Source: Carex sylvatica (Eukaryota > Streptophyta > Magnoliopsida > Poales > Cyperaceae). From it: a stretch of 64,000 nucleotides of DNA. Positions 1 to 64,000 of this stretch are shown here, piece after piece (within the stretch, counting starts at the first letter, position 1; every line of letters begins with the position of its first letter). The notes below the pieces were generated by a model that worked only from the letters and a program-made list of their open reading frames with translations, was not told the DNA's origin and searched no databases. The DNA is taken from assembly GCA_964058845.1 (NCBI GenBank), contig CAXKVR010000001.1, positions 620,001-684,000 of the forward strand, read 5' to 3'. The translations under genes and the position numbers were made by a program.

Positions 1-240
1 CAGACCGAACTGACTGTTCGGTCTCAACTTTTTTTTTTCGTTTTTTCCAATTCTTTTTCAATTTTTCACGATGGCTACACAATTTTTGCCACAGAAGATC
101 CGGGCTTATTTTCTCCAGACCGGACGGACTGTTCGGTCTCTATTTTTTTTTCTCTAGACCGGACGGACCGTTCGGTCTCTATCTTTTTTTCTCCAGACCG
201 GACGGTTGGTTCGGTCTCTATTTTTTTTCCTTTTTCTATC
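1..240 (+). repeat. Left terminal inverted repeat of the MULE with GACCG palindromes
   Basis: Four imperfect palindromic units of the form GACCGRACGGWCYGTTCGGTC are spaced by poly-T/CT tracts, at about 2-25, 117-140, 158-180 and 197-219. The outer part matches the reverse complement of about 8450-8580. Repeated short palindromes near the ends of MULEs are typical transposase-binding candidates; the binding role is inferred. Confidence 0.8.
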
Positions 241-371
241 CAACCCGTGGCTCTCTCCTTCTTCTTTCTTCCTTCTCTCTGCATGCCTCCTTTTTCATTT
301 CTTCTTTCTTCCTTCATCTAATTTTTTTTTAACTCTCATAATTAATGTGATTTTTATTCTAATCACATAAG

Positions 372-608
372 CCATGTTTGGTTGTGAATTAAGAGGTGGA
401 GTAAACCCCTTACTCCACGTTTAAGGAGTCAAACGAGAAGTAAAATAGAAGGAGTAAGATGAAGTAAGAGGTGAGCTAAACCAGAGTAACTTGCTCCACC
501 TTGAGAGGTGGTTTAGCTTACTCCACCAAACATGATTAACTTACTCCACCTTACCTTGGAGTAAGCAATTTACTCCGGATTAAAGTTACTCCACAACCAA
601 ACATGACT
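372..608. mobile_element. 237-bp MITE nested in the MULE
   Basis: The ends are inverted: the left reads CCATGTTTGGTTGTG and the right reads CACAACCAAACATG. Both sides are flanked by the direct repeat ATAAG (367-371 and 609-613). The interior is built from inverted GGTGGAGTAA / TTACTCCACC words. It has no coding capacity. The class is uncertain; a 5-bp flank repeat is short and could be chance. Confidence 0.7.
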
Positions 609-879
609 ATAAGTTTGTTTATTTTTGAAAGAAGAACAATAAAAGTTTCAGATCTACAAATTTCGTTAGGTATGTATTTAATTCTTTTATTTTTGTTAAA
701 TAATCCCTAATTATTAATAAATAATTAGAATAAATTATTTATGTTATAATTGTAGTATAAATAAATAGTTTATGTGTAATTTTTTCTTTTTGTAGTATAA
801 ATAGTTTATGTGTATTTTTTTTAGTAATATAAATAGTTTATGTTGGAATTGTAGTATAAAAATATAGTTTATGTACTAA

Positions 880-2130
880 TTTATTTGCATGTAGTTTTTT
901 TTAGTGTAGATGCATGTAGTAATTGTTGAATGATTTTTTTATTTGCATGGTTTATGTAGATGCATGGTTTACGTGAATGTAGTATTTTTTGGATTATTTA
1001 TTTCGTAATTATGTAGATCCATGGTTTATTTGCATATAGTTTTTTTTTATTGTAGATGCATGTAGTAATTGTTGAATTATTTTTTTATTTGCATGGTTCA
1101 TGTAGATGCATGGTTTATGTACATGTAGTTTTTTTTAGTGTAAATGATGCATGTAGTATTTTTTGGATTATTTATTTTTGTAATTATGTAGATTCATGGT
1201 TTATTTGCATATAGTTTTTTTTAGTGTAGATGCATGTAGTAATTGTTGAATAATTTTTTTATTTGAATGGTTCATGTAAATGAATGGTTTATGTGTATGT
1301 AGTCTTTTTTTTTAGTGTAGATGATGCATGTAGTATTTTTTAAATTATTTATTTCATTATTATGTAGATGCATGGTTTATTTGTATGCAGTTTTTTTTAG
1401 TGTAGATGCATGTAGTAATTGTTGAATGATTTTTTTATTTGCATGATTTATGTAGATGCATGGTTTATGTGCATGTAGTTTCTTTTAGTGTAGATGATGC
1501 ACGTAGTATTTTTTTGGATTATTTATTTCGTAATTATGTTGATGCATGGTTTATTTGCATATAGTTTTTTTTTTATTGTTGATGCATGTAGTAATTGTTG
1601 AATGATTTTTTTATTTGCATGGTTCATGTAGATGCATGGTTTATGTGCATGTAGTTTCTTTTAGTGTAGATGATGCACGTAGTATTTTTTTGGATTATTT
1701 ATTTCGTAATTATGTTGATGCATGGTTTATTTGCATATAGTTTTTTTTTATTGTAGATGCATGTAGTAATTGTTGAATTATTTTTTTATTTGCATGGTTC
1801 ATGTAGATGCATGGTTTATGTGCATGTAGTTTTTTTTAGTGTAGATGATGCATGTAGTATTTTTTGGATTATTTATTTCGTTATTATGTAGATGCATGGT
1901 TTATTTATATGCAGTTTTTTTTAGTGTAGATGCATGTAGTAATTGTTGAATGATTTTTTTATTTGCATTGTTTATGTAGATGCATGGTTTATGTGCATGT
2001 AGTTTTTTTTAGTGTAGATGATGCATATAGTATTTTTTGAATTATTTATTTCATAATTATGTAGATGCATGTTTTATTTGCATGTAGTTTTTTTTTAGTG
2101 TAAATGCATGTAGTAATTGTTGAATGGTTT
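880..2130 (+). repeat. Tandem array of ~175-bp units inside the MULE
   Basis: The phrase ATGCATGTAGTAATTGTTGAA recurs, with TAGTAATT starting near 917, 1063, 1237, 1413, 1588, 1764, 1937 and 2111. This gives a first spacing of about 146 and then a steady 173-176 bp. Each unit also carries ATGCATGGTTTATGT and AGTGTAGATGATGCA words. It lies between the left end and the PMD gene, where it could act as a subterminal array or promoter. The AT-rich sequence has no coding potential. Confidence 0.9.
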
Positions 2131-2249
2131 TTCTTTTTAGTGTAGAATGAATGTTAATATTTGATTGGGTTTGCATGTAATGCATGCTAATATTGAATTG
2201 GATTTGCATGTTAATTTTTTGTATGTATTTATTTAGATTGTAGTGAAAA

Positions 2250-4629
2250 ATGGAAGGTGAAATGCAAGGTGAAGAACCTTTATTGTAGTTGCCTCATGCA
2301 CAACATCAATCACATGCGGCGACTGTAACGGTATTTGTTTAATATCGGTTTGGATTTAAATTTACTTATTAAATTCCTGAATTCAAATTTAATTTTTGGT
2401 TAAACTTTTTTTGCATGACAATTATCGTTCCAGCCTAATCATTGGTTGCGTCCTGGAGCTTGCCAAATGCACATTAATTGCCACCAAATTATGAAAGAAG
2501 ATTTGAAGAACTTAGAATTGTATCAGATGGTCGAAGTCCATCGTTGTTAAATTGACAAAGGGTTGATCACTACTCTCGTCGAGAGGTGGAGGCCCGAGAC
2601 AAATAGTTTTCATCTTTTGGTGGGAGAGTTTATGGTGACATTGGAAGATGTTAGCTGTTTGTGGGGCTTATCTGTTACCGGTAAAATATTTTTTGCTGCT
2701 AATTTATACTTTTGTTATTAATTAAAATTTTGTAGTAGTGTAATTTTGTTTAACATCTATGTTTATAGAGAAGGCTATCTCTAGATGTATCGATATAATT
2801 GGTCACAATTGATCCTAGATTGCCTAGGACATGAAGTGTATGATGGTTATGAATGGGATGAAAATGAATTTTATTATAAAAAGGTGGAGAATTCGGGTCA
2901 ACCCAATGATAAAATATCAATATTACAAAACTATGTGCGTCTTGTATGGTTGAGAATAAATTTTACAAATACGGAATTGGATGGAGTCAGTGACCAGTAG
3001 ATAATCAATCGGCACACACGAGCATATGCAATGGAGTTGTTTGGGACTATAATGTTTTCCAATGCAAATTCAAGCTCTGTTCGGTTAATGTATTTACAAT
3101 TTCTGGAGGATTTGGGACCTCGATGTGAAAACTATTATAACTGGGGAGGTGCTGTACTTGCATGCCTATATCGTGAATTGTCACGGGCATGCAGATATAA
3201 AGTAAGTTCAATTAATGGTGCATTACTACTGCTTCAGATGTGGTATTGGACTCGGTTTCCTATCGGCAGGCCCATACCACATGATATACCATTTGACAGT
3301 GAACCAGTGGATGAGAGATGGGCATATAGAGCAAAATGGACCATTCTATGGGGGGGGGGGGGTAACCCTAGGGAAGGTACATTTTAATAATAAATATTAT
3401 ATTTTTATCCATATAAGTTTGTGTTGAATGTATACTTATAATTGTCATGTGTTTACAACTTAGGCACATCGCAATCTCGGTGTCAATTTGAGCAATTGAA
3501 GTCCAATGTTGTCAATTGGACGTCGTACAGAGGTTACCAAAACATAATGCATTGGCACGGGATAAGAGACCAGTCGTTCTTTCTATGTCGCGTGTGGTGC
3601 ATCCATTTCTGGGAGGTAGAGTATCACCTTCCCGAGAGGATTTTTTGGCAGCTTGGATTATTTCAACCAGTTCCTCCTCTAGCTCTGCCAACCTTCAGCT
3701 ATCTTGAGAATATTCGCAAATGGACACAAGGACGAGGGTTGTTTGATGACGGGTCCTCTGTGGACTGGAGCGAACATTTTCATCACTTTATCGTGGCACC
3801 TCCCCAAAATTTTTCACAGCGTTCTAAACGTGGATATTTTTATTCTTATCTTCCAGATAGGTACGATTAAATTTAAAATATAATATATAATATTTACATT
3901 TAACATTGCTATGAAATATTTATTAATTTTCACTTTTACCCAAGGTATCATGAGTATATGGAATGATTCTTCCATCATAGCATGTTAAGTGTGTATCCAA
4001 AATAAGACAATGAAGAAATTGTGAGCTAGGCAGTACCTGAACAGGGAGGACACGTAGCAGATATTGGGTATGTCCTAGATGCCATGATTCAAGCTCGTTT
4101 GGTAAGTATTTTAATTTTTGTTTTTAATATATTATTTTATTTTATTGTATCACACAAATTATCTTTTAAATATATTAATTTCTTGTAGAAATTCCGCCAG
4201 TTGAAGCAGACCGCAAAAGGAATCAGTATGGTAAAGACGCATGGACAGAAGGCTTTTGGACTTATGATGCTTGAAAATAGCTGTGATGTCCTATCCGACC
4301 TCGGACAAATTGCACTGTTCACGGCCATGCTCAAGCAGGCAGAACTTCCAATTGATATAAGAAATATCGATATCAACACTGATTTTCCAGACCAATTTCC
4401 GAGAGAACCACGGGTCAAAGTTCCTCAAACTGCCATGTATGATGATATATCTGACATTTTTCAGTCGATGAGGTCCATTAGGATAGAAGGGCATACCCTA
4501 GGAGAAAGTGGTGCCCTAAGAGATGGTGGTGCCAGTCCATCAATGGCAAATCCTGCTCGACAAAAAAAAAACAACCCAACAGATATAGTGACTCGAAATT
4601 CAGACATGCTAGGGACAGAGAATATATAG
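2250..4629 (+). pseudogene. Decayed plant mobile domain (PMD, PF10536-type) gene
   Basis: A start codon at 2250 (MEGEMQGEEP...) soon meets an in-frame TAG. From about 2555 to 2680 the + strand reads LITTLVERWRPETNSF ... TLEDVSCLWGLSV, the PMD signature (arginine/tryptophan block followed by a 'TLxDVxxLxGL' motif). Open pieces continue at 2785-3000, 3031-3387 (HTRAYAMELFG, GGAVLACLYRELSRA), 3442-3870 (VEYHLPERIFWQLGLFQPVPP) and a charged tail at 4201-4629. Stops (for example 2998) and frame changes interrupt it, some possibly introns. PMD proteins occur as host MAIN/MAIL factors and inside transposons; the position within MULE ends makes this the transposon type. Function in the element is not known. 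Confidence 0.8.
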
Positions 4630-4660
4630 ATGAAGACAAAAACTTAGTGTAGGTGTTTTA

Positions 4661-4770
4661 GCTTAGTGTAGATGTATTGCGTATGTTTTGTTTGAAGGCT
4701 TATGTTTTGTTATTTAGCTTAGTGTAGATGTATTGCGTATGTTTTGTTTGAATACTTATTTATTTTAAGT
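4661..4770 (+). repeat. Two-copy tandem repeat, ~56-bp period
   Basis: GCTTAGTGTAGATGTATTGC starts at 4661 and again at 4717, followed each time by GTATGTTTTGTTTGAA. It lies just downstream of the PMD gene. A related AGTGTAG word also occurs in the 175-bp array. Confidence 0.8.
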
Positions 4771-4887
4771 ATTTAGTTTAGCTTGTATAGTTTACGATGA
4801 AACAGGTGCTTAGAAAGCAAGAGAGAGAGGTACTAGGTTATGTTTGAAGGCTTTATTAAGTCTCGCCTCCAATCTTGACTCCCCAAC

Positions 4888-4960
4888 ACAGTCTTCTAGT
4901 TAAAAAAAACATAGTCTTCTAGTTAAATAAAACATAGTACTTCTAGTTAAAAAAACATAA
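4888..4960 (+). repeat. Short tandem repeat between the two MULE genes
   Basis: Three imperfect copies of a ~22-bp unit, CTTCTAGTTAAAAAAAACAT-like, lie in the gap between the convergent PMD and transposase genes. Confidence 0.7.
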
Positions 4961-4974
4961 CTCATAATTGTTCA

Positions 4975-7794
4975 GTGTTTACCATGTCTGAATATTCTAC
5001 TCAAACGACGAGCTATAGGCCGGCTACCAGATGGACGGCTACCAGATACGCTTCTTCGTAAATCTTGTGTAGCAGTTGCCTCTGCATACATATCGGATGC
5101 CTCTGGATGTGGACTAGATACGCTTCTTCGTCTTCCACCAGTTGCTCCTTTCAAATAATGAGAAAAAAATGATTACATGTATCAAATAATTCAAATATTC
5201 ACTTATTCGCTATGTAATTTCCAACCTGAAGTTCTTGTTCTATTTGATCCCTTTGGACGATCTACTACATTGCGTAGCCTAATTCAAGCTTATATATCAT
5301 CCATAAAATTTGGAATTCTCTTGTACTTCTTCCTACTCTTATTAATTTTATTTGGGTCCGGCCTAATTGTAGGTGCTCCCGCATTGAATAGCCAATTGTG
5401 AGCGTTACCAAAGCCGAAAAAATTACCTCTCCGTGTGTTGACATAATTTTCAACGCTATAATATTAGCTTACATAGTTCGTCAAATTTAGACGTAACTTG
5501 CAACACACCGCTAGGACATGGTCGCAAGGAATACCAATAAATTGTGATTTTTGACACTCACAAACAGGCATCCCCCCTCTCCAAATGAAAATCTAACTTC
5601 ATACTTCATACTTCATACTTCATATCTCCTTTCATTCCTACAATCAATAAATTAAAATAATTAAATGTTACCATTTATAAATTTAAACTGATAATTTAAG
5701 TAAGCAGCTGACATACCGTTCTGACGGCTCCATCATGAACTACGACCTCAAAAACATTGAGCCCCATTGGTATCACCTGATACTTTAATCCTTTTGAAGT
5801 CCAATATTGTAAAACTGATAATATATTTTTTGAAAATCTCATTCCTCTTTGAACCCACTGTTAAGCGACCTTACCTCTTTTCACATACCAATCCACAATT
5901 TTATAAAATGTGCGCTCAACTATTGCTATTACAGGCAGCTGGCGAGCCACTCAAAATACGTTGTTGAAGGATTCTGATCCGTTTGTAGTCATTATACCCC
6001 ACCTATTCTAGCATCCATCATGACATTGTGCCCATTTATGGAGTTGTAAAGGATCTTCTTCGAAATTTTGCAACCGTTTACCACACCACATGATATACTG
6101 ATGAATAGTAATACTCCTACCTTTTATCAAATCCATACCCTCATAAAATCTCCAAGGTTTCAACTTACACACAAATTTCTTGAATAATTTTTTGATAATT
6201 TGGTCCTTACACAACTTGTAAACATTTAACGCAATATGTTGAGAATATAATCGATGAACTGTTTCACCCCTTTCCTCACACCACTCTAAATCAAATCTAT
6301 CAAACACTGAACGAATTGCAGCATGCTAGTCTGATATAACACATATCCAACAAGGACCGACAACATTTTCACGTACAAATTGCATAAATCAGCCCCAATT
6401 GGATGAACTCTCCTCATCCGCAATCTCGAACGCAATTGGCAATAATTGTCCTTTATACCTGTTGGATAGGTATCCAGCATCTACACTTATAACTGGTCAG
6501 AGATATGACCAGGATTCAATGCATGGACCGAAAGCCCATGCCACACGAGTGAAAATATGGATACCCATTTTTGTAGATGGTTCGTGCTCAATTACGTATT
6601 TTGTGCCTGAGGTAGACATCTGGATTGCACCGAGCAGAGAAGGTAACAGTTCGTAGGCTTTTTCTCAAGAACCAAATAAATCAGCAATAGCCAATTCCCT
6701 CCCTCTCCAAATCTTGTTGTATGAAGGCTGAACTATTTTGTATTGATTTCTAACTACAAACTGACATGCTTTAATTGACATCTCCAGGTCCTCCTTTAGA
6801 CCAGGTTTGATAATATCTGCAATCATCTTGGCAGTCAGCTGACGATGTCTACTTTACAAGCAATACTGTAACAATTGTGCTCGTCTGAGTTTGTTGCAAT
6901 TGTCCAATTTCCTGTCTCAGTGGGTTTTGTGTATAACCTCCATGGACACCCCTCTGCTCTACATACAACTACATAGTCAGTACGATTGGTATATTTTTAT
7001 TTTAATTCTAAGTTATTATCTAGGGCAAATGCACCCAACTGGGATTTAAGATCGGCTTTGGATTCAAACATCTGTCCCACTGAAAATTGACCGTCAATTC
7101 TGGATAGATAACCAAAAAATGTTTCATCCTTGTACGGCATCGGCACATCGTCATTAAATGCCAGAAAAGGATGCTGCAATCCTTGATTAATAAAGGGAAT
7201 AGAATTTACCCACTCCTTCATTACATCTTGTATTCTAATTTGATCCTCCATTTCAGCCATATCATCTTCCCCGACAGCTGAGCCACCAAGGTTAGAGTTT
7301 GTGTCTGAGCTAGAGTTTGTATCTGAGCTAGTATTATTATTCAGCTCGTCCAAACAAGTTACCAAATCATCCACTATCGGTATTTCGGGTGGGTTATCAC
7401 AATATATGGGTGAATCAGACACCGTTGTGTCTCTGCTACTTCCAGGTACACTACTCGGATATGGGTCATAATTGCTCTGACTAACAAGTGGTACTGACTC
7501 AACCACTAAACCAAGAAGTTTAAAATTCAGTACCGGAGTGGCATATTCAAACATCATGTGCCATATTGTTTCCTCGTCTATGCTAAATAACTGGTATTTT
7601 TCTGCTGAGTCAAGTGGTGTTGTGTTCAAACAAGCATTGATTGTTAGATCGAACTAGCTAGGGAACAAATGAATGCTAACATATATATGTCTTCTTAGCT
7701 CATCAAGACTCGTTAAATCAGTAATAGAAAATGTGCAAGTTGGTGCGTCTGAAATTTCGCGTCCATAATAAACATTTATTATCACTTGAGACAT
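4975..7794 (-). pseudogene. Decayed mudrA-type MULE transposase with SWIM zinc finger
   Basis: Read on the - strand from an ATG at 7794 (MSQVIINVYYGREIS). The N-terminal part (6997-7794) holds one in-frame stop and an acidic/Ser-rich middle. A CRAEGCPWRLY...WTIATN block (about 6970-6870) is the MuDR DNA-binding-type region. The catalytic region (6700-6000) includes PVISVDAGYLSNRYKGQLLP and an ISD-stop-HAAI motif. A SWIM finger (CECQKSQFIGIPCDHVLAVC) lies at about 5570-5500, with a basic tail to about 4975. At least four premature stops fit single transitions (W to TGA twice, R to TGA, Q to TAG), plus a small frameshift near 6860. It would have bound the element ends and cut and joined DNA; it is inactive as read. 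Confidence 0.88.
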
Positions 7795-8099
7795 TATCTG
7801 AACAAAAAAAATTCATAATCAATCGTCGATATCATTTTTAATTTTACCACCTACAATATGATCGTAATTGAAAAAATAAATTTACTACAATCTTTAGATG
7901 AAAGCTACCAACACAATGCAGAGGCCGATATGTAAAAACACAATATTTGATAGAGCTTGGTTTTTAGCTTAAAATGGTGAAAATGATGGAGAAGAAGAAA
8001 TCAATTGTCTGTTGCAGGAAAGAAGAAGATGGATATTTATATAAAAAAAAATTACATGGAGACCGAATCCCTAATTCGGTCTCCAATTAAAATTCTCAA

Positions 8100-8300
8100 T
8101 TGTTCAGTCAAACTAGTAATAAATATTTCTTTAGAAAAATTAAAAAGTTTACTTTATCTTTATTTTGAAATTATTTTAAAAAATCACACGGAACAGACAA
8201 AAATCGGTTCAGTCAAAATAGTAATATTTATTTCTTTAGAAAAAAATTAAAAAGTTTACTTTATATTTACTTTGAAATTATTTACAAAAGGCCACAGGTA
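8100..8300 (+). repeat. Two-copy tandem repeat, ~112-bp period
   Basis: CAGTCAAA(C/A)TAGTAATA...TTCTTTAGAAAAA...TTAAAAAGTTTACTTTAT occurs at about 8104 and again at about 8213, with GAAATTATTT following each copy. It lies inside the right part of the MULE. Confidence 0.75.
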
Positions 8301-8395
8301 ACAAACAAAAATCGGTTGCAAAAATAATGAAAACAGTAATATTAGAAGAAAAAATATAGAAGAGAAAAAATATGGAGAAAGAGAAAAAAAAGATA

Positions 8396-8640
8396 GAGAC
8401 CGAACGGTCCGTTGGGTCTAGAGAAAAAAAAAGGAGACCGGACGGTCCGTCTGGTCTAGAGAAAACAATGGTGGATCTTCTGTGGCAGAAATTGTGTAGC
8501 CATTGTGAAAAATTGAAAAATAATTGAAAAAACGAAAAAAAAAAAAAAATTGAGACCGAATGGTCCGTTCGGTCTGAGAAAAAAGCAGCTGTGAGACGGA
8601 ACGATCCATTCAGTACATACGGTTTTTTTTAAAAAAAATT
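8396..8640 (-). repeat. Right terminal inverted repeat of the MULE
   Basis: Palindromes GACCGAACGGTCCGTTGGGTC-like (about 8397), GACCGGACGGTCCGTCTGGTC-like (about 8435) and GACCGAATGGTCCGTTCGGTC-like (about 8552) are separated by poly-A tracts. The stretch 8465-8510 is the reverse complement of left positions about 60-105 with few mismatches. A related GACCGAAT...ATTCGGTC palindrome sits further inside at about 8060. Confidence 0.8.
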
Positions 8641-8957
8641 CAATCATATTGATATAGTAAATTTCATTTAATTATTTATGGTTTATAAAAAAAATTCCAA
8701 ACAGAGCACCAAAGTAAAGCAAAGACGAAAGATGATTAATTGATTGTGTGACGATCACCTACTCAAATAGCAACCATACCCGTGTTTGCCTATTAAAAGA
8801 TTCTATTATATTCACATGGACCCTAACAGATTTTACCATATTATTAGTCATGTCGCCATGCCGCATGTTACTGTAATTAATTAAGAAGACCTAATTAATT
8901 AAGTAAGGCCGTCAACTCTTTTAAAGTCGTGGCTTTAACCTTGTTAATTATATTAGT

Positions 8958-9002
8958 CACGTGTGTAGTATCCAAGCTATAATGCCTCGAGGATTATAAA
9001 TA
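8958..9002 (+). promoter_or_regulatory. CYP79 core promoter: G-box and TATA box
   Basis: A perfect TATAAATA lies at 8995-9002, 114 bases before the start codon, predicting transcription start near 9027-9035. A palindromic CACGTG G-box (8958-8963) lies 31 bases upstream of the TATA box; G-boxes bind bHLH (MYC) and bZIP factors in jasmonate, light or ABA responses. The elements are seen; their use is inferred. The gap 8641-8957 otherwise shows only AT-rich sequence. Confidence 0.6.
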
Positions 9003-9115
9003 GCACTTGGGTATTGGATACCAAGGAATATAACCTTAACTAGCTCCCTGTTCAAAGAAAATTTAGCTCCCATTTAAACCCAACAACCAAAAATTGAGCG
9101 CCAAACATAACAAAG

Positions 9116-11004
9116 ATGATTAACACCTCAGTACATGCTTTCTTGAATTCTTCTCCTCTCTCACTCTCCAGTGCCATCCTTCTTTTTGCCTTGTTATTTG
9201 TCTTCCAAAAATACCGTATAAAGAAAGACAATATTTCAAAACAAACCCAACTTCCTCCAGGACCAATTCCTTGGCCACTTGTTGGTTGTCTCCCAGCAAT
9301 GCTCCAACAGAAACCTGTCTTTCGATGGATCCACCTGCTCATGAAAGATATGCGCACAGACATTGCATGTGTTCGCATTGGCCAAGTTCACATCATACCA
9401 ATCACCTGTCCTAAAATTGCGCAAGAAGTACTAAGAAAAAAAGATGCAATACTGGCATCAAGGCCAACATCTGTTGCCACAAACTTGCTTCGTGGAGGTG
9501 CAATTCTTTCCCCTTATGGAGATCAATGGAAAAAAATGAGGAGGATTCTGACTTCAGAAATTGTTTGTCCAGCAAAGCACCGTTCGTTGTATGATAAAAG
9601 AGCTGACGAGGCAAACCACCTTGTGCAATATGTGTACAATCTGTGTCAAAGTTCAAAAGACATTGACATGAGAGTTGTTACACAGCATTATTGTGGGAAT
9701 GTGACTCGTAGGCTACTGTTCAACAAAAGGTACTTCAGTCAAGTGATGCCTGATGGAGGCCCTGGCGCCGATGAAATAGAGCACATAAATGCTATCTTTG
9801 ATTTACTCAGATGTCTCTTTGCCTTTTGCATATCTGACTATATTCCGAGTTTGATAGGTTTAGACTTGGATGGTCATGAAAAGATTCTAAAAGGTGCACG
9901 GAAGACGATAGACAAATTGCACGACCCTATTATCAAAGAAAGAATCAAAATTTGGAGGCAAGCTAGCAATGATAGTGAAAGAGAGACTCAAGACTGGCTG
10001 GATGTTTTAGTTTCACTCAAAGATGCTGAGGGACGGTTCCTACTTACTGCAGAGGAGATCAAAGCACAATCTATTGTAAGGAAACATCAAACACTTTAAT
10101 TACAATGATCTTTGTTATTTCTTCAACTTTCTGTACTTCACTTTTCTGAAAAAAAAAAATTGTCCTCCAAAATTTTCAACTATATCAAGTTCCAGTCAAT
10201 ACAATGGAGAAATTTAAGAAAAAATGCAAGTAAAAGAATTCAACCTGTTTGAGTCTGATAAAAAAAGTGTCGCATGTATATACCAAGACTATCACATATA
10301 ATTACTGCATTAGATTTGTCTCTTTTAATTTTCAATGTAGCTAACTAAACCTGACAACTAATGGACCTATTGGACAGGAACTCTTCCTTGCCAGTGTTGA
10401 TAATCCTTCGCATGCGGTAGAATGGATTCTTGCAGAGATGATGAACAACCCCAATGTTCTTCAAGAAGCCACAAATGAAATTGATAGAGTGGTCGGCAAG
10501 GAAAGACTTGTTGACGAATGCGACATCCCTCGACTTAACTACCTCAAAGCCTGCATTAGAGAATCTATGCGTCTTCACCCGATTCTGCCATTTATTCCTC
10601 CACATCAAGCCATGGAGGACACCACAATTGCAGGTTACTTCATTCCCAAGGGAAGTCATGTGCTTCTAAGCCGACTTGGGATAGGCAGAAACCCTAAAAC
10701 CTGGGAAGAACCTCTCAAGTTCAAGCCCGAGAGACACTTGACTGACAAGTGCTCAGAAGTGTTACTTACTGAACCAGAATTACGCTTTATATCATTTAGT
10801 AGCGGAAGGCGCGGTTGTACGGGCATCACTCTGGGCACAACTATGACTGTAATATTGCTTGCAAGACTTCTTCAGGGGTTTACTTGGAGGAAACCACCTG
10901 GTGTTTCTTCAATTAGTCTCATGGAATCACATGAAGGAACTGCTCTTGCTAAACCTTTAGTTTTGCATGCTCAGCCACGTTTGACCAACTTATTTATCAA
11001 CTAA
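9116..11004 (+). CDS. Cytochrome P450, CYP79 family (amino acid N-hydroxylase)
   Basis: CYP79 enzymes turn an amino acid into its aldoxime by two N-hydroxylations, the entry step to cyanogenic glucosides, glucosinolates, aldoxime volatiles or auxin-type compounds, on the ER membrane with P450 reductase. Two exons, 9116-10075 and 10378-11004, join in phase 0 across a 302-bp GT-AG intron to give 528 residues, normal for the family. Visible: membrane anchor about 15-30, proline hinge LPPGPIP (46-52), the CYP79-type I-helix [11 protein letters not shown] (326-336) where NP replaces the usual Thr pair, ExxR (382-385), PERHL (437-441) and heme loop [10 protein letters not shown] with Cys467. [13 protein letters not shown] and KGSHVLLSR are also CYP79-like. 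The frame is intact. The substrate amino acid cannot be told. Confidence 0.93.
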
Positions 11005-11994
11005 GTCGATCAATCGGTCATGGTGACGTAAAAGTTCAGTTCATTATGTTAGGGTTTGAGTTATTAATTGTTACAAACTTGTTTCAGTTGGGTCTTTTGG
11101 TCATTGACATCCCACTAATTTACTCAATAGAGTCGGTTTGGTAGGTTATGTTAGTGATATTATCTAGTCCAATTGTATAAATAATTGTATCATGGTTATG
11201 TTTTATGAATAATATGTAATTATGTCTCATAATAAATTATCAATTGTTATGGATCATCAATTGTGTAACCGCATAACATATTCATTATTATTCTAATAAT
11301 TCCTGCAATGACAAAATGAGCATCCTTTACCACAGTGTTTCCTAGCCTTTGTTTTCACTTTTCAATGACGAACAAAAAACTTTTCCAAATCACACCAAAA
11401 TCTTGAGCGCAGAAATCAACTAGGCCCAAAACTTAGATGAGAAGGAAACAGAAACCAGACATTTCACCTAGCATAGCAATTTAATTACTCTCAGTTCTGA
11501 GAAGATAGCTGATACAATGCCCTCATAGAGCAGTTTTTATTTGTTGGAATAATTACAATTGCATAATTTTATACTTGTGATGTTTTCGTAGTGTGAATTA
11601 TAGATGGCTTATGTATCTTAAATAATATAATATGTAAATTTCAATAGATTCAACAAGAAGAACTTGTATGTTTGTATTAAGAAAATTACTATAAATTTAT
11701 ATAAAAAAAATACAGTTAGAAATAAAATTAAAGAATTGTATACTTTTTTTAGATTTCTTTTTATATGCAACCTAAGAAGAAGAAAAAATATCGTCAATAT
11801 GAAAAGGAAAAAATGTAAGAATATGCAATGAATTAGCTTTGCAATAATTAATCAAAATAAAATGATCAGCATTTGTTCCCAATAAAGATATTTTTAAGAA
11901 TAAAATGAATAAATAAATAACTAATTCTCCTTTTTTTTAAATAATTATTTATTAAACTTATTACCAAATTAAGTACAAAGAAACAAAAAAAATT
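11005..11994. other. CYP79 3' flank, no gene seen
   Basis: Poly(A)-signal-like words occur at 11206-11235 (GAATAATATG, ATAATAAATT), a likely 3' end for the P450 transcript. The rest is AT-rich sequence without recognisable coding or repeat structure. Confidence 0.5.
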
Positions 11995-12690
11995 ACCTCG
12001 TCTCGCTGAAATTTTTATTCATAGGAAAACAAAACAAAATAATATCAAAAAAAATGAATGTTGTGTGCAAAATTTAAATATGAGAAGGTAGCTATGTCTC
12101 ATGGCGTCCCTGCGGGACATCATGGCATATCTTCAAATCCGAAAGAAACAAAAAATTAAAAAAATTATATAGTAGGCCGCCATAAGCCAAGTTTGACTGC
12201 AAAATAACAAAAAAAGAAATATTCCAAATTGGACGCCATAAGCCATCTCGACCAACAAAAAGGAAAAAAAATCTAAAAAAAAAGTGGAATGACTTAAGCC
12301 ATGCCAACCAACAAAAAGAAAAAAAGGACACACCATGACATACTATGATCACTACCGCAGCTCATAAAAGATTCAGAGACATCCAGATCTGTCTCTTTGA
12401 TCTTATTCTTTCCTTCTCTTTCTCATTCTTTCTTTTCTTTGGTTGGGCTAGGCAATGGCGGCCCACTTTTTTTTCTTTTTTCCGGGATGGCCAAAGGCGT
12501 CCCACTTTGTAGTAATTTTTTTTTTTTTTCGTTTTTCGTAGTGTTGAGATGTGCCATAACGTCCCGCAGAAATGTCATGGACCATAGTGCCTTCTCATTT
12601 TTTAATTAATTTTTCACACTGTATTTCTTATTTTTAATATTTTTGTTTTTTATTTTTCTATGAATAAAAATTTCGGCTCGTCTAGTTTAT
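11995..12690. mobile_element. ~700-bp foldback element with long inverted ends
   Basis: The left end reads CTCGTCTCGCTGAAATTTTT then ATTCATAGGAAAAC. The right end, reverse complemented, reads AGACGAGCCGAAATTTTTAT then TCATAGAAAAA. A second inverted pair lies inside (12092-12125 against 12540-12590, sharing CTGCGGGAC and ATGGCATATCT/ATGGCACATCT). There is no coding capacity and no clear target duplication; the class is unknown. Confidence 0.65.
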
Positions 12691-12915
12691 ACAGTAGGAA
12701 CTTGTATCAACGCTACATTATGCTTAGTGGCCCTCTTCAGTATTGCTGGCTGGCCCAATAATAGATTAAGATTGAGCCGGCTGAAATTTTAGGAATCGGT
12801 TCGTTTCAACGGATTTTTATCCGAGCCGTACTTAAAACCCTCACCAAATTATGATCATGACTCGTCTGAATTTGCAGCTCGTCCTCGCTTCCATTAATTA
12901 CCAGACTTACACAAG

Positions 12916-13603
12916 TAGGGCTGCAAACAAATTGAAACAATCATACTTATTACCTCAGTTTGAGTTTGAATTTGAATAAGATTCCAACCGATCGAATTGG
13001 TTTGATTTGTTTCAGATCGAACTTTAATCGAACAAATTAATTGCGAATTTTTTTCGAATTGAATTGAAGTCAATCGAATCACGAACTAGAGATTTTTTTT
13101 GACAGTCACCGATAGTTTATGCATTAGTTTTTTCTTCATGCGGAACAAAATTCAAGCAGTTTCCTTTTACCTTTTACCTTTCACGAATTCATACTGATGA
13201 ATTACGGGCCAATCCAAAATTCCCTTACATTTTACACTACTAGATTGATTAAAATCACGGTGTGAACCTAGTCAAATAGAACTTATTTTCATTGTTAATT
13301 TGATACGCTGCTAAAACATTTTTCTATTATAAGTTATCATTATATTAACAATTTTGAGCTTTGATATAAGTTTGATTCTTGCATTATTAAATATTGATGG
13401 TTGAAGCTATTAGTTGCATTATTTGAGATTCGAATTTAAATAGTTCACGAACCAATTTTGAACGAACTACATACCCAGTTTAAATAAGATTCGAACCGAA
13501 TTGGTTTGATTTGTTTTATAACAAACTAATTTCAAATCGAATTAATTACAAAATTTTTTTGAATCAAACTCAAATCGAATCACGAACTTTTTGTGCTGCC
13601 CTA
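12916..13603. mobile_element. 688-bp non-autonomous hAT-like element with 8-bp TSD
   Basis: The element starts TAGGGCTGCAAACAAA and ends with the inverted form TTTTTGTGCTGCCCTA. It is flanked by the perfect 8-bp direct repeat TACACAAG (12908-12915 and 13604-13611). TAGGG ends with an 8-bp duplication are hAT hallmarks. The interior is built from degenerate CGAAT/GAATCGAA repeats, including a direct repeat of GGTTTGATTTGTTT at about 12998 and 13503. No transposase. Confidence 0.9.
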
Positions 13604-13834
13604 TACACAAGTCTATATATTGAAATCCTGGTCGATCGCTCTCTGAATCTCTCTTTCTTAATAGCTGTGTATTCAAGCTTTAATTCTTTTTTTTAAGTAT
13701 TCAAATTTTAATTGGCATGTTAACCATGTAAATTGAACCAACATCTTTTAATTTGGCCATAATTAATTAAGTGGTAAGTTTAATTTTTTTAGTAATAGAT
13801 AAAGTGAGACAGAGATATGCTTTATTTCTCATAG

Positions 13835-14865
13835 TTTGAAAAATCGGCCGATTCTGAGTTGACTCGGCCGAGTATCGGCCAGAGATGATCCGATTTTTTC
13901 TGAGTTAACTCGGCTATGTAAGTTATATACAGAAAATTGACAAAATTGAAGGGAAAACGAAAAAATTGACCGAATTTTCACTCATTTTCTTCTTTTTAGA
14001 ACAAAAATACATTGTTTCGGTGATTCAATCGGGCCAATTTTGGATATTTTGCAATGACAGTAGAAACGATTTGGGAAAATCGCGTCTCAGAACAAAAAAC
14101 GAAGAAAGGTTAAATCCTTAAATGTTTTGTATAGATTTGGTGTATGAATGTTGTACTGTTTTATTTTCAAAATATAATATGGTTTACAGTGGACCATGTC
14201 CAGTCCGATTATAAATTGGGGCAGCGGAATCAGCGGATGCCGAATATCAAAATGTCGTATTGAGGCACTGAGCACTAATGCTATTCTATTTGCTTAGCTA
14301 TTAATAAATGTTGTCCTATTTAATTCCATATTGATTATCCTATTAAATACATAGTGATTTATTTTATTATTATTATTTTTATTTGATTAGAGTAAACGGT
14401 GCAATGGTGCATATAATTGTTGACAATAGTAATTTTATTTATTTATTTTATAAATTAAGTTTTTATTTTATTTTATTTTGACTTAAGCAAAATAAAATAT
14501 TTTCTTTGAAGATAAATTAATGAATACAAAATAAATATGAAAATTTAAAAGTTAAAATCAAACATTTTATTTGTCTTTTGTGAATTTATTAAGCTTTTTT
14601 ATTATTTTATGGAAGTCTATTTAATTTTTAAATTTGTAAAATATTAATTTTATAAGTAATGCACTGTAAATTTAATTGTTATCCGTCCAAATTTAATTAT
14701 TATTAGTGTTGGAGTGGGTTATTTGATAAATTTAGCACAAAATGTGCTTCTGTCAAAAAAATTCGAGTTTCCGATCTGATTTGTCCGATTCCGACCGATT
14801 TATCCGATTCTGATTTAACGGTCAAATGAACGATTCCGATTCCGATTTTGAGAACCATGTTTCTT
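13835..14865. mobile_element. Possible TIR element with CGGCCGATT-type ends
   Basis: The left end reads CATAGTTTGAAAAATCGGCC. The right end reverse complement reads CATGGTTCTCAAAATCGG. The same CATGGTTCTSAAA start occurs at 37634 and 48592, so this looks like a repeat family in the locus. No clean target duplication was found. The middle (14280-14700) is plain AT-rich sequence. Confidence 0.45.
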
Positions 14866-16461
14866 TCATTCGTAAATTTAAAAAAATTCAAATCTACTTT
14901 GTCATCTCCTCACTTTCAGCAAGCAATATGGGATCATTAGAGCCAACGGCTTTGGTTCCATGAGGCAGAACACGAGGCAACCCTTACACTTACACTCCAA
15001 AACCATAGAGAAATGATTCCTGGTTACCGGAAAGAGTCAGAGAAAGAAGAATGCAAAAACGTATTTGCTGTTGGAGATAGCACATCTGCGTACACTTAGC
15101 ATAACCCGGATGTAATTTTGCAATTTCTACCCTAATTTTGCTATCTTGAGTAATTTTTTTTTTTTTTAAAAGTAGCGCCACTAGCTACCTTTTTTCATTA
15201 AACTAGAAACAAACACCTACAGTATCCTGCAGAGAATAAAGAACAAATCCACTAACTCCCCCTGGTACCTAATCTCATCAAGATACCAGCACATCCTCTC
15301 CAAACTACAAAACTGGTACCAACCCAATTACCCAAGACGGCAATACCAGTCTATTCCCTCTTATTACAAGGTTAGCAAAAGTGCAAAACTTCAAAACACA
15401 TATTAATCTAAAAAGTGCTTTCTTTTTCTCATACAAACAACGATTTGTTTCAAAGTTTCAATGCACTGGCACCTTAAGTAATTATGTTGTATAAAATAAA
15501 CAGTTCTGATGGATATACTCTCCTGATACACAAAACATTATTTTGGTGCCATCCCCTATCCCCAGGAGAGAGACCAATTCCTTCCATAAACAAATTCAAA
15601 CAATCTAAACTATCGCTGTCAACGTACAAAGCATCCAAACAAACTTGTTGATATATTGCCAACATTTCAGAGAAAAGGATGTTATTGAAGAAAATAATAA
15701 ATTAAGGACATGAGAATGCGCAGACAAAATTGGAAGTTTGGAACCAACAACATGTGGGTATCTTCCCAAAGTTCTAAGATGACACTGACAGATACAGTAT
15801 ATTAATATAGCAACAACAGAAAGTCTATATTACCAGAATACCCCTTTTGTATAATATAAACAGTTGCATTTACAAGAGAAATCTTCATCGAACTCTAACA
15901 CATACAACTAATGTCCTTCTAATTACCAGAAATATCATCTTCGAGCTCTTTCTCTTTGCCATGCTATCAAGTATAATAACTACTGTCTTTCTAATTCTAC
16001 TTTTATGTCAATTAAATTGAAGTTGAAATGAGCAAATAGGTTCTGTGGCCCCAACATTACATGATATTTACCCATAATACTGAAGCTCCCTTACAGAAGC
16101 TTAATATCTTAGTTGGTTAACATGTGCATATCTTAGCCATGATTACAAACGTTACCATAGGAACACTGAATCAACTGCAGAGTTAAGAATGACAATTACC
16201 TGCTAAAATAAAACCATACAAAAGAGGAAGAAAATAACACTATACATGCAACTTCATTCATGACAGCACATGTGCCATTATTGATATCAACATATATACG
16301 ATGAAAATCAAATGCTCTGATCAACAATGGCAGACCGCTGCTGTCACTAATATGGCAGAAAATGCATACTATTAGGTTTTTATTCACCAAAGACACAAAG
16401 AGGGTCTCAAAATAAGTTAACAATACTAACTTCAACATTAAAAATAATCCATACCCAAAGT
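14866..16461. other. 3' flank of the F-box gene, no further gene seen
   Basis: Unassigned sequence. Bases 16310-16450 are the 3' untranslated region of the F-box gene on the - strand; this block recurs at 22.9, 24.7, 52.2 and 54.2 kb. A poly-T/A tract lies at 15154-15168. Short open frames here (for example 15474-15665) have no recognisable domain. Confidence 0.45.
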
Positions 16462-18875
16462 CTAAGTTATGATCATATTCCCTATTTTCTTTACATATCT
16501 ACCCAAAGTCTTGATCATCACATTGATCAGCTCGCTAGACAATTTTGACTGACCATTTATACCACCATACACATGACCAATTTTAACTGTCTCTAGGTAA
16601 TCATACTGGAACAAAACATCTCCTGAAACATCTTGTTTTGGCTCTTGTATTTGATCTTGGCTCTGTTAGAATGGTAAGAAAATCACAAGTTTGATGTTCA
16701 ACTCAGATATTTTAGTAGAGTTTACATAGACTGGTATTTAATAACACACTGTTAGTTTAGAGAAGAAAGCTATTTATTGAAGAAAAAAAATTATTATAAT
16801 AATAACAACAACAACAACAATAATAATAACAATAATAATATGAACTAGACAGTATACGACTATAAGTGTAGTACTGAAATATCGCACTAACGATTATTAT
16901 TCATTGCATTGAACAAAAGTCCTATCGTTATTTATTTGTACGAAGCAAAAAAAAAAAAAAACTAGAATGTACAAGTGTAGAACGAAAATCTGTACTGAAA
17001 TGAGACACTACCAATTACTGTTCATTATATTGAACAAAAACATAATCGCTATTCGTTTGTACCAAAATATTATAACATAATCCTATCCCTACATTAAATT
17101 ACTAAATAATAGACTTAAATAGAATCTTCATTAATTAGAGAGGGAGGGAGGGAGGGAGCAAAAGTGAGATTACCTCATAGAAAAACAAATTAAGCTCTTT
17201 CAAATTAGGAGAACGCTTGAGCAAACAAGCTATTAGGTAAAAGTCATAGCTCATATCCCATTTTCCTGCCACAACAAGTTTCTTCAAGTTCTTGAAACTT
17301 ATGCAGTTAGGTATATCCTTCTCCAATTGTTCCTTCATTTAAAAAACAAGCCAGGAACGTGATTTTTACAGGGAATCACTAACATTGTATTCCAAACATG
17401 AAACATATTATAGGTAAACCAGTCAGGCTTGCATCAAGCATTGCAACATTTGTGTATAGAAAGCCATATGCCAACACAAATGATGATTACTGTGATTTGT
17501 GGGTTTATTTGAGTGTCAATAATTCAAACAAAAAGCTTGATTTAGTATTAAAAAGATCAAAATGTAGAATATATATATAAAAGGAAATCAATTGCAAGCA
17601 GTCATTAGTACATGTGGAACTATAATAAACATGTCAACTTTGATAGCAAACTTCAATAATAGTAACCCCAAAAACCATAACCCTAGATACATGACAATAT
17701 GATAATTTGAATTCATGTGTACACATTTATTGACACCAAAAATAAAAAAAGTAATGGCACAAGGAATGTGATGTGTTATATATGCACAAAAAGAAACAAT
17801 TTTGTTAATGAACATTTTTGTGAACCCAACAATAAAGGAAAAAGTTGTAGTTTATTATTTTATAAGACTGAGAAAAAAAGTATACCTTCAACATAGGAGT
17901 CCCCAAAAGAAGCTCTAATTTTGCAGCATTTGAAAGACTGCCTAAAAGGTTCAGATTTGGCACATCATCAAAAAGATACACATATAATATGATGACAACC
18001 TTTACAAGAGATGACATGTTAGTCAACGAAATGCCACCCTTTTGGAGAAAAATTCTCATGAACAAAGATACCAGATTAGGGAAAGAAATTTGCATTTGCT
18101 CATATAGATGACATCTGTGCAAAGTCAACTCTTTTAACACTTCAGAGGAAATGCCCGAGAAATACAAATCACAATGTCGTAGTTTCAGTCTTTCAAGAGA
18201 GGGGCAGCCCTTGAAAAGCATTTGAGCAAAATCGTCATGGAGCTCTACGAAAGTAAGCTCTAGAATTTTCAGAGAAGGTAAATTTATTAATACCGGCCTA
18301 ATGCTGGTATTATTGATGCCGGTGAAGAGAGACATTGAAAGATGCTGCAGGCTTGCACAGGAGAAAACTAAATGAGGCATGTCTAGTGAATGACCAGTAT
18401 CACTGGTAATGAAGATTTTGATCAGCTGTGGCATAAGAAGCGCTACACGGTCAAGCCATCCAACAGAGGTATCAGGTTCAAAACTATGAATATGATGCAC
18501 GCAACAAACTCTATCCAAGTTTGTTGGTCCTCGATTGTCCAAAAAACCAGTCATGAACCTCTCAAACCTAGCCACAGCCATTCTCAATGCTTCATTACAG
18601 TCTCCACTGCAATCATGATCCTCTGCACTGCAATCATGATCCTCGAATACCGAGAAATCTTTATTTTTGATGTCTAGAACCGGCACAGCAGCCCATGTGT
18701 TCTTCCATCTTTTGGATAAAACGCAGGTCTGCACAGCCTCTTTTGTGCTCAGAAAGGAGAGGATATGGGTCAATACCTCATCAGGCAAGCTACCTATCCT
18801 GCAAACCTCAAAGTTGTTCATCTTTCTGCGTTCAAATAAAATTTTGTGAAGCATCTTTTGTGAAGGATCCTGCAT
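16462..18875 (-). CDS. F-box/LRR protein with C-terminal FBD-like tail
   Basis: F-box proteins hold substrates for SCF ubiquitin ligases by binding SKP1. Three exons on the - strand (18875-17886, 17332-17174, 16662-16462) join in phase 0 at both junctions to give about 449 residues. The F-box (about 27-70: SLPDEVLTHILSFLSTKEAV ... LSKRWKNTW) is followed by leucine-rich repeats (LPSLKILELTFVEL, CPSLERLKLRHC) and an FBD-like end (LKELNLFFYE, then YLETVKIGHVYGG). An acidic DHDCS unit is tandemly duplicated (18600-18645). The start could be Met1 (18875), Met8 or Met19 (18821), because an acceptor-like ATGCAG overlaps Met1. The stop position may be off by one base. Substrate and phenotype are unknown. 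Confidence 0.85.
16790..16842. repeat. AAT/AAC microsatellite in F-box intron 2
   Basis: A run of ATAATAACAACAACAACAA followed by TAATAATAACAATAATAATA lies in the last intron. The gene's minus-strand exons flank it. Confidence 0.85.
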
Positions 18876-20700
18876 TAGAATAGGAGTTCCACCGAGTCAT
18901 GTATTTCAATTCATGGAATAGGAGAAAACAGATCTGAGCTAAAATAATATAATTATAAAAATAACACAATAGCCCCAGTACCCTATTTTGGCTAATAGAA
19001 ATAGTAGTCCATAAATGGATGGGGAATTTGTTCAATGGCCTTTGGACTAGATCTCATCCAAAGGACTTTTTGTTTCTTATTAACATACTAAGCTGAACAT
19101 CAAACAAATGGAGGTTTCAGTGACCTTTCAAAATTCTTTTTTCTTATTACAAACTGCAAACGTTATTTGTTAACAAACTACAAACTGCAAAAATAATTAA
19201 ATAAAAAGATAACAAATGAAGATAACAAATGAAGATAACAAATCAATAATCTCGCTCTTAAAAGTTTTATTGAAAATGTTCGGAAACATAAAAAAATAAC
19301 AAAAATTTCTTTATTTTAAGTCTACCTTTTTATGGTAAAAAAGGAATATATAGAATTATCCTTATAGCTTTTTATAAATAAGATTTGGAAATGTTATCAT
19401 TAAAAAAATCAATATTTTGATTCACTATATTTTTATTTATTATAATATTGTTATTTATGCTGCTATTTTATATTTTAAACTTAATTGTTTATTTTATATT
19501 TTTTTATTTTAAACTGAATATAAAACTTAATTGCTTAATATTTTCAACTGAATTACTATATTTATATATTTAGTTTTGACCAAAAATTTAGAGTTTTTTT
19601 ATTTAGAATTGAGAATTCTAAGAATTTTGAATCGTTCTAAGTATTTATTATTGTCGACCCATAGTAATTGCACCTAAGAAACTAAAATAATTATAGAAAT
19701 GAGTTCAAAGGGAAGAAAAAAATCTGTGGAATATTAAATTGGAATAAAAAATCAACTATTTCATATTCATATCTTTCCTTGTCTTTTTTTACGTAATTTT
19801 TGACTTTATATTTACTTTGTTGTTAAGATCATTTTCTCAAGGGGTAATGAAAAGAATTATATGACGGATTAGTAATTATACCTAGATCGCGTATAAATGA
19901 AAATTTTATAGATAAGACCTTTTCAATTGTAGCTAATATATTATTTGTTATCCTGATTTTATTTTATTCATTTAAGATCCAAAGTAATATATATAGGTTT
20001 TGATTCAGATAATATTAATCGAATCATATCTTATTAAATGAGTAATAAATAAGCAAATGAAAGTTTCAAATACAAAAAAAGAAACCTTTTTTACCAAGCT
20101 CTAATTTGATGCTTTGTTTTTGAAAGGAACTATAAAAAAATAGAAAAAATTAACTATTTATAATTAAGTAATTCTCTTTATGAATTTTAATAAAGAAAGT
20201 TTCATTTCACTATTTTTAGATAAAATAAAGAGAGATAAAAAAAATTGAATCAATATTATGCAATTAGATTACTAACAAAAATATTATTAAAGAATCTTAG
20301 AATTCTTTGTGCTCCTGATGGTTTCTTATTCTTTCAGTAGTTAACCTTTTTTTAATATTATATGTAATTCTAATTCTATATTAACCAACATGAAATCATA
20401 AATTAATTAGTTAAAAAATCTTGATCGATAATCTGTCCAAAGGCCATCGGACAAATGCCCCACTCTTAAGCAACTACAAAGACTGATTTGCAATAAAAAG
20501 TAACTAGAAGAGATGATACCAGCTCCACTTTAGATCTCCCCAAGAATTTCTCTGCTGCTAGACTGCTACCATTTTCATTGGTAGACAAACGAGGGAAATA
20601 GCAGTGGTTGGTGGCGCTGTTATTTATTTTGTTCTGAGAGAGAAACTTTGAAAATGGAAGGAAACAAATAAGAAAGATGGGGGCGAGCAACAGGGGCGTG
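18876..20700 (-). other. F-box 5' region with a candidate leader exon
   Basis: On the - strand, about 20700-20521 is less AT-rich and ends in a donor-like GAGCTG/GTATCATC. With the acceptor-like AATGCAG at about 18869 it could make a noncoding leader exon and an intron of about 1.65 kb. No other open frame or motif is convincing; 19250-20450 is AT-rich filler. If this splice is used, translation starts at Met8 or Met19 rather than Met1. Confidence 0.35.
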
Positions 20701-21177
20701 CCGCTTGATTTTTTAATTTATTTCTTCTCCTATTTATTGATTTATAGAGAAGAAACAATGGAACTATATTTTTAATATTTGTACGATGGAACTAGGTTTT
20801 CAATTTTTTGGATCCTGTCGGCTGTCACAATTTTTTTGAGTCACTATTGAATTGGTAGAATTTCAAAATGAAGAAACTAACAAATGGAAAAATGAAAAAA
20901 AACAAAAATAGGATGGATTGAAAATCTTTCCTTTGGCGAAGAAACAAAATAATTAAGAACATTTTTGGGCCCTGTCGGCTGTCCGTGAATTGGATTCCAA
21001 TCTTTCTGTTTTTGCATTTTTAACACATAATTTTTTTTTCCTTTTTAACACATAATCTTTTGGAATTTGGGGCCCAGGGCCATTGCCCTAGGTGCCCTGG
21101 GCCAGGGTGCGAGTGGGGGAACCGGGGAAGGGTGAAGAGCACTGGGTTTTGGGAAATAGGGAAAACAAAAAAAAATA
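20701..21177. other. Intergenic, one GC-rich patch
   Basis: No gene is seen. A conspicuous GC-rich patch at 21068-21130 contains a hairpin-like GGCCCAGGGCCATTGCCCTA ... CCTGGGCC. It is unlike its AT-rich surroundings and may be a transposon remnant. Confidence 0.4.
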
Positions 21178-21835
21178 GGGGGAATTTCACATATACTCTT
21201 CAAAAACTTCAAAATTGCGCATTTCCTTTCTAATTTTTTAAATTACATATTTCTCCTTCTAAACTTCAAAAACTCACATATTTATCTATTTTATTGTCTT
21301 TTATATTAATACACATTCTAAATTTATGAAATACCTATTTTACCATTTTATTAAAAATCATAAAATGCTCATCTAACTCCAATTTGAATCTGAAGGTTCC
21401 TCTACCGTCTGAATTTCTTTAAAATTTGTGCTCATAATTAGATCATCACGAATCTTGAAGCAAACACACACGAATATTGAAGCAACGTGCACATATCTTA
21501 ATGCGATGCACTCGGTTTAAAATTGCTTTGAGATCTGTGCACTCTAGATTAGCACAAATCTTGAAGCGAACACACATTAATCTTATTGTGATGCACACAG
21601 ATTAGACGGTAGAGGAACCATTCATATTTATATTTGAGTTCGATGGAGCGTTTTATACTTTTAATGAAGAGTAAAATAGATATTTTATAAATTTAGAATG
21701 AGTTTTAATATAAAAAATAATAAAATGGATAAATATGTGAGTTTTTGAAGTTTAGAGGGGAGAATGTGTAATTTGAAAATTTTGAGGGAAAATACGTAAT
21801 TTCGAAGTTTTGAAGGGATATACGTGAAATTCTTC
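21178..21835. mobile_element. ~655-bp foldback element with arms near 300 bp
   Basis: Left arm GAATTTCACATATACTCTTC matches the reverse complement of the right end, GAATTTCACGTATATCCCTTC. Matching continues inward through CTTCAAAAACTCACATATTT, then ATTCTAAATTTAT and GGTTCCTCTACCGTCT. Nearly the whole element is therefore one imperfect palindrome. It has no coding capacity and no clear target duplication. Confidence 0.8.
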
Positions 21836-22884
21836 CAAAAAATAAAGCTCCTCAAGAAGAGTTCAAATAAACTAAATTGAACTTATTTATTTTATACTCT
21901 GCAGTCTGCAATCACCAAAATCTCATTTAATATTATTACTATTGTCTTATTTTGCCTTCTTTATTCTTTATTTGAATCAAAATGAGAAATTATTCAACAT
22001 TTGAATTCAAATGAAAATGTATTTTTTTTAATTTTTTTTAAAAACCGTTAGGCAAATAAAAATGCTAAATAATAGCGTTTGTGCTATCCATCTATTAATT
22101 AGAGCAGAAGCAGGATTTCGAATTTCTGATCCATACCATTTAAAAAAAATATTTTCCACTTTTAATTGTACTTGCAAAAATATAATCTGAACAGCTTTTA
22201 TATGTCAGAATATAAAATTATTTTTTAATATTTATTATAAAGTTTGATAAATTACATTATTAACAAGTTTAATATTATGGATTTAAAGTTGTAATATGAG
22301 CCGTTTGCATTTGAACATGAGGCATTTGCATGTAAAATCTAAATTCTTATTACATAGTTTGGGAGGGATGTCTGCAACAACTTTTCAAAAAAAATATACT
22401 AATAGATATATGAATAAGCTTTGTACTATTATAAAATAGACACAAAATCACTTCATGCAAAGATTATGAACTATTCAAAAATATAATGTTTTTACCCATC
22501 TAAAAAATAGTAAATTAATTCTAAAAATATAAAAATTGGCCTCCAAGTACATTTTCATTCGGAGATTACGTTGAACGGTTCTTATCTACTATTTGGACTT
22601 TGAAAATTGATATATATATCCATAGTACATACCAAATTACGCTATAAATAATAACATAGTCTCGATCAATTCATAAAACATGCCTACATTTTATAATAAA
22701 TAAAACCCAAAATTGGCGGAGCTTAAATTATACTCTACAGTGTATATCAATATTGATCATAAACACACAAAAATGTAAGCAAAACGTATCACATTCATTG
22801 TCCGCTAATTATTTCTTATCTGCAAACCTGTCACATAAAATACAGCCCCGAGTGTTTGCGGACAAAAAAAAATATATGTTTCAC
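21836..22884. other. AT-rich intergenic sequence
   Basis: No gene, RNA or defined repeat was recognised in this stretch. Confidence 0.4.
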
Positions 22885-23480
22885 ATTCAATTTTGATCGG
22901 TCAGCTCTGATCAATAATGGCAAACTGTTGCATCCACTACAATGGCAGAAAATGCAGACTCTTAGGGTTCAATACAGTACCAAAGACAAAACGGGTCTCA
23001 AAATAAGTAAGCAATACCAACTTCAACATGTAAAAAGAAATCCATACCCAAACAAAACTTGTCACTTATCAAGTATTACAAGGGATGTTTAACAAACAAA
23101 TTAAGATAATAACAGATTAAGTTATGATCATATTCCCTATTTTCTTTACATATCTACCCAAAGTCTTGATCATAGCATTGATCAGCTCGCTAGACAATTT
23201 ACCACACCCATACTCACGACCGATTTTAATTGTCTCAAGATACTCTTACTGGAACAAAACATCTCCGGAAACCTCTCGTCTAGGCTCTGGTATTTGACCT
23301 TGGCTCTGTTAGAATGGTAAAAAAAAAATCAAAAGTTTGCTAACATGATAATTTATGAGCAAATTCAAACAATTGGTAGCTTCCTTAACTCAAAAAACTA
23401 GTACTGGACTTGTCTGATGTGGTAGCAGAGTTTACATAGACTGGAATTTAACCTGAGCAGTATGGTACCAGAAGGAATTT
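22885..23480 (-). pseudogene. Broken copy of the F-box last exon and 3' flank
   Basis: Read on the - strand, 23310-23115 matches exon 3 of the 16.5-kb F-box gene (SGDVLFQ, EYLETIKIG, LSSELINAMIKTLGRY), including the CTAACAG acceptor. An in-frame TAA follows VLFQ (about 23251) where the intact gene has TAT. The 3' flank block (22900-23060) is also shared. No F-box or LRR exon is present, so this is a 3' fragment. Confidence 0.8.
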
Positions 23481-24183
23481 GCCATTTTCAGGCTCAATTC
23501 ACTCGTTAGCCCAAAATAACCACAAAATGATAGAAGCACTTGACAAATGTTAGTACATAATTAATCCTATCCCTACATTTACTTCACTAAATGGTAGTAC
23601 TTGGCAAATTCCTATTCCAGGAATTATACTTCGTATCATATCCTATTCCAGCTAATAATAAAAACTTTATTCCAGAAAATAAGCCTCAATTCCAGAAGTC
23701 ACCAGAGAGCTTACACCCTTAAATACTGATTGCAAATCAGCATTTTTTTTTTTCAGTTCTACAAACCATCCCAAGGTTCCTTAACCAGTATTTTCCTTCT
23801 CAGCAAACAACAAAACAGTCAATGCCAAAACCTGCAAATACCAAAACAGCACTGAATCAGCTGGAAAATACTGCTCTCGGACAAGAATTATAAAAATTAA
23901 TAAACAACAATACCTGAAATTGAACTAGTACCATATGATATGAATCAGTGTCGTACCAGAAACAGCAAGAAAAACAGAAATCAAACCAGAAAAAATAAAA
24001 AATATACATACCAGAAAATCTGCTCTCAGAATCAGCAAGGTGTGACCTGGGTTCTAGAAGTGAAATTCAGCTTCAGACTCTCAAGAAAGGAGATCCATCG
24101 TGCAAAATCTTGTTACTTTTCTCACCTAACAAAACCCTCTCTCTCTCTCTCTCTCTCTCCAATCTGTGGCCTATCACCAGAGT
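23481..24183. other. Intergenic with a CT microsatellite
   Basis: A (CT)n run lies at 24133-24158. Accession-like tracts of ACCAGAAA words lie at 23450-24020. No credible gene is seen. The right edge, 24183/24184, is where the segmental duplication begins. Confidence 0.45.
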
Positions 24184-24667
24184 AAAACCCTCATTGTTCT
24201 ACAGCTTCTAAAATCCTAGCGCAAACTGATTCTTCTCTCTCTATGGGGCTCACTTCTTTTATGTCGGATCCGGGTGTTGTTGGAGATCCGAACTCGGTGT
24301 TGTTCGGGTGAGCTTGGATTGGCTCCTCACTTGCGCTACGGGCCCGCTTCTAATGTGATCTCAGGGCCTTGTATCTGGCCCAGCCCATTAATATTTTTCA
24401 GAAAAGAATTGTGCAACAAATAAAGAACACTGTAAAATTGGTAGAGAATGACACAGGCAACATTAAATGCAGAACATGTCCGAGAAAACCAAACTCTTGA
24501 ATGAAGTCTACGAAGAAAAGTGAATTTAGATTTTGTAATTTTTATATGCAGTTACTGAGATATATATATATATTATTTTAATTTGGACTGTGGGGACTAC
24601 ACTCTAAAATATTTTTTAATTTGTTCCCCAACTTTTCATGTCAAATAAAATGCAAGTATTTTTTTTG

Positions 24668-24790
24668 GGTATGGATTTCTTTTTATATGTTGAAGTTAGT
24701 ATTGTTAACTTATTTTGAGACCCAATTTTTGTTTTTGGTGTATTGAACCCTAAGAATGCATGTTCTGCAATTATAGTGATCTCAGCTCAG
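24668..24790 (+). repeat. F-box 3'-flank fragment
   Basis: GGGTATGGATTTCTTTTTAT ... TTATTTTGAGACCCA ... GTATTGAACCCTAAGAATGC is the inverted counterpart of the block downstream of the F-box stop (16310-16450). It is detached from any coding exon here and has a duplicate at 54208-54320. Confidence 0.75.
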
Positions 24791-26231
24791 TTATTGCAAA
24801 TTCATTTGTAAATTATGTATTGATACTTACAAATTTTGTAATCAAACTATTACTTTCTTTTCTTATTATGTAATATTATTTTTTGTTAGATCTATTAATT
24901 GTATTGACTTCATGGTAAATATGGTTAGTTATATAGAAAAATTCTCCTAGCATGCATCAATAACTGTTTGAAATCGATACAGGAGAGATTTCGTTTTAGG
25001 AGGGTTCGAAAATGAATTTAAATTAAGATTCAAATATATTTGACATTTTATCAAATATGAATTCAAATTATATACCGTATCTAAATTCCTATATATATAT
25101 ATATATATCAAGTATTTGAATATCTGGATCTGTATTTGAATATTTAACAAATACGGATATGTATTTCTAATATTGGCTCATATGAATGCGAATATGGATA
25201 TTTTTCTAACAAATATGGATACATATACATAATTAATTTAAGATTTAAGTATTTCATTATATCGGCTTGTGTTTCATTTTTTATAAGATTTATATTTCTT
25301 GATATATTTTGACCTACAATATGAAAATAATTAGTGATTAATTATTATCGTCATTATATTTTTTTTAACTTTTATTTGTTATGAAAATATTTGGAAGCTA
25401 TTTTTCATGAGAATAGGTGGTATTTAAATATCTTAATTATTTATGTATTCATATTTGTATTTTTTTAGTTCAATTTATATCCATATTCAATTTATTTTTT
25501 ATTGTATCTAAATTCCTATATATATATCAAGTATCAACATTAGCAGGGGACTGTTTCTTGGGAGTGTATAATTTATTTGTTCGTATTCAATTTATTTATG
25601 TATTGGAGGTGAAGTCTCTCATTTCTTTCGCTTAGTTATGTAAAATAAAAACATTTGATGTACAGTATGACGCCAACGAAGAAAAGTATTTAGAAATAAT
25701 TATCAATACATATGTTTAAAAGCTATGTATAATATTGTGAAACATTTAAAATTAGAGATATTATTGTCATACAATATAATTTAAAAAACAGGAAAATATC
25801 AGTACTGGAGATGAGTTGAAATAATTTGACTCATCGTTTGATCCGATTTTTTTATTTATATCCAAAAAAAAATATAAATTAAAAAAATTAACCAAACCTC
25901 GCGTCTATTTCGAAAACTATCTAAACCAGAAAAAAAAATTCTAGTTTCAACACCAATTTTCAGAAAATTTTTTTTCCAATAAATGGATATTATAACCGGA
26001 AAAAAAAAATTCTGGTAATGAATTTCTGAATTTTTTTTTCCGGTTTTAGAATTTTTTTTTTCGGAAATAATATAATATAATATGATACATGTATACATAT
26101 TGGTTTGGATTTACGTTTGAAGTCGATTTGATAGGTTTAGAGTTGGTGTTATATAGGTTGAAATGACACTGATGTTATACTAGCCAAACTCTATAATATG
26201 ATATATATATATATATATATATAATATGATA

Positions 26232-26620
26232 GAGGAGGGTTCAAATGCACCCTATCTTTCAAATCATTTTTCTCCGTTTTCAAAGTCCGAATAGTCAATC
26301 CGAACCGTTAGATGCGATCTATATATTAAGATGTGCTTGGAGACCAAATTTTACATTTTTTGAAATTTGTTTACTATTTTTTTAGATTTATTGAAAATCG
26401 CTGTTTTTGGCAAATCTGGACCATAAAAAAACAGCGATTTTCAATAAATCTAAAAAAATAGTAAAAAAATATCAAAAAATATAAAATTTGGTCTCTGAGC
26501 ACATCTTAATATATAGATCGCATCTAACGGTTCAGATTGACTATTCAGACTTTGAAAACGGAGATAAAAGATAAGATGCATTTGGGTGTACAAAAATTTG
26601 GGTGCATTTGAACCCTCCTC
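26232..26620. mobile_element. Palindromic MITE, type A
   Basis: Inverted ends GAGGAGGGTTCAAATGCA / TGCATTTGAACCCTCCTC. The arms pair almost throughout (CCGAACCGTTAGATGCGATC against its complement; GGAGACCAAATTTTACATTT). The loop lies near 26410. The core GAGACCAAATTTTACATTTT is shared with the MITEs at 37.8-39.5 kb. It is set in a TA-repeat context. Confidence 0.85.
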
Positions 26621-26649
26621 AATATGATATATGTATACATATAGAGAGA

Positions 26650-26926
26650 GAGAGTGATTAATGTGCATTCGAATGTATATGGGTCGAAATACATACGGTC
26701 CAAATTTAATTTTTCAAAATCCAATCGGTCGATCCGAACTGTTCATCTTGTTCTCCATATCAAGATGTGCTTGGAGACCAAATTTTACATTTTTCTGAAT
26801 TTTTTTACTATTTATTAAGTATTTTACAAAATTGTTAATCCAACGGTGGCTGCTGATTTTACTGTTTTGTTAAGCCACCGTATGTATTTCGACCCATATA
26901 TATTCGAATGCACATTAGTTACTCTA
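26650..26926. mobile_element. Palindromic MITE, type B
   Basis: Ends AGTGATTAATGTGCATTCGA / TCGAATGCACATTAGTTACT are inverted, flanked by GAGAGAG and TATATA microsatellite. It shares the core CTTGGAGACCAAATTTTACA with type A. The right arm is shorter than the left. Confidence 0.8.
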
Positions 26927-27815
26927 TATATATATGTATATATAATATAATATATATATTCACGACTCAAAATTAAAATTTTATGCCGAAGAAAAATCCG
27001 CGTTCTGGTTTGTTTTTTTATTTTTGACACTGTTTTTGTTCCGTCGGATCTGCTTTGAAAATCGCACTGATCGAACCCTGGATCAGCGAAAACCCTCCCT
27101 CTCGCTGGAGCATCTTTGCTCTCCTCTACCCTGAAAGAAAATCAGTCGGTCACAACTCAGATGCAATAATCGGCGTAACTTGGACATAAGGTGAGTCTCT
27201 TTCTATTCAATCGTTCTTAATATTCCAAAGATGGTAGCAACGCAACATTGGTCTGATTATTGCATCCTAGTGCTATGGTTTAATGGTTTAAGACATTAAG
27301 GTCTTAAGTACGGTACTTCACAAACACTACAATTGGAGCTCTCTCTCCACGTGTTTATAAGTGTTTGTTTTCAGTTCGAGCAGTGTCCTACCCATATATT
27401 TTAAGGATTTACAGGATTACACCATCAAGTGCCATATTTGTACTGGTACTTCACTGGTCTGGGTTGGTATGGTATGGTTCATCAAAGTGATGCTTTTCTG
27501 GTACCAAATCATACACTCATCATTGGCTGGCTAGTGGAATCATAGACAGTTTTTTAAGGAAGTTCGTAAAAAAAGACCCCATTTTTTTGTTCAATAGCAA
27601 AGCTATTTATCATTTTAGTAACTGCAAATGTAAATTTTAAGAAAGAATATCTTTATTTGTCTCTTTATTTTGCCAGTATACCTTGAAAACATTAGCCGCC
27701 AACTACCTGATGACCATGAAATAATGATAATTAAAATGAGCCTTTGGGAAGCAAATATATGACAAATCTTATGCTCTTTAAACATTATTAAACTTTGCTT
27801 ATCTTTGTTTCTTAG

Positions 27816-28101
27816 TATCACTGGTGGCCTCTTTGCTCCGGTATGGAATCCCCTCTCTGAGGAATCGAGCGCACTGTGGCAGCAGGTGTTTGAACCTTGT
27901 GGTGTGAATGAAACAGCATCGGTAGATGACAGTAAATGTCACTTTGGACCTTGTGGTGTGAGTGAAATAGACATTTTTTTTTTCAAATTAAAGCGAGAAA
28001 TTTCTGGACAATATTATGCCGGGATTGCTGGTACAGAAGACAGCAGCGCAAGTACGTCAGTGGATGCCGCTGTTATGAGCATTAAAAACAGGGAAGCATA
28101 G
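27816..28101 (+). pseudogene. Captured exon of unknown gene
   Basis: A frame of 95 residues is open to a TAG at 28099 and follows a good acceptor (GTTTCTTAG). It has no ATG until near its end, so it cannot start by itself. It begins ITGGLFAPVWNPLSEESS and contains the duplicated word PCGVNET / PCGVSEI. I do not recognise the family. Upstream, 27040-27190 is a GC-richer leader-like block ending in AAG/GTGAGT, a plausible first exon, but it holds no usable in-frame ATG. The protein is identical in the second copy (57377-57662). It lies between the element's inverted ends and runs toward the tubulin fragment. Confidence 0.5.
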
Positions 28102-29605
28102 GAGATTGTTTTTATAATTTCTTTCTAGGTGCCTTAGTGATGTTGTTATGCTTATGATGTTGTAAGCATATTACTCTTTAGGATATGGATTCTTTTGACA
28201 TGTAATTTTTCAATTTGAAATATGTGAAATGAGACACCTGTAATAGTAATTTGAATTTACATTGATTGATGCATATTTGAATTCAAAATGAAAGCAAGAT
28301 TGTATATTCAACAAATATTTGAAGTCCTAATCATGCTCAATACTTATTTGCTTAACAGTATAATTCAACTAGTTTTGATTCCTGAAATCAGTAGTTGAAC
28401 ATTATTTCCAATATTTTGGGAATAATGGTTTTTTTAGTGTTTTCTGGAGGTAATAGCCAGAAAATTGAGACTTACCAGAGGATTGAAATTTGGTTAGTTG
28501 CAATTTTAAGTATCGAGCATTGGTAGCAACACTGGTACAACAACCCTTCAAATATTAACAATATAAATAGAAATACTTAAAATTGCATCACAAAGACAAA
28601 TAAGAGTTATTTTCAAGAGACATTGTTGTTACAAAAATAAAATATCACACTATACACAATATACATAATTTACAAGTATGACAAAAAACAGAAATAGAAA
28701 CAGAAATACTTGCAATGCATCATAAAGTCACATAGGAGTTGTCTTAAAGGGGCATTGTTGTCATAAGCATAAAATATTATAACACGAACAGCTATTACCA
28801 CAAATTGATATAAGGATTCTAGCTATACAACAACAATCTCTAAAAAATTTAAAGCTCATTATTGTAACTCTTATCAGAATTGTGATTCTCTCTGCGTAAT
28901 CTCTCTATAACTTGGTTCAGCAGTGGATCTCCTGGCCTTCTATAGGTCTGATCACCAATTTTTACTCATATGCATCGCTCTGGCTTTGGATAAACTCCTT
29001 CAACTAAAATTAGCAGCATGATCATCAATATTTTATTACTTGTTAGAAATGTGAAAGTAAGATTCAATTTAGGTTTACTTGAAGCAAACTACATTACCCA
29101 AGAGTAAAGTACTCTTAATGGCAACTATTTCACAATTTCGCTGAATGCACAACAAAAGAAGATAATAGAGTACATTGACTCAATAAATTTGACACTACAT
29201 TAAAACCTAAGATCCCATGCTCCAGCTATTGAATTTAAAAACATGGTAAGAAAATCTACTCTCCTTGTCCTATAAACAATATCTTTTCAAACTAGTTCTG
29301 CTACAAAATAAAATTATAGGAAAAAACAAATAGACTAAAAGAGAGCAATCGATACCCAGACAATACTGTAGCTGTAGATCTAACTAGTATTTATTAAGCT
29401 TGGAAACGAACATCACATGTTTATATCTTAAACCATAGTCCACTGATCTTGAAAGAAAATTTAGATCAAAATTTGATGATAACAATACCCTGCCTTCAAC
29501 AATCTTAACCATTAACAAGATCTACTCATATCTACACCGAAAATCCCAAAATTTTGCCAAAAAATTCATAATTTCTCACATAACAAAATAAGGAGAAGAT
29601 CTCAC

Positions 29606-29878
29606 CTTGTAAGAAATCACAATTCTCGGCCTCCTTCCTCACCACATCCAAGACCGAATCAATCAGCTTAGCTCCCTCGGTGTAATGTCCCTGGCCCAGT
29701 TGTTCCTAGCTCCCGACTGTCCAAAGACGAAGTTGTCAGGCCTAAATACCTGGCCAAACGGACCCGACCGGACCGAGTCCATCATGCCGGGTTCTAGATC
29801 CATCAACACAGCCCTCGGCACGTACCGACCACCACTGGCCTCGTTATAGTACACATTGATGCGCTCAATCTTACGCAT
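29606..29878 (-). pseudogene. Captured beta-tubulin exon 1, internally deleted
   Basis: On the - strand the frame starts MRK and reads [39 protein letters not shown], then [12 protein letters not shown]. This is the N-terminal part of beta-tubulin, the GTP-binding microtubule subunit. Compared with the second copy, a 120-bp in-frame deletion removes the GGQCGNQ nucleotide-binding loop. One G is missing at the NNWAR-GHYTEG position, shifting the frame. The exon ends at a good donor (ACAAG/GTGAGATC), so it was captured as DNA with its intron boundary, not as a retrocopy. A CT-rich leader with its own donor lies upstream (about 30333-30450). Confidence 0.92.
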
Positions 29879-30594
29879 CTTGGACTGATTACTGATATTG
29901 CAAAAAATCACATCTAAGTACTAATATTGCAAAAAGATCATAACTAATTTATTCGTAAGAAACTAGTACATTTACTATAACATTTATGATTAATAACAAT
30001 AATATAATAAGAACTAGAGAATTGATTACTGGACATCACAGCACTGGAAATAATCTAAACTAAATAAATTGATCACTGTACTGATGTCACACAACTATCC
30101 AATTAGACTGTGGATTAAAATCTTAAAAAAAAAAGGTGGAAATATCCAATACAGAGACCTATAATTGGCAAAGACTTTGACTTTGAAAATATTTAAATCA
30201 GCCCCTCAAAAGGTTTAAATTTTTCTTAGAACATTACTGGACGTAACCTAAATCAGATACAAGAGAAACCAGACCGACAAGAGAGGAAGAGAGAACGAGA
30301 GAAACAAAGGGAAGGAGGGTGGGAGAGCTTACCAGAGAAATAGAGAGGAAAGTGACCGTACATAGAAGGAGAGGCGACAAGAGAGGCGATTTGTGATTTA
30401 GGGCTGGATGGAGAGAAATGGCGTGAGAGAGAAAGAGCAAGTGGATCCCTCCTCATGTATAATACATATAATATAATATAAAAAATAAAAATTTAACTGT
30501 GAATATTTTTTTTCTTTAAATTCTATTTATAGTAAAAATAAATAAATAAATAAATTGGAGCGCGGATTTTTATGTGGTCTGAAAATTTAATTCT

Positions 30595-30712
30595 AGATTG
30601 TGAATATATATTATATTATATATACATATATATATAAATATATCATATTATATATACATATATACATATATTATATTATATATACATATAAATATATTAT
30701 ATTATAAAAAAC
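30595..30712. repeat. TA-rich microsatellite with 30-40 bp higher-order units
   Basis: Alternating TATATTATATTATATATACA and CATATATATAAATATATC units. The counterpart at 60535-60645 has a clean tandem with ACATATATATACATATATTA units, differing in copy number. Confidence 0.8.
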
Positions 30713-31656
30713 TGAAAACTGAAAAGAAAAATCTGAAAAAAAAAATTCATAAAAAAAAAAATCTAAAACCGAAAAAAAAAATTATGATTTTGAAACTTAA
30801 AACCAAAATTTTTTTTTCCAGAAATTCATTACCGAATTTTTTTTCCGATTTTAATATCCATTTACCGGAAATTGGTGTTGAAACCGGAAATTTTTTTTCC
30901 GGTTTGGGTAGATTTTGAAATAGATGTGAGATTTGGTTAGTTTTTTAAATTTATATATTATTTTTTGGATATAAATAAAAAAATCAGTCGTTTGATCTGT
31001 TGTAAAATATGAGATTTCGTTTCACAATATTCAGAAGAAAAATATTCGAACATCTGTCCATTCAATTAAAAAGAAAGAAATATTAGAAAAAAATTCGCGT
31101 GTGTTCGCGTCATACTGTGCATCAAATATTTATTTAATATTATGTACAACCAAAGATTCAATTAAGTCCATGCAATTAATAAACGAATTTAATTAATTAA
31201 ATCACAACAATCAGACCCAATTCAAATCCATGCAATTAATAAGTACAATTACAATTATAAAAACTGAAAGTACATAGTTAACAATAGAAAATTAAATGTA
31301 GCAATTACAACAACGGGCAAGTATGAAAAGTTGAACGCTGCAGGAACAACAAACTGAAACAAAGGAACTTATAATATTATAATGAGACTCACATCTGACC
31401 GCTCGTCTCTAATTAAGCAGAGAGAATATGTATGATTATGCCATGTCTTCTTCTTGTATTTTTCCGTATGATCTCTTTTTATTGTTAGTTAATCGGCCTG
31501 CTCAACATGTAATTAAGAGTAGTTAAATTACAGTGAAAATAATGAAAAACAACTGATAATCGAACTTAAAGCCTTACAGCTACGCAAAGTATATGAATAG
31601 CAAATCAAGACTGAGGAATTTGTAAAGAAATTTTACAACCAAAGAAGCATGAGATC

Positions 31657-34600
31657 TCACCATATACGCACAGATGGGATATGCTCAAATTTGTGTCGAT
31701 CTTTTCCTTGCATAGATTCGCGTAGCTCACGTGAGGGCGAACTTACATATAGCTCTTGAAGAGTCCACACCTTTTGTAGCTCGGGTAAGGCGTGCAACAT
31801 CTCACAACTGAGAATTTCGAGGTGAGTAAGGATGGGCAGAGCTCCCACTTTTATGTCCCAATGACGTAGGTTCAACAATTGAAAAAGCTCCAGTTTTTTG
31901 AGTTTAGGAAACCCTCCGGTTGAACAGATCATCTCAGTTCCCTCATATGATTCAAAAGTTAAATTAAGTATACTGAGGCTCTGCAACCTCTCCAATATGG
32001 GCATTGGATCTTCATGGAGCCTAGACCATCCTAGCGTCAATTTGGTGAGATTTGTTGGGAACATCTCAACACTTGGAACACATATATTTCTATCCCATAC
32101 TCCTTCGAGATGTAGTTTCTGTATCTTCCCATGACAAGGTAAGTCTTTTGTCCCCCCATATGGTAGCAACTGGTCACCAGGTCCTGTAATACTAAGGTAT
32201 ACCAACTGTTCTGAACTTCTCAGCACATCCTTGAGGTTTTGCCACTGTAGACCGCATGCAAAATCTTGAGACATATCAAAGCGAATTCCTAACGTACGCA
32301 AGTTGATCGTACAACATCCTAAATCAGCAATACTTTCTTTCTTCATCCTCACATTTTTAACTGTTTGTAGATTTGTATGCTGATCCCATTTTAATGGTAA
32401 ATAGAATTCCAGTGATCCATATACATGCCTTAGAGTTGGGATTACGACATCACACAAATCTATAGTGTTTCCTATAACACCACGGTCAGCATCTACTGTT
32501 GTCGATGCCTCAAAATCAATGGTTTCTAGATTATTGAAGGAAAACTCCTTAAATATATCTTGTGGAAATTGGCATTTTCTTAAACCCAAATACGTCAAGT
32601 GTATCAAGCCCTTCGGCCACTGTCTCGGAGTGAATTTGGTCATGTTGACCTTCTCCAAGGTTAACACTCTAAGTAGACTAAAACCACTATACTTCAGTTT
32701 GCCAAACCCACAAGCATCTTGTAACCATTCGGTAACACCAAAACAGATTAAAGAACGAGTGTTTTCTGAATAAACACCATCCTTAGTGAGGCTGCAAAAT
32801 TGCAGTGCCGCACGGCACGGCTTTCTAGCAGCTAGCTGGTTAACATCTTCTTCTGCTTTGGAGAATACGGTGAAGAAGTTCTTCTCTTTGGCTTCGCGAA
32901 TAGCCAGGTCCCGTAGAAGATCGTGCATACTACAGTATTTGCAGTAGCCGTTCCAAGATTTTTTAGTTACTTTAATCAAGCACCTACAATAGTATTTTTC
33001 ATACAATTAACATGAAAGAAGAAGGAAAATATTTGTTTATGAATAAGGAGGTATTACTTTAAGTCAAATTAAAATGAACACTTGGCTATATCTTTCATCC
33101 ATATAGGTAGGTATTCCTTAAAGAGGTCCCACTTGGAATATTGCAGATATGCAGTGATAGTTATATAAAATATATTTGGCCAACTCGAAATGCTAAAATT
33201 ATTACTGTAAAAATTCTTACTCGGCTAATTAATATATTAAGTGGCATATAAATTTGTTTTGAGTGGATATATTATGTTACATTACAAATGTTTGTATATG
33301 GATAAAATTAAAAATGTTGGTATTGCTTGACGGTGAAGCCATTAATTAAGAATATTGTTGTCCTCTTTTATTTAGGTCTAAAAACTACATCTAATACTCA
33401 ATGGTATTAGTTTGTTATTTACAGCTCATGTTTTACCTGACTCATAGTAATTACTCTCATGTGCTAAATTAAATTGTTGGTATATACCATAGCGCACACA
33501 TACAAATCTGATGTGATTCTTTAGAATCACAGACCCTGCTATTCTAAATCTACTCATTCATCTATTTGGAGATTCGTGCACAAAAAATAAATGATTTTGA
33601 GATTTGTGCATTCCCAAAAATAAAGAGGTGGATTTAGAATCACATAATCCTACGATTCTTTTAGAATCACAGCAGATTTATTTCCATAGCACACATGCAC
33701 GAGACCTCGTCTCTTTTCAGAAAGACATAGGTTCAATTTTCGAGAAGAACATTTGAAAAATGCTATGGTATGTACCGTACCAAAAAGCCTTTAATAAAAA
33801 TGAAAATAAAAATTGCATGCAGTCTCATTACAAAAATATGACTTTTAAAGTAATTCACAACTCATTAATCGAGATTAGTGATATTAGGCGTCTAGTTTCC
33901 AATTTAAGATTTAAATATTTTTTAAACTATATTAAGCAAATTAGGCGAGTGCAAGATGCTCCATATTCTACTTTGTATTAGCTTCCTTTTTTAAGCAAGC
34001 GCAGTACGCTGAAAATGATTTTTTTTCTCTTACCTCAACATTGCGCCAAATAAAATATATGTTGTTAAAACAATGTGTCATTTTCAATAAACTGACTAAA
34101 GCTAACTTGTTGTAGACACGAAAACCGGCCATTAATCTACTGGCAAAAGACAGTATTGTATGAAAAGTTACAAATTAATTAATTTGAAATCCATATGAAA
34201 CTATATATTAGAATTTAGAATACTAGACTTCCATCCTTCTTTAAAGAAAAGAAAACAAAGCTGTAGACATATATACTAATCACCAAAGCTAATTAGCCAC
34301 ATTTTTTTTTTTTTTTTGTCAGAAAAAATATCGATTATCTTAGTGCTCCACTCTTTCCAAAATTTTTGTTGTCAATTATGAATTTCTAGATGTACTATTA
34401 TATCTTGTTTGGATGAAAGAGAGAGGAAGAGTAGTAAGACAAGGTAAAGAAATTTTAATAAATTGTTCTTACTTGATTGAAAATTTAATAGATTTGTAAG
34501 GTAAATAGAGGTTATTAGTTTAGCTTTAATCATCTAAAGGTTTTATTGTTTTACTATTCAAATTATAAGGTAATTTAAAAATTTATTGATGAGTATAGTA

Positions 34601-37459
34601 AATAGAGGTTATTCTTTTACTTTTGCACTATTCTTTTATTGATGAGTATAGTAAATAGAGGTAATTTAAAATACATGATTAAAGCTAAAATAACTTTTGC
34701 ACTATTGAACTCCGTTCTATTTGTTTTGTTTCAGTTGGCAAGGTATGTTAAGGAGGAGTGCATGAATACGGAAAATGTTATTTAGTTGCGCTGCGATCAA
34801 AATGCTACAGAAATTGTCTAAGTTTGTAGATAGATAAGAATTTCTAGCAGACAATATTTCTTTGAGGGACAATCCATGACCTTTATGCATTAATTAGAAG
34901 ATACTAAATTTCATGCAAATATTCTTATATAGAGTAAAATCTATTTGGTATTATCATTGGAAATTACTTTTTCTTTTTTTTATCTTGGGAGAATGGTGGA
35001 ATTAAGGAAGTAAAAAGGAGATCATGTGTGTACCGGACACATATTGAATTGGGAGGGAGTTATAAATTTGGTTTGAATGTGCTGAGACTGAGCTGAACCA
35101 AAAAATACATCATGACCTTTTTTATACCTGACAAGTACCTTCAAAGTTAGAACTGAAAAAGGAGTACCTTTGCACGAGCTCTTCAAGACATTTCTCAGCT
35201 CTGTCCTCCATTGTTCCACCTCTACCTTTCGGGATGAATTCTTCAGCCATCCACATTCCGGTAAGGTGCCTTCCCGAAATCCTATAATCTTCGGGGAAAG
35301 CAGCAAAATAAAGAAAACATGATTTGAGATGGTCTGGCAAGTCTTCGTAACTCTTGGCTAGAATCTTCATGCACTTCTCCCCATCTTCATTTCTCCAATC
35401 CATGGTCTCCTCCACTTTGCTCCAAGCACTGTAGGTGCGATCTCTCCTTGTGAGGATACCACCTAGCACAATCAATGCCAAGGGTAGCCCACCGCATTTT
35501 TTCGTTAATCTTTTGGCGATTTCCAAGAGATCACCAGGGTAGTCCCCAGGTTGTATATGTTGTTGAAAAGCCCTTCTGAAGAGGAGAGCAAGGCCCTCAG
35601 CATCGGTTAGATAACCAATTTTATGTATATCTGTATTGCAATCGGCCGCTTTAGCAACATCCAGTTTTCTGGTGGTAATTATCACACGGCTCTCATTGTT
35701 CTGATCAGGTAATGCTTTTTCCAATTTCTCCCAAAAATCAGTGTCCCAGACATCATCTAGGATAATTAAGTATCTCTTGCGTCTCAACGAGCTCTTGAGC
35801 ATCAGCACTAAATCCCCATCTGTTATGGGTGGATTTTTATTTTTCATTTGAGGTTCAATTGAGTAAAGAATTTCTCTCCAGAGATCATTTAAATCGTACT
35901 TTTGAGAAATTGACAGCCATGCCCTACAATGGAAGTGCCTCTCCAATTCCGCACTGCATGTGGTTACAATAATACATTGGTTACATCAAGAAAAAAACAG
36001 TCCAAAGAGAATACATTTATTGTACAATTTTTTTTCCATGTTACAGGATTGATTAATTATCTGTATTCTTAAGAAGATTTGGACCACATAATGTAAGGAG
36101 AAGACTAATTTAATCAAGTCTTTGTGCAAAAATTACCATGAAGCTAAGAAAATTACCATCTCTTAAATTCTATTAACCAAGACAGAGTAACTAATTTTTA
36201 TTAAGGCGTAAATATTACAGTTATTATTTATGGAAAAAATTATCAGAATCATATGGGTGTAGTTGAGTAAAATTTCAGTATATTTTTTCATTAAACATTT
36301 CAGTATATTTATGTGCATGTTTACAGATCGTCATAATTTAATTTTTCTCGATTCAATTAAATTACTAAACAATCCCTTTATATAACCCAGTGTTGCAAAC
36401 AATGGTATGCGCTCGTCAAACGAAAAAAGTACTGCCAAGCGATTAATTGAGAATAATGGGGAATAATCGACCGATTAGTCGGAAAAAGCCTTAACAGTGT
36501 GGTCACCGCCAACGATTAATCGGCCGATTATTCCCGATTATTTCCGATTTAGTTAATTTGTTAAACAGGGATTTTGTTCACCATTAAAAGGAAGTGACAG
36601 GATGCTCTAGTTAATAAATACGCAAGAGGTAATTAATTACTAACAGTAATAAAGATTCATGACAAAAACTCCTCCTTCCTTACGTGATAAAAAGAAATCT
36701 AAACAAATGATCTAATTAATTTGAACAGTTTTCTTACAAACGAGTTGGTTTGGGATTTAATTTTCTTGTTAAAAAAATCTAAAAAAAGAAATCACAAACT
36801 TTTACGCAATTCATATAAGAACATCAGTTAAAAAGATAGCACATGTACCTTTTGTATACTTTTTGGGCCAAGGTGGTTTTGCCGAGGCCGCCAGTGCCCA
36901 CAATCGAGAGCACCGTGCGCCTTGAAATGCTGCTATCAAGCAGCTGCTTAATAATCTTGGCCTTGTCATCCTCAAGGCCAACAACTTCTGGATCATCAAC
37001 CTTATCAGAAGGATCTAAATCATCAACATCATCGAGAGCATCAAGCTTACTCTGAATTCCCAACTGGTTTCCACGCTTTAAAATCCGATTGAGATTTTGT
37101 GTGATACCTTCGAGCTCTTTACGCATGCCGTGCTTGTATGTTTTATAGCTTCTTTTAACAGCCGTCATCTGTTTTTTGAACCAGTTGGAACTTTCTGGAC
37201 GGGGTTGTCCAATGTTAACCTGGAAGGTATCAATCACACCATTTATTTTGTTGCCAATTTTTTCGACCTGGTGTAGCCACTCAGTTACCAAGTCACTTGT
37301 GTTTCGCTTGGAATTGGCATCTCTTAGCAAAGCATGGATCAACCGAAGTTCTTGCCGCATCTGTTCAGTCTGCTCACGCACATCCTTCAGTTCTTGAGCT
37401 TTATTAATCAAGGCATCAGCAAGCTTGCCCAACACATAGCTCACAATTTCCTCTGCCAT
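31657..37459 (-). CDS. NLR1: CC-NB-LRR immune receptor (Rx/RPP13-like)
   Basis: CNL proteins sense pathogen effectors in the cytoplasm and trigger immune responses through an ADP/ATP switch. Three exons on the - strand (37459-36849, 35953-35168, 32983-31657) join at GT-AG sites, both in phase 2, to 907 residues. Rx-type coiled coil 1-140 with WLHQVEKIGNKINGVIDTF near the EDVID position; P-loop GTGGLGKTT (188-196); kinase-2 LIILDDVW (266-273); RNBS-B SRVIITTR (292-299); GLPLAL (359-364); RNBS-D CFLYFAAFPED (416-426); MHD (485-487); LRRs from about 530 to the end. All switch motifs look intact. Intron 2 is 2.2 kb and holds a MITE. Exon 3 lies in the segmental duplication. A CT-rich run (37480-37507) precedes the start. 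Pathogen specificity is unknown. Confidence 0.92.
33504..33679. mobile_element. Short palindromic MITE in NLR1 intron 2
   Basis: Ends AAATCTGATGTGATTCT / AGAATCACAGCAGATTT are inverted, and inner words ATTCTAAATCTAC / GTGGATTTAGAAT also pair. About 176 bp. The same element sits at 63456-63631, so it predates the duplication. Confidence 0.8.
36395..36560. mobile_element. Transposon end fragment in NLR1 intron 1
   Basis: CAGTGTTGCAAACAATGG followed by repeated CGATTAATC / GATTAATCGGCCGATTATTC words resembles hAT-like ends and subterminal repeats. No matching second end was found in the intron. Confidence 0.45.
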
Positions 37460-37633
37460 GTATTTTCGATTGTAGGAAGGTCTTTCTTTCTCTCTCTTTT
37501 TTTTCCCCTTGTGCTGGGAGGGGGGTTGAAAATGATTTAGATTTGTTCTTTGTTCTTGGGGATGATTAGTAGATGTACATGAGACTAAATTAGACAAAAA
37601 GGAAAACATAAAGGATAAGCTAGCATACTAGTC

Positions 37634-37815
37634 ATGGTTCTGAAACTCGGAATCGAAATCGGTATTGGATTTTTAACTGTGAAATCGGAATCGGAAGAAT
37701 TGGCCGGAATCAAAAAAATCGGATCAGTAACTCATGTATTTTTGGCAGAAGCTTGTTTTGTAGCCAAAAAGTAGGAAAAAATTGATAAAAATAATTTGTA
37801 AAAAAACTAGACAAA
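37634..37815. mobile_element. Transposon end fragment of the CATGGTTCT family
   Basis: CATGGTTCTGAAACTCGGAATCG, GAATTGGCCGGAATC and TGTAGCCAAAAAGTA match 48592-48765 closely. The fragment is cut off where the next TA microsatellite and MITE begin. Confidence 0.6.
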
Positions 37816-37835
37816 AAACTATATATATATATATA

Positions 37836-38258
37836 GAGAGAGTAAGTCTACCATACATTGCAATGCATAGGCACCTCTGTGCATTGGACTATAAATCACC
37901 ATATTCAAAGTCCAAATGACCAATCCAAACCGTTCATCTTGTTCTCCATATTAATATGTGCTTGGAGACCAAATTTTACATTTTTTGAAATTTTGTTACT
38001 ATTTATTAAGCCACATTGAATATCGCTGATCCAACGGTTACAGTAAAATCAAAAGGCACCGTTGGATCAGTGATTTTTAAAGTGACTTAATAAATAGTAA
38101 ATAAATTCCAAAAAATATAAAATTTGGTCTCCAAGCACATATTAATATGGAGAACAAGATTAACGGTTTGGATCGATTATTTGGACTTTGAATCCATGAT
38201 TTATAGTCCAATGCACAAAGGAGCCTATGCATTGCAATGTATGGTAGCCGTACTCTAT
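37836..38258. mobile_element. Palindromic MITE, type C
   Basis: Ends GTCTACCATACATTGCAATG / CATTGCAATGTATGGTAG are inverted. The arms contain CTTGGAGACCAAATTTTACA and its complement, and the centre pairs GATCCAACGGT / ACCGTTGGATC. Both outer sides are TA plus GAGA microsatellite. Confidence 0.88.
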
Positions 38259-38270
38259 ATATATATATAT

Positions 38271-38692
38271 AGAGATAGGCTAATATACAATCGATTGTTC
38301 CTAGCCTCCCGTGCAACCAAGTCGTTTTCCGATTTTTAAAGTCCAAATGATCGATCCAAACCGTTAGATGTCATCTCCATATTAAAATGTGCTAGGAGAC
38401 CAAATTTTATATTTTTTGGAATTTTTTTACTATTTATTAAGCCACTTTGAAAATTGCTGATCCAACGGTGGCTTACCAAACAGTAAAAACCAGAAGCTAC
38501 CGTTGGATCAGCGATTTTCAAAGTGGCTTAATAAATAGTAAACAAATTCCAAAAAATGTAAAATTTGGTCTCCTAGCACATTTTAATATGGAGATGACAT
38601 CTAACGGTTTGGATCGATCATTTGGACTTTAAAAATCGGAAAACGACTTGGTTGCACGGGAGGCTAGGAACAATCGATTGTATATTAGCCTA

Positions 38693-38697
<5 letters not shown>
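38271..38697. mobile_element. Palindromic MITE, type D, near-perfect hairpin
   Basis: Ends ATAGGCTAATATACAATCGA / TCGATTGTATATTAGCCTAT match perfectly. The arms of roughly 190 bp are almost identical in inverted orientation, so both strands encode nearly the same 61-residue open frame by symmetry (not a gene). Flanked by TATATA on the left and CTCTCTCT/TATATA on the right. High arm identity suggests recent activity. Confidence 0.92.
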
Positions 38698-38738
<41 letters not shown>

Positions 38739-38739
<1 letters not shown>

Positions 38740-39145
38740 GCTACCATATATTGCAATGCATATGCATCTTTATAAATCACTGGATTCAAAATCCAAATGA
38801 CCGATCCAAACCGTTCATCTCATTCTCCATATTAATAAGTGCTTCAAGACCAAATTTTACATTTTTTGTAATTTTTTTATTATTTATTAAGGCACTTTGA
38901 AAATCACTGATCCAATGGTGCGTTTTGATTTTACTGTTACCGTTGGATCAGTAATTTTCAAAGTGGCTTAATAAATAGTAAAAATTTCCAAAAAATGTAA
39001 AATTTGGTCTCCAAGCACATATTAATATGGAGAATGAGATGGACGGTTTGGATCAGTCATTTGGATTTTGAATTCAGTGATTTATAGTTCAATGCACAAA
39101 AATGCTTATGCATTGCAATGTATGGTGGACTTACTCTCTCTCTCT
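38739..39145. mobile_element. Palindromic MITE, type E
   Basis: Ends GGCTACCATATATTGCAATG / CATTGCAATGTATGGTGGAC are inverted, with core AGACCAAATTTTACATTTT and centre GTTACCGTTGGATCAG. Flanked on both sides by TA/CT microsatellite. It is closely related to type C. Confidence 0.88.
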
Positions 39146-39159
39146 ATATATATATATAG

Positions 39160-39520
39160 AGAGAGAGAGAGAGTGTGGCTAATATTCTTTCGTATGCATA
39201 TGGGCCAAATACATACGACCCAAATTTAAAATTTTAAAATCCAAAAAGTCAATATGAACCATTCATCTTGTTCTCCATATTAATATGTGCTTGGAGACCA
39301 AATTTTACATTTTTCTGAATTTTCTTACTATTTATTAAGTCACTTTGAAACTTGTTGATCCAACAGTGACTGCTGATTTTACTGTTTTGTTAAGTCACCG
39401 TTGGATCAACAAGTTTCAAAGTAGCTTAATAAAAATATAAAATTTGGTTTCCAAGCATATATTAATATGGAGAACAAGATGAACGGTTCAGATCGACTTT
39501 TTAGATTTTGAAATTTTAAA
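39160..39520. mobile_element. Palindromic MITE, type F, right end lost
   Basis: The left end GAGAGTGTGGCTAATATTC is related to type B ends (CATACGACCCAAATTTAAA). The arms pair through the core and centre (GATCCAACAGTGAC / GTCACCGTTGGATC). The right arm stops at about 39520, before the outer ~60 bp. The junction is followed by a direct duplication of ATCGACTTCATTAAGTAGA (about 39520 and 39540). Confidence 0.75.
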
Positions 39521-41575
39521 TTCGACTTCATTAAGTAGAGATCGACTTCATTAAGTAGATATTTGCATTTGGCATGTACTACAGAAAAATAAGAAAATAA
39601 AATAATATAAGTAAACAATTGTACTAAAAAATCATCTTCTAAAAATACAATAATATATGTAAACAATTGAAATATATATACCTTTGCAAAACTGCTAGTG
39701 ATCTCTACCACCCTTCTCGGCTTTTTCTTTCTGCAATTTCGTCTAAATGTTTCTAGAACCCACTTGTCATTTCCGGTTGCCTTGGAAAAGTTCTCCGCAA
39801 CGTGTTGCATACACAACCTGTGCACACACTAGCCAGTACGTGTTGACCAACCGTAATCTTCACGACTAAACATATTTTATTCCTTTATGCTGGTCTGATA
39901 TCACACAGAAAAACTTTCCTTCCCCAATCACCCGTCTTATTAAAAACTGCATAAAGAATCCCGAGTTCTCACCATCCTCTTTGTAAACAATTGCAAAGGC
40001 CAAAGGCAACAACTGGTTCTCAGCATCATATGCACATGCTATCAATAATCTCCCCTCATAACGGCCAGACATGAAGCATGCATCAATGCTGATAACGGGT
40101 CTGATGTGTGGCACAGCTTAGATACAAGCACCAAAAGCTCATGCTATGTCCTTGAATTGTTGAGCTCCCTTTATTAGCACTCCGTCCTTATAAAAAAAAG
40201 GGTCATGCCACCTCTCATATATCGTGCCAACATTTATACTTTCCATGGCCTGCAGCAATGGTGCCAGATAGTCGTATGAATCCTTCCAACTACCGAATAT
40301 TCTGCAAACCGTAAGTTCACGACCTCTCCACAGCCTGTTGTATTTTGGGGTTACATATTTGTATTTGTGTCTGATAGTTATAGCCACCGCCTTGATGCTC
40401 ATAGATGGGTCTTCCTTAATGTCTTCCTCAATTGCATCGGCAATTAGTGTGCCTTCAGCTATGCATGGTCTGTCCTTGTGGATGCAGACTTGCATGTATA
40501 GGATGGTTCACATTTCTTAATCATCCATGCTTCTCCTGCACCTGCAGGGGTTGCAAAAAGGCAAAACTCGCACTGCGGGTGAGTTTTACATAACACAACT
40601 AATCTTGTTCGATCTCTTTTGTGTAATTTACATTCCCAGTTGCCGTGAACATGAGTCTCATAGATTTTTTTTATAAGTTCATCTATGTTGGTATAAAGTT
40701 GTCCCAGGGCAAGTTCGTCATTGTATACAACACGAAGGCCAAAATAGGTAATGTCTGCCTCTTCAAAAGCTGTGGTTTCATTGAATGTGACGACCGGATG
40801 CTTATTTCTTTGACCTCTAATCGGAAATTTTTCTTCCCTGGATAAACCTGGTACATTTGCATCGCCATCTGATAAATCATCGGATTCCCAAATCCCTTCG
40901 TATTCATCTCCCGTTTCCATTTCCCTTTCTGGTATTGCATCAATAGCATCAACATTAATATCAATATCAATTCGATTAACGGGTATCGATCTTGACTCTG
41001 GCATATTTGGAAATCATGAGATTATGGGTGTCTGTCTGGGTGGTGGTGGTAACTCTTCAGTATTTTCAGGGGAGTTGTGGTACCCAAAGTTGTCATAACC
41101 AGGGCTGTGGTACCTCTGATTGTCATAAGGAAAGTGGTGGTGATACTCCTGGTTGTCATAACCCGAATTGTCATAACCTGAAGGCCCAGTTCCGGCCACA
41201 CTAGAAGGTCCAGCTCCAGTCCGAGGAACCCTCTTTGAATATATGTCCATTACCGAGATCCCACTAGACTCAAATTGAGTGTACACAACTATCCACAAAT
41301 TTGCATCTGTTATTGAAAACCTCACAAAATAAGGTCTACTCCTCGCCCCCTTTGTGAGTTGTCAAACCATGTAGCCAATTCTATTTCATACCTGTTGTGG
41401 TTTACAGCAGTCTTTTTGTATATTAGCTGCTTGAGTTTCTGAAATGTGGTATTTTCATTAACCTCGAAGTCAAATGCCGCGTCTTTCGTGTAATACACGC
41501 CATCTACACCCTTTTACAGCTTGCCGCCCACATACAGTGCAACTAACATCTTTTCCTTAACAAACTACATTTAAA
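39406..41575 (-). pseudogene. Second decayed mudrA-type MULE transposase
   Basis: Read on the - strand: an N-terminal part from about 41550 (MLVALYVGGKL, then a stop), a Tyr-Asp-Asn-rich stretch (GYDNSGYDNQEYHHH, 41150-41050), an acidic region and MuDR-type domain (41004-40459, GNWECKLHKRDRTRLVV), SMSIKAVAITIRHKYKYVTP ... RLWRGREL (40495-40139), the catalytic block RPVISIDACFMSGRYEGRLL ... FCVISDQHKGI (40114-39866) and LCMQHVAENFSKATGND (39825). Stops occur, for example A-stop-AFGACI-stop near 40130, along with frame changes. No SWIM finger was found. It is related to the MULE at 1-8640 but distinct. Its terminal repeats were not identified, and a MITE overlaps its 3' side. Confidence 0.85.
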
Positions 41576-41589
41576 AAATAATTTTATAA

Positions 41590-41745
41590 GTATTATAATA
41601 ATTGTACAGTAATTATAATGAGCACAATAATAAATGGCTAATTAAAAAATATATATATATTGCTACAGTACTTGTACAATAATACTACAATAATTCTACA
41701 TTAATTCTACAGTAATCCTATAGTAATTGACTAATTAGTAATAAT
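41590..41745. repeat. Degenerate TACAGTAATT tandem
   Basis: Repeated TACAGTAMTT / CTACAATAATTCTACATTAATTC words with a ~12-bp spacing. They lie just upstream of the second MULE transposase start. Confidence 0.6.
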
Positions 41746-42765
41746 TAAAAAGAATTTACAAAATAATACCTGTCGTTACAGGAGACAAGCGGCTGGGCGC
41801 AGTTTTTTTTTTTTTTTGGTTCGAAATGAGGCAGAGAAGAGGGAGGGAGGGAGGGAGGGGGGTTCACGGGTGGGATAATTGATGCATAGTGGACCGCCCG
41901 TGGGGAGGGGGGCGGGGTTTGCTTGAGGAGAGGACCGCCTGTGAGGAGTGCGGTTTGCTTCAATATATGGGCTGCCCATGGACTTGACGGTCGGAGTATT
42001 AATAAATAAAAAACAGCACACAAGGGTATTGTTAAAATTTTATATTTTTAGAGTATTAATAAAAATGGCCGAAAGATTTAAGACCTAGATTTTAGTCTAT
42101 TTCCAAAATATAAAATTTCATTTTGCTGTTTTCAGAACATATCATTGGTATGATTCCCATCCAACAGTAAAGATAAAATATAAAAAATAAAACATGGCTC
42201 GAAAAGTAAATCGATTGATTTTGAAGTTAACCTCATCAATAGACTGGATGAACTTAAAAATATCATAGTTCTACTGTTCAAATATTAATGTTATGTATGT
42301 ATTGACTTGCAAACCATAAGAGAAGTACCTGAGGTGCAATAATTAAGTCTGGCACATCCGTTTAACCTGATACGAATCTCAAAACGCCCCTTATAGTTTC
42401 TATGCATTAGCACCGGATTGAATATTTGACCTGGCTGGAATTAATCTGGGCTGTTTGTTTATTATTGCACCCCTTATGTATTTGATGGGACACGCACAAC
42501 TAACTTTCAATCGAATTAATTAATAAGGATAATAAATGTATGGATATATACACCTACCACGAAACAGAGACGAGTAATGAGTTAGAGCTAGATTTCAAAA
42601 GAAAAAATAACACAGAAGGTGAAATTTTCATATACATATTTCCAAACTCTTTAAGTTATGTATTTCTGTCTATAAATTAAATTATTTTATATTTATTCAT
42701 ATATATAATACATAAAAATTATAAACTCTACACTTTTTAAATTGCAAAATTACTTGCATATTTTT
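41746..42765. other. Intergenic with poly-T and GGGA runs
   Basis: A 15-base T run lies at 41804-41818, and a GGGAGGGAGGGAGGGAGGGG run at 41840-41862. It continues with a GC-richer patch to 41990, possibly the promoter of the second MULE. After 42030 it is AT-rich with no gene. Confidence 0.5.
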
Positions 42766-42784
42766 AATTAACCCGTTTAGAATC

Positions 42785-43125
42785 TGTGGTGGTCTACTAG
42801 GAGCAGTACACAAACTCGTCTCAGGAATCTGTGGGACGCCATCTGGGTAGCGGGATGCTGGGCTATTTGGAAGGAACGAAATAGGATATTGTTCACGCAA
42901 AAGCGTACTGAGATGAGAAGCTTAGCGGCAAATGTGGCACGAGAGGCATTCAATTGGTACAGGGTGCTGGGATTGGGAGCCAGAGATAATGTGGCCATGT
43001 AACTTGTATTTTATATTTGAGATGAGCTTTGTATAAATAATAGGGTAATTTAGGGACCTCTAATATTATGTAAATAATCTTTTATATCAATGAAATTGAC
43101 AGTGTTCTCATTGTCCTTCAAAAAA
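42785..43125 (+). mobile_element. 5'-truncated LINE insertion with 19-bp TSD
   Basis: Flanked by AATTAACCCGTTTAGAATC (42766-42784) and AATTAATCCGTTTAGAATC (43126-43144), one mismatch in 19. The body encodes the end of a LINE reverse transcriptase ORF (WDAIWVAGCWAIWKERNRIL, then a stop near 43000). It then has a 3' UTR ending ATCAATGAAATTG...CAAAAAAA. Together this is a target-primed reverse transcription signature. Confidence 0.92.
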
Positions 43126-43144
43126 AATTAATCCGTTTAGAATC

Positions 43145-46100
43145 CACTAAATTGTACGCTACTCAAGCGTGCTGTGCCACAAAAGATCCGTGGTACAAGA
43201 AGTCAAGCCTTCACATGGAAGGAATTAATAATTCAAGGCAGACGCAGATCGATCGGAGGTGCATTAATTTTATTTTGTTTCATTATTTTAGTTGATCAGT
43301 TGATATTTAGTTTATAGCGCACTGCCAACTGCTCATTTAATTCATTATAGTAAAACTCAAAAGGCATATCTCGAGATCTACTCAATTCATTAATTTGCAT
43401 AATTCAGTTTATTTAATCGAGGTCAGATCTATCTGCATGATTGCATCCAGCTGCTCCCGAATTTTTTATTAAATTTTGGGGCACTTACAACTACCCATTT
43501 GTATTTAATTCATTAGTTAACTCAAATGCAGCTGTCGAGGTCGGCTGAATTCATTTGTTTAATTCAGTTGATTTTATCGAAGTTCAGATTTAGTAATTAT
43601 GTAATTGCATAATTAAATCTTCCTCTCCATATATCTTTCTAAGCACTAAATCGTTATATATGTTTTTTTCACAGACCATTAAGCTATTACTAGCATCAAT
43701 TGATTTGCTGTTATCAACTTGAGCCTAATGTTTGTGTTTTGCTTAGTTCCCATTTTTATGTTACCTTTTATATAATACAAAATGTCGTCTTCTGATTTAT
43801 TTTTTGCAACAAAATAAGATCCGATTGTATGTTTCAAAGATAGTTTTTCTTTTATTGGATTTTTTTTTTTTAAATCTTTTTTGCGAGTTAGTTGTTTGAG
43901 ATTATTATTATATTTACCTTCAATTGTGTTTTCAACACCGCACATAGTATGCAATCAATTAGCAATCAATTAATAGTCTATGAGATTATCAACAATTTAA
44001 TACCTCACATAACATGCACTCAATTGCTACCTAATGAGATTCTCAACAAGTACATATGATATAAAATTTCTCTTAATATCATCAACCTGCTGTTACAAGT
44101 AGACACATGCATTTTACTGCACAGATCAGATATCCACATCACATATCTGATCTTTACTTTGTTTCTTTTTATTCAGCTACCTTCAACTGTTAATTGTTGT
44201 TCGAAGAAGAGAACATCAGTAAAACGTTAATTAACACATTTCCATCAAAACAGATAATTTAGAGATGGAAAAAGAAGACCTTAATATCAAACTCGATCTA
44301 AGATGACTGAAGTAAATTAATTTAGCCCAAAACTAAAATGACCTTGAGATGTCATGAAGGTAAATGACCTGAAACTCGATTTGTCCGAATTGAAACAACC
44401 AGAAACCTAAGAAGACTCGAAGGCGCGCCAGAGGACTTTAATTAAGAAACTTGAATGAACTGAAACTCAAAAAATAACTAAAACCTGAATTAATTGGATG
44501 GTTGAAACCTTAATTAAATTGAAGGTAGAATGAACTAGGCGATGGCCTTAAATATGCTGAAGTCCAATCAATAGAGAAAAAAGGGTGCTAATTTGATCAA
44601 TTGAAGAAAATGCATCTGGATTAAATGAAGAAAGGATGAAGCGTTCAGATTAAATGAAGGAAGCAAATTCGAATTGCTCTGTCCTCTGCCACTGCTGGCT
44701 CATAAAATTAAGGAGGTAGCTGTTATAGTACCACTACTGGCTCCTTTATTTTTTGTAGAACTCAACACTTCCAAAATTTCTATTGAAAATTTGTTAACAA
44801 TTAACTTCTTTTCATTAATCCCCTTAAAGAATAAGAGAGATATTAGAAAATGTTGTTAATTAATTTGTATGTTCTCTTTTTTGCACTACTTGATTAATCT
44901 AATAATATGATGCACGTCAGTGCTCTCTCGCACAGAATCGTGATTTTTAATTGAAAACCATTAAGTAAGAGGTCATCGCATTTTAGCCTCTGATTTTCCC
45001 ACAAGAAAAATTGCTCATCACAAAAATGTGTTTTTCGCTGAATCAATCTGAGTTGCACGTCAATCCAGATCCCCGACGTCTCAAACTAAAAAATGGTTCA
45101 TGCGTATTTTTTTATTAGTTCATTAGTTTGCACTCCAATGGCACCCTCAAATGGTTTGTACACCTAAGTTCCTTAAATTGCTGGAATAAATTCGAAAAAA
45201 AAAAATATAAGACAAAATAACCAGGTTGGCAAAAAATTGTAAAAATAATTATAACTACCAAATAAGTAATTTGGATTTATTCCATGTTATGAAGACTTTT
45301 TTAAGAATTTTTCTCTATTTAATTACATGTTATACAGATTTTCGTGAATTATTACAAAACACAAGAAACACAATCCAGGTTGGAAAATAAGGGAAAAAAA
45401 TAGAACTTGTAAAAATTTAACATGAATTAAATCATATCGGCATGACACGACACGTCTACATAACACTATCTTCCCTTTCTCTCAAAGAATGCTTAGGCTG
45501 TGCTCCAGAAACCACTCGCGCAGAGGAAGGGGACATGAGGTAAAGGAAGGAATGCGACCACGTGTTACTCCCTCTACACCCCAAATCTGGAGGACAGATT
45601 TCAAAGGTTTTGTACTTCCTCTCCTCTCTGATCTGATCTGATCGTGTGTCATCTTCCTTTCCTTTAATGAAAGATTTCTCCTCTTTTCTCGAGCACACCC
45701 TTAGTATTTCATGAGAGGCCTTTGACCTTTGGTCCACCAGCAGGGTTGACATCTTTGTAATGGCTGTAAAAATTAAATGAGTTGGAAAGAGAAACAGGCC
45801 AGCAATGAAAATATCTTGGTCCACCAACTCGATCGAGCTGGAAAGAAAATAAAACGAGGACAGGAAATCTTGGGCCGATGCAAAAGAGGCAATTTTTGGA
45901 GCAGCTTGTCCTCCAAGGTAGCTATAGCTGGCTCCTGGGTGTTGATTTGGTCAACTCAACTATTCGAATTCTGTTGTTAATTTAGCTCAAAACGCTGTCA
46001 ATTAATCAGCACATGAAAGGAGCCTTTGACAGGGCCAGGGTTATATTAGTTGAATTAGCTAAACAAACTACAATTAACAAGCACATATTTGTACCTTTTT

Positions 46101-46375
46101 CGTGTATTAAGAGAGCAATATAAATCCAAATAAAATCAGAAAGTAATATAAATTTAATAAAATTCAGCCAAAAAAAAAAATTCGAAAACTTCTGACTTTC
46201 CAAAATCTGATACAATTAGAACCTGAGATTTTGCAAGACTATAACCAGCGATTGAATACTCTGTTGAGGTGCTGCCGATTTCGCACGAGAGAGAGAGGCG
46301 GAAGCGATAGTCGCGCAGTGGAGAGAGAAAATGGCAGGTTAGGGTTTGGTGCGAGCTTTGGCGCCAGGCCTTTTT
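43145..46375. other. Gene-poor intergenic sequence
   Basis: No supported gene. Purine-rich stretches (GAAACC/TTAATTAA words) lie at 44270-44550. The frame at 45456-45827 (123 residues) has no recognisable domain. Confidence 0.4.
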
Positions 46376-46454
46376 TTTTGGAATAACAATTTCAGCGACC
46401 GGCGACAACACCGGCCGCTGATACCGGTCGCTGAAAATACTTTCTGTTGTAGTG
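46376..46454. mobile_element. CACTA-like transposon end
   Basis: The stretch ends TTTCTGTTGTAGTG, the inverted form of CACTACAACAGAAA, a CACTA-type tip. Just inside are inverted subterminal words TTCAGCGACCGG / CCGGTCGCTGAAA. The other end was not found, so this is a solo end or a very small derivative. Confidence 0.6.
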
Positions 46455-47845
46455 CTTGTATATTATATAGTGAGTATTTTCTTACTAATAATGGATTTCA
46501 TACTAATAATAAGGTCTTAGTCAATTCCAATTAATACAAGAAATTATTAGCACTATTTAGAAAATATTTAATTGGATTCTAACTATCTATTCATCTGCTG
46601 TTTGATATGGGTGATGTTCTTGTTAACGGTCAATCTACTGGAAATTCTTAAATTTTTGCCATCTTAAATGTGTATTCAATTTAGTTATTATCAATCTTTA
46701 TCTTTGCTATTTTACCAATTTGTTTGATAATTGTATTTACATGCTCCGTCATCAGGTTTCTGCTCAGGTGGGTGTTCAACCATAGCTGATTCTAGTACCT
46801 CCTTGATTGCGGGTCCCACGGTATTTTCTTTATTAACACAGTTGATGCTAATTTTTTTTTATTTTTTATGTTTTGTTTAACTGAGGAGATTGTTTCTTGT
46901 AGTTTGTTATTACTGAGATAAATCAGAAGATTGAGTCAAGAGTACAAAACTGTAGTGGCACAATATGGCCAACAGATTTAGGATATGCTAGTAGCACAGG
47001 TTAAGTTTATATATTATTTTTTCTTCTTACTTTTTCTCTCTTGTTGTGCTAAATTGTGAACTCTGTGGCACATTTGAGGCCTAATAATACAATAGAAAGA
47101 GATAACTATAAAATGTACAAGGATTTATAGTTCAAAGGAAAATATATAGAGAAATTGAACTCTTTAAAAGGTGGATTAGTCAAGCACTCATCAAGTTGTC
47201 TGAATTCATAATCTTAGATGCTCATCTTACATAATAACGTTCTCAATCGTATACAAAATATTGGCAAAGTTGGAGTTTGTATTAAATAGAAATTTCAATA
47301 ATATTGTCTTAAATAGATGTCCAAATTAGATAGTGGTGATTTTTTTAACAGTGTTAGCTTCACTTTATTGTCATTTCCACTGATCGGGATCGTATTAATG
47401 TTATTATCTCTAACTTTCCGTTGAAAATATGGATATTATGCCATGTTGTTCGTATATGACATAATAAATCGCTTCCTCGATTTTTTTTTCGAAATTAAAG
47501 TTATATATGCATTTATATATTTTTCAAAAGTAAGCATAGTTGCTTCAAATATAATTAAATACACAATTAATTGTGCTCTTCCATCATATAGAAAATGCAT
47601 GACTTTTTCGCTAGCTACAATATCTCAAGCATCAACAACATTCGCATAGCATGGGGTAAATTTTTCTTGAAGAAAGTATTGATTCAAAAAAGTAAAACAA
47701 TTTAGGATGTGATAATTTGTAGTAATTTAGGAGTTTAATTCTATGATGTGTATGATATTTGATGATTACTTCTTACTGTGCAAAAAAAAAAAAAAATTAG
47801 AATGCCAGCAAATATACAAAAGCTGGCCAAATAAAAAAAATTTAA
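46455..47845. other. Intergenic, no gene seen
   Basis: AT-rich sequence with short open frames only. Poly-A occurs at 47782-47795. Confidence 0.4.
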
Positions 47846-47849
47846 CTAC

Positions 47850-48206
47850 AATAACAAATCAGAATCAGTTATTTGGGAAAATAGATTCAAAAACCAACCA
47901 TTGGGAAAACCGATCCTAATGGTTGGTATCTGGATCAGTTTTTCTAAATAACCGATCCTTATTTGTTATTGTATTTCAAAAAAATGTTCAAATAACCATT
48001 GGGATCGGTTATCTATAACAACCGATCCTGATTTGTAACATCTAATGGATACTAATATGGCTGATCCTAATTATAATTTTTAGTATCGGCTATATAACTG
48101 ATGCAGATTAGTTGATCATATTTGTATCGGTTGGATCAGGATCGTCTCTAGATCCGATCCTAATGTACGTAAATAACCGATTCCGATGTGTGTTTTTCCA
48201 CTAGTG
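47850..48206. mobile_element. CACTA-like end with CCGATCCTAAT subterminal repeats
   Basis: The tip at 48199-48206 reads CACTAGTG, preceded by ATGTGTGTTTTTC. Inside, AACCGATCCTGAT-type words recur in both orientations from about 47880 to 48190 (for example 47909, 47951, 48001, 48022), matching the subterminal repeats of CACTA elements. The opposite end is absent from the nearby sequence. Confidence 0.65.
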
Positions 48207-48591
48207 TGTTGCTTCCTTCTTTTAATGGGCATGATTAACCAAGAAAATCATCCTGTTTCATTATCATCTTGAAAAATAAAACGAAGTATCAAAGACTATT
48301 TTGAATTTATCTCTGATATTTTAGGAGATTAACGAGCTAAACTGGTTAACAATTTTACATTTGAAATTTGGAGGTACTGAGTTTAACAACTATATGCTCA
48401 ACGTTCAAAAGATCAAGATCTTCATCAAATAAAGATCCAAATATCATGTACTATAGGGTCCAAAAAATTAATCGCATAACATACTTCATCATAAGATATC
48501 CCAAACCTCATAGATAATAGGAGCTTTTACATAATTTTAATTAATCTAATAATCTAAACTTCAAAACAGCTCATCAGTTGGCCTCTTCGAC

Positions 48592-48765
48592 ATGGTTCTG
48601 AAACTTGAAATCGGAATCGGAATCGGATTTTTGATCGTATAATCGGAATCGGAAGAATTGGCCGAAATCAGAAAAATCGGATCGGTAACTAGAATTTTTT
48701 TGGCAGAATCTTATTTTGTAGTCAAAAAGTAAAAAAAAATTTATAAAAAAACTATCTTGAAACAA
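48592..48765. mobile_element. Transposon end fragment of the CATGGTTCT family
   Basis: CATGGTTCTGAAACTTGAAA followed by repeated ATCGGAATCGGAA words matches 37634-37815. No opposite end is seen. Bases 48207-48591 and 48766-49303 contain no recognisable gene. Confidence 0.6.
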
Positions 48766-49311
48766 AATATTACACTCAAATAATCTACAATTATATAATA
48801 TATTACAAATATTATAAATAAAACACATTTTTATTGCTAAAAACTATGCCGAGCTGTTCGAATTGTGAGACGCGCATTCCCTCATTTCTTTCATTTTTTT
48901 TTTAAATGTAAAAGAATCCCGAAGTCCGACAAAAATTTTATTTTTTTCATTTCTTCTCTCTTGGGGGCCCACATATCTCTCCTTTTAAGAAATAATCTCT
49001 CACTCATCCACGTGTCTATTTCTTGTCTCTAGTTAGAAATTGCATCTCTATTCAATCTTGCCTCAAGTTCGAAATTACTAAAATTTGCTACAGAAAATCT
49101 TTAAATTTCGGGGCCATCCTTTTTAATTCAATTTCGGACCCAGTCACTACTGCAAAAAATTTTTTTTCTCATCACTCCTTTACCATTAGATGTGCTTCAG
49201 TACAGATAGTGTACGCAACGAGTGGCAGCGCTGTAATTACGTTGAAGTTTTAGCAATTTAAAACATTTAAGTGTGTACATAATATTTTTTGTATATAATT
49301 TAAGTGCAAAG

Positions 49312-49998
49312 CATAGAAGGAAATATCGACCGATACCGATCCGGATCGGCCGATACGTATCGGTATCGGCCGGGACTGATCTGATACTGGTCTGATACTC
49401 GGGAATTTTGTGTTTTTCATCCAATTTCTGCCATTCTGGTCATTATTCGTCTGAAAACTTGAACCCGTGATTGATTAAATGGAATATAAACTATGCACAT
49501 GTTGGAAACTCATCACATTCATTGATTAAATAGAGTATCAACTATGAATCCGTGATTGGTTAAATAGTGTATCAACTATATATGCACATGCAGAAAATAT
49601 AGATATGAAGATGTTAATAATTATTCATTTGGATCTACAATGTTTTTTATTTTTTATTTTTTTAGGACAACAATATCTCTATTTTTATCATAATACAGAC
49701 GACGATGAAGTGATCCAGCCAGCACGACATAGTTTCTGGTATTGAAAGAGTGTGTTTATAGTTTTAATGCTTGTATTATATTGTATTAGTGGATTATTTG
49801 ATTGTAATCATTTATCTAAGCATAAATTACTGACAAATTATTTTTACCTATTTTTTCCTATTTTTTTAGTGGAAAACAATCTTCTGGCCAAAAAGTCCAA
49901 TTTTTCTATCCGAATCGCTGATACCGACCGATACACCGATCCCGAATCAGTATCGGTCGGGACCGATCCCGATCCCGAAACCGATATTTCCTTCTATG
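49312..49998. mobile_element. 687-bp non-autonomous hAT-like element with 8-bp TSD
   Basis: Ends CATAGAAGGAAATATCG / CGATATTTCCTTCTATG-like are inverted and flanked by the perfect direct repeat GTGCAAAG (49304-49311 and 49999-50006). Subterminal arrays of CCGATACCGATCCGGATCGG-type words lie at both ends. The interior has no transposase. Confidence 0.88.
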
Positions 49999-50302
49999 GT
50001 GCAAAGTGGGCAGCAAATCGAAATAAAGGCTAATTGGAATTCTTTTATAAATGACGTCTTAATTTGAGCCGTCCGATCTGGATGAGGGACATTTAAGATG
50101 CTAGATGAAATAATCGGCCATTTTTTCCCCAAGCATCCCCCTTCCTTTTCTTCCCAAGCGCTTTACTTTACTCGGGTAATACGAACCTGGTAATTAAGAT
50201 AGTTAATGGGAATAGAAAAGATAATTCAAATCCAGTCAGGAACTTGGTAAAATGAGATTCAGACTGTTTATTTTAATTTGGTACGAATTTTAATAATCTC
50301 CG

Positions 50303-51100
50303 TGTATCTTTTTTTTGAAAAATAGTGGTATTTACCACCGATTTCATTGAAATCAAGAACCATAGCATATTTGACCTAGTACGTAAAATTGATACCAAAA
50401 TCAAATATAACAAGTCTTTACAGCTGTTCAAAACATAAGCAAAAGCAATAAGAAAAATCAAAACATCATAACATGCCCACAACAAAGTAAGGCAACAATA
50501 TAAGAAAACACGAAAACATCATATTATGCATAAAATTAAGTACTACAAATCTAATAAGTCTTCATTCTCTTTCTCGTCGCCAGACATTGGATATGGGGGG
50601 TTGCCATTCCCAGAACCCTGCACCAGGAGGTCCAAAGCTTGGGTCGAATCTGGACTTCTTTTCTCTTCCGACAAAAGGAGATCTAAAAGATCCTTAACAT
50701 CAAAAGGCATTATAAGATTTAATTTAAAAAATGAATCACCCTCCCTAAATTTACACCAAAATTGAGTCAAAGCAATAATCTTAGCACCAATAACCTTAAT
50801 AGAATAAGGGGAACTAACATTAAAACATAATTTATTGCGTTCTAACCAAGTAGCATCTCGTAATAATTCAATTAATAGTCTATCTTTTAAAGGAATAGAA
50901 GCATCAATCATCCATAAATCCTCTAAAGTTTGACAATTATAACTAAAGTTATTATGATCTGCTATCCAATTCCAGATTAAGCTAATATAAGAACATTGAA
51001 TAAAAAGATGCTCTATACTCTCTATTTAATCACAAAACATACATTTCGTATCTAAAGCATGTTAAAAAAACACCGCTCAACTGAGATTTCTTCAGCACGT
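50303..51100 (-). mobile_element. LINE 3' portion (reverse transcriptase C-terminus)
   Basis: On the - strand the reading LFIQCSYISLIWNWI (about 51000-50950) resembles the zf-RVT zinc-binding region. It is followed by TWLERNKLCF ... GAKIIALTQFWCKF (50911-50543) and a Ser/Asp-rich tail. The 3' end reads TGATTTCAATGAAATCGG then CACTATTTTTCAAAAAAAA at about 50309, the usual plant LINE tail. One TAA in the zinc region (about 51026) and 5' truncation make it inactive. Confidence 0.85.
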
Positions 51101-51540
51101 GTAGTACCTGAAGAGATTAATTAATTATATAGAAAAGAGCTAGCGTTGGAGAAATTTGCAATGGAACCTACCATTTTTAATATTAAAATGGTAATGAACC
51201 GGAGATCGGATATGCATGTGCCAACTCAGCGGAGCTCAACCTATATATATCCTCTAGAAGATTGGGCCTGTCTGTGTGCATGTCTCACCAAATCTGTCTT
51301 AATTAATTTGATCCCGGATTATTTAAATAATGAAGTTTAGCAATTTCAACTTTTTTTTTTTTCATATCCATTTTCAATTCAGTTTATATTAGTATTAATA
51401 TAACTAATGGTATGTAATAGTAATCCATAATATTTGATAAATAAAAAAACACAATCAGATAACAGATGATTCAGATTATTTGATAAATAAAAACACTAAC
51501 ACATGACAAATAATAACAGTCCACGAGGCATAAACAGTCA
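51101..51540. other. Intergenic, no gene seen
   Basis: Only short, unassigned open frames. Poly-T occurs at 51350-51361. Confidence 0.35.
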
Positions 51541-51544
51541 TGTA

Positions 51545-52280
51545 AATAATTTGATACAAAGTTCAAAAATTAGGAGTGCCTGATTTCAGTACAGATTTTA
51601 GTTCTACACTTGTACATTCTGGTTCCATTTCAGTACTGATTTTAGTCCTCTTCCGATCCTCTTCTATACTTTTCTTTTTCTCCGTTATTTAGGGCTAATA
51701 AGTGAATTGAGGCCTAAAGAGACTAATTCCTTATGGTGCCATACTGCTCAGGTCAAATGCCAGTTTATGTAAACTCTGCTACGATATCAGACAAGTCTCC
51801 AGTAATACAAGAGCCCCAAGGAGAGGTTTCAGGAGCTGTTTTGTTCCAGTATTACAATTGTTTGAACATGCTGATAAAATATAATGTTAGCGAACTTAAG
51901 TTCAAATACAAGAGCTCCAAGGAGAGGTTTGAGGAGCTGTTTTGTTCCAGCATGAGTATCTTGAGACAGTTAAAATCGGTCATGTGTATAGGCGTAAATT
52001 GTCTAGCGAGTTGATCAATGATATGATCAATACTTTGGGTAGATATGTAAAGAAAATAGGAAATTTGATCATAACTTAGTCTCTTATTATCTTATTTAGT
52101 TTGTTACACATCCCTTATAATTCTGACAAGTTATGTTTGGGTATGGATTTATTTTTAATGTTGAAGTTATTATTGTTAACTTATTTTGAGACTGGCTTTG
52201 TGTTATTGGTGTATTGAATCCTAAGAGTCTACATTTTCCGCCATTATTGCAGTGGGCTGCCATTGTTGATCAGAGCTGAC
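51545..52280 (+). pseudogene. Broken F-box gene tail (intron 2, last exon, 3' flank)
   Basis: The + strand carries the pattern of the 16.5-kb gene's minus strand. The intron-like GTTCTACACTTGTACATTCT (51600) is followed by EPQGEVSGAVLFQ (about 51805-51850) and then a second partial repeat of the same words (51905-51950). The exon end EYLETVKIGHVY ... KLSSELINDMINTLGRYVKK runs to a TAG near 52078, and the 3' flank block follows at 52135-52270. The duplicated, frame-shifted first half of the exon makes it a pseudogene. No F-box exon is nearby. Confidence 0.8.
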
Positions 52281-52796
52281 TGACAAAAATTGAATTTGTC
52301 AGATTGCACCTTGATCGGAGGTTGTTAATATAATCTGAAGTTTTTATTTTGAATTGTATGTTGATATCAACAATGGCAGGTATATATAATTCTATTACTG
52401 GATAGAAGATATGTGTCATTACTGGAATTGCTTGTATAATGCTATATATGTTGAATGTTCTACCTCTTTTGTATGGTTATATTTAGCAGGTATGTGTCAT
52501 TTGCAGTTGGTTATGTGTTTCTTTGGTAATTTTGTTTATCATGGTTAAGGTGTGCGCATGTTCATCTCATCCAAATAAGATATTATGCTTCTGTTAGGGA
52601 GTTTCAGTTTTACTGTTAACTTATCATGTACTGTTGAGGCCACAGAAACTATCTGCTCATTTCAACTCCAATTGAATTGACATAAAAGTAGAGTTTATAC
52701 GTACCATTCCTACCTTAATATCCTTAATATTACAGCTGCATATCTTGGATTTCGTCATACAAATTGATTGGAAAGGCGATCACATCAGACCTGTAC
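52281..52796. other. Intergenic before duplication copy 2
   Basis: No gene is seen. The copy-2 breakpoint lies at 52796/52797. Confidence 0.4.
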
Positions 52797-53220
52797 AAAC
52801 CCTCATTGTTCTACCGCTTCTAAAACCCTAGCGCAAACTGATTCTTCTCTCTCTCTACGGGGCCGACTCACTCCTTTTATGTCGGATCCGGGTGTTGTTG
52901 GAGATCCGAACTCGGTGTTGTTCGGGTGAGCTTGGATTGGCTCCTCACTTGTGCTACGGGCCCGCTTCTAATGTGATCTCAGGGCCTTGTATCTGGCCCA
53001 GCCCATTAATATTTTTCAGAAAAGAATTGTGCAACAAATAAAGAACACTGTAAAACTGGTAGAGAATAACACATGCAACATTAAATGTAGAACATGTCTG
53101 AGAAAACCAAACTCTTGAATGAAGTCCACGAAGAAAAGTAAATTTAGATTTTGTAATTTTTATATGCAGTTACTGAGAAATATATATATATTTTTTAAAT
53201 TTGGACTGTGGGGACTACAC

Positions 53221-54134
53221 TAGGTGTGAAAACAGATTGAATACGGATTGGATAGTGATAAAACTATATTCGTATTCATTTTTATTTTTCGAATGCGGAT
53301 ACGAATTGGATATTAATCGGGTACGAATACGGATTGGATATTCATCAGATACGAATACGAATCGAATATTAGTCGAATACAAATACGAATACGGATATAA
53401 ATCGAATTCCTAATTCAGATACATATATATTACAACAAGATTGTATAGCATCAGTGAAGTGAATTAATTTTTTTAATTGTAAAACAACAAGTATCCACAT
53501 TTAAAATCAGAACAAAAAAAATTAAATAATGTGTTATTTAATTAAAACAAAATGAACCATTAACAATAAATTACATCAAAACTCAATTAATTAAATGAGA
53601 CAATAATTAAAAAAAATAAAACGATTATTAGCATTTTTAAAAATTTATTATCAATTTTTAAACCTAAGATTTAATTTAAAAAGAAATAAAAATTCAAGAT
53701 GTTGTTTGAATGACGATGGGGTCCCATGACAGGACTCCTCACTCACGGATGGCCACACATATCCCACCTCTTAATTCTCTTCTCTCTATTTCTATTATAG
53801 ACGGACGCCACCCGTATCTGGATATCCGAAAAATTATTCGAAAAATTCAGAAATCCGCATATCCGAAAAATTATCCGATTATCCGAAAAATATATCCGAC
53901 AATTAAAAAATTCGGATATCCGAAAAATCAACATATCCAAATTCGGATAATTATCCGAATCCGTATCCGTATCCGCTTCTGAAATAAAAACCGAATTCGT
54001 ATCCATATCCAGATAAATCATATCCGTATCCATATTCGTATCTGCAAATTTTCCGTATCCGACTATCCGAATTCGAAAAATTCGAATACGGATCCGAATT
54101 TGATCGGATAATATCCGACCCGTTTTCACCCCTA
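53221..54134. mobile_element. 914-bp non-autonomous hAT-like element with 8-bp TSD
   Basis: It starts TAGGTGTGAAAACAGATTGA and ends, inverted, as TAGGGGTGAAAACGGGTCGG. It is flanked by GACTACAC (53213-53220 and 54135-54142). The matching site in copy 1 (24593-24602) carries a single GGACTACACTC with no insert, which proves the boundaries. The interior is filled with degenerate CGGATACGAAT / ATATCCGAAAA repeats and has no transposase. Confidence 0.96.
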
Positions 54135-54207
54135 GACTACACTCAAAAATATTTTTTAATTTGTTCCCCAACTTTTCATGTCAAATAAAAGGCAAGTATT
54201 TTTTTGG

Positions 54208-54320
54208 GTATGGATTTCTTTTTATATGTTGAAGTTAGTATTGTTAACTTATTTTGAGACCCAATTTTTGTTTTTGGTGTATTGAACTCTAAGAATGCAT
54301 GTTCTGCAATTATAGTGATC
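54208..54320 (+). repeat. F-box 3'-flank fragment, copy 2
   Basis: Duplicate of 24668-24790: GGGTATGGATTTCTTTTTAT to GTATTGAACTCTAAGAATGC. Confidence 0.75.
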
Positions 54321-55760
54321 TCAGCTCAGTTATTGTAAATTCATTTGTAAATTATGTATTGATACTTACAAATTTTGTAATCAAACTGTTACTTCCTTTT
54401 CTTATTATGTAATATTATTTTTTGTTAGATCTATTAATTGTATTGACTTCATGGTAAACATCGTTAGTTATATAGAAAAATTCTCCTAGCATGCATCAAT
54501 AACTGTTTGAAATCGATACAGGAGAGAGTTCGTTTTAGGAGGGTTCGAAAATGAATTTAAATTAAGATTCAAATATATTTGACATTTTATCAAATATGAA
54601 TTCAAATTATATATCGTATCTAAATTCCTATATATATGTATCAAGTAATTGAATATCTGGATCCGTATTTGAATATTTAACGAATACGGATATGTATTTC
54701 GAATATTGGCTCATACGGATGCGAATATGGATATTTTTCTAACAAATACGGATACATATACATAATTAATTTAAGATGTAAGTACTTCATTATATCGGCT
54801 TGTGTTTCATTTTTTATAAGATTTATATTTCTTGATATATTTTGACCTACAATATGAAAATAATTAGTGATTAATTAAATCGTCATTATATTTTTTTTAA
54901 CTTTTATTTGTTATGAAAATATTTGGAAGCTATTTTTCATGAGAATAGGTGGTATTTAAATATCTTAATTATTTATGTATTCATATCTGTATTTTTTTAG
55001 TTCAATTTATATCCATATTCAAAATTGTTCATATTCAATTTATTTTTTGTTGTATCTAAATTCCTATATATATATCAAGTATCAACATTAGCAGGGACTG
55101 TTTCTTGGGAGTGTATAATTTATTGGAGGTGAGGTCTCTCATTTCTTTCGCTCAGTTATGTAAAATAAAAACATTCGATGTACAGTATGTCAACGAAGAA
55201 ACGTATTTAGAAATAATTATCAATACATATGTTTAAAAGCTATGTATAATATTGTGAAACATTTAAAATTAGAGATATTATTGTCATACAATATAATTTA
55301 AAAAACAGGAAAATATCAGTACTGGAGATGAGTTGAAATAATTTGACTCTCATCGTTTGATCCAATTTTTTTATTTATATCCAAAAAAAAATATAAATTA
55401 AAAAAACTAATCAAATCTCGCATCTATTTCGAAAACTACCCAAATCAGAAAAAAAATTCTGGTTTCAACACCAATTTTCAGAAAAATTTTTTTCCGATAA
55501 ATGTATATTATAACCGGAAAAAAAAATTCCGGTAATGAATTTCCGAATTTTTTTTTCCGGTTTTAGAGTTTTTTTTTTTAGAAATTTTTTTTTCCGGAAA
55601 TAATATAATATGATACATGTATACATATTGGTTTGAACAGTTTGGATTTACGTTTGGAGTCGATTTGATAGGTTTAGAGTTGGTGTTATATAGGTTGAAA
55701 TGACACTGATGTTATACTAGTCAAACTCTATAATATGATATATGTATATATAATATGATA

Positions 55761-56175
55761 GAGGAGGGTTCAAATGCACTCAAATTTTTGTGCACTCAAG
55801 TGCACCCTATCTTTCAAATTATTTTTCTCCGTTTTCAAAGTCCGAATAGTCAATCCGAACCGTTAGATGCGATCTATATATTAAGATGTGCTTGGAGACC
55901 AAATTTTACATTTTTTGGAATTTTTTTACTATTTTTTTAGATTTATTGAAAATCGCTGTTTTTCGCAAATCTGGACCATACAAAAACAGCGATTTTCAAT
56001 AAATCTAAAAAAATAGTAAACAAATTTCAAAAAATATAAAATTTGGTCTCCAAGCACATCTTAATATATAGATCGCATCTAATGGTTCGGATTGACTATT
56101 CGGACTTTGAAAACAGAGATAAAATATAGGGTGCATTTGAGTGCACAAAAATTTGGGTGCATTTGAAACCTCCTC
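55761..56175. mobile_element. Palindromic MITE, type A, copy 2
   Basis: Same ends GAGGAGGGTTCAAATGCA. This copy keeps CTCAAATTTTTGTGCACTC near the left end, which pairs with GAGTGCACAAAAATTTGGG on the right. Copy 1 has lost that left-hand piece, so copy 2 is the more complete palindrome. Confidence 0.85.
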
Positions 56176-56201
56176 AATATGATATATGTATATATATATA
56201 G

Positions 56202-56483
56202 AGAGAGAGAGTGATTAGTGTGCATTCGAATGTATATGGGCCGAAATACATACGGTCCAAATTTAATTTTTCAAAATCCAAACGGCCGATCCAAACCGTT
56301 CATCTTGTTCTCCATATTAAGATGTGCTTGGAGACCAAATTTTACATTTTTCTGAATTTTTTTACTATTTATTAAGTATTTTACAAAATTGTTGATTCAA
56401 CGGTGGCTGCTGATTTTACTATTTTGTTAAGCCACCGTATGTATTTCGACCCATATATATTCGAATGCACATTAGTTTCTCTA
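56202..56483. mobile_element. Palindromic MITE, type B, copy 2
   Basis: Same as 26650-26926, with GAGAGAGTGATTAGTGTGCA on the left and TGCACATTAGTTTCTCTATA on the right. Confidence 0.8.
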
Positions 56484-57376
56484 TATATATATGTATATAT
56501 AATATAATATATATATTCAAGACTCAGAATTAATATTTTATGCCGAAGAAAAATCCGCCTTCCGGTTTGTTTTTTTATTTTTGACACTGTTTTTGTTCCG
56601 TCGAATCTGCTTTGAAAATCGCACGGATCGAACCCTGGATCAGCGAAAACCCTCTCTCTCGCTGGAGCATCGTTGCTCTCCTCTACCCTGAAAGAAAATC
56701 AGTCGGTCACAACTCAGATGCAATAATCGGCGTAACACAGACATAAGGTGAGTCTCTTTCTATTCAATCGTTCTTAATATTCCAAAGATGGTAGCAACGC
56801 AACATTGGTCTGATTATTGCATCCTAGTGCTATGGTTTAATGGTTTAAGACATTAAGGTCTTAATTTTAAGTACGGTACTTCACAAACACTACAATTGTA
56901 GCTCTCTCCACCTGTTTATAAGTGTTTGTTTTCAGTTCGAGCAGTGTCCTACCCATATATTTTAAGGATTTACAGGATTACACCGTCAAGTGCCATATTT
57001 GTACTGGTACTTCACTGGTCTGAGTTGGTATGGTATGGTTCATCAAAGTGATGCTTTGCTGGTACCAAATCATACACTCATCATTGGCTGGCTAGTGGAA
57101 TCATAGACAGTTTTTTAAGGAAGTTTGTAAAAAAAGACCCCATTTTTTTGTTCAATAGCAAAGCTATTTATCATTTTAGTAACTGCATATGAAAAGTTTG
57201 AGAAAGAATATCTTTATTTGTCTCTTTATTTTCCCAGTACACCTTGAAAACATTAGCCGCCAACTACCTGATGACCATGAAATAATGATAATTAAAATGA
57301 GCCTTTGGGAAGCAAATATATGACAAATCTTATGCTCTTTAAACATTATTAAACTTTGCTTATCTTTGTTTCTTAG

Positions 57377-57662
57377 TATCACTGGTGGCCTCTTTGCTCC
57401 GGTATGGAATCCCCTCTCTGAGGAATCGAGCGCACTGTGGCAGCAGGTGTTTGAACCTTGTGGTGTGAATGAAACAGCATCGGTAGATGACAGTAAATGT
57501 CACTTTGGACCTTGTGGTGTGAGTGAAATAGACATTTTTTTTTTCAAATTAAAGCGAGAAATTTCTGGACAATATTATGCCGGGATTGCTGGTACAGAAG
57601 ACAGCAGCGCAAGTACGTCAGTGGATGCCGCTGTTATGAGCATTAAAAACAGGGAAGCATAG
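57377..57662 (+). pseudogene. Captured exon of unknown gene, copy 2
   Basis: The 95-residue frame is identical in protein sequence to 27816-28101. It again follows GTTTCTTAG with no ATG at the start. The flanks 56960-57300 and 57660-58100 are also almost unchanged, so identity here reflects recent duplication rather than proven selection. Confidence 0.5.
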
Positions 57663-59201
57663 GAGATTGTTTTTATAATTTCTTTCTAGGTGCCTTAGTG
57701 ATGTTGTTATGCTTATGATGTTGTAAGCATATTACTCTTTAGGATATGGATTCTTTTGACATGTAATTTTTCAATTTGAAATATGTGAAATGAGACACCT
57801 GTAATAGTAATTTGAATTTACATTGATTGATGCATATTTGAATTCAAAATGAAAGCAAGATTGTATATTCAACAAATATTTGAAGTCCTAATCATGCTCA
57901 ATACTTATTTGCTTAACAGTATAATTCAACTAGTTTTGATTCCTGAAATCAGTAGTTGAACATTATTTCCAATATTTTGGGAATAATGGTTTTTTTAGTG
58001 TTTTCTGGAGGTAATAGCCAGAAAATTGAGACTTACCAGAGGATTGAAATTTGGTTAGTTGCAATTTTAAGTATCGAGCATTGGTAGCAACACTGGTACA
58101 ACAACCCTTCAAATATTAACAATATACAAAATTTACAAGCATGGCAAAAAATAGAAATAGAAATAGAAATACTTAAAATTGCATCACAAAGACAAATAAG
58201 AGTTATTTTCAAGAGGCATTGTTGTTATAAAAATAAAATATCACACTATACACAATTTACATAATTTACAAGTATGACCAAAAATAGAAATAGAAACAGA
58301 AATACTTGCATGGCATCATAAAGTCACATAGGAGTTGTCTTCAAGGGGCATTCTTGTCATAAACATAAAATATTATAACACGAACAGCTATTACCACAAA
58401 TTGATATAAGGATTCTAGCTATACAACAACAATCTCCAAAAAATTTAAAGCTCATTATTGTAACTCTTATCAGAATTATGATTCTCTCTGCGTAATCTCT
58501 CTATAACTTGGTTCAGCAGTGGATCTCCTGGCCTTCTATAGGTCTGATCACCAATTTTTACTCATATGCATCGCTCTGGCTTAGGATAAACTCCTTCAAC
58601 TAAAATTAGCAGCATGATCATCAATATTTTATTATTTGTTAGAAATGTGAAAGTAAGATTCAATTTAGGTTTACTTGAAGCAAACTACATTACCCAAGAG
58701 TAAAGTACTCTTAATGGCAACTATTTCACAATTTCGCTGAATGCACAACAAAAGAAGATAATAGAGTACATTGACTCAATAAATTTGACACTACATTAAA
58801 ACCTAAGATCCCATGCTCCAGCTATTGAATTTAAAAACATGGTAAGGAAATCTACTCTCCTTGTCCTATAAACAATATCTTTTCAAACTAGTTCTGCTAC
58901 AAAATAAAATTATAGGAAAAAACGAATAGACTAAAAGAGAGCAATCGATACCCAGACAATACTGTAGCTGTAGATCTAACTAGTATTTATTAAGCTTGGA
59001 AACAAACATCACATGTTTATATCTTAAACCATAGTCCACTGATCTTGAAAGCAAATTTAGATCAAAATTTGATGATAACAATACCCTGCCTTCAACAATC
59101 TTAACCATTAACCAGATCTACTCGTATCTACACCGAAAACCCCAAAATTTTGCCAAAAAATTCATAATTTCTCACATAACAAAATAAGGAGAAGATCTCA
59201 C

Positions 59202-59594
59202 CTTGTAAGAAATCACAATTCTTGGCCTCCTTCCTCACCACATCCAAGACCGAATCAATCAGCTCAGCTCCCTCGGTGTAATGTCCCTGGCCCAGTTGTT
59301 CCCAGCTCCCGACTGTCCAAAGACGAAGTTGTCAGGCCTAAAGACCTGGCCAAACGGACCCGACCGGACCGAGTCCATCATGCCGGGTTCTAGATCCATC
59401 AACACAGCCCTCGGCACGTACCGACCACCACTGGCCTCGTTATAGTACACATTGATGCGCTCAAGCTGGAGATCTGAATCACTAGCGTACTTGCCCGTGG
59501 GGTCGATGCCGTGCTCATCACAGATCACCTCCCAAAACTTGGCACCGATCTGGTTCCCGCATTGGCCACCCTGTATGCGGAGAATCTCACGCAT
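59202..59594 (-). pseudogene. Captured beta-tubulin exon 1, near full length
   Basis: From ATG at 59594 the - strand reads [20 protein letters not shown], then [16 protein letters not shown] and [20 protein letters not shown], the beta-tubulin N-terminus with the GTP loop. The exon ends at ACAAG/GTGAGATC (59202) and is 393 bases, one short of the 394-base first exon usual in plant beta-tubulin genes. The missing G (NNWAR, then DITPRELS instead of [10 protein letters not shown]) breaks the frame. The same missing G is in copy 1, so it predates the duplication. A leader exon with donor CTG/GTAAGCT lies at 60048-60230. No exons 2 or 3 follow within the element, so no functional tubulin can be made. 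Confidence 0.94.
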
Positions 59595-60534
59595 CTTGGA
59601 CTGATTACTGATATTGCAAAAAATCACATCTAAGTACTAATATTGCAAAAAGATCATATCTAAATTATTCGTAAGAAACTAGTACATTTACTATAACATT
59701 TATGATTAATAACAATAATATAATAAGAACTAGAGAATTGATTACTGGACATCACAACACTGGAAATAATCTAAACTAAACAAATTGATCACAGTACTGA
59801 TGTCACACAACTATCCAATTACACTGTGGATTAAAATCTTAAAAAAAAAGGTGGAAATATCCAATACAAAGACCTATAATTGGCAAAGACTTTGACTTTG
59901 AAAATATTTAAATCAGCCACTCAAAAGGTTTAAATTTTTCTTAGAACATTACTGGACGTAACCTAAATCAGATACAAGAGAAACCAGACCGACAAGAGAG
60001 GAAGAGAGAACGAGAGAAACAAAGGGAAGGAGGGTGGGAGAGCTTACCAGAGAAATAGAGAGGAAAGTGACCGTACATAGAAGGAGAGGCCAAGAAGAGA
60101 GACGCAAATCGCGAGAGGAGAGCAGCGCTTAGAGAGGAGAGGAGCGGGAGAGGAGAGGTGACAAGAGAGGCGATTTGTGATTTAGGGCTGGGTGGAGAGA
60201 AATGGCGTGAGAGAGAGAGAGCGGTGGGTTGGGGATTTTATTGCACTGGAGACATCCAGTTAAATGGAGAAGGGCTTTAACTTAATTTACCCATTTTTTT
60301 TTCATCTCTGGCCGTTAATTAAAGCCCAGATGTGTGGTTCTGATACAGTGTAAAATGTGTCATATTAAAACCGTGCAAGTGGATCCCTCCTCATGTATAA
60401 TACATATAATATAAAAAATAAAAATTTAACTGTGAATATTTTTTTTCTTCAAATTCTATTTATAGTAAAAAAAAATAAAAAAAATAAATCGGAGCGCAGA
60501 TTTTTCTGCGGTCTGAAAATTTAATTTTAGATCG

Positions 60535-60648
60535 TGAATATATATATTATATTATATATACATATATATACATATATTATATTATATATACATATATATA
60601 CATATATTATATTATATATACATATACATATATTATACTATAAAAAAC
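60535..60648. repeat. TA-rich tandem, copy 2
   Basis: About three units of TATATTATATTATATATACA followed by TATATATACA. It is expanded and cleaner than the copy-1 counterpart at 30595-30712. Confidence 0.8.
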
Positions 60649-61577
60649 TGAAAAATGAAAAAAAAATCTTTAAAAAAAAATTCATAAAAAAAAATTCATG
60701 AAAAAAAAAATCTAAAACCGAAAAAAAAAATTATGATTTTGAAACTTAAAACCAAAATTTTTTTTTCCGGAAATTCATTACCGAATTTTTTTTTCCGGTT
60801 TGGGTAGATTTTGAAATAGACGCGAGATTTGGTTATTTTTTTAAATTTATATATTATTTTTTGAATATAAATAAAAAAAATCAGTCGTTTGATCTATTGT
60901 AAAATATGAGATTTCGTTTCACAATATTCAGAAGAAAAATATTCGAACTTCTGTCCATTCAATTAAAAAGAAAGAAATATTCAGAAGAAAAATATTCGAA
61001 CTTCGCGTCATACTGTGCATCAAATATTTATTTAATGTTACAACCAAAGATTCAATTAAGTCCATGCAATTAATAAACGAATTTAAGTAAATCACAACAA
61101 TCCAACCCAATTCTAATCCATGCAATTAATAAGTGTACAATTAAATTATAAAAACTGAAAGTACATAGTTAACAATAGAAAACTAAATCTAGCAATTACA
61201 ACAACGGGCAAGCATGAAAAGTTGAACGGTGCAGGAATTCAACAAACTGAAGTAAAGGAACTTATAATATTATAATGAGACTCACATCTGACCGCTCGTC
61301 TCTAATTAAGCAGAGAGAATATGTATGATTATGCCATGTCTTCTTCTTGTATTTTTCCGTATGATCTCTTAATTTTTATTGTTAGCAAACTAAATCTTTT
61401 TATTGTTAGTTAATCGGCCTGCTCAACATGTAATTAAGAGTAGTTAAATTACAGTGAAAATAATAAAAAACAGCTGATAATCGAACTTAAAGCCTTACAG
61501 CTACGCAAAGTATATGAATAGCAAATCAAGACTGAGGAATTTGTAAAGAAATTTTACAACCAAAGAAGCATGAGATC

Positions 61578-62931
61578 TCACCATATACGCACAAATGGGA
61601 TATGCTCAAATTTGTGTCGATCTTTTCCTTGCATAGATTCACGTAGCTCACGTGAGGGCCACTTTACAGATAGCTCTTGAAGAGTCCACACCTTTTGTAG
61701 CTCGGGTAAGGCGTGCAACATCTTACAATTGCTAATTTCGAGGTGAGTAAGGATGGGCAGAGCTCCCTCTTTTATGTCCCAATGACGTAGGTTCGGCAAG
61801 GTAAGAAGCTCCAGTTTTTTGAGTTTAGGAAACCCTCCGGTTGAACAGATCATCTCAGTTCCCTCATATGCGTGGAAAGTTAAATTAAGTATACTGAGGC
61901 TCTGCAACCTCTCCAATATGGGCATTGGATCTTCATGGAGACTAGAATCTGCTAGCGTCAATTTGGTGAGGTTTGTTGGAAACATCTCAACACTTGGAAC
62001 ACATATATTTCTATCCCACACTCCATCGAGATGTAGTTTCTGTATCTTCCCATGACAAGGTAAGTCTTTTGTCCCCCCAAATGGTAGCAACTGGTCACCA
62101 GGTCCTTTAATACTAAGGTATACCAACTGTTCTGAACTTCTCAGCACATCCTTGAGGTTTTGCCACTCTTTTAGACCCCACCCTTTTAGACCCCGTGCAA
62201 AATATTGATCCATACCATAGTAAATTCCTAACGTACGCAAGTTGATACAACATCCTAAATCAGCACTAAATTCTTTCTTTATCATCACATTTTTAACTGT
62301 TTGTAGATTTGTATGCTGATCCCATTTTAATGGTAAATAGAACTCCAGGGATCCATATACATGCCTTAGAGTTGGGATTACGACATGACACAAATCTATA
62401 GTATCTCCTATAACAACTCGGTCATGAGCATCTACTGCTCTCGATTTCTCAAAATCAATGGTTTCTAGATTATGGAAGGAAAACTTCTTAAATATATCTT
62501 GTGGAATAGAGCAGTTTCTTAAACCCAAATACGTCAAGTGTTTCAAGCCCTTCGGCCACTGTCTCGGAGTGAATTTGGTCATGTCTACATTCTCCAAGGT
62601 TAACACTCTAAGTAGACTAAAACCACTATAATTTAGTTTGCTAAACTCACAAACCTCTGATGAATATTGGCCAACACCAAAACAGAGTAAAGAACGAGTG
62701 TTTTCTGAATAAACACCATCCTCGGTGAGGTTGCAAAATTGGCAAAATTGCACTGCCGCACGGCATGGCTTTCTAGCAGCTAGCTGGTTAACATCTTCTT
62801 CTGCTTTGGAGAATACGGTGAAGAAGTTCTTCTCTTTGGCTTCGCGAATAGCCAGGTCCCGTAGAAGATCGTGCATACTATAGTATTTGTAGTAGGCGTT
62901 CCAAGATTTTTTAGTTACTTGAATCAAGCAC
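61578..62931 (-). CDS. NLR2 (partial): last exon of a CC-NB-LRR paralog
   Basis: The copy-2 counterpart of NLR1 exon 3. The acceptor ATTGTAG lies at 62932-62938, and the first G completes a split Arg codon as in NLR1. About 450 codons are open to a TGA at 61578-61580. It contains MHD (SMHDLLRDLAI) and the LRR region, ending HKFEHIPFVRIW. Relative to NLR1 it has a 3-residue insertion after AVQFC, and a tandem 18-bp-type expansion at KGWGLKEWQN. About 60 residues differ, many in LRR strand positions. The upstream CC and NB exons should lie beyond base 64000; whether they are intact is unknown. Confidence 0.88.
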
Positions 62932-63455
62932 CTACAATAGTATTTTTCATACAATTAACATGAAAGAAGAAGGAAAATATTTGTTTATGAATAAGGAGGT
63001 ATTACTTTAAGTCAAATTAAAATGAACACTTGGCTATATCTTTCATCCATATAGGTAGGTATTCCTTAAAAAGGTCCCACTTGGAATATTGCAGATATGC
63101 AGTGATAGTTATATAAAATATATTTGGCCAACTCGAAATGCTAAAATTATTACTGTAAAAATTCTTACTCGGCTAATTAATATATTAAGTGGCATATAAA
63201 TTTGTTTTGAGTGGATATATTATGTTACATTACAAATGTTTGTATATGGATAAAATTAAAAATGTTGGTATTGCTTGACGGTGAAGCCATTAATTAAGAA
63301 TATTGTTGTCCTCTTTTATTTAGGTCTAAAAAATACATCTAATATTCAATGGTATTAGTTTGTTATTTACAGCTCATGTTTTACCTGACTCTTAGTAATT
63401 ACTCTCATGTGCTAATTAAATTAAATTGTTGGTATATACCATAGCGCACAGATAC

Positions 63456-63631
63456 AAATCTGATGTGATTCTTTAGAATGACAGGATTCTGCTATTCTAA
63501 ATCTACCCATTCATCTATTTGGAGATTCGTGCATAAAAAATAAATGATTTTGAGATTTGTGCATTCCCAAAAATAAAGAGGTGGATTTAGAATCACATAA
63601 TCCTACGATTCTTTTAGAATCACAGCAGATT
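63456..63631. mobile_element. Short palindromic MITE in NLR2 intron, copy 2
   Basis: Counterpart of 33504-33679 with ends AAATCTGATGTGATTCT / AGAATCACAGCAGATTT. The rest of 62932-64000 is intron sequence collinear with NLR1 intron 2. Confidence 0.8.
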
Positions 63632-64000
63632 TATTTCCATAGCACACATGCACGAGACCTCGTCTCTTTTCAGAAAGACATAGGTTCAATTTTCGAGAAG
63701 AACATCTGAAAAAAGCTAGGGTACGTACCGTACCGGAAAGCCTTTAATAAAAATGAAAATAAAAATTGCATGCAGTCTCATTACAAAAATATGACTTTTA
63801 AAGTAATTCACAACTCATTAATCAAGATTAGTGATATTAGGCGTCTAGTTTCCAATTTAAGATTTAAATATTTTTTAAACGATATTAAGCAAATTAGGCA
63901 AGTGCAAGATGCTTCATATTCTACTTTGTATTAGCTTCCTTTTTTAAGCAAGCGCAGTACGCTGAAAATGATTTTTTTTCTCTTACCTCAACGTTGCGCC

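What the first reader, a model, noticed from the sequence alone, without database searches (positions are those of the whole stretch)
31657..62931. Duplicated NLR exons have diverged at LRR surface positions while the adjacent intron is nearly unchanged
Seen: exon 3 of NLR1 (31657-32983) and NLR2 (61578-62931) differ at about 60 of 450 residues plus three indels. The changes cluster in LRR strands: KLTLGWSRL/KLTLADSSL, NLTFESYEG/NLTFHAYEG, ELFQLLNLRHW/ELLTLPNLRHW, EILSCEM/EISNCKM, LYVSSPSR/LSVKWPSR. The first ~400 intron bases beyond the exon show only a few changes. Established: solvent-exposed LRR residues of NLRs often evolve under diversifying selection. Inference: strong positive selection after a recent duplication, or gene conversion from a third paralog into one LRR exon.
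Basis: partly seen in the sequence, partly recalled or inferred. Interest (0 to 1): 0.78.

Follow-up and report, generated by a model that had tools for sequence, protein, structure and literature searches.

The report
Sedge immune-receptor cluster with hypervariable LRR loops
Neighbouring copies of a plant immune-receptor gene in a sedge-like genome stay much alike overall but differ strongly in the surface loops that probably touch pathogen proteins, through selection and shuffling between copies; this is a clear new example of a well-known pattern.

Summary
NLR1 and NLR2 exon 3 (31657-32983; 61578-62931, minus strand) differ at 62 residues plus four indels, while the adjoining 400 bases of intron 2 differ at 1. 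They are two of five intact close CC-NB-LRR paralogs: four on this contig in one orientation, one on another contig. In all ten pairs dN/dS exceeds 1 in exon 3 (1.11-1.60), but is 0.38-0.58 in the NB-ARC exon. Codon site models favour a positively selected class in 5 of 6 exon blocks fitted with separate trees. Variable residues sit at repeat positions 7-11, just after each LRR beta strand: 43 of 65 such codons. This resembles the unusual surface reported for Arabidopsis RPP13. Exon 3 is also a patchwork of short segments shared among paralogs. Two points of the reading change. The intron end is a poor neutral yardstick: it evolves slowly in all five copies and against an outgroup; other A-B silent divergence is 3-7%. 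And no single donor was found: selection and repeated exchange act together. Verdict: a well-supported new member of a known kind.

The parts
31657..32983 (-). NLR1 exon 3: end of winged helix, linker and LRR region (13 repeats used here); most divergent part of the A-B duplicate
35168..35953 (-). NLR1 exon 2: most of NB-ARC; dN/dS 0.38-0.58 over ten pairs
36849..37459 (-). NLR1 exon 1: Rx_N coiled coil and P-loop; dN/dS 1.07-2.59 over ten pairs
32984..33383 (-). 3' end of NLR1 intron 2: slow-evolving, near-identical in all five copies
33384..35167 (-). Rest of NLR1 intron 2; 40/1231 differences from NLR2 over the part 33384-34619
61578..62931 (-). NLR2 exon 3; its exons 2 and 1 lie beyond the window (contig C1 about 686750-687535 and 688460-689076)
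24595..31656 (.). NLR1 downstream flank shared with the NLR2 flank from 54135 on: divergence 2.7-3.4% outside one identical tract
27680..28619 (.). Tract with no substitutions against 57241-58215 (886 identical bases, a 35-base gap, 54 identical bases): probable recent exchange
   Evidence: 0/894 against background, Fisher P 5e-12, tract chosen after seeing it

Best explanation
This is a cluster of RPP13-like CC-NB-LRR immune receptors. Exon 3 encodes the recognition surface. Selection favours amino-acid novelty at repeat positions 7-11, the loops that leave the C-terminal edge of each LRR beta strand, while NB-ARC and the LRR core are conserved. Short exchanges between at least five paralogs reshuffle the variable patches, so each exon 3 is a mosaic and the five are about equally far apart there. 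The intron end looks unchanged mainly because that stretch evolves slowly in every copy. Shown: gene models, selection signal, position in the repeat, mosaic structure, slow intron end. Inferred: that the variable edge binds pathogen effectors or a host partner, and that exchange is by gene conversion rather than unequal crossing over.
For: Five open spliced frames of 905-918 aa; NLR1 has Rx_N, NB-ARC, WH_DRP and LRR_14 domains. NG86 dN/dS above 1 in 10 of 10 pairs for exons 3 and 1, below 0.6 in 10 of 10 for exon 2. M0 omega 1.83 versus 1, P 0.0008; M1a/M2a LRT 138 on the best tree and 139.5 summed over six blocks with own trees. Variable codons by repeat phase: 0 of 13 at each of positions 2, 3 and 4, but 10, 11, 6, 8 and 8 of 13 at positions 7-11; 0 of 5000 random phase sets reach 43 (mean 27.5, maximum 42). 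LRR model pLDDT 86.8; best folds NRC2, NRC3, NRC4 and Sr35. PHI: 0 of 2000 permutations at 30 and 60 nt. Six blocks give six different best trees. With multi-change codons dropped, the LRR outside positions 7-11 has 28 nonsynonymous to 2 synonymous changes (omega 5.1, P 0.006).
Against: Five sequences are few. M1a/M2a can be inflated by recombination within blocks, by multi-nucleotide mutations and by uneven synonymous rates; one 'selected' site (residue 399) is leucine in all five copies, so it is an artefact. If codons with two or more changes are dropped, exon 3 omega is 1.50 (64 nonsynonymous, 15 synonymous, P 0.09), and in positions 7-11 it is 0.80 (15 versus 6), with 28 of 65 codons dropped there. 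The random-phase maximum (42) is close to the observed 43. PHI is not significant at 200 nt (P 0.20). Exon 2 also gives a weak selected class (LRT 6.9 and 24.5). Copy E may be a divergent allele rather than a fifth locus: its contig matches C1 at 90-98% in many blocks.
Confidence: 0.85

Rival explanations
1. Peak of divergence under concerted evolution: the whole repeat is homogenised by gene conversion, and selection keeps old, divergent patches only at the recognition loops. It can hold together with the main reading.
For: In exon 3, silent divergence falls with distance from variable residues: 10.9% in variable codons, 5.2% at 1-2 codons, 2.3% at 3-5, 1.1% at 6 or more (permutation P 0.009). 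Taking all synonymous sites, A-B exon 3 (16/282) is above the non-coding background (P 0.023). Positions 7-11 keep 0.52 of the divergence seen to F, against 0.18 in the rest of the LRR. The substitution-free flank tract points to exchange.
Against: In residue-invariant codons A-B silent divergence is 9/222 in exon 3, not more than 8/141 in exon 2 and near the 3.1% non-coding background (difference not tested). HKA-like tests of the intron end are not significant (P 0.73, 0.06, pooled 0.19). Multi-nucleotide mutation also predicts part of the clustering.
Confidence: 0.35
2. Very recent duplication followed by a burst of positive selection on NLR2 or NLR1 alone, as first read.
For: Intron end 1/400; dN/dS above 1.
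Against: Silent divergence elsewhere is 3-7%; the same intron end is near-identical in all five copies; all ten exon 3 pairs are similarly divergent (dS 0.050-0.064, dN 0.065-0.086).
Confidence: 0.05
3. A single gene-conversion event brought one LRR exon from a third, more distant paralog.
For: E shares 6 of its private bases with F within 90 nt (P 0.037, uncorrected, 1 of 10 tests).
Against: For A and B, private bases matching F or H are few and unclustered (P 0.16 to 1.0). Beyond the five copies, no match above 78% DNA identity was listed in the held genome (a lower bound by the tool's own words). A and B residues are shared piecemeal with C, D and E.
Confidence: 0.05

Closest known systems
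RPP13 of Arabidopsis (highly variable CNL; PMC8226289, abstract and sections 11 and 13 read)
   Same: CNL; [quoted passage not shown] The paper calls this unusual among hvNLRs, says the residues are required for ATR13 recognition and that they overlap the ZAR1-RKS1 site.
   Different: RPP13 variation was measured between alleles of one species; here it is between paralogs in one monocot genome, with no known ligand.
SH3-CNL cluster of coffee (PMC3113787, abstract and section 9 read)
   Same: Clustered CNL copies, gene conversion among paralogs, Ka/Ks above 1 at solvent-exposed LRR residues, conserved NB domain.
   Different: In coffee only the xxLxLxx residues exceeded 1; here the whole LRR exon and the coiled-coil exon do.
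RPP8 family of Arabidopsis (PMC6771003, abstract and passages read)
   Same: CNL paralogs of about 905 aa with introns; frequent exchange between copies; selection needed to explain the diversity (balancing selection in the paper).
   Different: Three loci known from population samples; here one genome only.
Red/green opsin type 'peak of divergence' (review PMC3924837, section 10 read)
   Same: Exon differs while neighbouring introns are alike between duplicates.
   Different: There introns are homogenised by conversion; here the intron end is better explained by slow evolution.

Membership tests
CC-NB-LRR (CNL), RPP13-like | Rx_N + NB-ARC + winged helix + LRR in one open reading frame after splicing | tested here: met
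   Pfam hits above cut-off for all four in NLR1, the only copy scanned; five open spliced frames
CNL, RPP13-like | Nearest named relatives are RPP13-like or RPP8-like CNLs | tested here: met
   23 of the top 24 of 79 hits bear such names, all Carex, best 72% (scored on residues 480-907)
Highly variable NLR (hvNLR) | Residues with at least 1.5 bits of entropy among alleles of one species | not testable with these tools
   Only one genome; five paralogs are not alleles
RPP13-type recognition edge | Variability at repeat positions 7-10, with positions 2 and 3 conserved | tested here: met
   0 of 13 at positions 2 and 3; 10, 11, 6 and 8 of 13 at positions 7-10
RPP13-type recognition edge | The edge binds an effector or partner | not testable with these tools
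   No ligand known
Cluster under diversifying selection | dN/dS above 1 in LRR, below 1 in NB-ARC | tested here: met
   all ten pairs; models; weaker without multi-change codons
Cluster with intergenic exchange | Phylogenetic incompatibility clustered along the gene | tested here: met
   PHI 0 of 2000 at 30 and 60 nt in exon 3 (P 0.20 at 200 nt); joined gene parts 0 of 1000
Peak of divergence under concerted evolution | Silent divergence raised around selected sites over a conversion-lowered background | tested here: inconclusive
   Local gradient present; exon-wide elevation P 0.023 with all synonymous sites, little with invariant codons; HKA-like tests not significant

The most novel reading that the evidence does not exclude
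A sedge RPP13-like cluster uses the same C-terminal LRR edge for recognition as Arabidopsis RPP13 and ZAR1, so this docking mode predates the monocot-eudicot split; and the loops are old micro-haplotypes, with linked silent changes extending only a few codons, kept apart by selection while short exchanges reshuffle them among copies.
Probability: 0.25. Interest if true: 0.5.

Novelty: new member of a known kind. Interest (0 to 1): 0.3.

Why it matters
It names the residues most likely to set recognition specificity in a sedge NLR cluster, adds a monocot case that looks like the RPP13-type recognition edge, and warns that the intron next to an NLR exon can be a misleading neutral yardstick.

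Tried and rejected
Recent duplication: rejected, because silent divergence elsewhere is 3-7% and the intron end is near-invariant in all five copies. Homogenised intron end: tested with HKA-like tables, not significant, so left open rather than shown. Structured RNA in the gene region: 0 Rfam matches at gathering score in 31000-38500. Distant donor for A or B: no clustered sharing with F or H. GENECONV-like runs: several pairs low (A-D exon 1 P 0.003, A-B downstream flank P 0.0005), not corrected for ten pairs. Canonical xxLxLxx mask: 25 of 65 codons variable versus 55 of 262 in the rest of the LRR (P 0.006), dN/dS 2.25 versus 1.27; shifted masks fit better, which led me to positions 7-11 after the fact; the random-phase control searched the same 20 offsets. 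One search's 300-base intron comparisons with copy C, and one search's columns beyond about -285 for C, compare unrelated DNA, because C carries an insertion of about 1.1 kb there; corrected, where C's window at -900 still looks misaligned and was not used. The A-B background leaves out the identical tract 27701-28594 and three bases beside the stop codon, which wrongly labels 'stop'; with the tract it would be 224/8117. G was used only for the intron end, because its exon is interrupted. F's exon 1 was not used for dN/dS because it is frameshifted.

Full report
What is there. The window is contig C1:620001-684000 of a held 64-Mb genome of 950 contigs. NLR1 (A) is complete in the window on the minus strand: exon 1 36849-37459, exon 2 35168-35953, exon 3 31657-32983. 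NLR2 (B) has exon 3 at 61578-62931 and exons 1-2 beyond the window. Copies C (C1:701958) and D (C1:748250) follow in the same orientation, and E lies on contig C211. All five spliced frames are open, 905-918 aa. Three more distant copies, F (C220), G (C65) and H (C875), are about 77% identical in exon 3; F has a frameshift in exon 1, G's exon 3 is interrupted and H is cut by its contig end. Copy counts are lower bounds.

The observation. A and B exon 3 differ at 62 residues with four indels, and the 400 intron bases next to the exon differ at one. Non-coding divergence of the same duplicate is 224/7223, or 3.1%, counted over aligned flanks and intron without the 400-base intron end and without an identical tract of about 0.9 kb. 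NG86 synonymous divergence of the pair is 5.3% in exon 1, 7.2% in exon 2 and 6.0% in exon 3; in residue-invariant codons of exon 3 it is 9/222.

Why the intron looks unchanged. The last 284 intron bases carry six substitutions and one 1-base gap among all five copies. Against F, this piece has diverged by 0.153-0.172, while exon 3 synonymous sites have diverged by 0.358-0.381; the next 152 bases are similar (0.113-0.129, copies A, B, D and E). The last 92 bases differ from F at 8 of 92 and from G at 11 of 91. HKA-like comparisons with four-fold sites are not significant (P 0.73 for exon 3, 0.06 for exon 2, 0.19 pooled). Taken alone, A-B in this piece is lower than both the background (P 0.004) and exon synonymous sites (P 1e-4). 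So slow evolution of this intron end explains most of the contrast; recent homogenisation is possible but not needed. Beyond 400 bases the intron returns to 3.25% between A and B.

Selection. NG86 dN/dS over ten pairs: exon 1 1.07-2.59, exon 2 0.38-0.58, exon 3 1.11-1.60. For A-B alone, dN above dS is not significant (P 0.18), but nonsynonymous divergence far exceeds the non-coding background (P 2e-10). Since recombination can mimic this, I refitted six fixed blocks of about 75 codons with their own trees: five blocks keep LRT 13.5-54.5, the first (pre-LRR) gives 0.01. Exon 1 is also positive (LRT 15 and 41) and exon 2 weakly so (LRT 7 and 25). Cautions: a leucine-only site scored as selected. 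Without multi-change codons, exon 3 omega falls to 1.50 (P 0.09) and positions 7-11 to 0.80 with 28 of 65 codons dropped, while the rest of the LRR gives 5.1 (P 0.006), exon 1 2.14 (P 0.03) and exon 2 0.50.

Where the changes sit. The AlphaFold2 model of NLR1 exon 3 from 46 sequences has mean pLDDT 86.8, and its best solved matches are NRC2, NRC3, NRC4 and Sr35. With 13 repeats aligned on their LxL cores, variable codons number 0 of 13 at repeat positions 2, 3 and 4, four at 5, 0 at 6, and 10, 11, 6, 8 and 8 at 7-11. That is 43 of 65, while the 320-residue LRR stretch has 78 variable positions in all; none of 5000 shuffled repeat phases reached 43 (maximum 42). Of 62 A-B changes, 29 fall in these 65 codons. 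The same side of the repeat, positions 7-10, is reported for RPP13 and overlaps the ZAR1-RKS1 contact (PMC8226289, sections 11 and 13).

Exchange. Incompatible sites cluster in exon 3 (PHI 0 of 2000 at 30 and 60 nt, P 0.007 at 100, 0.20 at 200), and six blocks choose six different trees. Different parts of the gene pair different copies: exon 1 A-D and B-E, exon 2 A-C and B-E. Silent changes concentrate next to variable residues in exon 3 (10.9, 5.2, 2.3 and 1.1% with distance, P 0.009) and exon 1 (P 0.03), not clearly in exon 2 (P 0.13). Short imported or long-kept patches would do this; multi-nucleotide mutations may contribute. A flank tract without substitutions (27680-28619) points to recent A-B exchange outside the gene.

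Known or new. Positive selection at exposed LRR residues, conserved NB-ARC and gene conversion in a CNL cluster are documented in coffee SH3 (PMC3113787, abstract and section 9), and exchange with selection in RPP8 (PMC6771003, abstract and passages). One search for Cyperaceae with NBS-LRR listed five papers, none of them by title on a sedge NLR cluster. I therefore rate this a new member of a known kind.

Noticed in passing
27680-28619 and 57241-58215: 886 identical bases, a 35-base gap, then 54 identical bases between the NLR1 and NLR2 downstream flanks, against 3.1% background: probable recent exchange outside the gene.
   Followed up: partly
36849-37459: The coiled-coil exon also has dN/dS above 1 in all ten pairs, while 47 invariant codons lying six or more codons from any change show no silent variation.
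   Followed up: partly
L011 / contig C1 near 703560: Copy C carries an insertion of about 1.1 kb in intron 2, roughly 285 bases before exon 3.
   Followed up: no
L016/L017 (contig C220): Copy F has a frameshift in exon 1, while exons 2 and 3 are open.
   Followed up: no
contig C211 (L014), exon 3 codons 403-426 of the alignment: Copy E shares six private bases with distant copy F within 90 nt (P 0.037, uncorrected, 1 of 10 tests).
   Followed up: no
9098-11004: Two ORFs of a cytochrome P450 (CYP79-like, name recalled, not searched).
   Followed up: no
810-2211: Tandem array of units spaced about 146-176 bases, 8 copies listed.
   Followed up: no
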